Positions 1-64,000 of a DNA stretch of 64,000 nt are shown piece after piece. Each line of letters opens with the position of its first letter. Within the stretch, counting starts at the first letter, position 1. Made by a program: the position numbers and the translations under genes. The notes beneath the pieces are model-generated. The model did no database searches. It saw only the letters and a list, made by a program, of their open reading frames with translations, and was not told the DNA's origin. The stretch is from Ananas comosus (taxonomy: Eukaryota > Streptophyta > Magnoliopsida > Poales > Bromeliaceae): positions 3,678,231-3,742,230 of the forward strand of contig NC_033635.1 of assembly GCF_001540865.1 (NCBI RefSeq). Reading direction: 5' to 3'.

Positions 1-290
1 CAAAAATTTCTTGTATTTTATATTTGGTTTTAGTAGTGGAACAATTGTTTTCCCTTATTATTATTATTTTAGGGTTGTTAGTTTTACCATATAGTCCTAA
101 TTTTTTACAACGAGAGGTTTTGATTATCTATTGAATCTTTGGTTTTAAAAAATGACGTCTTAGAAGTTGTCACGGATTATCTGTTTTCCTTTCGTGTTCA
201 TCCTGGTTTTAAACCAGTCTTGTAAGTTGGTTGAGGTCGTCATGTAGTTTAGGAATTGATATTTCGTCACCATGTTTTCTTTCTCGTATG

Positions 291-1593
291 GAACAGGACC
301 GGTGGTTGTAGGGTATGCCACTTCGATTACAAGAATATGAGGTGTCAAAGGTGTAACTTAGGACGTATAAATTCGGGTTTTTTTAATGTTATGTTTGGCT
401 GTCTTCTTTAGACTTTGTTTCACGTTATAACTATGTATTCTTTATATACCGTCTCTTTTTGTCCATTTATTCAGAACTAGTACAGTGTCCCTATTTTATT
501 TTTGTTGTTGTTTGTCACTTAGTAAAGATATTTAAACTTTCAGTGTGGTTCCGATTTAGTTAGATTTAGATGTCGTCAATGGTTAAAGCGACATAGGCGG
601 AAAGGGAAGAGAAATTCTGGGTCTAGGTAAACATTAAAGTAGGTGGTGAAAGTAAATAAAGGAAAAAGTCTTGACAAAATAAACAGTAGATTTCTGAGGA
701 TGTGACTTTTCGTACACGCTGATTAAAGAAAAAATAAAAAACCGTCGGTAGATAAAAGATAGTCGAGTGTACCGTAGACATCGTCTATTTTGAACCAATA
801 ATATTCTTTATGTTATGTTAGATTCAAATTAACATTAAAAAAAATGACGTTTACTCAACATTCGTAATTTATATCGTTATTACTCTTGAAGGATTATTGA
901 ATTAAAGAGTGTAATAAAAAGAGTATTCGTTGTGTTCCCATTCTTCGAAAAGGGTTTTTTAGTCTAATTATCGTAAAGGAGCACCTGGAGGATTTTATTA
1001 AGTTATCTAGGTGTGCTTGTTTTCTTTCTCGATAGGATTAAAGCGACGTTTTCCTGTACTTTTTCGGATACTTCCCCTTTATGTCAACAACGGAGGGTAG
1101 TCGTATTTCTTAATGTCAACAACTGTAACTGCCAGCGATACCGTTTGGAAAAAATTTTGTATGGGGATTGTTTCGTACTAAGATGAAAGGATCGTTACAG
1201 GCGTGTATTGGTATATTATGTCGTATTGTACTAACGTTCGTAATCTTGAACTAAGTATCGTAACCTTGAACTTAGTTAATTATCGAGAGATGTTTAAGGT
1301 AACGAAGGAGAGACAAGAGAACGATATAACTGCTACTTTGTTTACCGTTAAGCTACAATGGTTCATTTATACAACGTCTAGTTTAGTTACATCATCGTCC
1401 GAAGTAGTAACGTATTCCTTTTTTGATTTTCCTAGTTTCCGAGTGGCTAGCACCCTTACCACCACTGCTAGAGAGGCTCGAACTCGAACATCTCCTACCA
1501 GCAGAATGGTCGGCGTAGTTCGGGTTGGTAGTTATAGGAGTAGAGGAAGAAGCGTTTCTCCGCCGATTTCTCGAAGCACTTCCACTCGGGGTA
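291..1593. CDS. ARF1-type ADP-ribosylation factor, 5' part (mirror reading, right to left)
   Basis: Small GTPase that recruits COPI and other coats to Golgi membranes. Read right-to-left without complementing, coding exon 1 is 1593 down to 1446 and exon 2 is 361 down to 291, giving the first 73 residues. It starts MGLTFTKLFSRLFAKKE, so Gly2 is present for N-myristoylation. The P-loop GLDAAGKT lies near residues 24-31, the TIPTIGFN switch-1 segment near 45-52, and DVGGQDK at 67-73. Introns are GT-AG: exon 1 ends with one base of a glycine codon that exon 2 completes. An intron acceptor at about 1604 precedes the start codon, so the leader is split. Residues 74 to about 181 lie beyond the left edge of the window. 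Placement in the ARF1 subfamily is very secure; which paralogue it is cannot be told. Confidence 0.96.
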
Positions 1594-2133
1594 GAAAGGA
1601 GAGGACATTGTTGTGTGGTGTTGTTAAGTTGAATCTAGAGATGTCTAGGGTCGTCTAGGTTTGGGATTACGTTGTTTGATTGCGGTTTTTGTATAGTTTG
1701 GGGGGTTTAGATGTTCTAGATTGTCCTTACCCTTCGGCTTTGGTTCTAAATGTTGTAGTTTAAGTTTATGACGTAAGCTAGTTTATCTTTTCGATAATTA
1801 GCTATTTTAGCTAGTTGTTATCATTAATTTTAGTTGGGTAGATTGTCGATTCTGCCTTATTGTCCTGATTTTCTGGTGTTTTGGATATTTTTTTGGCTCT
1901 AGCTAGCTTCTGGGTACCTTATTATTTCCTCTTACTAGCCTTAGCTTCTAGGTTAGTTTTATTTGTATCTTTACCTTCTTTTTGGCTAGTTAGGTAGTCA
2001 ATGTTGCTAAATTTTCCACTTAGCCTCTAGGCTTTGGGATTCTTGTTGCTCTAGCTAGCGTCTAGGTTCTCTCTTATCTCCTTTTCCTAGCATTAGCTCC
2101 TAGCCTAGCCTTTTGTCTCCAGCTAACCTAATG

Positions 2134-2201
2134 GGCCTGCTAGAGAGCGAGAGCAGCGCGCGAACCCTAGCCTCAGAGGCGAAGAAGAAGGAGCGAAGGA
2201 G

Positions 2202-2239
<38 letters not shown>

Positions 2240-2290
2240 CGCTCTTTTCCTTCCTAGCCTCTCTCTCTTGTCTCCTTTTGCTTGCCACCC
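2134..2290. other. ARF1 first 5' UTR exon with GA tract (mirror reading)
   Basis: In the right-to-left reading, the DNA just downstream of a TATA box is a CT/GA-rich plant leader with a GA repeat at about 2207-2237. It ends at a donor (cgtccgg|gtaatcc) whose GT begins at 2133. The matching acceptor lies at about 1604, just before the ARF1 start codon. A first leader exon separated from the ATG by an intron is common in plant ARF genes. The transcription start is inferred from the TATA position only. Confidence 0.65.
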
Positions 2291-2315
2291 ACCGAATCCG
2301 ACTAAGCGGTGAGGC

Positions 2316-2323
2316 AAAAATAT
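2316..2323. promoter_or_regulatory. TATA box of ARF1 (mirror reading)
   Basis: Read right-to-left, the sequence is cactataaaaacgg, a good TATA box about 30 bases ahead of the GA-rich leader of ARF1. As printed, the same bases run in the opposite order and match nothing. Confidence 0.6.
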
Positions 2324-5229
2324 CACCCACACCACGCCTTTCCTCTTTTAAGGGGCATCTTGACCAGATATCTGGTAATTGAAACATCCAGCTCTTTTCT
2401 CGGGGTTTACTGATTTATCAGGGACATGACTGGGCTAAAAAACCGGATCAGGGACTTGTAAAAATAAATTTGTAAAATGAAAGAAGAAAAAAAAAATGTT
2501 TTTTCGAAGATGAATAAATGAGGAGTGATGATTAATTTTAAAAATTTAAATAAGACTTTAATATTTTATAAAAAGGACTTTAGGTTAGATAAATCATTTA
2601 AGATCTTTTTACTTCTATAAAATTCTTTTTAGAATTTTGGTTGTTCTTATAAACCTAGGAGTTGTTTTTATAAAACTAGGTCATTATTTATTTTATAAAA
2701 ATTTTATGACTTATCGTATAATCTATAATAGGGAATTTTGTTATATTAATACTCACGATCTTTTTTATTTTATTAAAAATCTGTATATTTTAGTTATAAC
2801 TTTGTAATAAGATCTATAATTATAAAAAAATTTTAAATAAAATACAATCTTCAAAATTAAGATAAGATGTGCTTTCAAAATTTTCTAATATAGTTTTAAT
2901 TTTGAGAGCAATACAAGACCTTCTGTTATTTTTTCATATCTCTTAATTTCCTAATTTTATTTTTCAAGTCCTGATGCAACATTATAACCTTAAAATGTCA
3001 CTGATAATTAATCTAAAACGAAATCTTAACGAGTTATTATTTTGTCGCCACCCCCTAAACAACGCGGATATTAAACCAACCCGAGTCCCTAATGCACCAC
3101 TTTGCCCACATCCCTATACATAATAATCCGCCTTATACTTACGCTACGAAGCGCAGTTGGAATGCGTGTACTCTTCGCAACATCGCGCTGGCTTGGCCTG
3201 GCCTTAGTCGTATACGACATATTCAACCTGGCCCGGCCTAAACCTGGCCGTGTCACATTATTTAAATTTTTAAGTTTTACTCTATGCTCTCTAAGGTTCT
3301 CAATTTTTAAGTTTCGTCTCGAAGAAGTTAAATAACATAAACTTTATCCTAATGTTATTGTGTTTTCTTTTATATCTAAAAGAAACCACCGGCATTCATT
3401 TTAAAGTTAGGTGAATTTTGAAGTCTCGATTTTATATATATTTTATAATCTCTGATTTAACGTTATAGTCTTATGAACCCGGTGATAGGCAAATAAAATG
3501 ATATACTTATCGTTTAAAACCCCCCTCTTTTTCTTAAATCCGAAACAAACCTAAACGCCCCTCTAACGCAATGCATGCCACCCTTTCATGCAACCTTTTT
3601 ATAAGACAAACAAAGACATGCATTATAACGTAAGGCGTATAACGCTAATCAGCCAATGCGATATAAAAGACGCCAGGGTGGCCTCTTGCGCTTTCGTATA
3701 GGGATATACGAAAAAAGTGTTGAGGTAAAATAGATTATCGCAATATATCCGGAGTTATGGTTTGATTCGGAATATTTAGCATTCGTTCCAAGCAATGTTA
3801 CCTCCACCATTCAGTAAAAGTTTTTTATGAAGAGTGAATATCACTTTTTTAGTCTTTACAATTGAAATACAATATTAAGTTCTCGTACTCTTAACTTAAA
3901 ATATAATAGAACAACTTTTGTGGGACGTTACGTGAGAAATTGAAATTAAAAAAAAGGGAACAGTTTTCTTTTTTTAAAAAAGATATTAGGCGATGACTGT
4001 ACATTTTGATGACTTGATCGTTACCTAATCTGTCTCTTGTGTTTTGTACTAAACCCACCTTTTATAATATGTTTTTTACAAGTGGTTTAGTTGTTACACT
4101 AAATGTACTAACGCCTAGAGTAGCGTTTAGCGATCATTCTAGCGTTACAAAAAGAGTCTCGAACTGTGCTAGCTCGATTCGATTGAATTTAAGAACAGTA
4201 AATATCATCTAGTTTTGAGTTAGACCGAGTAAATTAAGCACAGTTTAAATGTAATGGGTATTTCTTGAATAATCCATAGGTGGGTGTCATATATGAATTG
4301 ATTTAACTTAACACATCAAGACTCATATTTGTAATTATAGTGTAGAACTCTAATAAAAGAGTTGTACCGACTGCCATTTAAAATTATAAGATATCAGAAA
4401 TCCAATTCTCTCAAATGTGCACAAATCAACACGGAATTTAATTTTCTCGTGCTCGAGTTCGGGTTAGAGTTTAGGTTGGGTCCAAGTTCAATAAAATGGG
4501 ACTTAGGGTAACACAGTTCACAGGAAAAATTCACGTGCCACGTTAAAGCAGGATAGTATATAAAGTTAATAAAAGTTAGCACGACCATGTAAACGCCATA
4601 GATACTCGTTATAGTTCGAGATTAAAACATGTAGGTAAATTTAAATCTCGGTTACAAGGTAAGGTTAATACCATGGAAAAAAAAAGTTAATTTAGTTTAT
4701 AAAGCTGATTTTACACATCCTTAAAAACTTAATTTTTTTAAGTTTAGAATCTCACGTTCCTCCGTTAAATAATCAAACTCAAAGCTTTAAAGGTTGGGGA
4801 TCTAAAAAAAAAAAAAAAGTTTTTCACCATGTCGAGAGCTTTACTTGTATTACTTGTCTAAAAAAACAAAAACATATGTTTTCTACTGGTAATATTTTTA
4901 AAAATTTTAAAACTTTAAGCTTATTTATCGTTTATTATTCCTCTCCCTACTCCGTAGAGAGAGAGAGAGAGAGAGAGAGTACATAGAATCGATAAAAGAA
5001 CCTCATTAGGATATAGAGATGTTATTTTAGAGATAACAAAAGGGTTTTTTTTTTTTTTTTTTTTGTTAGAGCGGGGAGGATATGACATAATGACATCAGA
5101 TATTTAGTGTAGTGTTTAGAGAGAGATTTTTTTTTTTTTATGTTAAAGACGTTTTTAATTTTTTTTTTAGGGGATCGAAAAGTGACGATGATAAAAATGA
5201 GCGGGGAAAAGAGGAGGTATAGTGGGGCT
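2324..5229. other. Divergent intergenic region between ARF1 and GAMYB (mirrored)
   Basis: No gene is seen here in the printed, reverse-complement or mirror readings. ARF1 reads leftward from one end and GAMYB reads rightward from the other, so both promoters lie in this stretch. It is AT-rich, with a more GC-rich patch at about 3040-3260 that may be an old repeat, a GA run at about 4957-4979, and poly-T tracts near 5050 and 5130. Confidence 0.5.
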
Positions 5230-5402
5230 GAGGCAAGAGAGAAAGAGCGAGAGAGAGGGAGAGAGAGGTAAAGCAAGAGGTAAAGCGCCTCGAGGAAGCT
5301 CCCTCTCCTCCCCCTACTCCGTCTAGGGAATCAGAGAGACTAGGGGCAGCTAAATAGCGAAGGGTGTCTCAAGCTAGCGCGGGGGTTAGCCAAACTAAGC
5401 TC
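5230..5402. other. GAMYB 5' UTR exon (complement reading, left to right)
   Basis: Complementing the printed bases gives a CT-rich leader followed by GC-rich sequence, ending at a donor (gattcgag|gtgattt) at 5402/5403. The acceptor (gtaatcag|gcttgg) is at 6773/6774, ten bases before the GAMYB start codon. A long leader intron is usual in plant GAMYB genes. The 5' end is approximate. Confidence 0.55.
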
Positions 5403-6783
5403 CACTAAACGAATTTTAAAGGCTAAAAATCCAAATATCTACCTCAAGCCTTTATTTTTTCGATTTAAAAGTGATGAACATCAACGATTAAAACACGCGA
5501 AAGAGTCTAAGGACCAAATTTACACGTGTCCGCCTCTCATAAATCCTAGATATGTACCAAAGATAACTCAAAATCCCAAAAAAAATTTTTTTATATTAAA
5601 AACCGAAATTCAACCAAATCTGAAAAAGATCTCAACGACGGTATATTTCTCTGGGGTAAATACACGAACAACAATTCAACATAACTAAAAGAATGATATA
5701 AAAACCGATATCTCAACTAAATCTCAAATCGTCCTCAACAAAAATACCTCCTTTTTGTTTTCTTAAAAATGATTTCGTCAACGATTAAAACCTGAAAATA
5801 CGACTAAGTACCCAAATAAACACAACACAAACTCTCTCTAAATTTTAGATAGGTAGCAAAGGTAACTCAAAAACAAAGGAAAGGTTAAAAAACGAAATTT
5901 CAACTAAATATGAACGGAACCTCAATAACGATATATTACTTTGAAGTAAATTCTTGAGTAAAAATTCAAAAGAAACAATGAAGAATAACTAAGGAATCAC
6001 TAAAAATACTTACACCCTCAAAACCTTCCTAAAAAAAATGGGGGGTTGTCGTCAATGATGAAAACCTAAGAATGAGATAAACGATCCAAAATTTACGTAA
6101 CCCAGGTTGTCCTAAATTCTAGATAGGTAAAAAGCGAAACCCAAACTTAACATAATTTCTAAAGCAGTACTTGAACCTAAACAATAATATTAAAAAAAAC
6201 CGTCTTTTACTATTGAAAAACACACAAAGTAAGAAACAGGTATATATTCGTTCCTGACGGAAAAATAAAAACAGCCTTAAAACGTAATTAACTCGGCGAC
6301 ATCACCGCTTTCGAGTCTTTTAAGAATAGAAATCTCTCTTGATTATCCTCTATAAGTATTTTTAAACTAACTCTAATTTATACTTTCCTAACCTAACCTA
6401 TCTACCGAGGTCTTTATTTCTCTATTTTAAGTGACACTAGTACTATCTATTAATTACTTGGTAGGTGTATCTCTTTCCAGTCTATTTGAATAGAAATGAC
6501 AGGAAAAAAAAATTTTTTTAAACATATATTAGAATATTATCCCACCACGCCTCTAAAATGCTAGTTTATATGAATTCTGCCAAGTGTATTACAAATCCTA
6601 TACATGTTTAACCACTTATATAATAGTACTATTATAAAAGTAAATTTTTTAAAACGAGTCAAAGATTACTAACTCCCATCGAAGTACCAAAACCAGTCTT
6701 CAGCATAGTAATATATATTATCTAAATCTACGAGACACACTGACACACAATAGAATGGATAGGAACATTAGTCCGAACCTGTT

Positions 6784-9700
6784 TACTGATTACGTTTTTT
6801 CCCTTGACTTTGATGTTAGTACGGTTTCCTAGCCTAACTAAGAGGTAGGAAACTACTTCCATCGTCATCGCCGCCTAGTCGATTACCTCCTCGGGGACAA
6901 AATTTCTTCCCTGGAACCTGAAGACGACTTCTACGGTAAGAGTAGCTGATGCAATTCTTCGTGCCCCTCCCCTTGACCTTACGACAAGTTTTCTTAAGCC
7001 CGGACAGCGCGACGCCATTCTCGACGGCAGAGGCTACCCGATTAGTAGACTCCGGTTTGAACTTCTCTCCACGGTAGTGAGTTCTCCTCCTCCTATTCTA
7101 GTAAGTTGACGTGCGATACAATCCCTTGTTTACCCGATTTTACCGACGAGCACATTCATTTATAAAACAGGAAACATGACGTTGGAATAAATCGTATCAC
7201 TACGGATTACTGTCACGTAAAACGTTATCCAGGTGTTTGAAATTTTTACAAAATAATGGATTGGAAAGTGATACAAACTAAATTGATGGAGAGTTAGTTT
7301 TGAACTACCATAAACCCTTGGAAAGATTACTTTATAAGACAATATAGTACCTTACAAGACAATGAAGTACCCTATAAGACATTGAAGGAGAAGGAGAAGA
7401 AGAAGAAGCAACCAAAATTTGCTGTTCGTAGTTCAAGATCGTCTTGTATTATACTCAAAGACAAGAGTTTTCATAGCTTTGTCATCCAACGTTCTAACTT
7501 TATAAAATGAGTTATTTTACGTTATATCAACTCCACTCAAGATACGTAAAATGGAAGAAATAGGAACCAAAACAAAATCGGATACGAAAAACCAACGTCG
7601 TGTATACAGGCATTAAAACAGTATTCAGAATCATTATATTTGACTTGTTCAGAGTGAAATCGAAGATGGGAAGAATTATATAACTAAGGAGGAGGAGCCT
7701 TAGACATGAACCAGTACTTAAGTAAGACTGCGTATATTTCGACACAAATCATGTTTTTTTAGGAGTAACATATTATTTAAGGTTCAGGAGGAAACGGACG
7801 CTGAGATAAAATATTTTTCCGTATAATACGTATGTCAATCGAACGTATGAGGGCGACAAACTATTACGAGAACTACCAATTCAAGACAACATAGATAGCT
7901 ACTTCAAACCTATGAGGTAGACATTTCTTACTTCATGTAAAGTATATTTCACTGTCTATTTAAACGTTTTCTTATCAATATATAAACTACAGAGTTATAA
8001 AAACCCATACACCTCTTATAGTTATCTGTGTTCTTGATATAAAGAAGTTGTACCCCAAAATTGACTAACCTATAGACCGTGAGCAAACCGAAGAATTTTC
8101 GAGATCTGTAGAGGCAATGAACATATAGAATCAATTTCTCTTCACTGAAGAACGAAAGAGTATACAGAGCTAGAACATACTTCTAGATATGAAGAAAAGG
8201 AAGTTTGTCAACAAAAGACGTTAAAGTAAGATACACGAAAAAAAAGTCCAATATCACTGTCTCCTACTCATTTAGCGGGATTCCGAGGAATTGGAGATTA
8301 GTATCGAAATCAAAACAGGAAGCGGAATTTTAAATACCTAAACTCAGGGATCGGAAGCGATAAACATCGTTAAGGTAAATAAAGGAGGTTCAACCTATAT
8401 AGGTGTGTTAGTGGTGTATTGAGGGCACATTCACCGAAAACTGAAGAGTATACCACTAATACACCATAAGATAGGTCATATTCCTTTTTTTACCCTTGTA
8501 TTGTCTTACGATTTCTCATGTTTGTTTACCTTTACAACCCCTTAGTTGACTTTATAAAATCTCCAACCCCCGGACGCTACGTTATATACACTTTCTCCTG
8601 ATAAAATATGTTGGGACTATTAAAGAAAAACTCTAAACAAATTTAAAAGGTCTTAATTTGAGTTTATACGAAAAAAAGAAGTCAATGGTCCCGCCTGTCT
8701 ATTGCTCTATTTCTTGATAACCTTGTGGGCCTATTTCTTCGCAAACGCTTACCCCAATGGTTAAATGGGTCTTTTATAGTGACAAGTTCATGTTTTGCTT
8801 TTAGTCGTTAGAGTGCAGCGATCGTCGAAATCGTCGTCAAAGGGACTTTCCGGTTTGATATAAAAGGTGCCTTTGTTACAACTGAACGGAATATAGTAGA
8901 AGCTGTTAAATTTACGGTTGGGTCCTCGGAATAGGATGGATGGCGGTGGTTTGAGATTAAAAAGAGAGAGATCGTACGCATAAGTCTCAAACCCCCACGT
9001 TTTAGCAACGAAGTGCTTAAGTTACTTGGTGTGTTCTGTCGAATTACTTTGCTAGAGAGAAGGGTGACCCGAAGGACAACAACTCGTTGAGAGGTCAATA
9101 AGAATACTAGGACTGGGACCGTCATTCTTGGGTCTTCGCGGAGATCACTCACGAAAACCACCACCGGTAAGGGAAAACTTACCGAAGAGGAGACGAAGAT
9201 TCGGGGAAGTTCCCCGGCACTTCAACCTCGAGGGAAGTGAGGTTATAAGACTCTGACTAAAATGGTGCCTACTAGGAACCAATCTATTTCGTCAACTATG
9301 AATAGACGTTAGAGGACGATGTTAAGTAAGCCACGTTTTGTTGTGAAAACGGAGATACGTTTTATGGCCAGAAAATCTTAGGGAATAATTGTATAGTGGT
9401 TGACATTTGTCGAACCTTTTAGCCGGTACGGGTTTATCAAGACCAAGAAGTCAAAACTGTTGGTTACTGAACCGTCTTCGAGGACTCTAATTACAGATGT
9501 TGGTTGCGAACCATCCAATATTACTTTATCGAAGAGGCACCTCATTTAAAGGATGAAAAAATTTACTCACGTGCGGAGGAGAAACGTCGTCGGGCGAACT
9601 ACTCGAAGGTGGGGGGTTGAGCGGAAAACCATTCGTAGACATGACGAAATATATTATTAGAGCGAAACACACAGACCGGGATCGAATACAACTTCGAAGA

Positions 9701-10402
9701 GACAAGGTTCTTCACCCTGTCAGATCGTAGTCAGTTTACCTTCAAACCTGAAGAACAACACCATTCTTCGACTTTACTTGAAAACTTGGGGTTTCTCGTA
9801 TTTGAGAATTGAACTTCAAAGACGAAAACAACAGCACCCTTCAACAACGCTAATCACAAAAAAGTTTCTCAAAACATCTTAATAAGATAGATCCGGTCTT
9901 TCAAAGACCGAAGAGGTTTTCGTCCTTCAAGATGAAGCATAGAAGACGACGATCGACGTCGTGTTCCGACAAACTGTCCCAAAAAGTTACATTTCGTTAA
10001 TCAGGAAGTCTGTCGAGATGGATCGTTCGTAAAGAGGACTTCGAGAAATAAAATCTACGCATTGAACTTTAAGTGTAATGATTTTGAAGGTGTCCTAGCT
10101 TATAATAGAAACGAAGACCACTCGTTTAAGGTCCGGGTGCCAGTTCGCTTGTTCTTTGGGATAGAGCGGGCCTAAAGAATTCCGGTCTGCTTAACGAACT
10201 AAGATTGACCAAAGTACCTTCAAGACTTTAACGTTTTCTTCTAATACTACAGTTGCTCCATTATTGCCGTGAAAATCGACTTCTGAAAACGTTGTCCGGA
10301 CAAAGATAGCTAAGTTGAATATATAAGTCATTACCCGAGCCGGAGTTACGGAAGGGCACCTTCTTGTACGGAGTCCGAACAGTTTACAAGCTTTTAGGAA
10401 CT
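6784..10402. CDS. GAMYB R2R3-MYB transcription factor (complement reading, left to right)
   Basis: Gibberellin-responsive MYB activator, active in aleurone and anther. Complementing the bases in place and reading left-to-right gives coding exons 6784-7152, 8684-9629 and 10095-10402, together 1623 nt and 540 residues, with GT-AG introns and no internal stop. The R2 repeat begins GPWTSAEDAILIDYVKKHG near residue 43. It is followed by the R3 repeat, split after MAAR and resuming LPGRTDNEIKNYWNTR, the usual intron position in this family. The middle holds S/T/N-rich segments typical of GAMYB, and the protein ends CQMFENP. Exon 2 contains the miR159 target. The gene is convergent with the At5g17910-like gene and divergent from ARF1. 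Length and intron pattern agree with GAMYB from other plants. The printed sequence shows none of it. Confidence 0.96.
9225..9245. promoter_or_regulatory. miR159 target site in GAMYB exon 2 (complement reading)
   Basis: The in-place complement of these 21 bases begins TGGAGCTCCCTTCACT and continues CCAAT, which is the conserved miR159/miR319-type target found in GAMYB mRNAs. It encodes the residues ELPSLQ in frame. The family relationship is established knowledge; cleavage in this plant is inferred. Confidence 0.92.
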
Positions 10403-12182
10403 CTAGAAAATAGCTTCCCGATTTAACGTCCTCTGGGGAATATTTATAACACTAAAAGTGTAATGGGACGACTTTAAATCTTTGTTGTAGAATAGGATAA
10501 CCGTGAGTACTGCCTCCCCTGCCCCCCTTCTACTACTATAGAACCTCATACGTCCTAAGTTATAAAATCGGCCTTAATTGCCTTTGACGCTACAAATAAC
10601 CCCTAAAGGAAGTTAAATCGGACATGCACTTGAATCTAAATAAAGCCGAAACCCACTAATTATCATGAAACGATCACATCGGTAACGAATACAAAGAACA
10701 AACATTGTCATTTTATAATCTACAATATACGAACGAAATTCGTAAGCTGCCCAATTAATCCCGATCATTAAATGACACTTAACAACAACTTATTATACTC
10801 CCTCTAATTGCTACAATGGGCACTATGAAGTTAAAGTGTATACCTCCTCAATAAACAAAAAGGACAATTTATCAAATGACGACGTACCGAATAAAACAAA
10901 GTCGTAAGTCTCATAAGACATCGAAAACAACGTAAGTCCCATAAGACATCGAAAATAAAGTTCACTTATAGTAAGCCTCGTACGATAGGCATGTGAAAAT
11001 CTAATGCACAAGTAGAGTGTAAGATAAGTAGGTTTCTAAGAATAAAAAGTGAACAAAATAGTTGAATAAAACATTTGAGATCCTACGCACCCCACATTTT
11101 AAATATGGATACGTATTCTCAGGTCTATCCATCGTAAAAGGATAGTAAATAACAATAAAAAAAATAAGGTGAAATAATAACTAAGATACCAAATAAACTA
11201 AACTTAAACGTATTGCAAAAATATAATAACGTATCATTTATTCAACAACCAGAGAGAGAGAGAGAGAATTCAACGTTATCACCTCACGGAGAGGTAGTTA
11301 GTCTTATATATATATATAGAAGACGAAAGCGTCAACGTGATTATTAGTAGGTCTAGTACAGGGTACGATAACGTTAGAGACACTTAGTATAGTTTCGAGG
11401 AAAACGGTTGGAAACAAAGAGGACGATGGAGTAAAGTGGCAACGGCAGCTTAACACTTTGGACGTGTCTTTTGTCGAACCGACCTAGCAGCACCACGTCA
11501 AACTACCTTTTCTCGGGAACTGCCTGTAGTGACGCTCTTCGCGACACTTCGACCAGTCGTGACGTCAGGAAACTACATTAGGCAGTTATGTTGACATTAG
11601 ACCACTAGCTATAGCTACGTCCGTCGTACCTTCTCTTCTCTATCAACCAGAATGTCAAGGTCAAACGTCACGCGTCGTAGCTAAGCTGTTCGCTTTCCCC
11701 TGTTAAACACGAGTTTCGAATGTTAGAAACGGCAGCGTAAGATCAAGGTTCCAAAGAAAACTCAAAAACCAAAGAAACTAATCACCTTAAGTACAAAGAA
11801 GGGAAGAGATATAATAATAATAATAATAATAATAATAAAAGCGAACAAACAACCTTCTACATTAGGTTTGAAAGAGATTCTAAACTACTCTCTGTACCAA
11901 ATAGAGGTTTCTCCAGTCTATTTCTATACTATCAAATTACGGTAGTTCCACTTTCTGTACTATCAGGTTACTTGTGTTATTTCGGAATAGTGACATGCAC
12001 TTTCTTAAGAAAAATCGATGCAAGTCATGTTTATATATTATCTTTCAACTAGTTTCGTTATCTGTAAAGGCGACATTCGTCTTTGTGTAACTACTTTAAA
12101 CTGTACAAAGAAAAATCATCCTTTGTAGTTTTATTTCTTTTTTTCTTCAGGTTTATTTGTTTAGATTGGTGTCAACTTCGTA
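10403..12182. other. Convergent 3' region between GAMYB and the At5g17910-like gene (mirrored)
   Basis: Holds the 3' UTRs of both neighbours, a GA run at about 11251-11268 and a TAA microsatellite at about 11809-11838. Around 11320-11760 a GC-richer block shows short open frames in the complement reading (one of about 45 codons starting MSHAIAIS) after a possible acceptor. I recognise no protein there. It could be a 3' UTR exon, a non-coding RNA or a decayed gene. Confidence 0.4.
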
Positions 12183-14988
12183 GATCAAACTTGATGGTAG
12201 TGAGCTGAGTCGGAGGTATCTTCTGTTCGAACTTTCTGCGTCGCCGGCTGATCGACGCGCCCCTCCGTTCTGCCCGTGCTAGCCTTCCGCCTTTAGAAGC
12301 GCTTATAGGAAGTTCAGTCACGGTTCTTGTAGCGCGAGAGACTAAACTCTATGGAGGGAGCTAGAGCTGAGCAAGAGGAGGTGCGTTCGGTTTGAGCCGC
12401 GCTGGGTTTAGTGAGGAAAACATCTACTTAGGTGGACGCCTCCACTCACTGACCTCGGTGGAAATAGACATTTTGTTCTCATTAACGTACAAGCCGGATT
12501 GAAAACTTTGTTGAAATGATAAGGCTTTTTCGTTGTACTTATCGTTAAGATCTAATTTCAAAAACGGTAAACGATTTGACAAGTTCCTCTCCTATATCAG
12601 ATAATCGTAAAGATCATATAAAAGTTTGTCAAAATGAGTTATCGTGAATACGTTTTTGACAAGTTCGATTTTCAGGTAAGGATAGCTCTTTTTACCATTT
12701 ATTACCGTATTAGTGTGATACTAGGATGACAGGTTCATAAGTGTTATTAAAGTGCATGAAAACCAACCAGACTGTGACCCTGTTCTTCCTTTCTTCTTGT
12801 CCTCTTTTGTTACTATTCTATTAACAGTTAACCGTCTACTATTTAATGATAAAAAGCTTTAAGGCACTGAGACTTTATTGTTTCTATTCTATTAATGTAC
12901 TTTTGAGAAATAAAAATATATGAAATCAAGCTACATATGTATATTAATTGGTTTAATGAGGGTTTAAGAAAGACTTGACTTAAAACTTAAAATTTCGGAC
13001 GTATCTCGTTTCGAACACTAACACTATTCTCTTCATTTAGTGAGGAGTGGACGTATCTCGTTTCGAAGAAGTTCACGACTTCGTAAACTGTCGCTGGAAC
13101 GGCTGCCCGATCTTAGTATTTGTCCCAGACGCTGAACTGAGAGTAGCCGTACGCGGCGAAGCAATGGACTTTATAGCTCATTTCTTAGCTATTCGTTGCT
13201 AATAATATTAGGTGGTATTTACCAATTGATAGGTTGGTAATGAAAAATTTCTAATAATAGTGGACCAACAAACTCTAATAATAGAAGTCAGTGATGGCGG
13301 AAGAGCAGTAGGCTTTAACTGCTTTAACTGCGGCTAAGAAGTCAATAAAGGAGGAGGTATCGAAAGCTTAATAGAGGCGGCGAAGGACGACTGAACTAGA
13401 GTCGGAAATAGACAAGCAGCACGTAACTGAGCGGTAGCAGCCTGCTAAGCGAGAGATGAAATCCTCGAAGTAACAGCACCGAGCATCGCTCAAGTGAGAC
13501 AACCGATAAGTGAAGTAGGAGTTGTTAGAGGAACAGCGTAAGAACTAGTAAAGGGCTGCTTTGGCACAGCCTCATGAGAACCGGAAGCGAGTCGAACCTA
13601 AGCGAGAAGAGCGACTTAAGAGAGAGATTTAGTCGCTTTAACCAGAGGAGCCACAAGAGAAAGAGCCGTTGCTTTATTCCAGACTTAGAGCTTCCGGAAT
13701 TCAGAACAAAGTTCAGGGGCTCTTTACTGAGCGGATAACACTTCGAGAGTACGGAAGATATATTGTTTAGGGAGCCGCCTTCACCTTGTTTTGGGACTAC
13801 CCATCTTAACAATAACAATGACAACAACAACAATAATAATAATAGTAGTAGAAAGGGACGTCCCAATAATGAGAGTAGACGAACAAGTATTCCTTCTAGT
13901 TTTCCTAAAGACGAACCATTCTCCTGGCTTCCTCGGCTTGGGCCTTAACACAGTAGACTTAGCTTTCCTTCTAGTTTTCCCAAAGAAGAGCCTCGCTTTT
14001 GGACTCCTTAAACCTGAACTTTAAAACTATTAAGGAGATACCATCCGTTTCTAAGTAATGGTAGGTTTAGTTAGTTTAAGAAAAGGTAAAGGCTAGAGTG
14101 CTTGAAGGAACGGGAGGAGGACCGTTAATTTAAAAGGTTAGAGACTAAGGAGAGCTAGAGTCTTCTGGGCTGCGAGTACTCTAAGAAAACTAGTAGGCGG
14201 CAGGTAAGGTGCTGAAATCGTACTAGTAGTAGGAAGAGAAGAACACGAGGAAGGAGAAGAAGAAGCAGGAGCAGAAGGAGTAGTAGCAGAAGAACTAAAA
14301 GTCAAAGAAGGAGCTACGATAATGGCAGAAGGCTAAGCGCTAGTACTCTGCTAACACAACTGCGGCGTAGTCTCGGCAGGAAGCTACGACGACTGCCGAC
14401 TCCTCGGAGTCTTAGGTTGTCTCCCACCTCGAGCAGTTCGTAGCCCTACTAGAGTCTCCGCAGCCTACTCCTATAGAGGCTGACTAGTCCGAGTGTTAGT
14501 CTTCGTCGAAGCGCTACTAGTTGTACTAGTTAGAGATGGAGATGGAATCCGAAAGGTGAAAAGAAAACTAGGAGGGGTTAGAGTGAACCATATAAAAGCA
14601 AGAAAGCTCTTTTTGGCACTAGTAGAAAGAGAGATTGGCTAAAAAAGAGCGATGCCGAGCGTTGATTTCGAGGAAGTACTACGAAAGAGTGTTCTCTTCG
14701 TAGGAAACGAAGTGGTAAATGTTCGGAAAATGGGAGGAGAAATCAAAGTCCGTGTAAACCAAGTGGTATTGAATTCTCCTCAGGCTCTTCTTGGCGCCAC
14801 GTATCTTAACATCCTTTACTTCGGTTGTCTTCTCGCTTTTAGCTTCCTTTTATGGACATATAATACTCCTCTTTTGTGTGTTATGTTTCTTACTTTCCTA
14901 CTAGGGCTTGTGTAGGCGCTGATCGGGAAGCGTATACTTAACCTTAAAAGAACTACATAGGGTGATAAAGGAAGCTTGGCTAGCGGTA
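12183..14988. CDS. Acidic membrane-anchored plant protein, At5g17910 type (mirror reading, right to left)
   Basis: Function not established; similar plant proteins carry only descriptive names. Right-to-left without complementing, coding exons are 14988-13263, 13166-13050 and 12466-12183, together 2127 nt and 708 residues, all GT-AG. Residues of about 30-75 form a hydrophobic stretch (HPFILCIVCFLLIIYR, then FALLLASFPTILCTAVLLG), likely a membrane hairpin or two segments. A long acidic low-complexity region follows, with an Asp/Glu run coded near 14170-14240. Then comes the family signature VVEWTADDQKNLM and ERNQRLENLIARRRARK, repeats of the motif NPFDLPY, an Asn-rich insert at about 13801-13850, and RRHESF. 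A leader intron acceptor lies at about 15026. Family membership rests on remembered similarity and is fairly strong. Confidence 0.88.
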
Positions 14989-16832
14989 ACGGCAGATAAT
15001 TCGACAGGTTAGATGTAATGTATTGGACTCTATAACCTTTGTTTTCTTCCTTATTACTCTGATTAAGATGTATTATATATATGTGTAATGTGATAAGTTA
15101 AGCAACACGCTTTTATTGCTTTTATTCCAAACGAAGTTCATTATGATTCAAGTACAACTTATCGACATCTTTTTATTAAGTACTCCTAGGTTCACTTGAT
15201 AATAATCCTTGGTGATAAAGTGATATATAACCTTGTTTGTAGAAATCCTAGGTTGCCCTACTTGGTTTACATCTTGTGTTTGAATGTAAGCATTGTATTT
15301 ATATTTTTGTGTTTGTTATGAAGCTATATTCGCATCAAAATAATAAGACTAAATCGAGCAATGTTAACGTTGTATGTTGGAGTGTTTTACTTTCGTGAAT
15401 CTTGATTATTAATGGACTATATAATAGCTGTAATCAATTTATTTTCAGCTTTATTTTGTAATGTATACCTAATGTTTAAACATGTTTTAAAAAAATTTTT
15501 TTCGAAATGCCTAAAATTTAGACATGGAGTCTTAGCACGTAACTTTTACTATAACTATCAACACTCTCTTCTTTAATTTACATAGTATAACGCTGAGAAA
15601 ACTTAGCTTAAAATTAGGAGTTTGATTATTCTTTATATATTATAACTAATTTATTCTTCTAAGTATATGGTTTTTAATCCTCTTCCACAAAGTTTCGGTT
15701 CTTTTAAACTCTTTTCGCTTACTTCCTTTCCTTATTAATGGGTAGTAGGAGAAGTAGTAGTAAAATGTGGTTTTTTTTTTTTTTCTTAAAAGTGTAGTAG
15801 TATAAATAATCTTTATTTAAAAAAAAAAAAATTTTTCTTCGCTCTCTTCTCCTATACTAATGGGTTTCGTAGGTGACCTTAAAATAACCTTACCTAGTAT
15901 TCGTATATAGTCTAATTTTATTATTATTTTCTTTTAAGACTCTAGAGGAGGATTGGAGAGAAAGAGAGAGAGAGAAAGAGAGAGTCTTTGTTTTTACTCG
16001 TGCTTAATACCCCGCCTTGGTGCCGATCTAAACCCGGGTGGTCCGTCGGTGCACAGTAGTGCAGTGTCCGACCCTAACAATACGCACCGGTAAAACGTTT
16101 GTTCCAGGAGGAGAGAAAGATTAAACGTTGCGTACCAGAGCTAAAACCTAAAAAAAAAAAGAAAAGACCTTAAACTCGGGCTTAAAGACGACTTTCCACT
16201 AAAAAAAAAAAAAAAAAAACCCCCAATTCTTTTGGAAAGAGTTTTGACGTTTTTGTCTTTTCTTTTTACTAGGATATAACGCTTTAATTTTATTATCACA
16301 TAAAGAGAAGAGTAACCGTAAATTAATAAGATTAAAAACAAAAGAAAAAAAGAAAACTTAAATTATCAAAGAGCTGTATAAAACAAGTTTACTTCCTATT
16401 ATTATACTTACTTTAAAGTATATCCTTTGAACAATGACCCAAACAAAGAAATTTGTAATGTCGACTAGTGAAGCAACGTAATAATCTTTTTCGTGGTTTA
16501 CTAGTTAATTTGTATAGCTGTAATTAGGTCGCAAAAGTAATTTTATTTTGTAAGTCTATCTTCCTTTTTTTCTTCTTCTCTCAAGACTAGGAGCGATTTG
16601 TCACAAATCTATATTAAAACATAGAGGTTAATTGGTTATTTATGGTGAATACTTGTGTTTTAAAATAGCCCGATTTTCTTTGATCGTGAGATTTCAATGT
16701 TTCATTACAAACCGGTGGTCTTATAACAAGTACATGTCGAAGTCGTCGTCGTAGGAGAAGAGACAACTAGTAAAGAAGGTTATTCTTCGGGACTTTAGAC
16801 TTTGTGAGCCTACAAAAGCCTAGAATTTCGCT
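14989..16832. other. Promoter, leader and leader intron of the At5g17910-like gene; 3' flank of ERGIC3 (mirrored)
   Basis: In the mirror reading the stretch holds the ERGIC3 3' UTR, then the upstream gene's promoter, GA-rich leader and a leader intron ending at a good acceptor (atatctcag) at about 15026. Homopolymer runs occur near 15770 and 16200. No other coding sequence is seen. Confidence 0.5.
16049..16054. promoter_or_regulatory. G-box in promoter of the At5g17910-like gene (mirror reading)
   Basis: Read right-to-left, the context is tgacgtgatgacacgtggc: a CACGTG core in an ABRE-like setting with an ACGT element next to it. It lies just upstream of a GA-rich leader (about 15955-15985) and roughly 1 kb from the start codon. 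CACGTG read backwards without complement is GTGCAC, so the printed sequence hides it. Confidence 0.5.
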
Positions 16833-17849
16833 AATACATATGAAAGGTTAGAGGTAGAAGAAGAACTAGCGGGCGACAGGTACCATATATTTGCGTAGCT
16901 ATTAAGGTCTTTGACACTTCTGTGGACCTGTAACAAGTATTCATTGGTTTTTAAGCCCAATTATTGAAATACTCGTTAGCATTCATAAGCCATTTTGACA
17001 TGATTAGGTATTTAGTCCAGCTTGGAGGTTGTTACCGTGTGTTCAATCAGTCTATCACTTCTTTCCTAGCCAAAAGAAGGCACTTCTAGTGGACGTTGTA
17101 TCCAAGGTCATTTGGAAACAGGTCTATAAAATTTTTTATCTTTGCGTTTATTTACTCCAACCCTAGTGTCACATAACCCTAATAAGTGCGTGCGTCTGAT
17201 TAATCGACGTTATATTGTCGTGGTTAGGTTCGTGGGGGCGCGCGCGTTTTTGTTGTGTGTGTGTGTGTGTGTTTTATTTTCTTTTTCTTTTTTTTTTTTG
17301 GATTCCTATTAAGAAAACGTAATATCTACAATTTATATTTTATAAAAAGATGAGTATAGATCGCTAAGAAGTGAAGATCAGAGATGGTCTGTGTAGTGTA
17401 TTGTGGTATTCTCTTCATCTACCCTGAATTTTAATAGTATAACTCTTGTCTATTTGGTTTGATCGACACGTAGTTCAGTCATTTTATAGTTCTTTAAGTA
17501 AGGTGGAGATTGTTTATATATCCGCATGCAATCTCCCCGACTAAATTTTCTCATTAAGACTTCTAAACTATACCCACTAAGAGTATAATCAGTATTATGG
17601 AAGCTGTTAAATCCTGTGATACGGTTAACTTTTCTAAACTTCTCGCCATAATTGTAATTCCTATAAAAATAAGTGGAATTAACCACTCTTCAGTATTTTC
17701 TTCTTATGCGGTCCTTGCCCGAATCCTATTTGTAAAGGTAGAGACTTCACGAGACAGTGACTCTTGACACCCAACTTTTTTTTATCTCCTTTCTTTCTTT
17801 CCTTTTACTCCGTAGTATTACACATGTTTTCCATTCTATATATTGTCCG

Positions 17850-17906
<57 letters not shown>

Positions 17907-20900
17907 TGAAATGGACCAACCTCACCTAAAACACGGGGGAATACAGTCACATTTAACACCCCTGTTGGACTCTTTCATTTCTTCTAGGAAGTTCTACGTG
18001 AGCGTACATTATAGTCTCGTATTTGTCGGATGGTCAGGCTAGTATATTCTACGTTATAGGTCTATTGTACTATAGCTGGTTCGTACCTCTTTTCTCGTAA
18101 TAGCAGGGGTCGGAAAATGTTCTAAATTGTAAAAGTTAACAATGATAAAGCAAGTATTTTAAACAGGAAAAAAGAAAAAGAAAAAAAAAAAGTGTTGGTA
18201 CGGGAAATCCCATTTTGTATATAAGTAGGGGTTTTTACCTAACTTTTGTAGCAGTATTAACGGTACATATACGAGTGCATCGACGGTAAAAAGATGTACC
18301 GTTAATACTTGTAAAGTAGGAAAAAGTTACATTACTTTTACATGTTATCTACGTTTCCAACTCCTAGTTAGACATCGGCACGATTTTATAACTCCTGGCG
18401 GTTACCTTAGATGGGTCTTATTTTCCTGATCGTATTGTCATTCCGGTTGTTAATGAGTGGAACTATTTCATGACTATACGGGGTCTACTACGAACGACAC
18501 AGGTCACGCGTGACTATACAAGTAACTTGACTAATCTTAATACTTATTTTCTTTGTTTTTTTTTCCTTGACATCTAAGGTTGAATGGGTAGTTCTCCTAA
18601 ATGTCGTGGACCCTTGAGGAAAGGCTTCCTGTCGAACAAATAAAACACTCATTAGACCATAAAAAGTTTATTTTCTCAGTAAAATATAGAAGTTAAATAG
18701 GTTGTTCAGTTTACTCAAGTACTTACGTTGAGTGTAACATTAAAAGACGAACTTTCCGGTTGTTTAGTACGTGTACCTGTAAACTAACTACCTTCGAAAA
18801 AGGTCGCCGTTTTACCTTTAAAGGTCGATGAAATGGTTGTAGGTTCTTGGGTACCTACAACGTAGGAAGGGGAACAAGGAGAAATTAGAAAAGTTAATTC
18901 GGGAGGGAGCACGTGATTGTATTTTGTTTCTGGTGTTCTAGTTTTAGTTTGTTTTCCCTCTAAAAGATTACAAAATACCTGCTTGTTTAATATTTTCCCC
19001 CGCCAGTCGTACTCTAACTCTAACCCATCCCAAAAACATTCATGTTATGATTTCACGTATTATCTTATTTAAGTCTCCCCAATAGACGTTAATCGCATTT
19101 ATATATATATCTAGTTATTTTCGAAGGTCTCTTTGTTAATATTTAATGATACCGGTTTGAACTATTAAATATCGTTAGTTTTCGAATTTAACAGGTTATA
19201 ACTATCAATATGGACCAGCTAATTAAGACCTAAACTGTTTGGGGTAGGAAATAAAGATATACGAAGTGCTTGAAGAAGTGTACTTAATGTCGTAACTAGT
19301 AGGTTGACGTAAATCTTTTTGTTAATAAAAACTCAAATGTCTTTTAGTTTGTCGGTTGCCGGTTCGTGTTTTCTTTGATAATTTTTTTTTGATTTGTGTC
19401 CTTTTTGTGTCACTTATTGATCCATAGTACTAAAGGATAAACGGTGGGACTTTATAACTTAGATTGTGTCGTTGAGGAGTTTGGTATATAAAAGTATGAA
19501 AACGGAACAAGGTCGTCACAACGAAGTGGTTATATTTAGTGAAACGATTATACGGTCGTTCCATTTTTGATTTTTGTCCAAAATTATAAAGTTCCCCCGT
19601 TATAATTATCCTCCCATAGTATACCAATTCGGTTTTTCCTTGTTAATTCGTGGATTTCTCTGCCGTAATTATAAATTTTTTTTTTTTGTTGACGTTGGTA
19701 TAAAGGTATGGCAAAGTCGTGGTATCGTCCTTGGTGTCATGCAGAGCAATACGAGTTCGGAGGGGGGTACAGAGACATCTCCGGAGAGTTAGATGTATTC
19801 TTTTTTTCCCATTCTTTAATATTAAAATTTGTTCCTTAAAGTTGGAGAATTACAGTATCAATGGTTCTTTAATCTTTATCACCGACTATAAAACGAATTT
19901 AAAAAAAAAGACCGTGAGACGTCCAAAAATAACGGGTTCAGTAATCCGTTAATTGTATTCGAGGATATTCCACGGATTCGCAAAGTTCCTCTCGTTTTGA
20001 AAAGTCTTCGATATGTTTTTCCGGTTTAAGTTTGTAACTACGGATGTAAGTATATTGGACGTATCACCGGTTTTTGTCCCTTTTTTTTTTCTCCTCCTTA
20101 AGAGTTCATATCTAATGTACGAATGTACGATTAGTATTCATGTTTTCAATGATTGGAAACCCCGTGGTTGTGGTGGAACAGAACTGGGTTATTGTAAAGG
20201 TTCTACCAGGTTGGAAAAGAAATCTTACAGTACGGAGATGTTCACCTGTCTATATTATGTACATCATATAAGAAACTTCAACGCCGATATATTTAGATGT
20301 CGTGATATATTAGTTAATTTCTGTTGTTTTCTCTTCCCACACTTGTATGATACAGGGTCACAACGAGGGGCGATTATAGGTAACATAGTTGTGAGTTTTC
20401 ACTCGTTCGTTATCGACCTTTTCATTATAGTTTGACGCCCTCTTGTTTTTCAGTAGTTATGAGCACCGTTTTTCTTACTTGTAAACTATACACGACTTTT
20501 TAAAAGTAGTATTCGGAGATATACTTACAGAGACTATATTTCCATACAGGTCATTTATATATATCTTATCAACGTTAAAGTTGGATTTACATCGTGAGTG
20601 TTCCGTTCACTTTGATATTGTTTGGATAATCATAGTAGATGAGTAGTATTCTCATCAATATTAAGCAATAATTTTAATCGTCCACTTTTCGTACTATAGT
20701 TCCTGAAGATGTATAAGAATGCTCAAACTTTGCCTCTATCTTTTCAATTCTGTTAGGTTTACATGAAGTTATTAATTAGTCGGGATTTTGGTTCGGTCGT
20801 TAAAGTTAAAATTGACTATCTTTCTTTCACTTCATGATTGTAACTGTGCATCAGAAAGCGGAGCACTACACAGTTGGTGGTTGAATCAGAGTCAACGACT

Positions 20901-21777
20901 CATTTTTTTATCAGGACCTTTTTTTCCTACTTTAACTCTTTACTACTAATCTAAGTGTGATATGTTCGTACATCCTATGTAGGTCCTTCCGCTGTTCTTG
21001 TGTTCATACGTAACTATACATCCATACGTTCTTCCATACGTTCTGAGTGGTCAAAGGTTCATACCGGATTATAAATTAATTCTCTGTGTTTCTCCTTAGG
21101 GTTTTACAGTCTAGTTCGAATATAGTATAAGTAGTTGGTAATCTATACTAGTGTCATGAAGTGATAGACCCTAATATGGTATATTACGGCGAGTACGTTT
21201 TGATAAAAGGGATTAACGTTATTTTGTGTTCGTGTGGTTTACGGAAGATGTACTGGTGATTTAGGCTAATATTTTATTCAACTATTTAGTTGTTTTTGTT
21301 AAGTTTTAGGTTAAAAATTATCTTGGGTGTTTCGTGGTTTTGGTTTTAGAAGCTTTTTAGGATGATATGTGTTGAGTTAGTTGGTATGCTTCCTCGTTAT
21401 GTGATGTATTACTCTACTTTTTTCCTCCTTTTTTCAATTTAGGGTTTGGTTTTTCGCAGAGTGAGCAGAGCTACCACTTCTCCTTTGTCATTTAGTTGTT
21501 TTTAGGTTAAAAATTCTGTTGGTTGTTGGGTTACCGGAGTTTTGGAGGCCCTTTAAGATGATGTCTCGCAGGTTACTTGGTAGGTTTCGTCGTTTGTGCG
21601 TTGTATCGCTCTAGTCTTCTCCGCTCCTTCGCAGAGTGAGCAGAGTCTCTACTTCTCCTTCTCGTACTGCTCTCGCCTCTGCTATCACTGCTACGGGGGC
21701 CTCTCGCACGCCGACATCTTCAGGAGCAACTAGAAGCCCATGCGCAGCTCCAAGAATTCGAACAACTCCTAGAGGTA
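16833..21777. CDS. ERGIC3/ERV46 ER-Golgi cargo receptor, 13 coding exons (mirror reading, right to left)
   Basis: Type II-like ERGIC protein that cycles in COPII/COPI vesicles with its ERV41 partner. Right-to-left without complementing, the coding exons are 21777-21639, 20914-20841, 20433-20350, 20236-20156, 19791-19711, 19305-19213, 18914-18735, 18654-18587, 18511-18460, 17967-17914, 17765-17676, 17091-17025 and 16924-16833. These sum to 1155 nt and 384 residues, the family's usual length, with all introns GT-AG and the frame kept throughout. It starts MEILNKLKNLDAYPKINEDF, followed by a membrane segment (TLSGGIVTIVSALVMLFLF). The luminal part contains DTMDISGEQH, RPLQRHGGRLEHNETYCG and CCNSCEEVREAY. 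A second membrane segment covers YLTNLCAIVGGVFTVSGIID, and the tail ends KKKMEIGKYT. The leader carries ctagggttt twice and a GA tract. A diverged duplication touches the first donor. Confidence 0.97.
21453..21645. repeat. Diverged tandem duplication over the ERGIC3 exon 1 donor (mirrored)
   Basis: Read right-to-left, the 18-base string gagacgagtgagacgctt spans the end of coding exon 1 and its GT donor (21645-21628). It recurs at 21470-21453 inside intron 1. The following intron sequences also resemble each other (both contain taaaaattggatttt and a ttgttgattta string). This suggests a duplication of about 175 bp that copied the splice donor. Confidence 0.6.
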
Positions 21778-24700
21778 GAGGTTTGTGATTAGGTTAGGTT
21801 AGCCCCTTTGTTTGGGATCGGCTTCGTTAGTTTGGGATCGTGGCGGGAGAGAGAGAGAGAGAGGGGTTTCTCCTTTAGATCCCAAAGGCCCCGCCTTTGT
21901 CACGAGGCTAGAGTCGCGCCGCCTCAGCGTCTCCTCCGCTGCGCAGCTGTGCGTTGCTCTCTCAGGAAACCGGGAAACTGGTGGCAGCATACTATAATTA
22001 ATTAATAAAGATATTATTACTAATTTTATATTCCGTTTACGATGTAACGATACGAATGTATGTTACATAGGCTATTACGTCGCCTACTCGTTATAACGCA
22101 TTTTAACGCATGCACCGTCTATTAGTCACCTAGCCATAACATATGAAACAGGTGCAGCCTAAGGTGGCTTCGTAGCCGAACTCCAGTCCATGTAATACTG
22201 CATGGGTATCATAATCAGAAGCATAACTAACTCGCACATCGCGCCCCTCTAAATGACGACGGGAAAACATCCGACGATTACCGTAAAAGGGGAAAAAATT
22301 GGAAAAAAAAAAAGGGAGAGTAAGTGGAAAAAAAAAAAATTAAATAATAGTAAAACAAATAAATAAATAAAACTTCTTCGTGAGTCTTATTATTAGAGCA
22401 AAAGCCTACAGAACCTATAGTAATTTTGTTAAACTTGGTAGAATTTTAGTGCCATAATAACGTGATCTTAGAATTTAAAATTCATAATCCCCTAAAAATA
22501 AAAAACCCAATGAAACCTACGTGAAAAACCTATAAAATAACCCCTATTAAAACCCCATTTGACCTATTACTAGATCTTTTCAACGTTTCGAGTTGAACAC
22601 TCTTGTCTTAGTTTATTATGATAGGATATTTTGATAAAGTGTTTATTAGGTTTACCTCGCATCATTAACCTAATGTACTCGAGTGATAAAGGAAAAAACC
22701 TTTGAGAAATGTATATTGAACCTCCTAAAATGTGCGCGTTAATTAACGTCGTATACGCAGCCTGGTAAATCATGCTTTTACCACGATACCTATATATCTT
22801 TATGTATTAATTTTTTCTTTTTCTATATAAAATGTCATTGATCATAAAATTTTACGGTAAATGTTCGTTCGTTTATCTTCCCGTTTTTCGTAAAATGAGA
22901 TAGTTTTATTATTACTGAACAGAATAAATGAATCGTAGTGTCACGTACAGAGGTAAGTGGTGATTACCTCTTTAATTTGGACGTCCAAATTATTTTATAA
23001 TTACTTTAAATTTGGACGCTCTTTAAGAGTAGACGAACCTCTTTCTGTTGATAAAGAAAGGAGAAACTCTATTAGTAAATATGAGACAAACCTACCTCTC
23101 TTATTTTCCTTTTTTTTTTATTTCTTTTTTTTCTCTCTCTTTGCAAAAATGGACACTTTTCTCCCTTTCTTTTTCTTTTTCTTTGATTTTTATGTGATGA
23201 TGGTATATTTCAAAATGTATAAATCTTGCCTTTTCTCTTTAGGTATGTACTATGTGTTCGGTGTTTAAAACGATTTGATACTTTCAAACCTAGTGGATGT
23301 ACCTTGACTTTCTTTGTTTTTTTGTGTTTACTTTTCGATGTTGTCCTTAATGTACTTTGGATTTCGTGTTGTACGGGGCTTAAAACAGCTTTTCGGGATT
23401 ACCAAAAGTGGTTAAATTGATGTTCAGTGGTATATTAAATTCCTTATGGACGTACCAAGCCTGTAAGATGTCAGGATTTCAATCCTAGATAATCGCTTTA
23501 AAATCAAACTAAGAGTTGTAAAGTTCAAAACGTTAAACGTAGGGAATAGAAGCTCAAGAAAACGTTAGAATCATGAGGATATTTAAACGAACAATATTAC
23601 TTACCTTTAAAAGGTCAATTGACGGTGTATTAGTGGTGAACCTACCTCAATGTACCACAAATACCTCTATGATGGTGGGTAAAATTGTTTCTATAAATTT
23701 CCTGATTCTGACTATATCTTTTGTTTTAAAGCCCTGGGTTAACATTATGAACTTTCGAGCTCATGTTGTTCACGTTAGATGGTTATTGAACTATAGGTCA
23801 CAACGTTTACTAATACGCGGTAGAGTGACAAGAACAGTGGTATGTTTAGTGTTGGGGCAGCAAAGTCCTTCCGTTTCATTAGACCATCTCTTTTTTTTAG
23901 GTTTTAATCATTCTGTTAATATTAATTTGACAGTTCATACGTAGAGAACAGCAATAATTGTGAGTTTTTTCGCTCTGTGTATTTCGCGAACTATAGGATG
24001 CGTGTTTTTATTAGTAAAATTAAAAGATTCGGCAGTATCTCATTTATACAACAAAACGTTTCTCCGTCTACTGTTCATATATATTAATGGTGATCGTGTC
24101 TTTTTTCTCTACTTTAGGCCCCTCTTTATACGATAAGTTCTAATCGATCGTATACGTGTGTGTTAAGTTAATGTTTAACGGCTACAAACATAGACTTTCT
24201 TCTGAGACCGTGTTTTACGCCACTATCTTCTCTAAAGAGGTTTATATACTTATAACCTCTTATAGGAGAACAAATATGTACAAATATTCTATAATGAAGG
24301 CTTCATTGATAAGGCTCACGAGTTTACGAGAGTGTTTGAATGGTTTAGTCTCTTCGAATGAAATGATCTGAAAAATGGTATTTGTCAATTCTGGCTGGAT
24401 TTTGCCCTTACTAATAAAAAGTAAAACCTCATAGTTTCATGTCATCCGGGCCAAATTCGAAGTTCCTACTTCTCTAACTTGCCATTTTCACTTACCAATA
24501 CATGTGCTATAGCGTCTTAACTTAAGAAAGACGCTTTAATTAACTAGGTCTGATTGTAACTTAGTCTGATTGGTTTTCTCCAGTGCTTGATCTTTTTTAA
24601 ATTCTAACGAACTAATAACCATAGTGAATCTTTATTGATGATCTTGTACTTTTTTTTCATTCATAACGAACCAATTGTTCTTTGGTTTACCCAACTTGAT

Positions 24701-25009
24701 GTCTTTATCTTCCTTCGTTCTTGTCACGATGTATTATCATAATAGATAGTTCGGCACTTTTTCTAAGTTGTTTTCTGTTCGTTTATGTGATAGATAAAAT
24801 GCAGTTCGTTATTTTTCTTGATTTAAAGATCTTTTTAAGATTTCCTAGTTATCGTTATCGAAATCCTTGACATGCCGAATATTAGATGTCTATCTTTCAA
24901 GTTCCGTATCTTCTAGTAATAAACATTGTTGTAATGGTCTTTTTTCTTCATTTTCTTTATGGTCTATATTCAATTACGTGTTTAATATCAGCAGTTAGGA
25001 CACTTTCCT
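21778..25009. other. Intergenic: ERGIC3 leader/promoter and SUVH 3' flank (mirrored)
   Basis: In the mirror reading, 21778-21990 is the GC-rich ERGIC3 leader. About 22140-22260 is a GC-richer promoter block, and 24900-25009 is the SUVH 3' UTR. Poly-A and poly-T tracts lie near 22300-22345 and 23110-23180. A block at about 23600-23900 has modest open frames in the mirror reading, but no recognisable protein. No further gene can be supported. Confidence 0.45.
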
Positions 25010-27097
25010 AATTGGCTTTTTAGGCGCTGTTAAACCACTACGTGTATTCGTGAAGAATCGAGACGCCCTCGGTTTTGGTGGATAAGAGAGTAGTAATGAC
25101 GGTGAGTGTGGTATTAGCATTCAGTTAAGCCAGTACCCTCCTTACACGAACTCGCGTTTCTTGTAATATACACGTACGGGAAGTAGTGGTACTAGTACAT
25201 TATGGCCGACGGTATTGTGTAATCCACTCGTTGATACCAAGTATTTTGCACGCTATAACGGGTATGAAAAACGTCAATACCATTACCCATTGTTTAAGAC
25301 CCGAAGGCAACTAAGTAAGCATGAACCAAGTGGGTTATTGAGCCAGGGTGCTAAGGTAGAACTTCAGAAAAGCGGTTCTATACGACAAACTTTCTATATT
25401 AGTAGAAGGAGTAGCAAGTACAGGTGAGATTGGAGTAGTTATTCAAGCGGGCATATAAGTGTTTATTTACATGGCCGGGCCTAGCCCAGGGTGCTTGCAT
25501 CCGGGGTTGGCGCTAGGGCGCAGAATTTTTGGAGTTTCACTTCGGATTAAGGGAAAACCCAGTGAGATAAAGCTGTTAATTTTCTCGTAACTGTTCTTCT
25601 TGGTGTAAGTCGTTATTCTCCGAAAGCCGAGTGTTCGTTGGGATCTCTTGATATCCCTTCCAGCGGAAGTAAAACAACGCGCGTGCTCGTTAATTACAGT
25701 GGTCCCTCTGTCTGCGAAACCGTGAACGTTGGAACATTACCAAAGTAATTCGACTAACCAAAATTTATAAATTGGAATCACTATATACACTTTACTCACC
25801 CAGGAAAGAGTAACAGTTGTAGTAATTGTTCCGTTTGTCCATATAAGAGTCACGGTCTCCTATTTAGTCTATCATATTGAGAGGGGGAGGGGCTGCCCAA
25901 GAGAAAGGTAAAAACTCAGTAGAAGGTTTGGCGTTCTGGGAGCCCAACGGGACCGAGAGAGTCGTTAAACATGAACTTTTGTAACTATGGTCTGAAGCGA
26001 AAGAGGAAGGTGCTCAAGACTTAGAACATCTCGGGTAGTATCATTATCTAAAAGGGCCAAACCGTCAACCCCAGAAAGCGCGAGGCGTGTTGGGATTAAA
26101 CCAAGAAAGCCATGTTCGAAGAAAGGTTTCGTTCTAAAGGGGAAAGTTCGAAAACCAGGAGCAAGAACCACGATGGAGGAACTGGTCACATTTAGTTCTT
26201 TAGCTGTAGCAGAAGGAGTAAGAGCATTGGCGGCCTCCTTTGTTATGTATAACGGTGCCCTAGTAGAACTAATAGCTTAAACCGCCAGTACATCAGTTAT
26301 GGACGGTACGATCCCCGCACATTTGGTTACTACGTGTAGAGGTAGGATTTTATCTTTTATAGGGGATGAAGTTGCGGTCCATGACCCGGTTAGGAGAAGG
26401 GACGTAATCGGAACTCTAGCAATCGGTTGTACTAACGGGGCCGGAAATTTAGGACCGCGGGCAAGTCCAAGCTGCTGAGCAGGTTGACGTCTTCGGCGGC
26501 GGAGTCACGTAGTTTTTAGTAGTACTAGCGGAGGTGTAAGAGGGATCCCAGTAATATGCTTTGGGACTCCCGGCGATAGAGTAAAAGGCCATGGAAGGAA
26601 TGACCGAATTCTCCGAACTGGAAGAACTGAAAACGGCTTAGCCTCGCGAGGCGTCTCGACGAGGGATCCGCCCTGCCGGAAAACTAAAAGGCCGGAGATC
26701 TTCTCCAGAGGCATTGCTTTTACCTGAGTAGGAGGAGCAGGTAAAGTCACTTCGAGCCGCCCCACACTTTGCGTCTCTAACCGCACCGAAACTACCCCGG
26801 CAATCTAGGTAATGATCGTTAAAAGCCTCCGGCAGGAGAACCAGAAAAGTGGCCTCAGTGAACTCCAACACGTCGCCGTTTTCTGCCTTGCCCGCCCCTT
26901 TTCAATCTTCCTTAACCTCTAGGTTTTAGCGGGCTTCTCCCTGGTTTCCCCCAATACGTTTGATCACCACCTAACGAACTAACCAATTTCAACAGCTTGT
27001 GGTTTACCCGCCCCTTTTTACCTCGGTCTCAAGAATTCCCGAAATGTAGGTTTCGTAGGACCAAACTTGGAACGCCCAAGAAGCCCACGGAGGGGTA
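25010..27097. CDS. SUVH-type histone H3K9 methyltransferase (mirror reading, right to left)
   Basis: Nuclear enzyme that binds methylated DNA and methylates histone H3 lysine 9. Right-to-left without complementing, one intronless frame of 695 codons runs from ATG at 27097 to TAA at 25010. Intronless coding is typical of SUVH1/3-class genes. It opens MGRHPKNPQGSNQD and has DVKPLRTLAP, usual for this group. An AT-hook KRPRGRPPK sits near residues 84-92. The SRA/YDG domain (about 233-393) includes GPVPGVEVGD, SGGYENEEDD, YTGQGG, DQKLERGNLAL and YYYDGLY. Pre-SET cysteines (GCKCQSVCLPGDINCSC) lie near 457-473. SET follows with NHSCSPN at 620-626 and YDYG at 660-663. Post-SET cysteines (CLCASPNC) sit near the end. 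Catalytic and Zn-binding motifs are intact. A leader intron precedes the start. This is the decisive evidence that the contig is mirrored. Confidence 0.98.
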
Positions 27098-27112
27098 TCG
27101 TTTGGTTTCATG

Positions 27113-27696
27113 GACATCTTGTTTTTCTAGTGATATATCAAGAGTCGTTGATATTTTTTGCATTAAACTTGTATATTAATTATAGATTCGCACTTTTTAT
27201 ATATGTATGTTTCTCCTTCGTCATTGTTGTTATCATTTCTTTAATACTAATTGACATCTTTACTTTTCTTGTTTCACTGGTATATTTTATCAAATTTTAG
27301 TAGTCCTTTTTTTTCTTTTTTTTGTCTCTCTTTTAAAGAGTTACTTTGATGTTTTATTCTCTATTTTCTTTTTTGCTTCTTGTTTGGATCTTTTTCAAGG
27401 ATTCCGTGTTTTCACTCCTAAATGTGTATGTCACTTTGGGATCTTTTCTCGATTCCTTATATAAGCTGCTTTGTATGTTTTTGGTTGGTTTGGGATCGTT
27501 TGATTTTTGGTCTTTTTTGGCCGCTTGCATCGTCTCTAGGTCTTTTTAACCTTCGAGCACTCGTTTTTTTTAGCCTAAAAGCTTCACCCAGCTTCTCTAA
27601 CTTCGTTAAGCTGCTTTTTTTATCGAAGCCTCTAGTTTAATCACCTATTTAATCCGCTCATTTAGTGTCCTTTAAACCCCTTTCCCTCCCCTAATG
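27113..27696. other. SUVH 5' UTR intron (mirror reading)
   Basis: Right-to-left, a leader containing ttctagggttt and ending ctcctcgag is followed by a GT donor at 27696. An AG acceptor (ttctacag) ends at 27113, fifteen bases before the ATG. A single leader intron upstream of an intronless coding region is the usual layout for these genes. The leader extends right to about 27800; no clear TATA box is seen in the flank up to 28100. Confidence 0.6.
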
Positions 27697-28195
27697 GAGC
27701 TCCTCGGCCTTTGGGATCTTTAAACGTTAAAAAACGAGCATAAATCTAGCCACTTTTGGGATCTTTTCTTAGGCTCTTAACCTAGGAGCTAGATAAAATC
27801 TTCGGAGTGGTCGCAAGCCCAAGGGAAGTTACCTAAACAAAAATCCCTGTCTCCGGGACCGAAACTGCCCCTCTGTGCTCAAAACATGCCTGCCGCAGGC
27901 GTACGCCTCCCCCTTATACGCCACCTCTAACTTCTTACTCACTAACCTGCCAGCTAACGTGCCCAGGCGTACACCGCATCAAGCATGTTACTCGAGACGG
28001 TAAACTACCCAACCCTCGGCAACCTAACAAACCTCTAAGCACCACGGGTTATAGACAGCTGGCGAACAACTGCTATCAATCTTCGATCTAATGCGAACAG
28101 GAGACGACTGAAACGTTGCCACGTTTTACATGAAGTTTTACATTAACCAAAGAAAGAAGAAAAAAAAAAAGGAAAAAGATTATATATGTGTTATT

Positions 28196-28807
28196 TTGAT
28201 AAATGGATAGATTGGAGAAATATTTTTTTATAAAGGATAGATCGGAGGAAAACTTTTTATAAGAGGTAGATCGGAGTAAAAGTTTCTAATCTCTTTTTTT
28301 TTTTTTAAAAAAATTATATATAATTCCCCAATTCACTTCCTCTAATAGAAAAAGAGAGAGTAGAGGATAATTAAAAATATAGTTTTATTAAAATTAGGGT
28401 AAGCCGGATATTTAAAGTACAAAATTACATAATTTTGGATTTTATGCTCTTTAGGTTTATCAAAAACCTAGTTCTAGTAATATTAGTTGAGGAAAGCTTG
28501 GTACGTATTATAAAAGTAGTTTTATATTTTTCTAATCTTAACCAACTACGCGGTACACTTTTAAAAGATAAAACTTTATTTAACTATACTCTATTTAATA
28601 TGTGTTTTTAATCCCTCACTCTTCCCTAGAGCCCCTTCCTCTCTCTTTTTTTATTAAAGGAGGTGAATTGGGAAATTATATATAATTTCCATAATTAAAG
28701 AGAAAAAAAGAAATTAGAAACTTTTACTCCGATCTACGCCTTATAAAAAGTTTTCTTCCGATCTATCCTTTATAAAAAAACATTTCTCCGATCTATCCAT
28801 TTATCAA
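28196..28807. mobile_element. MITE-like element with long terminal inverted repeats (mirrored contig)
   Basis: Left arm ttgataaatggatagattgg is matched in inverted-complement form by the right arm ending ccatttatcaa. The similarity continues about 140 bases inward, through repeats of gatagatcgga spaced about 30 bases apart. Inverted repeats survive a mirror reversal, so this is visible as printed. No coding capacity is seen. Target duplications are not obvious. Confidence 0.65.
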
Positions 28808-29111
28808 GATGTGTTATATCTGTTTGTAATTGGCATGTGCAAACTTCGCACTGTATTTGAGGTTTATACAAAAAAAAAAAAAAAACTCTTTATCCATCGA
28901 ACGATGGACGAAGTAAGTAATTCGTTTTACTTAATCCGAATGTATAACCTCCGTCGGTCCCGGAGGCTCCGCTTTGGTTGCTAATGTTTTTGTCTTTTCT
29001 TTTTGATCTGATGGAATATCGATGGGAATGTTGATTCTATGTTTTCCCGGGATATCGTTGGGTAAGTTTATTCTATGCTCTCCCTCTTTGAGGAGTCAGG
29101 CTTCTTTGACC

Positions 29112-30195
29112 AATGGACCGGAGTTAGGTTAGACACTAGTTTCTTCACTGAGCAAGTTCTTGGGCCTATCGTAATTCTGAGGGGAGCGTCTTCTAGGACA
29201 ACAAAGCGAGACAGGTTTGGTGGGTGGTCTAACGGCGGTTAGGCCAATCTGAAAAACGAGAGTTGAGCCGTAACACATACAATGGATTAAGTCGGGTTTA
29301 GGAGGACCGTGGGGGATGAAGGCTAGGCGAATACAGACGTTGAGGGCATGTTTCATCTTCCATAGACTGCTTATGTGTGAGGGCTTTTTCCACTAGTGAC
29401 CAAAGACGATTGTATCGCGTTTTTTACGTCATACCTAGCTGTACCGGGGGAGAAGCCTATTAAGACAGACGCCATTCGTTAGAGAGCGCCTCTTCATAGG
29501 TTTACTTTTAAAACTAAAACTGGCCTTAAGACTCGGAGGTCTCTACTTGCATCTGCCTCAGAGAGTCGGGACGTAGTCACTACTTGAGCATTTCGCTAAA
29601 CTGGCATTTCTAAACTAAGCTTCAGGTAGAGGTGAATTAACATAGACCACGTAGGCTACCTGATATGACTCGTTAGTCTAAAAACTCGTTTCAGGAGACG
29701 GCCGCCCGCAGCGACAGTCATAAGCGTTATTCCCGAGACCAATATTTTGCGGTAGAGGTGGGAAATAGTAAGGTCGTAAAACTTTGACACCGGAGGAACA
29801 ACCGTTGCGACCTTACTTATGGACCTTTAGATCATGACTCTCCCCAAAGAAGTTAGGTTTATAGTCTGGTGTCGGATTATAAAAAGGGCAACGGCTCGTG
29901 CATGCTTTGTGGTGTAGACTTGTGAAGAGCTGTAGAGTGGTGTGAAGAGGTGGTGACCCTCACCCCAGCCTTCCGAGAAGGGAGTATATTGCCGGAAGAA
30001 GACCATATTATATTTCTAAATTAGTTGGAGGGGGTATCGACTAAGCCGAGAAACTTCTTCGCGGTGGTGGTAAACCAATCATCTCGGCATAAGCGACGAA
30101 GGTACAGAAACTGAGGATCGGGGGGAAGAAAAAACGAAGATGTTTAATCAAAGGTTGAGTGGTCTGTACTCGGAGGGCATTAAAAGCTCGATGGA
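29112..30195. pseudogene. LINE (L1-type) ORF2 C-terminal part (mirror reading, right to left)
   Basis: Right-to-left, one open frame enters from the gap at 30195 and ends at TAA at 29112, about 361 codons with no stop. It begins GSSKITGGSCLVSWK and continues SKKEGGLGVKDMEAANTALL, KWWWRFF, then IRLWSDIW and a zf-RVT-like block (LWRLRIPVKIKIFIWILL, and a Cys/His motif YCIFCAMLAETSDHLF). This is the downstream end of plant non-LTR retrotransposon reverse transcriptase polyproteins. The 5' part is cut off by the assembly gap. The open frame suggests a young copy. Confidence 0.93.
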
Positions 30196-30220
30196 NNNNN
30201 NNNNNNNNNNNNNNNNNNNN
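30196..30220. other. Assembly gap of 25 N
   Basis: A run of 25 N separates the mirrored left contig from the normal right contig. The LINE reading frame reaches the last base before it, and the base after it is inside a MITE-type repeat, so nothing bridges the two sides. Confidence 0.99.
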
Positions 30221-30247
30221 AGGGTTGAGTGAGTTATTGGTTTAATG

Positions 30248-30281
<34 letters not shown>

Positions 30282-30284
<3 letters not shown>

Positions 30285-30500
30285 GGCTGAAATACTATTA
30301 ATAGCACTAAGCTATTGGTGCTATTAGGTTTTCAGCCCTTGGATGAAAATATGTACGAGATGTGGGCTCCCTAGGGTTGAGTGAGTTATTGGTTTAATAG
30401 TATAATCTAATGAGTAAAAATAGTTAAAAAGTTAAATCTAACGGTAGAAAATTTGATAGCACCAAACGCTTGGTACTATTGATAATATTCCAGCCGAACT
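30282..30500. mobile_element. MITE in a TA microsatellite, copy 1
   Basis: Imperfect inverted ends (ggctgaaatactattaatag against the inverted form of ttgataatattccagcc) enclose about 220 bp. (TA)n tracts lie on both sides at 30251-30281 and 30500-30521. An internal piece (agggttgagtgagttattgg) also occurs immediately after the gap at 30221, so part of another copy abuts it. Related copies lie at 36632-36850 and 37315-37556. Non-coding. Confidence 0.7.
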
Positions 30501-30540
30501 ATATATATATATATATATATAGTCATTGGATTTTAGTGGC

Positions 30541-31479
30541 CACTAATAATAATAATAATAATATAAAAATAATAAAGTTTGGCCCAACAACCTTAAATAC
30601 ATATCACTTAATCATGTCGAGAAAGATACAGTTACAGCCGTCCAGTTAGTTGGCCAATCCACGCCTACCAACTAACCACATATCCAACCCGACCTACCAA
30701 TTAACTTATTCTCACCACTATTTTGATACTACAAATATCTAGAATCTATTGCCATTTTAATATTTAGTTCAAATTTTTATATATAAAAAGATCTTTTGCT
30801 TATTTATTTATTATTATTATTATTCAAAATTTTTAAAGTTTTTCTAAAATTATTAAAATACTTTTCTAAAATCCAGTCTATTAGTAAATCCTAGAAAAAA
30901 TAGAAATTTGAAAAAAAAAAAATTTAAAATTAATAAAAGTACTTTGGTTCTTCAAAAATAAATAAAATATTTTTAAATTTTTAAATGATATATTAGATAT
31001 TATTTCTTTATAAGAAAAATATTACTTATATACTCTGAAAGAGTGTATGCAGGTACACCTCATCATCCTACGATTTAAAAAAAAAAAAAACAACTTAACA
31101 ATTGGGGGTGTTAAATATATATACACTATCTTTGGGGTGTAAAGATAGTAGTGCTCAAANTGTAGAAACAGAATCCTAAGGCCTAGTTTTGTATTGTTGT
31201 CATTTTTTTTTTTTTACTTTTTTAAACACTAATTTTGTATAATTTGATGTGTTAGAGAATTTTTTCTTTTTTTAAATGTTTTTGTTATAGTTGATTAGAT
31301 TACCATGTGTATCAGGCTAAGTGATAAATACAATTTATCTAAAAAGATTTGAAAATAGAAAAAAGTTATTTTTAATATTTTGTTTTTTGTCCTCGAGTAA
31401 CACTTTAGATGAAAAGATGGTAAGCAATTTATTGTCCTCGACAACTCTTTTTTATATGGGAAATTTTATTTTAAAAGTA
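30541..31479. other. AT-rich intergenic stretch
   Basis: No gene is seen. Includes an ATA-type microsatellite at about 30544-30562, AT-rich low-complexity sequence, one ambiguous base (N) at 31160 and poly-A/poly-T tracts near 31078 and 31204. Confidence 0.5.
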
Positions 31480-32370
31480 GGGTCAAATGCATACAGCTCC
31501 CTACAAACATAGCCAATTGCGGATATATCCCTGCAAAATCGAAACTCCATAATTGTTCCTACAAAAGTCCCAAGTTATGCAGATATGTCCCTGCAGTTAT
31601 CATCTGTTAGTGAGCTGTTTGTTTTTTAACAGTGAAGTCGTGAAATGACCATTTTATCCTCACAAATATATCCCTCCAAAAGTTTTCCTCTTCCCCTTCT
31701 CTTTCTTTTCCTTTTCGGACCGTCGAAAAAGACGACGGCGGCGGCGGCGCGGGGTCAGGTTCGCCGACGACGAAGAAAAGGCAAGAACGCCGAGCACCGG
31801 AGCTCTACCCGGAGCTCGTCGCCCTCAACGTCGTCCCCTCCCTCGTCGGCACCGACGCCAACGTCCTCGGTGACCACGACGACCCCGCACACGCCCTCGT
31901 CGCCGCCCTCGTCGCCAACAACGCCCTCGAGCTTCTCGTCTAGAAACTCGCCCGCCTTTCCTTCGAGATCGACCCCGACGAGATTCTTCTCCCTCGCCGG
32001 TGACGAAGAAGAGGGAAGAGGAAGAAGGAAGAAGGAAGAAGAAAGAAGGGAGAAAAAGGGAGAAGAGGAAGAGGGAAGAGGAAAAGGAAGAGGGTTCGCC
32101 ACCGTCGCCGTCATATCTCCTCGCCGGCGACGAAGTAGAAGGAAGAGGAAGAGGAGGAAGAGGAAGAGGGGTAAATACGTCAATTCACACTATAATTAAT
32201 CATGGTTAAGTATTTTAAGCATGGTTAACGAAAATTTTCTAACAGATCTGGACGGTAGGGATATATCTGCATAACTTAGGACTTTTGCGGGAATAACTTA
32301 TGGAGTTTCTAATTTGCAGGGATATATCCGCAATTTACTATGTTTAAAGGAACGTGTATACAAATAACCC
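31480..32370. mobile_element. Mutator-like (Pack-MULE type) non-autonomous element
   Basis: The element is 891 bp and flanked by a perfect 9-bp direct repeat TTAAAAGTA (31471-31479 and 32371-32379), the hallmark of Mutator insertion. Its ends are long inverted repeats of about 130 bp: gggtcaaatgcatacagctc on the left against gggttatttgtatacacg from the right. Both continue through repeated phrases such as gcggatatatccctgcaaa. No transposase is present. Inside is a GC-rich block quite unlike the AT-rich arms, containing a fragment of a cellular gene. Captured gene pieces inside Mutator ends define Pack-MULEs. Confidence 0.88.
31794..31991 (+). pseudogene. Captured, degenerate fragment of CTNNBL1 (beta-catenin-like protein 1)
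   Basis: In the frame starting at 31794 the translation is APELYPELVALNVVPSLVG, then a shortened acidic linker, ALVAALVANNALELLV, a stop (TAG at 31941-31943), and KLARLSFEIDPDE. This follows the armadillo-like region of plant CTNNBL1, a spliceosome-associated protein, in which ELYPELVALN, VPSLV and ENNALELLVQNL occur in that order. The middle is shortened and a stop replaces a glutamine, so no functional protein is expected. The GC-rich sequence on both sides (31730-31790 and 31992-32170) may be further captured or expanded sequence. Family identity is from memory; fairly confident. Confidence 0.75.
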
Positions 32371-33147
32371 TTAAAAGTAATATAGACGATATCTAAATTT
32401 TTATTTTGACAATTAGACCATCTAAATTAACTTTATGAAAACCTCTATACCTGTAAATTTATTCCCACCACCATTTCGAGTGCTACTATAAATATCTAAA
32501 TACTATTGATATATTAATATATATTTACAATATACAAAAAAAATGTGTAAAAATTCATGAATTCTAAAATTTTAATTTTGACAATTAGACATCCTAAATT
32601 TTATGAAATAGTTTAATTGTCCTTCTGATCAAGCAAAATTTTGCATATAGTTTTTCTATAATTTAAAAAAAAAATTAATTTTTTTTGTCTTTCTTGTTTT
32701 TATAGGTAAGTATGGTGATGAAAATATAAAGTGAATCTACCTTTAATTTTATTACTTTTCTGATATGTTAGAATGGAGAAAAATAGATTTTTTTTATATT
32801 TTTAAATATTTACAAAATGGATATAATTATTACTGTCATATTTTTAACTACATACATCTTTAATTATATATTTTTTTTTTTGTTACATCCAATCTTAATA
32901 TTTTTTTAAAAAAAAATATTTATTCTCGAAATATGAAAATTTTTGATTAAAATTTATTTAATTCATTCCACATAAAAAAACTGCGGCGGGAGCGATTTTC
33001 TCGGGTGGAGTTTGAAACGCGGCACACCCGTTGGTGGGCCCCACGGGCCGTCCCCATCTCTCCACCGTACGATCTCCGAATCGATGTATCTTAATATGTG
33101 CGATGACGTGTCGCTGTACACCGACGCACGGAAAAGGAGGATTTCGC

Positions 33148-33209
33148 CACGTGTACGCCTAAGCGTCGGGCCCGATCCACGTCACTCGACCGTTTTTGAC
33201 CGGCACGTG
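33148..33209 (+). promoter_or_regulatory. G-box/ABRE pair upstream of the lone exon
   Basis: CACGTG cores occur at 33148-33153 (gccacgtgtac) and 33204-33209 (ggcacgtgtcc), within a GC-rich promoter-like block that also has gatgacgtgtcg near 33102. They lie 140-205 bases ahead of the start codon at 33352, a usual spacing for abscisic-acid responsive promoters. Confidence 0.45.
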
Positions 33210-33351
33210 TCCCTCTCCGGTTGGTTTAACCGGGTCGGTGACCGGGAGGGGCATTTAAGTAAGGAAAATAGTAAACACACTGCCCATGTTGTTGTTGTTG
33301 TTACTTATACTCGCTCCTCGGCGGCGATTTACTCTCCTCTCCTCGGCGGCG

Positions 33352-33439
33352 ATGGTAATGGGGTGGTGGGACCGCATCGTGTTCCCGATGCGGAGGGTCT
33401 GGATCGGCGTCGCCTCCCGCCTCGGGATGCGCAAGTCCG
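33352..33439 (+). pseudogene. Lone first exon of a small plant protein of unknown function
   Basis: ATG at 33352 opens MVMGWWDRIVFPMRRVWIGV followed by ASRLGMRKSG, ending at a good donor (tccg|gtaagatgg) at 33439/33440. Arg-rich, Trp-containing N-termini of this kind begin a family of short plant proteins whose second exon carries the rest. I find no matching second exon downstream before 42000. The next 600 bp are GGC/CT-rich low-complexity sequence and then a Helitron end. It may be a gene fragment moved or truncated by a mobile element, or a real gene whose later exon I missed. Position 33489 is an ambiguous base. Confidence 0.45.
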
Positions 33440-33539
33440 GTAAGATGGACGGCCGCGATCGATTCTCGCCTTCGCCGGAATTTTCCTTNCTATTCTTTTT
33501 TTTTTCCTTCTTCTTTCTTCTGTTTTTTCATTTCTGGCC

Positions 33540-34080
33540 TGACAATGGCGGTGGCAGTTTGGATTGTTGAGCAGCGGCGGCGGCGGTCTCGACGGCGTCG
33601 GCGTTTGTGCACAACAGCATCGGCGGCAGTCACTACAGCAACGACGGCAGTCACTACAGCAACGGCGACTTTTCTCCTTTTCGTTTTCTCTTTTTTTTTA
33701 AAAAAAAACTCTTCTCCTCATTCTTTTTTTTATTCTTCTTCTTTTTTTTCTTTACTTCTTGCCTGACAACATCGAATGGCAGCTTAGGCGGTGCCAGCGG
33801 CGGCTTGGGCGGCGTCGGCAGTACGCACGACAGTGGGAAGCAGCGTCAGCGGTCATGGTGGCAGTGGCGGCCGCGGGGACAATGGCGGTCGCTACAACAA
33901 CATCAGCAGCGGTCACGACGGCAACAGCCACCGTTTTCCTTTTCTTTTTTTTTTTCTTTTTTTTTGTTTCTCTTCCACTTATTCTCTGTAACTCGCTCTT
34001 CTTCTTTTTCTTCTTTTTTTTTTTATCTCTTCTTCCTCCTCTTCCTTCTTCTTCTTCTTCCTCTTCTTCTATTTGAAAGA
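33540..34080. repeat. Low-complexity GGC-type and CT/T-rich tracts
   Basis: Alternating blocks of ggc/cag-rich imperfect trinucleotides (33545-33670, 33780-33930) and T/CT-rich runs (33680-33760, 33935-34075). The phrase cctgacaa followed by ggcgg or catcg precedes both GGC blocks, so the pair looks like a duplication of about 230 bp. Frames found here are simple-sequence artefacts. Confidence 0.5.
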
Positions 34081-34222
34081 TAATTGAAAATTTAATGTCA
34101 CTATAATTTTTTTTCCCTAAAAACACCTCCTTAAATATATTTTTTTAAAAATTAATTATTTTTTCGCATATTTTTTTATTTTTATTTAATTATTTTTTTT
34201 AAATATTATATTTATATTATCT

Positions 34223-34252
34223 ATCCACAGCGAAGCGCGGATCCTACACTAG
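34223..34252 (+). mobile_element. Helitron 3' terminus (plus strand)
   Basis: The sequence ccacagcgaagcgcgg, then atcctacactag followed by T, matches plant Helitron 3' ends: a short GC-rich palindrome about ten bases before a terminal CTAG, inserted before T. The 5' end was not located. The element could extend leftward and include the lone exon at 33352. Confidence 0.5.
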
Positions 34253-34460
34253 TTATATTTTATAACACATCACTATTACTCAGGAGGAGGATCAAACAAA
34301 CTCTCATGTTATTTTATTCATTACCGGTTATTACAGGATCGGATGTGCTGCTCTAATCACTCCAAACATGTTCGTCGACTTAATTTAGTAATGCACACAA
34401 CACTCCCAACTTAAACAAAATTATACCATACAAAACAAAATTTCAAATTTGAAGAGGGAG

Positions 34461-34618
34461 ACCGACCGTCCCTACGGCAAGTGGCAAAATATTTGGTGGT
34501 TGATATCCAAGGTCCCAAGTTCGAGTACTAATTGATTTACATTTTCAGCTAAATTTATTTTTAAATAAAATAAACGAAGCGGGTAGCGTGCTATCTATCT
34601 CTCCAAAAAAAAAAAAAA
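34461..34618 (+). mobile_element. tRNA-derived SINE, copy B
   Basis: Begins accgaccgtccctacggcaa, carries a B-box-like gttcgagtact, and ends in a poly-A tract. It is flanked by a 12-base direct repeat with one mismatch (ttgaagagggag at 34449-34460, ttgaagaaggag at 34619-34630). It matches the SINE at 38623-38775 along its length. No coding capacity. Confidence 0.8.
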
Positions 34619-34630
34619 TTGAAGAAGGAG

Positions 34631-36631
34631 AGATTTAAGTAACCGTATACAACAAGAAGGGAGGATTCTAATCGACTCTAACACTTTACTGTGGAGATAT
34701 ATAATCAATAACCATCTCATTTTCTTTACGGAAAAAGGCTCATTCAATACTTGCCGATCACTGCATCTGCATTCATGGGACATACAAAAAGCCCAAACCA
34801 CAAAGCAAAAGAGTAGGCCGCTCTGATCCAGTCAGTTTCAGCAACAATCATAGATGGTCCCTCATCTACTGACTTTTATCTTACACGTCCACTCTGTAAC
34901 TGACCTCATTTTAATTCAGCAATGTCTGGGTCAACCTTTTCCGTTGACCAACCCTTAAAAAAAAAAATTCAAATACCACCCCTATTATTTTGCTTTTTTT
35001 TTTTTATTTTAGTACTATACGGTTTAAAGTNTCTCTGTGTATCGCGTTTTCACCCTTTTTTTTTTTTTACCATACTTGTTTGTTGCGTTGTACGTATTAT
35101 TATTATTATTGTTAGTACTCTAAATTAGAATTAGTAGTGTATGATTACTTTTAATGAGTATCATTATTAGGGATAATTTTATTTTAACTCGTTCTAGAAT
35201 TAGTAGTGTATGAGCATTGCTTCGATTTTTTTTTTTTCTTGGGAATTAATGTTCAGGAGGAGGAAAAATGAAAAATCGAAATTTTATGGCCCGGAATGCA
35301 TATAGTGGGATTTTTTTGTTTGTTTTTTTATGCTGCCTCTCAATATTTATTTATTTATTTATCTATTTTTCTCAATTTGGATTTTTTTAAAAAAAAATAT
35401 TTCATGAAATTAAGCAAAATTTAATATAAAGTAGAAAATGAGACATATAATTTATTTTGCGCTCGAATTTTAGAAAATTTAGAGAAAGTAATGAAACTAT
35501 TATTAATTTTTATTTTATTAAAATTATTATTATTATTATTATTAATGTTGGGCTTAAGATGGGTCCATAAGGTGGTTGGCTATACTTATTTGAGGTGGAC
35601 GGTGTTAATAAATAATAAATAATAAATAATAAATAATAATTATTATTAAGGGGAAAGAAACAGAAGATACTATGCCTTGGATATTGTAATCAGAATATTC
35701 CCGAAGAATATTCCCTCTATGTATGTGTGTTTTTTTAAAAATTTTTAATTAATGCTAAGCACGAGATTTGTGGTGAGTGACCACCAAAATAAGAATCGGC
35801 ACTGTATATATTCTTTTATTTTATCTTAAAATAATATGATAATATATATATGTTAATAATAATATGTATGCTCCTACCACGTTCTTTGTGGGGTCTTTTT
35901 ATCACAGCAATTTGTTTGTTTATATATATGTATGCTAGTGAAATGCGCTCGCTGCGGCGGATCGATTTTATAAAAATAAATAAAATTAAAATAATAAAAT
36001 ATAAATAAAAGAAATTAAAGAAAAACAATAGCTGCTATAATAAAAGCATAAGAATAAAAATATACAAAGAAAAAAAATATAAAAATTATAAATTATATTT
36101 ATAATAGCAATAACAGTTGAGAATTAAAATATCATATATCTAATTAAAATATGAGTTTGAAAGCGTCACATACTTTATAATTTGAGCAAGAAAATATTGC
36201 CCATTAAATTTGAGGACTAAATTATCACGCGTCTTATAATTTTAGGATCAATAGTGTAATTTATTCTTTTTATATTTTAATTTTATTCTAAATGAAGACC
36301 GTTGGTCTGTTTTGTTCAATCAGTAATTTTATCAAAAAAAAAAAAATTGTTAAGCCATCTAATAAATTTTAATATTAGATTTGAGTCAATTACTAATGCT
36401 TTTACTTTAAAATTTGAATGCTTCTTTTAGCTTTATAGATTTAGTTACTATACTTTATGTAATCTTTGTAACTAAATTTATTAAAATAAATAATTAATTT
36501 AAACCTCATCAAATTTTTTTTTATTTATTTTTGAGTATATAATCTATATGTAATTGATTAATATTATAAAACTAAATTTTTTATTTAATAATGTAATCTA
36601 AACTATTTAAAAGTATATATAAATAAAGTCT
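34631..36631. other. AT-rich intergenic stretch without genes
   Basis: No gene is recognised. Contains homopolymer runs, an ambiguous base at 35031, a short direct repeat (gaattagtagtgtatga near 35128 and 35200), ATT microsatellite near 35525 and TAAA/ATAA-type repeats near 35608-35645. Confidence 0.5.
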
Positions 36632-36850
36632 GGTTGGGATTCTATCGATAACACCAAACGTTGGGTGCTATTAAGTTTTTCACCGTTAGAATTAAGTCTG
36701 TGACTATTTTTATCCGTTAGATTATACTATTAAATCAATAACTTACTCAACCCTAAAGGGCTCACATCATCTTAACCATATATTTTTTCATCCAAGGGCC
36801 GAAAATCTAATAGCACAAATAATTTGATACTATTAGTAGCATTCCAGCAT
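36632..36850. mobile_element. MITE, copy 2 of the 30282 family
   Basis: Inverted ends (ggttgggattctatcgataa against the inverted form of tactattagtagcattccagc) surround the same core as copy 1, including an inverted match to the phrase attaaatcaataacttactc. Its orientation is opposite to copy 1. No coding capacity. Confidence 0.65.
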
Positions 36851-37038
36851 AGTTCGTATGAATATTTATATATTTTATTTTTCTATAATAAAAGAGAAAA
36901 AAATTAAATTGAATTAAAAAATAAAGTCTAACTTTATAATGAAAGAAGAAAATTAAATTAAAAAATTTTAAAAAAACCATTTCTAGTGGGCCCTACACAC
37001 TCCCAAACCCACCGTCCCACTCCCCCTCCTCCTGCACG

Positions 37039-37231
37039 AAAAATTCTAAAATGCAACAGGTGTATTAGTGATGTGGCGTAATAAACCAATCAAATGTATC
37101 ATTTTAAGAGTATCTGTCCAATCATGATTCATGATTGTAAAAAAATATTTTTATTGTACTCTTTGTTTGAAAAGAAGGAATGTGATTGGCTTGTTATTGA
37201 TGACATTGTGCAAGTGTGACAGTGTAGAATT
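37039..37231. mobile_element. Short Mutator-type MITE
   Basis: A direct repeat cctcctgcacg (37028-37038 and 37232-37242) flanks about 193 bp. The ends are imperfect inverted repeats: left aaaattctaaaatgcaacag, right inverted gaattctacactgtcac, with an inner pair around ccaatcaaatg and catgtgattgg-like sequence. A 9-11 base target duplication points to a MULE-derived MITE. Confidence 0.6.
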
Positions 37232-37314
37232 CCTCCTGCACGCGCTCCCCCGCCACGTGGCATCCGACTCTCAATTCATGATATTTAATTTAATAGATAG
37301 AGAGAGAGAGAGTT

Positions 37315-37556
37315 GAGCTGAAATATTATTAATAATATTTAAACTGTTTTGTTATAAATTTTTTAGCTGTTAGATCTATACTTTAATCAATTTTATCTTT
37401 TAAATCATACTATTCAACCAGCTATCCACTTAAATCTTAGGGGGACCACTACTAAACCCTAGGGATCACTATTATTCTAATCTTATTATTTTTAATCTGA
37501 TAATTAAAAATTCGATAGCAAAAGAGTCTAAATACTTTTAATAGTATTTCAGCCTA
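37315..37556. mobile_element. MITE, copy 3 of the 30282 family, in GA/CT repeats
   Basis: Ends gagctgaaatattattaata and the inverted form of taatagtatttcagcc pair imperfectly. The left flank is (GA)n and the right flank is (TC)n, in contrast to the TA flanks of copy 1. Internal phrases such as atactattcaaccag match the other copies at lower identity. Confidence 0.55.
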
Positions 37557-37582
37557 ATTTTCTCTCTCTCTCCTCTCTCTCT

Positions 37583-37616
<34 letters not shown>

Positions 37617-38164
37617 GGGTCCGGCTACTATACTATTATGAGTACGATCGCCTTCGTACTCATAAGTTGTTTTCGATGATAGATCTTCCGAATCGACGAT
37701 CCACACCGTTAAACGTCATTTTACAGCATTTAAAACTTCCTAGAAATCAATTTATAATTTTCGACGTCATTTACCTTACCAAACGATCAAGAGGTCACAA
37801 ATTTGACAATTTTTAACGGCCGGTATGGGATACTTGCTAGTTTAACGGTGTAAAAGAATCGAAATTTGTTGAATATTTGATAAAAAATTTTATTCAATAC
37901 ATATATAAAGATCAATAACTCCGATCTTGAATTGAAGGATCCGATCATCCTTTTTAGGACGTCGTTCGATTTTGACCGTTCATTTTATACCCACTTGATG
38001 GACTTTATTATAATTTCGAAAATTTACGAAATTTATTTTCTAGAAGTTTCAAATACTCTAGATCATATTTAACGGAGTGGATCGTCGATTTGGAAGCTCC
38101 ATCATTGAAAACAACTTATGAGTATGAGGGCTCCAATACTCATAATAGTATAGTAGCCATGGCC
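37617..38164. mobile_element. 548-bp MITE with long terminal inverted repeats in a TA microsatellite
   Basis: The left end ggctactatactattatgag (from 37623) matches the inverted right end ggctactatactattatgag exactly. Pairing continues imperfectly for about 85 bases to aatcgacgatcc. (TA)n repeats flank both sides (37592-37616 and 38165-38175), consistent with a TA target. No coding capacity; the transposase family is not identified. Confidence 0.85.
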
Positions 38165-38622
38165 TATATATATATATACACATATATATATATATGCTAA
38201 ATTATGAGCCGTTACTAATTGGATAGCATAGTTTTTCCTTTTTTTTAATTAGTGGCGGATTTCTTTTTCTAAAAAGAAGGATAAACTTTAATTTGCCTCG
38301 GTGTAATGTTTTTCTTTTTAGAGAAACAGATGGTTCAAAAGATCTTCTGTTCGCTTTATTTATTAAGCAAATAAATTAGGCAATAGAAACTGAGTCAACT
38401 AGGCTTCCGCATAGTTGATTTTACTTTAAAAAGTTAAAATTAACTATCCTATTATTTAGTGTGTTTTTTTACTTTACTATCTTGTTATTAAAAGAGTTAC
38501 AATAAATTATCCAGTAATTTTATTTTTATTTTAGTGTAAGGACCCGAGGTTAAACTATTCTGTAGTTTTTTTTTTCAGTGAATAAAGTATAGAATAGTTA
38601 AACACAACTTTTTGAATCAAAG

Positions 38623-38775
38623 ACCGACTATCTCTAAAGCAAGTGGCAAAAGGCTTGGTGATTGGTACCCGAGATCCAAGTTCGAATCCTAGTTGATTTA
38701 CATTTTTAGCTAAATTTATTTCTAAATGAAATAAATGAAGCGAGTAGCGTGCTACCTATTTCTCAAAAAAAAAAC
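38623..38775 (+). mobile_element. tRNA-derived SINE, copy A, intact with target duplications
   Basis: Flanked by a perfect 15-base direct repeat CTTTTTGAATCAAAG (38608-38622 and 38776-38790). It starts accgactatctctaaagcaa, carries a B-box-like gttcgaatcctag near 38688, and ends in poly-A. The box spacing and A-tail show a Pol III-transcribed tRNA-derived SINE mobilised by a LINE. About 85% similar by eye to copy B at 34461. Confidence 0.9.
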
Positions 38776-39079
38776 CTTTTTGAATCAAAGCGGCTAAAAA
38801 TTCTTACCCAAACAGAGCTTTGGATTTTAGTTCTTCTTTGGGCTGCATGTTCACTTGCTCTGGGCTCTTATGGGGGGACCAATTTCTCTTTAAATTGTTG
38901 AATTTACATGGGCTTGGTATAATGTAGCCTCTATATTAGTAGAGGTTTGGTTAGGTTACTGGGGTTGTCAATTTTTGTATTTTCAAATTTTCAAAACGTT
39001 TTTGGTGTCACATTGAAGGAGAGATTCATTAGTTAATTTGCTAAGAGCCTGTTTAGATGTTTCTTTTTTTTTTACCCTT

Positions 39080-39515
39080 TGCAGGATGTCAACAGATCGG
39101 ATTCGGGACGGATTTTTACAAATCCGAACCTAACTCCAAACCCGAAACTCGAACCCGATGAATTTTAAAAATTCATATCCAAATCTGAACCCGACCAACA
39201 ATCCTACACCCGAACCCGAAAATTCGAATCCGAAACAATTATTTCTCTTTTCAATATTTCAAAATATATTACATTAAATCTAAAATTTGAAAATACAAAT
39301 TCAAATATAACATTAAATTTTTATATATATATATATATGTATATATAATGTAAAATAAATACGGGTTCGGATCCAGTACAATCAAAATCCATATCCGAAT
39401 TCATATCCGTTGGATTTTTGTTTTTGATATCCATATTCGAAACCATATTCGTCTAGTATCGGATAAATCCGTTCTGTTCGGATTCAAGTTCGGATAAAAT
39501 TTCGAGTGACACTCC
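39080..39515. repeat. CCGAA-rich inverted repeat element
   Basis: The left half is rich in aacccgaa phrases and the right half in the inverted form ttcggatt/tccgaat, separated by an AT-rich core with a (TA)n tract near 39323. The element as a whole is a large imperfect palindrome. Such degenerate cccgaaccc repeats are scattered through plant genomes. No protein. Confidence 0.6.
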
Positions 39516-39803
39516 TATTTGCGCCGGTAGGAGAATGAAGTAACCATCACTCTTGTTTCAGAGTATGTTCCTTCTTTGAGTTTCATCTGCAAGACTGCAG
39601 CTTACTCTTATCCAAACAAGTCTTATTAGGGAAAAAAAAGTTATTCCCATGTCACTACTTAAAATGGAAATTTAAGATGCAATTAGCTATATGTTTGAGA
39701 TAGCTATTTGATGCTTCATTAGGTGATAAATAAAAAGAATAAAGGCACATAAAAACAAAGGAAATGTCATAGTTAAAAATTAGTAGAACTAAAGAGTAGA
39801 TAT

Positions 39804-39807
<4 letters not shown>

Positions 39808-39841
<34 letters not shown>
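39808..39841. repeat. (AG)n microsatellite
   Basis: About 17 uninterrupted AG units. Confidence 0.9.
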
Positions 39842-39844
<3 letters not shown>

Positions 39845-40827
39845 CCAATAAGGAAATGATATAATAAGCCCAGAAAAAACTGATGAAAAAGATTTATTGG
39901 GAATAATTCCAAACGTAAGACCGTTCTATCCGTCATTCGTACAATTTTAAATTTTCTGTTGTCCATACGACGGACGGTGGATGAAATAGTCTCACATTCG
40001 AGATTTGTCTGCACTAAATATTTATTTCAAAATGTAGATTAAGATTAAATAGCTCATGTAATACATGCTTTATTTGAACGAAATAATTTTCCTGTTTTTT
40101 TTTTTGTATCAAATACAATTTTTGTTTTGGTTCAAATTAACCTGACCTTTTAATCATCTTTTGCGTACATAACCGATGAAATATGAATAATAATTTAGTA
40201 ATAAAACAACAAGTTTGATATTTTCCTGATAAGAAACAGAGTTTGTAGTGCAATTTGACCTCTTCTCTATAAAAAACCTTTTCTACAAATTTACCTCAAA
40301 AAAAAAAACTATTTTTTCATTCTAGTCCCTAATCTTCTTTTTCACCATTTAAGTTTCTAATCTTTAGTGTAATTTTAATTTAACTCATTGTCTTTATAAT
40401 ACCACTAGTTTTGATGAAAAATTGCCATGTAGCGAGATTCAATTCTTATATATTGTGCTCTGGAGCTCAACTGGACTGATCGATTGGACTAAAATAATTA
40501 TAGTTTAATTTGAAAAATATCATACTAAAAAAATAGTCAAGTAATTAATCAGTAGAGCCAACAAGTGATTCTGATTATAGAAGAAAAGTTATTATTATTA
40601 TTATTATATTATTATTATTTTTATATATGACTAAAATAAATTGTCTATAATTTTTTAAAAATATATATATATTTAATATACATTAATAATTCGACTTCAA
40701 TCAAAATTTAGGTGAATTTCTAGATCATAAGCCTTTTTTATTATTGTTCTTTTGTCAAAAAATTATTAATATAAATATTAATGTAATAAATATTTGTCAT
40801 ATTTATGGTATTTCTTTTTAGAGTTAA

Positions 40828-41995
40828 CTAGTATATGACTCGTGCGATGCACAGCTAATGTAATAATATAAAATAACAAAAGTTATTATAGGATGATAAA
40901 AGAAAAATATTTTAATTAATATTATATTTTTTTTAACAAATAAAGAAATATACTATCAATCTTAATTATAATACATATTAAATTACGAAAGCTAGAGAAA
41001 CAAAATTATGGACCAAAATAAATACTCAGGTAAAGAGCAAAATTAAACCATGCTCTATTATCTATGAATTGGTGTGCAAAATAATTTGTTTAATAGTATT
41101 ATTAATTAAGATTGATAGTATATTTGACATTAATAATTAAGTATAATTTGATTTAATAATGTTTCCTAATAAAATTCTATTTTTAACCATCTAATTGCTA
41201 TATTTGAGTTTGACATGTGGCAAGTATATAGAAAGATGCATGATAAACATTTAATTTGATTTAATTGTATATATAATTATAATTTAATTTAACGGTGTTT
41301 AATAGTGTTTACTAATAATATTCTAGTTAATTGTATATATAATTATATTTAATTGGTATAATTTGATTTAATAGTGTTTCCTAATAAATAACCTATTCTA
41401 TATTTGTAGTGTTTCCTAGTAAAATTCTAATTTGTATAATTTAATTTAATTTGATTTAATAGTATTTTCTAATAAAATTTTATTTTTAATCATCTAATTG
41501 CTATATTTGTGTTTGATATGTGGCAAGTATATAGAAAGATGCATGATAAACATTTAATTTAATTTAATTTGATTTAATTGTATATATAATTATAATTTGA
41601 TTTAATAGTGTTTAATTGTGCTTTATAATAAAATTCTAGTTAATTGTATATATAATTATATTTAATTGGTATAATTTGATTTAATTTGATTTAATAGTCT
41701 TTCCTAATAAAATTGATATTCTATTTATAGTGTTTCATAATAAAATTCTAGTTAATTGTATATATAATTATATTTAATTGGTATAATTTGATTTAATAGT
41801 GTTTACTAATAAAATTGCTTTTCTATATTTAAGTTTGACGCGTGGCAATCATATAAAAAGATACGTATCAGTTTTACATCAAGAGTTCTACTTTAGTATA
41901 TAGTAAAATTGAGTTTGACACGTGGCAAGTATATAGAAAGATACGTGTCAGTTTTACACCAAGAGTTCTACTTTAGTATATAGTAAATATAGTAA
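40828..41995 (-). mobile_element. Compound non-autonomous Helitron (minus strand)
   Basis: On the minus strand the right-hand part ends gcgatgcac-type palindrome, then gagtcatatactag followed by T, a standard plant Helitron 3' end (CTAG at 40828-40831). At the opposite end the minus strand reads actatatactaaagtagaac, then tcttggtgtaaaac, as in Helitron 5' ends. This 5' unit is present twice in tandem (about 41832-41907 and 41912-41987). A segment with gacatgtggcaagtatatag also recurs near 41210 and 41510. The exact 5' TC dinucleotide is not clear. No RepHel coding. Confidence 0.65.
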
Positions 41996-42205
41996 ATAAA
42001 TAGTTTTTTCAACGACCTATACTGATATACATTATCTAATAAATAAATACTAAAAATTAAGGACCGGATTGCAAAAAAAAAAAAAAAAAAAATGAATCGA
42101 GGACCCAAAAAAACACGAATGAAGGTTAGGGACCAACAAGGCAATTAACCCTTTAAAATCCGTCGCTTCTCTTCTTCCTTCCTCGCTTCTTTCGCAGCGC
42201 AAACG

Positions 42206-45200
42206 ATGTCGGAGAACCCCTTGGAGCCCCTCCTCAAAACCCTAGACTCAATCTCGCGCTGCGTCCAAACTCACCTCTCCCGCGTCTTCGTCGCCCCCCA
42301 AAACGCTTCTCCAAAACCCACGCTGCTTCGTCCCCTCTTATCCTTCTCGCCGACTCCCGTGGCTCCGGATTCTACCACTTCACCCATAAAGGTGCGCCCT
42401 TTGCTTCTCTTTTGCGTCCAAAGAAGAGGTGTTGAGCGCTTATGGATTTGGGTTTTACGAGGTCTGTGTGTTTGGGGCTTTGTTTAGGAGAAAAAGGCGG
42501 CGCCTTTAACGAAGGAGGAGCTCGGGAGGGCGACGTGGACTCTGCTCCACAGCATTGCGGCCCAGGTGTTTGGTTTTTTGCCTCTGTGATGATCTTGTGC
42601 TTTCTCATGTTTTTTCCCTGAAAGTTACCTTGTCATTTCGTAGTGAGTTCCTTTTTGTTGGTGAAAGAGGAGTAACTTTGTCTGATATTAGCCTTTGGAG
42701 GTAGAAATGACGTAACCTTGTGTCAATTTAATCTTTGTATTGTTTAAAATGCTGTTGGAAATGTTGATTATAAGAAACTGAGTGTCAAACAAGTGATTAA
42801 TCTAAAAGTACAAGCTCTTAGCGAGTGGTGTTTTAATAATTTATATTCAACACTTCTCATTGTATCTAGGCTCAAGACATTTTGATAGGCCAAGATGCAG
42901 GCTACAATTAAATGGAGGGAAAGTAATTGCGACCTGCTCTGATACCATATAAGACAACCAATTACTCTAAAAAGTTAAGCTATCAGATAACATTGTTTTA
43001 ATATTTTATGTTCAACACTGAGCTGGCCCATTGATACTTTTTTTGGCTTGCTTTCGAATAGGTATTAGCAATAGATACTTAATTAGGATGTTTTCCTTTA
43101 TTATCTTCTCGTGCATGATGGGGATGTTATGATTGTTAAGAATGTTAGTCCCAGAGTGTGAGACTTGAAGATTTGAAATAGTTCTATATATAAGATATAA
43201 TAGAACTAAATTTTTTAATCCGGATATAGCATTTTGGACTGTGGCTAGGTTCAAAAGATTAAAGGAGTCAAGCGTGCTAGGGTTAGAGTAGTCTTAAGAT
43301 GCGTGACCCCCTGAGAAGTGGGGCGTCATAGTTGGTATAAGAACTAACTACCAGCCGGAAGTATGAGATGAGTCTCGGTTGAGCCAAGTTATACAGTGGA
43401 CAGAATGAGACTCTCTGGCCGATGACTGTTGTGCGTGGAGCGCGGCTTCTTATAAGGTCGACTAAGGCTAGCGAGATGAGTCTCACATTGTCTGGTACTT
43501 GTGAGTGTGCTTAAGCCTGATGAGGACGTCAGAGTTTAAAAGAGAGAAGAATGTGAGACCCCAGGATTTGGAATAAGACTAAATTTCTTAACCCGGCTGT
43601 AGCATTTTGGACGGTGGCTAAGCCCAAAAGGTTAAGAGAGTTAAGAGTGCTAGGATTAGAGTAGTTCTATAATGGGTGATCCCCTGGGAAGTGGGACGTC
43701 ACACAGAGGGCATCCAGTGTGAACGACAGCCCCAGAATCTAGTCCCAAAGAGGGCTTTGACATGGTGCCAGAGTCAGCTTAAGTATGAAAGGCACCTAGT
43801 AATTGTTGGTTGAATAATTAAGTTTCTTAAATTAAGGCTGAAATTCATTATTCTGATCTGTTTAACCAAATCTAAATTTCGACTAGGTTGCGGGCATGCA
43901 ACAAGCACCTATGTTTGGCTTCGGGAGTTGACTAAACTTGGTTTATTATATTTATTTTGACCCATGTGTCACACATTTATTGGCTAGAAGAAATGATTTT
44001 GCTTTCTTCTAGCTGGAAACAGCATTTATTAGCCATATGTAGTGTGAGCAGCTTTATGGAGTTGAGATTTCTGCTGAAACCAACGATAATAGACAGAATA
44101 TTCTTGTAAGTTAAGTTTTCATACTAGATTTTTTTCTGTTGAACTACTTTCACAAGTCTGCTACTTGTTCTGCTAGCTATCAAATTAAGGGCTTACCTTG
44201 GTGTATATCATTCTCCTTTGGACACAGCACATTGATTTTCTGTATCTTGTTTAATACTTTTTCAGTATCCTGATCACCCAACAAGGCAGCAGAAAAGAGA
44301 CGTGAAAGAATTGGTATGCAGCAATGTCATTTTCATTTGCTAAATTATATTGTTTAATACCCGATTGCAGCCAATGGTGTCCATTTCGTTTTGATTAGAT
44401 TTTTCCATGTTGGGACCATGCACTATGCAACAATTGTACCCTAGGGCGTTGAAGACTTGAAGTTGATTTTGTAGTTGCTCCATGTAAATTGCTAGATTTA
44501 ATGAAATATGATGATAAGGTAGTGGTAGATTTCTGCAGAAACATTGGAAATCTCTTTTGCTGCGATAGCTATTAATGGATAATATATTACATGTTTTGTA
44601 AATCGAAATATGATAAATATGTTTCTTTTTTAAGTATTGTTGCTCAGTTCTTTGATTTTTTGTATTATTGTCTCTCACTATATTAATTCGTAATATGTGA
44701 CAATTTTTTTTTTTTTGGGTATATATTGTCGCTAATCAGATCGTTTTTTAGATCTAAAAAAGACAAGCTTGATTTCTACTTCATGTTTTTTTTCTCTTCT
44801 TGCAATAGTTCATTAACCTTTGGTTCATTCAACAATGGAGTCTCATATTTTGATCAAATTAGACATGAGAATAACACAGGTCTTGGGTTTGTGCACGCAG
44901 ATGGCTATAATATCTCGACTTTACCCTTGTAAAGAATGTGCCGATCATTTTAAGGAAGTGTTGAAGTAAGTATATTAATTACCTTCATAGGACTTGCTTG
45001 CTAAATTGTTATCGCAACCCCTGTTCTGTACAAAAAAGTCAAAATGCCAACATTATCAATGTTTTTGAAGTGCTCTTGGGGTCTCTGAAGTTTCTTGGGT
45101 TTGAACCTCCCAATTACAGTTGTTTGATTTTGGTCGGGTTCCATTAGACTTAGTAGTTTCAGTTACTTAATATTCGAAAATAACAGAATATTCTGGTAAA

Positions 45201-45780
45201 TTCCGGAATATCCTGTCAAAAATGTTTTAAGAAAGTTGGTCTCACCAAAGCTGACTAAAACCATTTAGTATAGTGGGGCGTTCAAAGCCAAATATATTGA
45301 AGTCCAGGGATCTGCTTTTAGAACACCTAGAGCTATAGTTGGCTTGTATTGGCTTAGAGATTATTTTTGGTGTGCACGTATTACATGAAAGAATAAAGGG
45401 TAAACATACAGCCATTTGCTGTGTTGTGTTTTGGCAGAGCGAATCCCGTACAAGCAGGATCACAAGCTGAATTCTCTCAATGGCTATGTCATGTACACAA
45501 TGTGGTTAATCGAAGGTAAATTTAATCCTCTCCGACACTGTACCTCTACTGTCCATCTGTTTTTCATTTTACTCACAGGAAGCAGATTGAGTCATTTTTC
45601 AGTATTAAAAAGAGTTCATCATTTTTCTGACATATGTTTTTGGGTGATATTTATAGCCTAGGGAAAGTGATATTTCCCTGTCAGAGAGTGAACGCTCGAT
45701 GGGGTAAGTTGGATTGTAAGGATCGGTCCTGTGATTTGGAAGGCACTGTCGACATCAAAACTTTAACTTCCCACACCTGA
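42206..45780 (+). CDS. ERV1/ALR FAD-linked sulfhydryl oxidase
   Basis: Mitochondrial intermembrane-space enzyme that re-oxidises the Mia40 import receptor, passing electrons to cytochrome c or oxygen. Six exons: 42206-42391, 42488-42565, 44266-44313, 44901-44965, 45438-45515 and 45657-45780. Together they give 579 nt and 192 residues, all GT-AG. The N-terminal 62 residues are variable. The fold follows: LTKEELGRATWTLLHSIAAQ, YPDHPTRQQKRDVKEL, the active-site CxxC in YPCKECADHF, the FAD-contact segment QWLCHVHNVVNRSLGK, and a C-terminal CKDRSC (C-x4-C), the shuttle disulfide typical of plant and protist Erv1. The start codon lies in a GC-rich leader with no in-frame alternative upstream. Intron 2 (1.7 kb) carries two TRIM retrotransposons. 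Confidence 0.97.
42783..43017 (-). mobile_element. Ultra-short TRIM retrotransposon (about 70-bp LTRs) in ERV1 intron 2
   Basis: 235 bp flanked by a perfect 5-bp direct repeat CTGAG (42778-42782 and 43018-43022). On the minus strand the LTR begins tgttgaa(t/c)ataaa and is about 70 bp; the copies lie at 42783-42852 and about 42949-43017. A primer-binding site tggtatcagagc, complementary to initiator tRNA-Met, directly follows the first LTR (plus-strand 42936-42947). The internal region is under 100 bp and non-coding. This is among the smallest LTR elements possible. Confidence 0.85.
43157..43703 (+). mobile_element. TRIM retrotransposon, complete, in ERV1 intron 2
   Basis: 547 bp flanked by a perfect 5-bp direct repeat CAGAG (43152-43156 and 43704-43708). 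The 5' LTR is 43157-43330 and the 3' LTR 43552-43703, both starting tgtgagac; the 3' copy ends gggacgtcaca. A primer-binding-like tggtataagaac lies at 43333, and a purine tract aaaagagagaaga sits right before the 3' LTR. The 221-bp internal region has no coding capacity. Divergence between the LTRs suggests an old insertion. Confidence 0.88.
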
Positions 45781-46470
45781 TGTATCACAAAGGATCATTT
45801 TGAGTAGTGCGATATCTTTCTACATCAAGGAAGAAAAGGAAATACTAAAGTTCACTCTCTCTTGTTTTACCATTTTTGTAGTCAATTTGAAGTAAAGTTT
45901 AGATGGACATAATGATGCTCATTGTACAGCAGTGCAAACCATCGTGAAGGCAAAAAAGTAGTAAAATGATTAGATTTTTAACTATGGATGATTGTCATTG
46001 AACCGTATGCTATATGCATTTTGAGACTGTGACATGGCATGTATTGACGTAAGCTATATTATGTATATTTGTCAATTATTGTCCGTTAAATGATTAGAAA
46101 AAATTGGTTGGGTCAATGCAGTTGTTATGTTCGAACTGAATCTTCAATCTTGTGCATGGCTTGGATGAAATCTGGTGAATAAGGTTATGCTGTAATTGTG
46201 AAGTAGGTTATGAGAATATGTAGTTGCTTAAGCGTTTTCACAATGCCCAGAATTGTATGACTTGGTTTTCAACTGAAGCTAGTAAGTAACCTGGAAACAT
46301 TACTGTTTTTTTTTTCCCTGTCGTTTTGCTTCTAACTTTTTAAGGAACTCATGAGGTGGAATTCACAATCCAGTATAAAGCCCCCCTTTTTTCTGGCTAA
46401 ATTTTGAAATGCACTTTGCCTACTAGATAGCAAACCATGCGTGTATTGCCTTTTTTTTTTCTCTCTCTCT

Positions 46471-46507
<37 letters not shown>

Positions 46508-47024
46508 GTGCTGTGCTTTTATGAACATCCCTTATGCTCATGATAGAACATTCGTACCGATGATTAATATCGTAAAATATAATCTAAAAGATTTAAGATA
46601 CAAACTAACTAAAATTTGTCTTTTTGACATTGTCTACATTATGAAATGCACCTTAAAGTCGGTAATTTTAATGGCCAAAATGAATTATTTTGGCATTCAA
46701 CAGTGTAAAGCAATTAAAATCAGTGAAATTTTAGTCGATAGTATTTTTTCATTGTTTAGATTTAGATCAATAAGCTAACGCTTATAACTCACTCTTAAGT
46801 TGAAAACTATATTTTCTACTTCCACAAAGCTGTTCAATATTAAACATTTTATTCTTTGACCCGTCATTTTTAAAATTGATCATCCATATCATTAAGAATA
46901 AGTACTTGGAACATGTAGAAATTGACTTTTTGCATTTTTTTTTCCTCTCAAATTTATTCTCTGGAGTAGCAAAAGATCACAGAATCAATGGTGAAAATTA
47001 AACAACCTGAAAAACCCTAGCATT
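45781..47024. other. ERV1 3' flank, no further gene seen
   Basis: Contains the ERV1 3' UTR, a CT run followed by a long poly-T (46459-46504) and AT-rich sequence. No coding sequence is supported. Confidence 0.5.
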
Positions 47025-47278
47025 TGTTTGGTTGGGGGTTAGGGGTGGAATAACCCCTTAATCCCCCATATTATTTCCAAACATTCCAAAAATAGGTGGG
47101 GTTAACTAACCCAACCTCAAATGAGCTATTCTGGATTAGCTAATCCTATCTAACCTCACCAAATCCCAACCAAACACTATTTTCTATTCATAAGAACCCA
47201 CTATCTTTCTTATCCCACCTACTCCAACCAAACATTATTTTTTACTATCCTGAACTAACTCCAATCCTCAACCAAACA
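47025..47278. mobile_element. MITE with GTTTGGTTG ends
   Basis: The left end tgtttggttgggggttaggg pairs with the inverted right end tgtttggttgaggattgg. Inside are repeated ccaaccaaac phrases. A relative with the shared block aaggggtggaataacccctta lies at about 58010-58262. Non-coding; probably hAT- or PIF-related, but the family is not proven. Confidence 0.65.
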
Positions 47279-47933
47279 CAAAAATACTCTAATTCCACCT
47301 TAACCCTGAATTTAACTCTATCTTTGAAATAACTAATTTTTCTTAATTCCGAATGAAACGGTAGCTTAAGATCAAGAAAATATTGATTCGATATTTAAAA
47401 TCAACAATATATTCATTTTCTTCACCCATTGTTGCAACATGAAAGTGCTGTCCTATGACTCCTATCAGTCATACTTTTTTAGGATATTATATTAACTTAC
47501 AACAAAATTTATCTTATTTTAATAAAATGACTCAGCAATTTGTATACAGACAAGACATGCGTGTACAATTAATGTCTCATCTACCAATTATTGTATCACC
47601 CTTGAAAAAATAAAAAAGATGTGTCGATTTAAATGTTCGTGCATCCGGACAAGTAATTTTGTGGCCAAGCAGAGAAGATCTAAATCCTTTTTTTGAGTTT
47701 TCTCAAAATGTCTGATTTTGTCTGAAGAACACAGAACAGAGTTTAAGCTTGTTCCAAAATAACACCTACAACAAGAAAAGCTAAAAAACCATGAGCATTA
47801 TATGATCTCATCTTGCTTTACAGCTTAATAAGCCAAAAGACTTGCTCTAACTCTCACCCCTGTTAAAGATCGAAAAATGTACATCAATCCAGTTTCCGGT
47901 CAAAAGAAAACATAAGAAAAGATGGCCGTTATT

Positions 47934-50900
47934 TTAAGATTTTGCAGAGCCACCCTTGTTTTGCAAACTACATAATTCAACGCCATCAAGCGATCGGAAA
48001 GGCGGTCTCTGTCCAAACTTCAACAGATGCGCGGCTTCATAAACGGGTTGCAACTGCTGAATCAACTGAACATCTAGATATGCTTCACATGCGAAGCACC
48101 AGACTGACAAATCACTGTAAAAGATCAATTTAGTTAGAGAAATATATATGTACTAGTTCAACAATTAAAAACTAAAAACAAATTAATTCTTTTATAGAAA
48201 AGATTGCACGGTTTGTTGTACCTGAAGCTAAGAGCAAGACAGTGGCCAGTTTCTTGATGATGATTAAGCATATGTTTGTTGATAAAGCGGCTGCATAGGA
48301 CCTCTTTGCAGCTCAAGCATAGCCAGTTCTCAGCAGGATGGTGGCATCTGACGAGTACAGATATGCTTTCATGAGAGGAATAATAATAGGGTTTTACAGT
48401 CTCAAGGGTCAACCGCAAATAAAATTTTCAATTTTTGATTATTTATAGAAAATCTGTATCTTTTATCCAAAGCTGTAAATGAATTAACAGAATTTTACAA
48501 GTGTCACCAGCCCTCTAAAAATTCGTGTCATTGCACACGGGATAAAGTTCTTTAAAGACAGAATAATCCAGCCATAAATAACAACTCATCATTGCAGAAA
48601 AGAAAAATCGAGCAAATCAATATCAATGCTTAAAGATGTCTGACAATTAAATCAAACCAAAATTGAACAATCAATATCTCAAAGGGCTTGTTGTGAGAAC
48701 TTTCGTTATCAGATGAACAGCTGAGTAAAATTCTGACGGCAAAATACAGATATGCTGAATCAGAGATGAACTTAATTAGGTTTAACATATATAAGAAGAC
48801 AAAGCTGCAAGATATTTTGGAAAATTCAGATGTATACAAACATGTAAGGATGTCTTAGAAAGTAGATCAGAAAAGTGAAAACAAATGATAAGATTGGTCT
48901 ATTCAACTTTCAAATTCATTTCCAAGGCAATAAATGACTAAAAGTAGGTTCTTTATCTTCTGCAATAGCCATTGTCATACGTAGGGATATCACTTTGCAG
49001 GGTCAGGCGAAACCAGATTATGTCCAATTGAGGCTCAAGGTCTAATCCGCAGGATTGAACCCAGACCAGCCCCAACCAAACTCAAATAGCCTTGACCATA
49101 CATTACTCAGGTCCCCATTCCTTTTCCCTTCTTATTTTTTCCATGAAATTCCCACCCAGATTAAGCATAAATTTAAACAGAATGGCATAATTTGTGACGC
49201 GCCAGTCAAGCTGGTCAGCCCACAATGGCGGTTGCGTCCTTGGACAACATCCTTGGTTGCATGAGCTAACAAGGAGCAGCATATAGAAAGGATAAATGTT
49301 CCTGAATCAATAACAATCTTTCTTCAAAATAACAGAATAAGCCACCTTCTTTCCAAATATACTATATACCAATTAGAAATACTTCTAATACGTGCCAAAG
49401 AAATGTAGAAAGATGACTTAATTCTATGGCTATTTGTATAGTACCACGCAAGAAAACAATAAAGATAAAAGAAAGAAATCATATTACCTAGTTTTCATAA
49501 AATGTGGCAGGATTTTGATCAAGAAATGTTGATGAACTTTGCTTAAATAGTATCATACTTCTTTTAGGAGGATACAAGTAAAGTCGATGCTGAGACATGA
49601 TTAGACAATCCCCAATCCCCTTTTCACTGGTACTGGACAGGACTTGACACTTCTATTTCTTCCAAAGAATTCCACTTTAAAAGACACAATCTTACACTAT
49701 CATGTCCATATCCTCACCAAAACTATGCACCTTATACTGTATCACTTGTCTTTTGGCATTACTTTGATAATGTTAGCTACAATGCTTAGAATAACTGCAA
49801 CAAGAGCACATGATCCAGAATTCTAGCTTTAGCCACCAGCGAGTGGCAACCACTAATGAGTAAACAATACAGAAATTGGACAACACGGCTATTGAATCAC
49901 CAACATCTAGTTCTCCAACTTTGAACTCATCTATAATTTTTTCCATGAAGAACAAGGGCATGGCAGCATGAAGTTCAGGTAGGGGTTCTTCTCAAATAGA
50001 TTCAATGGTCATCACTGATATGTTTCTTCACAAAATGGTTATTCTGATAATTATAGACCGCCATCTAATATTGCACAAAAACAATAAATAATCACCTTTC
50101 TTCCAATTACACGCAATGCTTCTGAATTTCTTTTCCGATTTCGATGTACTCCATTACCAGATTCATGATCTATACCTCATCAAAATAGTGAAATCGGGAA
50201 AAATTCAAATTGCCTAACGGTGGCATGGCGTATAATGAAACTTAACCATGCTGAGGTTGCTATGTCGATTGCCTGATAAGAACTTCTGCTAAATGCAGTA
50301 AAAATTGAGCAAACGACAATCACATAGCCGGTTTAAAACTACATAAACTAAGTTTTTGTTATTTAACCTTATTGATTCTCATGAATCACATGATTAATTA
50401 AGCACGTGATTGTCATGTGCTCAATTTTAACCTCATTTCAGCAACAAGTCCTCACAGGCTACCGAAACAGCAAATTTGGGCTGGTAAAGTATTACAGTCT
50501 TAACCATGGCTATTAAAGTGGCAATACACACAGAGGTATCAAACATTTTCCATTTCAAGGAATAAAATTTACAAAGCTAGAAATATAAAGTAGATACAAC
50601 AAAGAATAGGAATTGCAGAAACTTCTCTCATGGGCTCATTAGACGCAAGCATCCATCATAGTAAGTTAGGATATTCCAGCTAAAAGATCGAAAGGGCAAA
50701 CGAAACACTAGAAATAACACTCCAATCTTCACAACGAATCTTTTGGTCCGCCTTATTCCGCATTGTTACTGTTCTTTTTTTTCCCATTCCAAACAAGAAT
50801 TCCATGTAGTCGAATGTATTAATAGGTGAACTTCTCAACCGATCTTGCAATGCAATCACGCCAAATACTAAAAGGCATCTTCTTTAGAAACATATAGGCA

Positions 50901-51418
50901 AAAAAAAAAAGGTTCTCATTTTTTTTTTTTTTCCTTTTTTCTCCTTCTGTTGCCAAAAAGCAAATCCACTATCCACCCTAACACTCTACTGCATAGAATT
51001 TGCTTTAAAAAAACATAAAAAATAAAAGATGACAACAATATTAAACAAGGATTTACTATCATTTTCCCTCTATTGCGTGACATCTACTTGGAGATCCAGT
51101 GCTCACAAAACGTCACAATTACCCAAACAAATTCGTTCTAAAAGAACAAACAAAAAAGGGGGAATTGATTCATAACCTGAAGCAAGGGGAATCGGGAGGA
51201 GGGATGTGGACCAGATCGGAGGCCAAGGAGGCGAGATGATCGCACGACGATCGAGCTTCGACCCATCCCGATTCGGCACCATACAGCTCCCCCAACTCTT
51301 CCTCCTCCTCCTCCTGAGATCGAGATTTTAGGGTTAGGGTTTCAAAACTGGAGGAGATGAGAAGTGTTAGGGTTTGATTACGTACGAATCGAGACGACGA
51401 CGTGCCCTCGTTCGCCAT
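47934..51418 (-). CDS. UBP-type zinc-finger (ZnF-UBP) protein
   Basis: Probably binds the free C-terminus of ubiquitin, as ZnF-UBP domains of HDAC6 and deubiquitinases do; no catalytic domain is present. On the minus strand the exons are 51418-51177, 48347-48222 and 48114-47934, together 549 nt and 182 residues, all GT-AG. The N-terminus has an acidic run ([14 protein letters not shown]). The zinc ligands are all present in order: SCDHL, then [31 protein letters not shown] and [10 protein letters not shown]. The C-terminal residues of about 140-182 are a helix-rich tail. ATG at 51416-51418 is the first in-frame ATG. Intron 1 is long (2.8 kb) and holds no recognisable gene. Short stand-alone ZnF-UBP proteins of this layout exist in plants; the biological role is unknown. 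Confidence 0.93.
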
Positions 51419-51654
51419 TAACGACAACGAACTGACGAAGTGCGCGGAGCTTCTGGGTTCAGAAATTAATAAGGATTTTTATTAGGGGTTTAAAAGTAAA
51501 GTTGAACAGTAATTGCACATATATACCTTACAGTTTTAAAATTATGAATTTTTTCGTTGGAGTTACAATTATCAAATACATTCATCTAAAATTTTTTTTA
51601 AAATAATTTATTATTTTGAGCAAACTTGTAAATTCCACCGTGAGAATCCTTTTA

Positions 51655-52181
51655 AACGCAATATGCAGAGAATAGGACTCAACGTTTTTTCGACAAATCT
51701 TTTAAGGAAGCTTCTTATTCTAGATAATCTTGTAAAAAGATGTTAGACTCGCAACACAACTTGTGTGTTGTGTGGAGTTGAAGAGAAAAATATGAACCAT
51801 CTATTTTTACGGTGTGTTTTTATTTGATTTCTTATAGTGATGTCCGTAGAGAATGCCAATAGTAGGGATTTGGATGGCGACGTGGTTTCTGTTTGGAATA
51901 GGTGGATGGTCGGGAATGGACAACGACCACCTCATGATAGTTTGGCTGGTTTAATAACTTGCTGCTCAGTTATTTGGCAGGTTAGGAACGATACGATCTT
52001 TCGCAACATCCGATCAAACCCCATGTTGTTAATCTCCAAGATGAAACTGTTGACGAACTCTTGGGAACAAGTCTTCTCTCGGTTAGCCGAGTCTAGTTTT
52101 TTATTTTTGTTGTCATGTGACTCATGTCATGTCGTGTTGTGTCGTATCTCATTGGAGGCCAAGAATATTTTACCGATATAG
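51655..52181 (+). pseudogene. LINE reverse-transcriptase tail (zf-RVT) remnant
   Basis: Read in frame, the segment gives LLRKLLILDNLVKRC, a stop, then a zf-RVT block CVLCGVEEKNMNHLFLRCVF and a stop. After a frameshift it continues DSLAGLITCCSVIWQVRN and the tail ISKMKLLTNSWEQ (to 52181). This order matches the end of plant L1-type LINE polyproteins. At least two stops and one frameshift show it is dead. It lies about 550 bp upstream of RPS29. Confidence 0.75.
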
Positions 52182-52610
52182 TTTAATTCATATATCCAAT
52201 GATCTAAAAGCAAAAAAAAAAATTTATCTGACTAATTAATACTAGTCAATTTATTGCTAATATTTAATATTTAATTATTTATTTTTAAAATATAATTTTT
52301 CAAATTATTTTTTAAAAAAAGATTAACATTTACTGTTAGAATAGAGACAATGATAATAAAAAAAATTATTAAAAAATACCTACTGAAATCCAACTTAACT
52401 GAACAGAAAAAAAATTATATATATTATTCAATTTTCTGCAAAAGTTTCAAAATATATTTAATAATTAAAACTTTTGGGGAGTCTCTCTGTAATTTTGATA
52501 GTTTAGTGATATGCGCGCAATTTACTTCTCAAAAGAGTAAAAACCGGATCCGATATAAAACGGATCCGTAACGATGACCCACTCGTCGTTTGGATCGGGT
52601 TAACTCCAAA

Positions 52611-52639
52611 TTAGGGTTTTTTTTGCTTCGCATATAAAT
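52611..52639 (+). promoter_or_regulatory. RPS29 core promoter: telo-box and TATA box
   Basis: ttagggttt (inverted telo-box) at 52611-52619 and tataaat at 52633-52639, about 100 bases before the start codon, with a pyrimidine-rich leader after it. Telo-boxes near the start are typical of plant ribosomal-protein genes. Confidence 0.65.
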
Positions 52640-52734
52640 GCGAACCGAACCCTTCCCTCCGCCGCACTTTCCTCATCCCCGAGAGTTCGATTCTAGGGTT
52701 TTCTCTACGATCCAGAGCGAGAATTTAGTGAAAG

Positions 52735-54872
52735 ATGGGGCACTCTAATGTATGGAACTCCCACCCTAAGAACTATGGCCCAGGATCTCGAGTTTGGTAA
52801 GTGAATCCTCGTCCCCAATCTTCTTTTCTATCGATTCATCGCCTAATTAATGTTCTTTTTTTCCCTGGATCTCGAGTTTGGTAAGTGAATCCTCGTCCCC
52901 AATCTTCTTTTCTATCGATTCATCGCCTAATTAATGTTCTTTTTTCTTTTCTTTTTTTTTTTTTTTCCTTTGGTGATTCTATATGATTTTAGAGTTAGGA
53001 ATCATTGGAAACGCGGTGAAGTTGCGAACTTGGAGATTTGTTAGGGCTTTGGGGTTGTTTGTGTGCTATATAGTTTATGCCTTTGAAATGTTTTATATTT
53101 TGTCTCTCGTGATGTTATATTTAGATAGAGCCATAGGTGATTAAGAACTTGCTTAAAAAAACCCCTTTTTTGGGATTTTTTTGGTTCCGATATCGGGTTC
53201 TCCTGCACCTGATAATGTTTCCTTAAATGAGATATCTCTTATTGCAAAGTTTTTTTTTTAAAAAAAACCTTTTGAAAAAAATCATCTGGTTCTTTGTTGG
53301 AGTTTTTTTTAAATATGGAATCTAAAGTCATTAAAAATCTTGTAAAAGGAAAAAGTGAATTTGATCAACTGGGATTTTATTTAATAAGGTTTTAGTATTG
53401 AGAAGCTAGCTGAACTATACATTTTTTCAGTTGAATTGTTTGGTTTAGTCTTTTGATTGTTAGAGTCTGCTTGGATGCGTGAATATCTTGTTTGGCGTAT
53501 ATCTTTTGTGTACTCGAGGGTCGTATGGTAATAAAGTTGATTTGGAGTGCAAATACCTATATCTGCAATTGCATAGTATATAGTGCACTCTTTGAAACCA
53601 ATAGAAAGAGGGAAGGAAAAAAGAGAAAAGAAAAGGAGTAAAAGAAACTGAATTTCTCTTCAGTTGTTTGGATGCACATAAAGAAAGAGATGATCTTTCT
53701 ATAATTTGTTTTCTCTCTCACAAAGTTAACAGGAAACATGCAAAAACATTTCTTTCCTACTTGTCTTTCTCTCCTTTTCTCTCCTTCAAAGAGGGAGCTA
53801 GCGAAGGAGGTGAATTTTGCATCAATGACTATTTTTAACTTTTTCTCTCGTTGATCTTGCGCCTTTTTTTTTCCTTTTTTTTTTTTTCTATTCTGCATGC
53901 AGCCGGGTTTGTGGGAACCCCCACGGAATGATTCGGAAGTATGGGCTTATGTGTTGCAGGCAGTGCTTCCGTAGCCATGCCAAGGATATTGGCTTTATTA
54001 AGGTAAATATCTAATGAACCTTTTTTATTCTGCTTATGTGTGGAGGTTACTTCTTTTTTACTGTGTGGATTATACGTGGTGGATATGAATCTTTAGCAAG
54101 ATCGAGTGCCCTCCGACAGTTGGTATGATGTTTTGAACTTGTTAAATTGTCTGCTGTTATAAATGGCCAGAAACCTTGATATTTTTGAACCTGACTAAAT
54201 CTGAAACTGAACTGTATCATCTGGAGTGGTTTTTTATCAGCTTTTTTAACTATATTGGATTCAATTTACGCCAATGATGTTTATGGCTTAGCAACCCTGC
54301 AAGTTTGTATGACTACTTGTAGATGAATGATTTTCAGGCAACAAGATTCTTTTTCACACTGATTTATCCATTTTTCGTGCCGTAATAGTTAACATATGTG
54401 GTGTCTATTAGAGTAAAAGGAGAGTAGCTAGTGCGAAACCGCAGTATTGTCCCAGTGCATCGGGTCTGCCCCCAATCTGGGTTTTGTGGAATCTCAGATG
54501 CGCAAAATTTGCTCTTGAACTTCCATTTTGTTCCTTAGTTATAATTGGACCAAATGATGAACTACTAACTGATCATGTTTTGTATCTCAATGGTCACGTG
54601 CACCATTTCAAAATTTAATATATGCTGTAGCTATCTCACTGGTGATATTATAGAACAAAGATATAAATGTTACCCTTGATAAGTATTGTGGCCTGGGCCA
54701 ATTAATCCTTTTGGAAATTTTAGATCAGTGCAAGTAGTAATCCTGCTGCTTTCAATCCTATATTACTTTTCCACTATTTTTCTGTCCTTTGCCTTGAAAT
54801 TTCCTTTTTAGCAGAGGTAATGTGAGCAAGAACTGAACTTTTATGGCTTTTTCTTTTTTATAGTACCGCTGA
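52735..54872 (+). CDS. 40S ribosomal protein S29 (uS14)
   Basis: Small-subunit zinc-binding ribosomal protein. Exons are 52735-52796, 53903-54002 and 54864-54872, together 171 nt and 56 residues, the exact family length, all GT-AG. The protein begins [20 protein letters not shown] and contains [19 protein letters not shown], supplying the zinc ligands (CxxC...CxxC), then [13 protein letters not shown]. The last exon encodes only YR and the stop. The exon 1 end and its donor are tandemly duplicated: use of the proximal donor (52797) gives the normal protein, while the distal copy (52881) would hit a stop at once. Introns 1 and 2 hold only T-rich sequence. Confidence 0.98.
52783..52946. repeat. 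84-bp tandem duplication covering the RPS29 exon 1 donor
   Basis: The unit starting ggatctcgagtttggtaagt occurs at 52783 and again at 52867. The two copies are identical to the poly-T tail, about 80 bases. Each contains the last 14 bases of exon 1 and a perfect gtaagt donor. Identity suggests a recent event or an assembly artefact. Confidence 0.93.
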
Positions 54873-57800
54873 GCATAGTTCGCGGTGATTACCATCAACT
54901 GGACATGTGGTTTAATGGGAAATCAAGAGTGGATTCGTCATCTTTCGGAAGATTGTCTACAATATTTAGCAATGCCATGTTAGTTTTCATTGACGTTTTA
55001 TATTTAATTATGTAATGGATCAAGTACCTGTAAGATGTGGTTGCAGAATCTAATTTCTTCGTGGTTTAGTGTCAATTGTGTCATGGATGAAAGTTTCACA
55101 TGTGCACCTTTCTTTTTCCTAGTGCTACTGCTGCCCGTTCCTTCATCCTTGATTTGTTTCGCCAATACTTTTTATTTGATTGTTGTTTAGGTAGTGCGGT
55201 CCAATCGTATTTAGATATCCTGTGTTGGATTTCATCATATTAATCTTAGTAACACCAATAAGTGATGTTGTTTTATACATCAACATGCCATTTTGGTGGG
55301 CCGCTATGAACCACACACTGCCCCCCTACTTAGTTGTTTTATACATCAACATGCCATTTTGGGCTGCTATGACACCCCCTGGCGAGTCGTATTTTGCTTG
55401 CTTTGATATTAATCACTTCTACTTCTCATGGTGGTACTATATCATTATTTCTTAAATTCTGTTTCTGCTGTTGATTCAAGTGTTCACGAATTTTCGATGC
55501 AGCCTCAGTCTTAGTTGTTATTGCAAACAGATTTTCAAAACAAATGCTTGACGTTAGATTTCATTGCTGGAGGTGTTGGAATTCAAATCAGTCAGTAATA
55601 TAAGGAAAGCTTCAGATATGTGAAACAAAGCTATTATTTTGCTTTCTTTTCTTATCTGAATTATACATGATTGTTATACGCGAGAGACAGATACGGAGAA
55701 AAGAAAAGAGGAGTTTGATTGAAGAAAAAAGAAAAGAGAAAGGGAAAAAAGGGAAAGGGAAAGAAACTGTTGAAATGAGACCATTTTTTCTATGGTTTAT
55801 TATTAAGTAAAACTAGGGAGATTGGAGGACCAATAAGCGTAAATGTTGCTGATGAATCAATTTTTATATGTTGCTTTTAATAATAGGTTTAGCTTTTTAA
55901 ACTTAAACCATGAAGCTTGGTAAAACACTAATTTTGAAAAGCTGAACTGTTCACTAGATAGTAGATATTCCAGGATAGAGTCTGATGCAGATGAATCATT
56001 GCTTATCTTGTAAACCTCTATTTTTTTTTTTTTTTTTTTTTTTTTGTTCTCTTTTCTCTCCTTTGATTGCTAAACTATAGTGTGATTCCCTTTTCTATGT
56101 ATCTATCCATCTCTGTTATTCTCACATTTTAATTAACAAATCAAATGTACAAATCTGTCAATTTGTCATTCATCAACAGGTGATGTTCTGATTCTCGAAT
56201 CTTCTTTCTTTAGCAACACATCTTGGATGTAGATGCTTAAAAAGATGCTCAATTAAACGGATAAAATATCGGCAAAAGTCACAAATTTGACCCAAAAAGA
56301 GAGAGGAACTAGTCAAGTGCGTGTTATTGCTCGTGTGTGGTGTCACTAAAAAGAAAAGGCTAATGTGATTATAGTTTCCGGATCGCAGAAACCCCCTCCG
56401 ACCTGTGATCGGGATCGCACATACCAATTTGTGTTGGGTTCTCGATTCAGAATACAAAAAAATGGCGAATTGGAATCATAGAGAAGCACCTCAATTTTCT
56501 AAATCTAAATCATATTTCAGAATAACGTTCCGACTATTCCATTCCAAGCAACATTAAATGTGATTATCTGGAAGGAGACTTGAAACCTACTAAAGAAACA
56601 CCTATCAACAACCTCCCTGAGTTAACCTCATCATAACATGTTTTCTTTTCTCTTAAGCTAATCTCAACATTGGTGTTGTCGACTCTTTTCCTTCCTTTTC
56701 TTTTTACGATTCTTTTATAGTAAATTGCACTACAAGCCCCTTAAACTTTTGCTTTTCGGTTTTTGATTTTGAAATCATGAGCTTTTAATATTTTAGTGCT
56801 GAACTTTTTAAAATTATTTCTTCTTAGTCCGCACATTAGAATAAAAACTATTTTCTGCACGTAGTTCATCTGACACGGTGGACACCGGAATTGTCGATAA
56901 ATGTATAAGTGTAGATAATAATTTATCGAGTAAGTAACGGTAAACACACAAAAGGACTAAAACAAAACTCTCATTAGAAGAGTGAGCTAGGGCCTCAAAC
57001 TTTTGAGCATAAACTTAGCAGAAAGAAGTTCAGGGACTTAGCAGTACAATCCAACCCATTTTTGGTAGATTGCTGTCCTGCTGAATGAAGAAGTCAGAAG
57101 CACTTTGAGATGCCACAGCTTTCCTACCATCCCTTCTGCACACTCTCATTTCACTATCAACTAGGGAAGAGTGGAGTGGGGTTTGTAGCCCATATCATAT
57201 CTTATCTTTGTCCATTGATTCCTCTTTCCCATAATAGTGAATGGAGTGTGCAGCAAAAAGGGGGTGCTTTCATAAACAGAGCCCAGGCAAAATCATGCTC
57301 CTTAAGCTAACACCCACTTTTGAGTGCTGGGCCATGTAAGGTACTTAGCTAGCAAACCTTCTCAGTGGGACATGACATAATTAGGATTGAATAGTAAGTC
57401 TCAAGTGAGAAATTTTCTTTTTCTTTTTAAAGGATGCATTTGGATTCACAAATCTCTCGATCCAACGTAACTCAAGTACAGTGATGTTTGAGTTTTTCTG
57501 AAGTGTGATTATTTTTTTACTGTTTGGTTTGATGTGACTTGCACAACCTGAAAGTTGAATTCAATCACTTTTTCTGTTTGTTTTGCTGTAACTTGATACT
57601 GGTGAAATTAGTTTTTTGAGTTTTATTATTTATTTTGATATAAGTAAGTGGATCCTATTACCTCCTAAGTATAATGGTAAACTTATCCATATAAAATCAA
57701 ACCTATTAAATAATTAAATTTCTCATTATTGTTTAAAAGTAATCTTAAATCCATTGCAAAGAAAAGTAACTCTAACCCATTCTAAAGAAAGTAGAGTTTA

Positions 57801-58009
57801 AGTTTTAATATTTAATAATTTTTTTAGAGAAAGATGAGTATGGTGGAACTTGAGTTCGATACTTTAGAGGGAGAACTTAAGAGTAGATAAAGTAGAGGTT
57901 GTAGCTTGCGTTATATTATATTTTTCAACTTACAATAAAACAAATATTAGAAATGATGGAACTTGAATTGCACCCCTTCACTTACACCAAAACAAACAGC
58001 TCCTTACCG
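54873..58009. other. RPS29 3' flank and intergenic DNA without recognised genes
   Basis: Contains the S29 3' UTR, a 66-bp tandem repeat, a long poly-T (56022-56045), and a possible MITE at about 57425-57995 with weak inverted ends. No protein-coding sequence is recognised on either strand. Confidence 0.5.
55267..55376. repeat. 66-bp direct repeat, about 1.7 copies
   Basis: The phrase gttgttttatacatcaacat followed by gccattttgg occurs at 55267 and again at 55333. Both copies are followed by a similar g(g)ctatga segment. Confidence 0.85.
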
Positions 58010-58262
58010 CTTGGATTGGGGATAAGGGGTGGAATAACCCCTTATTCCCTCTTTATACCCAAATGCTAATTTTTTATCCGAAAATAATAGTCTCGGGTAC
58101 CTGAAATAAACTGGTATAACTATTCTCACCAACACCTTCATTTTCTATATATAACTACTCACTATTTTTCTTATTCCATATTATCTATCCAAACGTTATT
58201 TTTCTTATTTCCGGAAACAATCCCAATTTTCATCCAAACGCTATTTTTCTTATCCCCATATT
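58010..58262. mobile_element. MITE related to the element at 47025
   Basis: Starts ttggattggggataaggggt and shares ggggtggaataacccctta with the 47025 copy. The right part repeats atccaaacg and cttatt phrases in the inverted sense. The ends are approximate. Confidence 0.5.
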
Positions 58263-60859
58263 TATACCTATCCCTGTAATAGCTACTTCTTGCAGGAAGA
58301 GAGGACCAGCCATAGAAAAAATTAGAAGCCAATACGATTTAATGATTTTCTACTTTCCTGGTTGATCTTCTTGTTTCTTACAGATTAAAAGAGGAAAGCA
58401 TAATTTCTATGACACTTAACAAAATATAGTGGGAGAATAAATAAAAAATTCCTAGGTATATATGATCAAAATGACAAGTTGGATTTTCTTTTTCACATGA
58501 AAAAAAAAAGAAAAAAAAAAACCTGCAGCTATTATTTGTTGTCCATAATTGCTTGCATGCCTGCCGTGTTCTGAGAAAACTTGTTGTCCATTAATTCTCA
58601 GAAGCCATTCAGTGGAATTAATTATATTTTTTTGTCTGTTGCAGGAATATGTTCAAAGTTTCCATAAAAAATATGACCAAAGTGCTTAGTTTCTATGCAT
58701 GTAACTAAAATACAAATGTTGATGCAATCCAAATACTATGATGAGACCTAGAGATCTTAATCTTTCCTTTGGATTCATTCAATTCTGTGAGCTCAACTTC
58801 AATAGAAGTTTTTTGGATGATAACTATAATGAGTTCTTTAATTATAATTATATCCCTAAAATGCTTGTGAGTGAGGATTCCAATGGCATGCTTTAAATGC
58901 ATGCATGCTTTGGATTTTACTGATTAATGCTATACCCATTTCCATTGTTTGTATCACTTTTGTAATTGTTATTAGAGAATTAACAAAAAAAATGTCACAT
59001 CAGTGTATGTGAAATGTTATTAAAAAGATTGCATATGAGCAAAGCATTTTTCTATACGTCTAAATCTGACGCGAGAAATAAATGATATACTCGTATTCTT
59101 GTATAGTATTCTCCTCTAGATTTCGAAGAATAGTTTGCTTTTGAGCGCTAGATTTACTCTACTCAGAAGCTCTAGATTCATCATTTGCGACACTGAACTT
59201 TACGAAACTAGGCCAAACAAGCACTTAATAAGTCGAACGCACACACATGCGTGACGTTTCGCTTTGCACCAGTAAAGGAAAGGTTCGAAAGAATAAAAGT
59301 AGATGCGTTGTGCCTATCTATAAGAGGTTTCGACTTCGACCCCACATACAAAAGAAAAAAAGAAAAATGTAGAAAAGAGAGGAAGAGGAGCAGAACCTCC
59401 TTGGAAGCAAAGGGTAAGAGCTTAGCGTGCAAATAAAAACAGTTTTTTTTCACGCTAAAGCTGATTATTTTTTGCACATTTTTTATTTTTGCTGATCGCA
59501 GTTATTCGCGAATGAAGCATTAAATGCAGATGATTACGCGCGAAGAACAAGTGTTAATCGTTAGCTTCGTCGAAAGCTAAGGTACTCGACTATAAAACTG
59601 TATCTTTTCATTGTTAATGCCTATTCTTAAGTTCATGCTCTTATTACTCATTTTCACTTTGTTTTCTAAACATGCAACTTAATTACATTCTAGTTGATTA
59701 AATTTGTGAGATGAATTAATGCGCAGTAATTGAATATTTTGTTATCCAAATTAAGCGAACTATTCGTTTACCAATGTTTTTTTTTTCGATTTTTTCGCTT
59801 TCTATTCTACATAAACAAGCAAGATATATATTCTACTGTTTTGCGGTGCTTTAATTAGAGAGATAATCCAAAAAATTAACTAATAAGCAGGAATTAATAA
59901 GTTTTGTTTATGCTCCATCATCCATGGTAGTTATAATAATAAGTTTTGATTTTGATAAAAATTTCTTTTCAAAAGTGATTAGGAAACAAATAGGTTACAG
60001 TTAATTTAATTTGGACCAAATGGAATAAAGCTTAATAATTGCTTCGCACTTTATTAATTCAATTTATCTTATACTGTTAATTATCTAGGCCATTAGTTGT
60101 AAAATGTAACAATATGTTTCCTTTTTTTTTTTTTTTTTTGAAGTTTTCCCAAATTTTAAAGCATAATGTTTAAATTGATACGTAATCATTATAAAATACC
60201 AAGTAATGAGAAATTTGTAGTTAAATATGTATATATTTATATTCTATTTCATTATTATCATATTTTGTGGGGCTATTGAATTAGATCAAATTGGCTTTTC
60301 AGAGAGTACATAAAACTAGTAGCTAGGTATTGCCTCCTTGTTACGTTTACTGTCCCTATCCAACCAAATTTATATTCGCAAACGCTAACTCGGTCCACGA
60401 ATCAATTCCCATTTCTTGGATTTCATTTTTGGGCTAATCAAATTCAAATCTACTTAAACTATGCTTCATCTGTTGAAAATAAATATTTGAAAAATCGATA
60501 GTTTTTTTTTTTTTTGCTACCTGTTTTGTTTTGTTTTTTTTTAAAATAAACTTAGTTAGAAATGTAAATCAAATAGACTTCGGCTTTTTTGGAATTGCGG
60601 GGAGATTGCGTTACGTGCAGTGAGGAAGTGCGATGAAAAAATATTCTATTTGTTTCCGTACGTATGTTTCGCATATCGCGATTAATCGGTATTAACTATC
60701 AAGTCCTTTGTTATATGCACTAAAAAACGGTTGATTTTTTGAGAATAATAATTATTTTACATAATTTAATAAGAATCACAACAAGATATACTGAGTTCGT
60801 ATCTTAATTACCATACTTTTTAGTCTTATTTAACTATCCAGCTCTTTTAGCTGCCGCTG

Positions 60860-61210
60860 AACGCTGAAACCCTAATTTGATCCATGTCGAACTTGATAAA
60901 AATCGAGTCGGATTAGCCTGATCGAGTTTCGTATTAGATTTAATCCACCCTTAATTACATTCTGTCGAACAAGCCACCTAATTTATGAATTGATTACTGG
61001 ACCTGACTTTAAGTCGACTCATCGACATCAATCGAGCCAATCGGATCAATTTGGGGTCGAATTAAGTGGATTAGGCTCGAATTTGTTCCACTTCAGAGTT
61101 TGCGCCTATTGCATGTTAGTTTGCTTGTGTTCGGGTCGTTTAATTAATTCAACCCAGAATTGTTCCACTTCAGTTCTAAACGATCCGAACACGGGCTAGA
61201 TACGAGATTA
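60860..61210. repeat. Degenerate tcgaa/gatcga-rich repeat
   Basis: Many imperfect copies of ggattaggctcgaa, atcgagtcggatt and the inverted forms. The phrase ttgttccacttcag occurs twice (61083 and 61150). It resembles the CCGAA-rich element at 39080. Non-coding. Confidence 0.45.
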
Positions 61211-62334
61211 AGCTTGAAAATAAACTTGAGCTGCTCATGAGTGGCTCCTACTAGTTCGTCGTAGGAAAGAGGTTTCACGACATTTATTTATATGATCATA
61301 CTTCTTAATCTCATGAGAATATTTTTGTACTGAATAAGTTCTTAATAGAAATCTTATTCTGACGTATTGTGCTAAATGAACCAATCGATTAAAACTAAAC
61401 AAATCCTATAGTTTCATTAGAGAACGTCCCACTCTTGCAGCAGTCGGACTTGCATTCTGTGCGATACGGTGTGCAGAAAAGTTTCGTGCATACCTATCCA
61501 TCAGTACTGAGATGCATCTAAGCTGGCAATATCGGATAGCTCGAATATATTCTGCCGCTGACTATAATAAAGTTATTAAATTAGGTTGATTGTTTCTGCA
61601 CAGATCCAAAAATATTTAAAAAGAAAAATTGGGTTTTAGCTAGCTAGGTGGTCCTGTTAATTCGGCCTAGCCGTGTAATGCATGCATGTGCAATTGATCT
61701 AATGGGTCCCCTTAGAATGGAGTTGCTCTCTACAGGGCTTGGTGCTTAGGGCCCCTTCGGTATCGAGATCCATCTACTGTTAATAGATAAAATTAATTAA
61801 GTTGGGACGAAGCAGATAGAGAAATGCTTTTGCGTTTTTTTATAGAAACTACAGAAAATATATTATAATCGACTTACTATTATATACGAAAATAAATATG
61901 ATATTTTTTTTTATAACGCAATTTTTCTACAGTCCTAAACAGAGCCTTAAGCTCTTGTTACGTTAGTAAACTTTTCCTTTTCATAGGATTTGTTTATATG
62001 CAAGAGAATTGTGGTCCTAAATTAATTAGGTTTTAAATAGGTGGTTCAATTTGATTAATGACGTATTAACCGCCGCATATATGTGTCGTGCCGCCTTTTC
62101 TTTTCCTAATTTGGAAATGGGGTTTGATGCAATTTTAGGATACTTAAAAAAATATTAAGCACTTCAATATTTTCCTTTTTGACACTATAAAATGGTTGTA
62201 TACATGACCTGAATGTTAGAAATATACTGTACTGAAAATTCGATCGTGATTAAAATCTAATTAATTTTGTGATAAAGATAAAGACGAATGTATAGATAAA
62301 CGCAATTATCCAAATAAAAACGTGACCTTAACGG

Positions 62335-62620
62335 GAAGCAAATTAGATTGTATTGGAATAAAATGAAATGACGAATCATCCAAAGATTTTTATTTTGTTA
62401 TTAGTATGAAAACTGGAATGGACAGTTACGATTTTGAGAGAGGGTTTTGGTTGAGAGAGGAGAGTGATGAAGAGAGAGAAGAGAGAGGCGTTTGTGAGAT
62501 AGGATTTTGAGTTGTTTACTTTAGAATGAGCCCGTCGAAGATTCAAAGCAAGATTGGATCATCCCATTCCAATCCCATTCCAGGGTGAAATAAGAATTAG
62601 AATTTGATTCCTTTAAAACA
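62335..62620. mobile_element. Possible MITE
   Basis: The left arm (aagcaaattagattgtattg, then gaataaaatg and gaatcatcc) pairs loosely with the inverted right arm (aatcaaattctaattcttat, then gggatgatcc). A GA-rich core lies between them. No clear target duplication. Confidence 0.35.
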
Positions 62621-64000
62621 AATAACAACTATTATAATTAATGAATCCAAGAACTCATGGCTCAGTTTGAACCTCTGAACTTTAGGATAGTCCTATGGAT
62701 AACAACCAACTGCATTGAGTAAGGATGAGAGAGAGAGAGATAGTGGTTTGATAGTTAAGTTCCTTCTATTTATGAAAAGTAAGGATTTTTATTATGGTAG
62801 CGCAAACAAGTGTTTAGGCATCCAATGTTACTTTTTTTTTGAGAAAAATAGCATATTACAGCTTCATTTAATTAGAAAATAAACTGAACTATAGATTAAG
62901 GCAACCTGGGCCTCGAAAAAAAAGGAAAAAGAAAAAAGGACAAAGGAAAAGAAGATTACATGCAAAAACGTTCCCATGAATCAAACCAAGAATAATTAAG
63001 ATAAATCTGATTAAAGTAGAAGAAGACATTTCTCACTAGTTTACTGTTTTGTTGTTGTTGCTGTTGTTGTTGTTGTTGTTGTTAACTTGTTATGCATCAT
63101 CTTCTTTAATGCTTAATGTGCCTACTCTACCTTTTCGACTTGTCATTTATCATCTAACTAATTACTTGCACTTAATTTTAAGTCCAATTGAAACAGGAAT
63201 TTGGTTGGTCTTTCTAAATTTCTTACTTACTATTAATTGGGGCCTTTTTAAAGGATCTCTTGGTATCCTATTAAGTTAATTTTCTTTAGATATTTGGAAC
63301 CAATTTGTGTTAAAAATAGATGAAATGAAGCATGCGTAGAACCTAAGAAAAGAACACAATAAATCAAAGGGACAAAGATATATATCTAGGTAGGTATATA
63401 TCCCTAGTAGAATGTTCCCTTGTACGTTCCCTTCTTATTAAGGTTACAGCATGAAAGTGCATTCCCAACTAATTATATAATAAATCATTATTGTTCATGT
63501 AATGCTTCTTCTAGTCTAGGATATTAATTACTACCTATAGTACGTGTGTGTGGCTCTTAGCTAGGGAGAAATTATTACTAGATGTGTGCAACTACATTAT
63601 CATGAATCACACCAACTAAATTAAATGCAATATATATACCTCTCAAATTGTACGCATACGTAGAATTAGAAAGTTTTTTATTTATTGACTAGATCAATGT
63701 GGAACCTGTGTTCAGTCTAGTTTATGCATATCAATCTCGTAAATCATATGGATGTTATGATTTTATGTGCACATAACTGTGCGTGGACATGGCAAAATTT
63801 TTTAGGATCTATATATTTTTCTCTCTATTTTTTTGCTTGATCTATGCAACGATCAAAAAAACTTATTTTTCTAGTCTAATTCTATGAAATAACTGATTAT
63901 TTTGAAAGTTTAAACTATTGAAGAATAATACTTCTAATATTTTATACTTAATATTAATTCTCCTTCACATCAGGGTTAATCGCGATTTGAGATTTTCTTT

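Follow-up and report, generated by a model that had tools for sequence, protein, structure and literature searches.

The window, a 64,000-nucleotide stretch of DNA from pineapple (Ananas comosus), begins with 30,195 bp in which a preliminary description had recognized no gene as printed but several when the same letters were read as a mirror image. This raises the question of whether these letters are in fact written backwards without being complemented and, if so, where they belong and how they came to be there.

Genes in the mirrored string

Window positions 1 to 30195 (sequence A) and the sequence to the right of the adjoining gap (sequence B) were searched as printed and mirrored, i.e., reversed or complemented in place. 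Open reading frames, Pfam domains, and tblastn matches revealed genes in A only when it was mirrored, as had been claimed. For example, tblastn with pineapple SUVH1, GAMYB, and At5g17910-like queries and with ARF1 and ERGIC3 sequences gave significant matches only in mirrored A, the outcome that had been predicted for a protein-level comparison of the two versions. None of the 10 longest printed frames of A matched Pfam, versus 5 of 10 mirrored frames (partly chosen by eye rather than the ten longest), which matched SAD_SRA/SET, zf-RVT, Myb, or Arf. The longest stop-free frame was 158 amino acids as printed and 710 when mirrored, and there were 12 printed and 24 mirrored frames of at least 100 amino acids. 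Among 100 dinucleotide shuffles of mirrored A, the longest frame was 241 amino acids, with at most 12 frames of at least 100. However, printed A, with its 12 frames, also surpassed its own shuffles (at most 8), which makes the number of frames by itself a weak criterion. Four blastn repeats were common to A and B with A mirrored and none with A as printed. The total score of a crude gene finder, a tool that fuses genes, was 41 for printed A versus 479 for mirrored A. Scanning A and B for tRNAs, each as printed and mirrored, found no genes in any of the four strings.

The five genes and the LINE tail that had been named were all recovered in mirrored A from tblastn, Pfam, and protein identities; no strand is assigned to these features. 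The gene for ADP-ribosylation factor 1 (ARF1; 288..1593, with exon 1 at 1593-1446 and exon 2 at 361-288) is readable only in the reversed string and runs on to the left of the window, the edge of which cuts it after codon 74; further ARF1 exon text lies on reversed locus L135. The GAMYB-like gene (6784..11501) is readable only after complementing in place, and its four exons (6784-7152, 8684-9629, 10095-10258, and 11469-11501) encode a product identical at 504 of 504 residues to a pineapple protein (P0241). In the At5g17910-like gene (12197..14988, reversed string), the 580-amino-acid first-exon frame is identical to protein P0121, whose source label, "lgn," we take to denote read-derived Logan contigs, and two further exons are predicted by the crude gene finder only. 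ERGIC3 (16836..21777, reversed string) has 13 exons and Pfam domains ERGIC_N and COPIIcoated_ERV. The SUVH1-like histone methyltransferase (25013..27097) is a single exon in the reversed string, identical at 695 of 695 residues to an NCBI Ananas comosus protein (P0001). The LINE tail, with a zf-RVT domain, occupies 29115..30194 of the reversed string. Genes that are found on a reversed or complemented string, with none as printed, are what a mirror artifact produces.

To the right of the gap, genes read normally, in agreement with the preliminary description. ERV1 (42206..45756, plus strand, six exons) and RPS29 (52735..54008, plus strand, two exons) gave significant tblastn matches to B only as printed, and a zf-UBP exon (48161..48427, minus strand) also has normal handedness. 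The gene finder did not separate the two hands of B (110 printed versus 91 mirrored). A MITE-like element, E2 (37602..38190, plus strand), has the same handedness as its relative E1, which was used as a genome probe. The sequence directly right of the gap is too repetitive for k-mer handedness scoring to be decisive. A weak CTNNBL Pfam match at 31794-31850 (E = 0.01, below the cutoff) favors the printed handedness there; a PDB search with the matching frame found nothing.

A reversed duplicate of a C12 locus

The first 40 kb of the window was compared with contig C15 of the same assembly, and window positions 1 to 40000 did not differ from C15:3678231-3718230 at any position. The whole mirrored block on C15 spans 3670603-3708425 (37,823 bp). 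Thus, the extent given previously was exact at the right edge, which lies at a 25-N gap (30196..30220) and is pinned by the reversed LINE frame reaching base 30194 and by its continuation on contig C12, but not at the left edge, which is 7,628 bp farther left than the window start.

Reversed without complementing, the block agrees with C12:751470-789321 at about 99.9%. The blastn alignment of the reversed block to this interval, in which 67 C12 bases were filled in from the mirror string, comprised one piece of 27,991 columns with 5 mismatches and 2 gap openings and another of 9,853 columns with 1 mismatch and 9 gap openings. The printed block matched C12 on either strand only at short simple-repeat tracts. 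The C12 pieces examined contain no N characters. The C12 copy is right-handed and belongs to the same assembly; therefore, the locus is not lost from the assembly, and the C15 block is a false duplicate of it, written backwards. The idea that the window and the NCBI contig on which SUVH1 and GAMYB lie come from different assemblies was ruled out because both copies are in one assembly.

A biological inversion yields a reverse complement, never a plain reversal. The reverse complement of the block matched C12 only at simple-repeat tracts and yielded no gene, which upholds the earlier exclusion of an inversion, and shuffled controls fell far below the observations for both the frames and the E1 probe, which argues against a chance string. 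No point in favor of either was found, and the probability that rearrangement (inversion or inverted duplication) or chance accounts for the block is negligible. The mirrored DNA is an artifact, not biology. The assembly or file-handling error proposed earlier is supported, and the C12 copy adds that the misplaced string is a duplicate.

String reversal and in-place complementing give the same double strand, and the preliminary description offered them interchangeably. Both do make the genes readable, but they are not equivalent for the layout of the locus. The 935 bp immediately left of the block (C15:3669668-3670602), the head of the LINE, is identical to C12:750535-751469 (0 of 935 positions differ), the sequence that precedes the C12 counterpart of the block, and the LINE frame is unbroken across C12 751469/751470. 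Because of this match, plain reversal, not in-place complementing, restores the locus, and only reversal rejoins the LINE head. The alternative is that C15 is the proper place of the contig, with the LINE end facing the gap, and that only a complementing step was missed. Although the genes alone cannot discriminate between the two operations, the bases left of the block place the LINE end on the left, and B has no match to the C12 pieces examined, LINE head included. The position of the LINE head led us to reject in-place complementing, which we regard as very improbable.

Mirrored DNA elsewhere in the assembly

The preliminary description treated the anomaly as that of one 30-kb contig, a view that did not hold, because probes with E1 and the LINE, as well as a second gene-bearing block, revealed mirrored DNA on other contigs. 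First-look candidate counts from these probes are loose, and no more than 40 candidates were scored per query. Reversed E1 returned 306 candidates genome-wide, of which 40 were scored, giving 168 matches (up to 93% over the full length); forward E1 returned 5,426 candidates (40 scored), and shuffled E1 returned none. A reversed LINE piece returned 4 candidates, all of which matched, versus 196 for the forward piece, for which all 40 scored candidates matched. Mirrored forms thus make up 2 to 5% of repeat candidates in these two families. Mirrored DNA was present in all eight of the 10-kb contexts examined around reversed-repeat hits. At three gene-anchored loci carrying E1, the element was in the forward form at each (82% over 443 columns, 70% over 471, and 74% over 98) and in the reversed form at none. 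In short mirrored parts of loci L154 and L161, there were repeat matches only, and the k-mer score gives no confirmation.

The second gene-bearing block, contig C3111, contains a mirrored piece of RST1 (Pfam E value, 2.2e-15). Its reversed string aligned with a right-handed counterpart on C10 over 2,056 columns at 99.76%, and its printed string had no blastn match to C10. Therefore, the C15 block is not a lone accident. We think it probable, with some reserve, that one string-reversal bug seeded hundreds of mirror blocks, amounting to a few percent of the DNA and mostly hidden second copies.

It is highly unlikely that the mirroring stems not from the assemblers but from a change, made after deposition, to the copy analyzed here. 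The genome copy agrees with the window, mirrored repeats are on many contigs and often adjoin N marks, and C12 is exactly as long (12,612,916) as the NCBI contig that carries SUVH1 and GAMYB.

Origin and consequences of the mirrored blocks

We are confident that A is the right part of a C15 block reversed from C12:751470-789321, most likely when contigs were joined or gaps filled and a redundant string was reversed without being complemented. A sequence starting inside the LINE may have been attached to a C15 contig whose end was the identical LINE head, a repeat-mediated misjoin in which that sequence would have been used a second time. The orientation step would then have written the plain reversal of the sequence where the sequence itself or its reverse complement was due, and the same slip may have been repeated at other joints. 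A blanket reversal of minus-strand contigs is unlike the data because it would mirror about half of the assembly.

Handedness changes fall at N marks of several lengths. An exact 25-N joint, as would be expected of PBJelly, occurs at window positions 30196-30220 and twice in L154; other changes fall at 182-N, 219-N, and single-N marks (the last in L157 and L160), and in L158 the change lies away from its N. The C15 block, L154, L155, and L161 each have one edge at an N run and the opposite edge without N. Because the N lengths vary, L158 changes off its N, and opposite edges are N free, the error has no one kind of joint as its signature.

A narrower explanation is that gap filling with a program such as PBJelly lengthened the flanks of contigs into the gaps and reversed some long fills without complementing them, with no whole-contig misorientation at scaffolding. 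PBJelly defines a gap as 25 or more N (PMC3504050) and inflates gaps below that size to exactly 25 bp (PMC6733440), as seen beside the block and in L154, and an N run at only one edge is what extension leaving a residual gap would produce. However, string reversal is not described in the available portions of these two sources, and a literature search, which did not cover the assembly paper itself, did not find PBJelly use for this assembly. Furthermore, handedness also changes at single Ns in our data. Raw long reads of the assembly's period were shorter than 37.8 kb, and the C15 fill would exceed them. This narrower explanation is possible but somewhat doubtful, and the joining or gap-filling error in its broader form is preferred.

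Such an error resembles several known assembly faults. As in false duplication, one locus appears twice in the same assembly with near identity at a joint (C15/C12 and C3111/C10), but here the second copy is string reversed, and thus a tool that compares nothing but strands and their reverse complements misses the pairing, as blastn did. As in repeat-mediated misjoins, the joint lies in a repeat, but ordinary misjoins leave the DNA readable, whereas here the handedness also changes. As in inversion errors, the base order is reversed relative to the true locus, but here the block is not complemented. A literature search for sequence reversed without complementing found no paper on an assembly.

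A mirrored block looks like a gene desert or like repeats that cannot be classified, it can truncate genes where it begins or ends, and a false duplication written this way escapes any check limited to strands and reverse complements. Wherever such blocks lie, they affect copy counts, synteny, repeat content, and k-mer statistics derived from this assembly, and pineapple genomes underlie other studies. If a single bug is responsible, 2 to 5% of a published reference, as gauged by the two repeat families, would be unreadable to standard tools, and further genomes assembled with this pipeline may hold an equal hidden fraction.

Mirrored blocks can be detected by a handedness screen, based on k-mers or on a high-copy repeat in reverse, and such a screen is applicable to other assemblies. 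Two 16S probes, which see only contigs carrying 16S, revealed no mirrored sequence in prokaryotes. A reversed 16S pattern had no exact match in contigs of 84,980 species, versus at least 117 stretches for the forward pattern. When a 446-base 16S piece was searched for in 5,426 E. coli genomes, its reversed form had no match, and its forward form was found at 37,546 places in 5,375 of them.

Handedness to either side of the gap

The sequence left of the 25-N gap at 30196-30220 (positions 1-30195, hereafter A) had been described as unreadable as deposited ("printed") and as gene bearing when its letters are read from right to left without complementing ("mirrored"), and the results agreed. The mirrored reading of A had 24 stop-free frames of at least 100 amino acids, the longest of 710, versus 12 frames and 158 amino acids in the printed reading. 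One hundred dinucleotide shuffles gave a maximum of 241 amino acids and 12 such frames for mirrored A, and of 174 amino acids and 8 frames for printed A. Because the printed count of 12 also exceeds that of its own shuffles, the test rests on frame length and homology rather than on frame count. Pfam domains (SAD_SRA, Pre-SET, SET, zf-RVT, Myb, and Arf) were found in 5 of 10 mirrored frames, which were partly selected by eye, and in none of the 10 longest printed frames.

Frames of three genes in mirrored A were identical to known proteins. SUVH1 matched an NCBI Ananas comosus protein (P0001) at 695 of 695 residues, GAMYB, with four exons in splice-aware alignment, matched A. comosus GAMYB-like isoform X2 (P0241) at 504 of 504, and the first-exon frame of the At5g17910-like gene matched P0121 at 580 of 580. 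ERGIC3 had 13 exons, with ERGIC_N and COPIIcoated_ERV domains, and ADP-ribosylation factor 1 (ARF1) had two exons, reaching codon 74. The preliminary description counted 20 or so correct splice junctions. We counted 18 GT-AG introns, 16 by splice-aware alignment and 2 with a crude gene finder, but this number alone proves nothing because the aligner permits only GT-AG. The support lies instead in the alignment scores, which were 2640.9 (GAMYB), 886.0 (ERGIC3), and 320.7 (ARF1) in the correct mirrored reading versus -131.1 to 13.7 in the other three readings. For the At5g17910-like protein (12197-14988), the identical match was found only under the source "lgn," and none of the 120 matches listed was named as an Ananas protein, whereas SUVH1 and GAMYB of the same locus were.

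The sequence right of the gap (B) carries normally oriented genes, as previously claimed: ERV1 and RPS29 could be read as printed only, and the minus strand carries a zf-UBP exon at 48161-48427. Gene-free comparisons of A with B gave four blastn matches and 14 shared non-simple 18-mers with A mirrored, and none of either with A printed. A k-mer score of handedness, with B as its training sequence, was opposite in each of the ten 3-kb blocks of A. Under cross-validation 10 of the 11 blocks of B were consistent, and only the repetitive first block deviated. Single Ns occur at 31160, 33489, and 35031. The segment bounded by the first two (31161-33488) had an indecisive handedness score of -4.2 per kb, and a weak CTNNBL match there favors the printed reading. 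The sequence at the gap edge (30221-30246) recurs as a direct repeat about 150 bp on (30374-30400).

A reversed second copy on contig C15

Within the A. comosus assembly (G000; 381,958,007 bases, 3,128 contigs), the window corresponds to C15:3678231-3742230. Positions 1-40000 are identical to C15:3678231-3718230, and the mirror is therefore present in the assembly sequence examined. The span 1-30195 given earlier holds for the window, but the whole block is larger, 37,823 bp (C15:3670603-3708425). Reversed, it equals C12:751470-789321 (37,852 bp of a 12,612,916-bp contig) at about 99.9% identity, in alignment pieces of 27,991 columns (5 mismatches, 2 gap openings) and 9,853 columns (1 mismatch, 9 gap openings). 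The differences listed were mainly in homopolymers and simple repeats. On C12, SUVH1 is right-handed and 100% identical (C12:754568-756652), and no N was present in the pieces of C12:749471-791600 examined (all but 67 bases).

The 935 bp immediately left of the block (C15:3669668-3670602) equal C12:750535-751469 with no differences. A LINE frame is unbroken over 751469/751470 on C12, and on C15 the same frame ends four residues past the joint. String reversal of the block therefore restores C12:750535-789321 in order. Complementing in place was rejected, as the LINE tail would then abut the gap, away from the LINE head. Before the LINE head, the final 29 bp of the C15 flank (C15:3669639-3669667) equal the reverse complement of C12:749696-749724, which belongs to a different part of this LINE, an arrangement that resembles a native C15 LINE insertion with its 5' end inverted. 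The other block end (C12:789321/789322) is a poly-C run. In our reading, the sequence behind the block would have ended in a repeat at one side and a homopolymer at the other, and may have been placed twice, once beside a LINE copy that was not its own.

DNA strands are antiparallel, and we know of no cellular process that reverses a strand without complementing it; the cause must therefore be string handling. The block is firmly shown to be an artefact, and the earlier exclusion of a biological inversion holds.

Mirrored repeats across the assembly

A MITE-like element that bears terminal inverted repeats and is embedded in (TA)n lies at window positions 37602-38190 and at C15:3666082-3666666. 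A 545-bp element of this kind (E1; C15:3666097-3666641) served as a query. Forward E1 occurred in three gene-anchored loci (L123, L129, and L133), and reversed E1 was absent from all gene-anchored loci searched. Of the 306 first-look candidates that reversed E1 produced genome-wide, 40 were scored; there were 168 matches, many near full length at 82 to 94% identity, and the places listed were on 19 of contigs C1 to C25 and on five small contigs. Forward E1 gave 5,426 candidates (40 scored), and dinucleotide-shuffled E1 gave none. With a 571-base LINE query, all four reversed candidates matched (70 to 78%), as did all 40 scored of 196 forward candidates. The mirrored share was about 5% for E1 (306/5,732) and 2% for the LINE (4/200), as calculated from candidate counts rather than verified totals. 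On this repeat evidence, the artefact appears to recur through the assembly.

Elsewhere, a reversed 16S pattern had no exact match in genome_contigs, and the forward pattern occurred in at least 117 stretches. None of 5,426 E. coli genomes matched a reversed 446-base 16S piece, whereas 5,375 of them contained the forward piece, at 37,546 places. A literature search for the reversed-not-complemented error found no account concerning assemblies.

Further mirror blocks and their possible source

Eight 10-kb contexts were taken around reversed-E1 matches, so that mirrored DNA was expected there, and repeat matches placed it in all eight. The k-mer score agreed for L155 to L160 (in L160 from about 5 kb on, except for one kb) and was undecided or positive over the mirrored stretches of L154 and L161, which are short. 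Right-handed DNA was also present in six contexts (L154, L155, L157, L158, L160, and L161; in L158 by k-mers only). Among 16 gene-anchored control loci, 12 were tested singly, and all 12 matched the rest as printed; L128 had 97 mirrored bases and the other 11 had none.

A mirrored frame on contig C3111 encodes RST1 (DUF3730, E = 2.2e-15), with a right-handed counterpart at C10:12951434-12951987. The reversed C3111 string aligned with C10 over 2,056 columns at 99.76% identity, and the printed string had no match. The C15/C12 and C3111/C10 pairs thus make both tested gene-bearing mirror blocks second copies.

At the resolution used, the change of handedness was compatible with an N mark in five of the six mixed contexts (25, 219, 1, 1, and 182 N); L158 was the exception, its change lying away from the N. 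The opposite block edge had no N in L154, L155, L161, and the C15 block. Several blocks have N marks at one edge, and the two tested blocks are redundant; both observations suggest that the source was a step of contig joining or gap filling. A gap filler such as PBJelly would suit the 25-N gap and the blocks that have an N mark on a single side, and one passage in the literature has PBJelly inflating short gaps to exactly 25 (PMC6733440), but the single-N joints and the 37.8-kb block length suit it less.

One context, L156 (C2970:22001-32000, on a contig 74,202 bp long), was mirrored by k-mers on either side of a 25-N gap, and the whole of C2970 may be mirrored. One mirrored frame in L156 resembles a tetraspanin and had no Pfam match.
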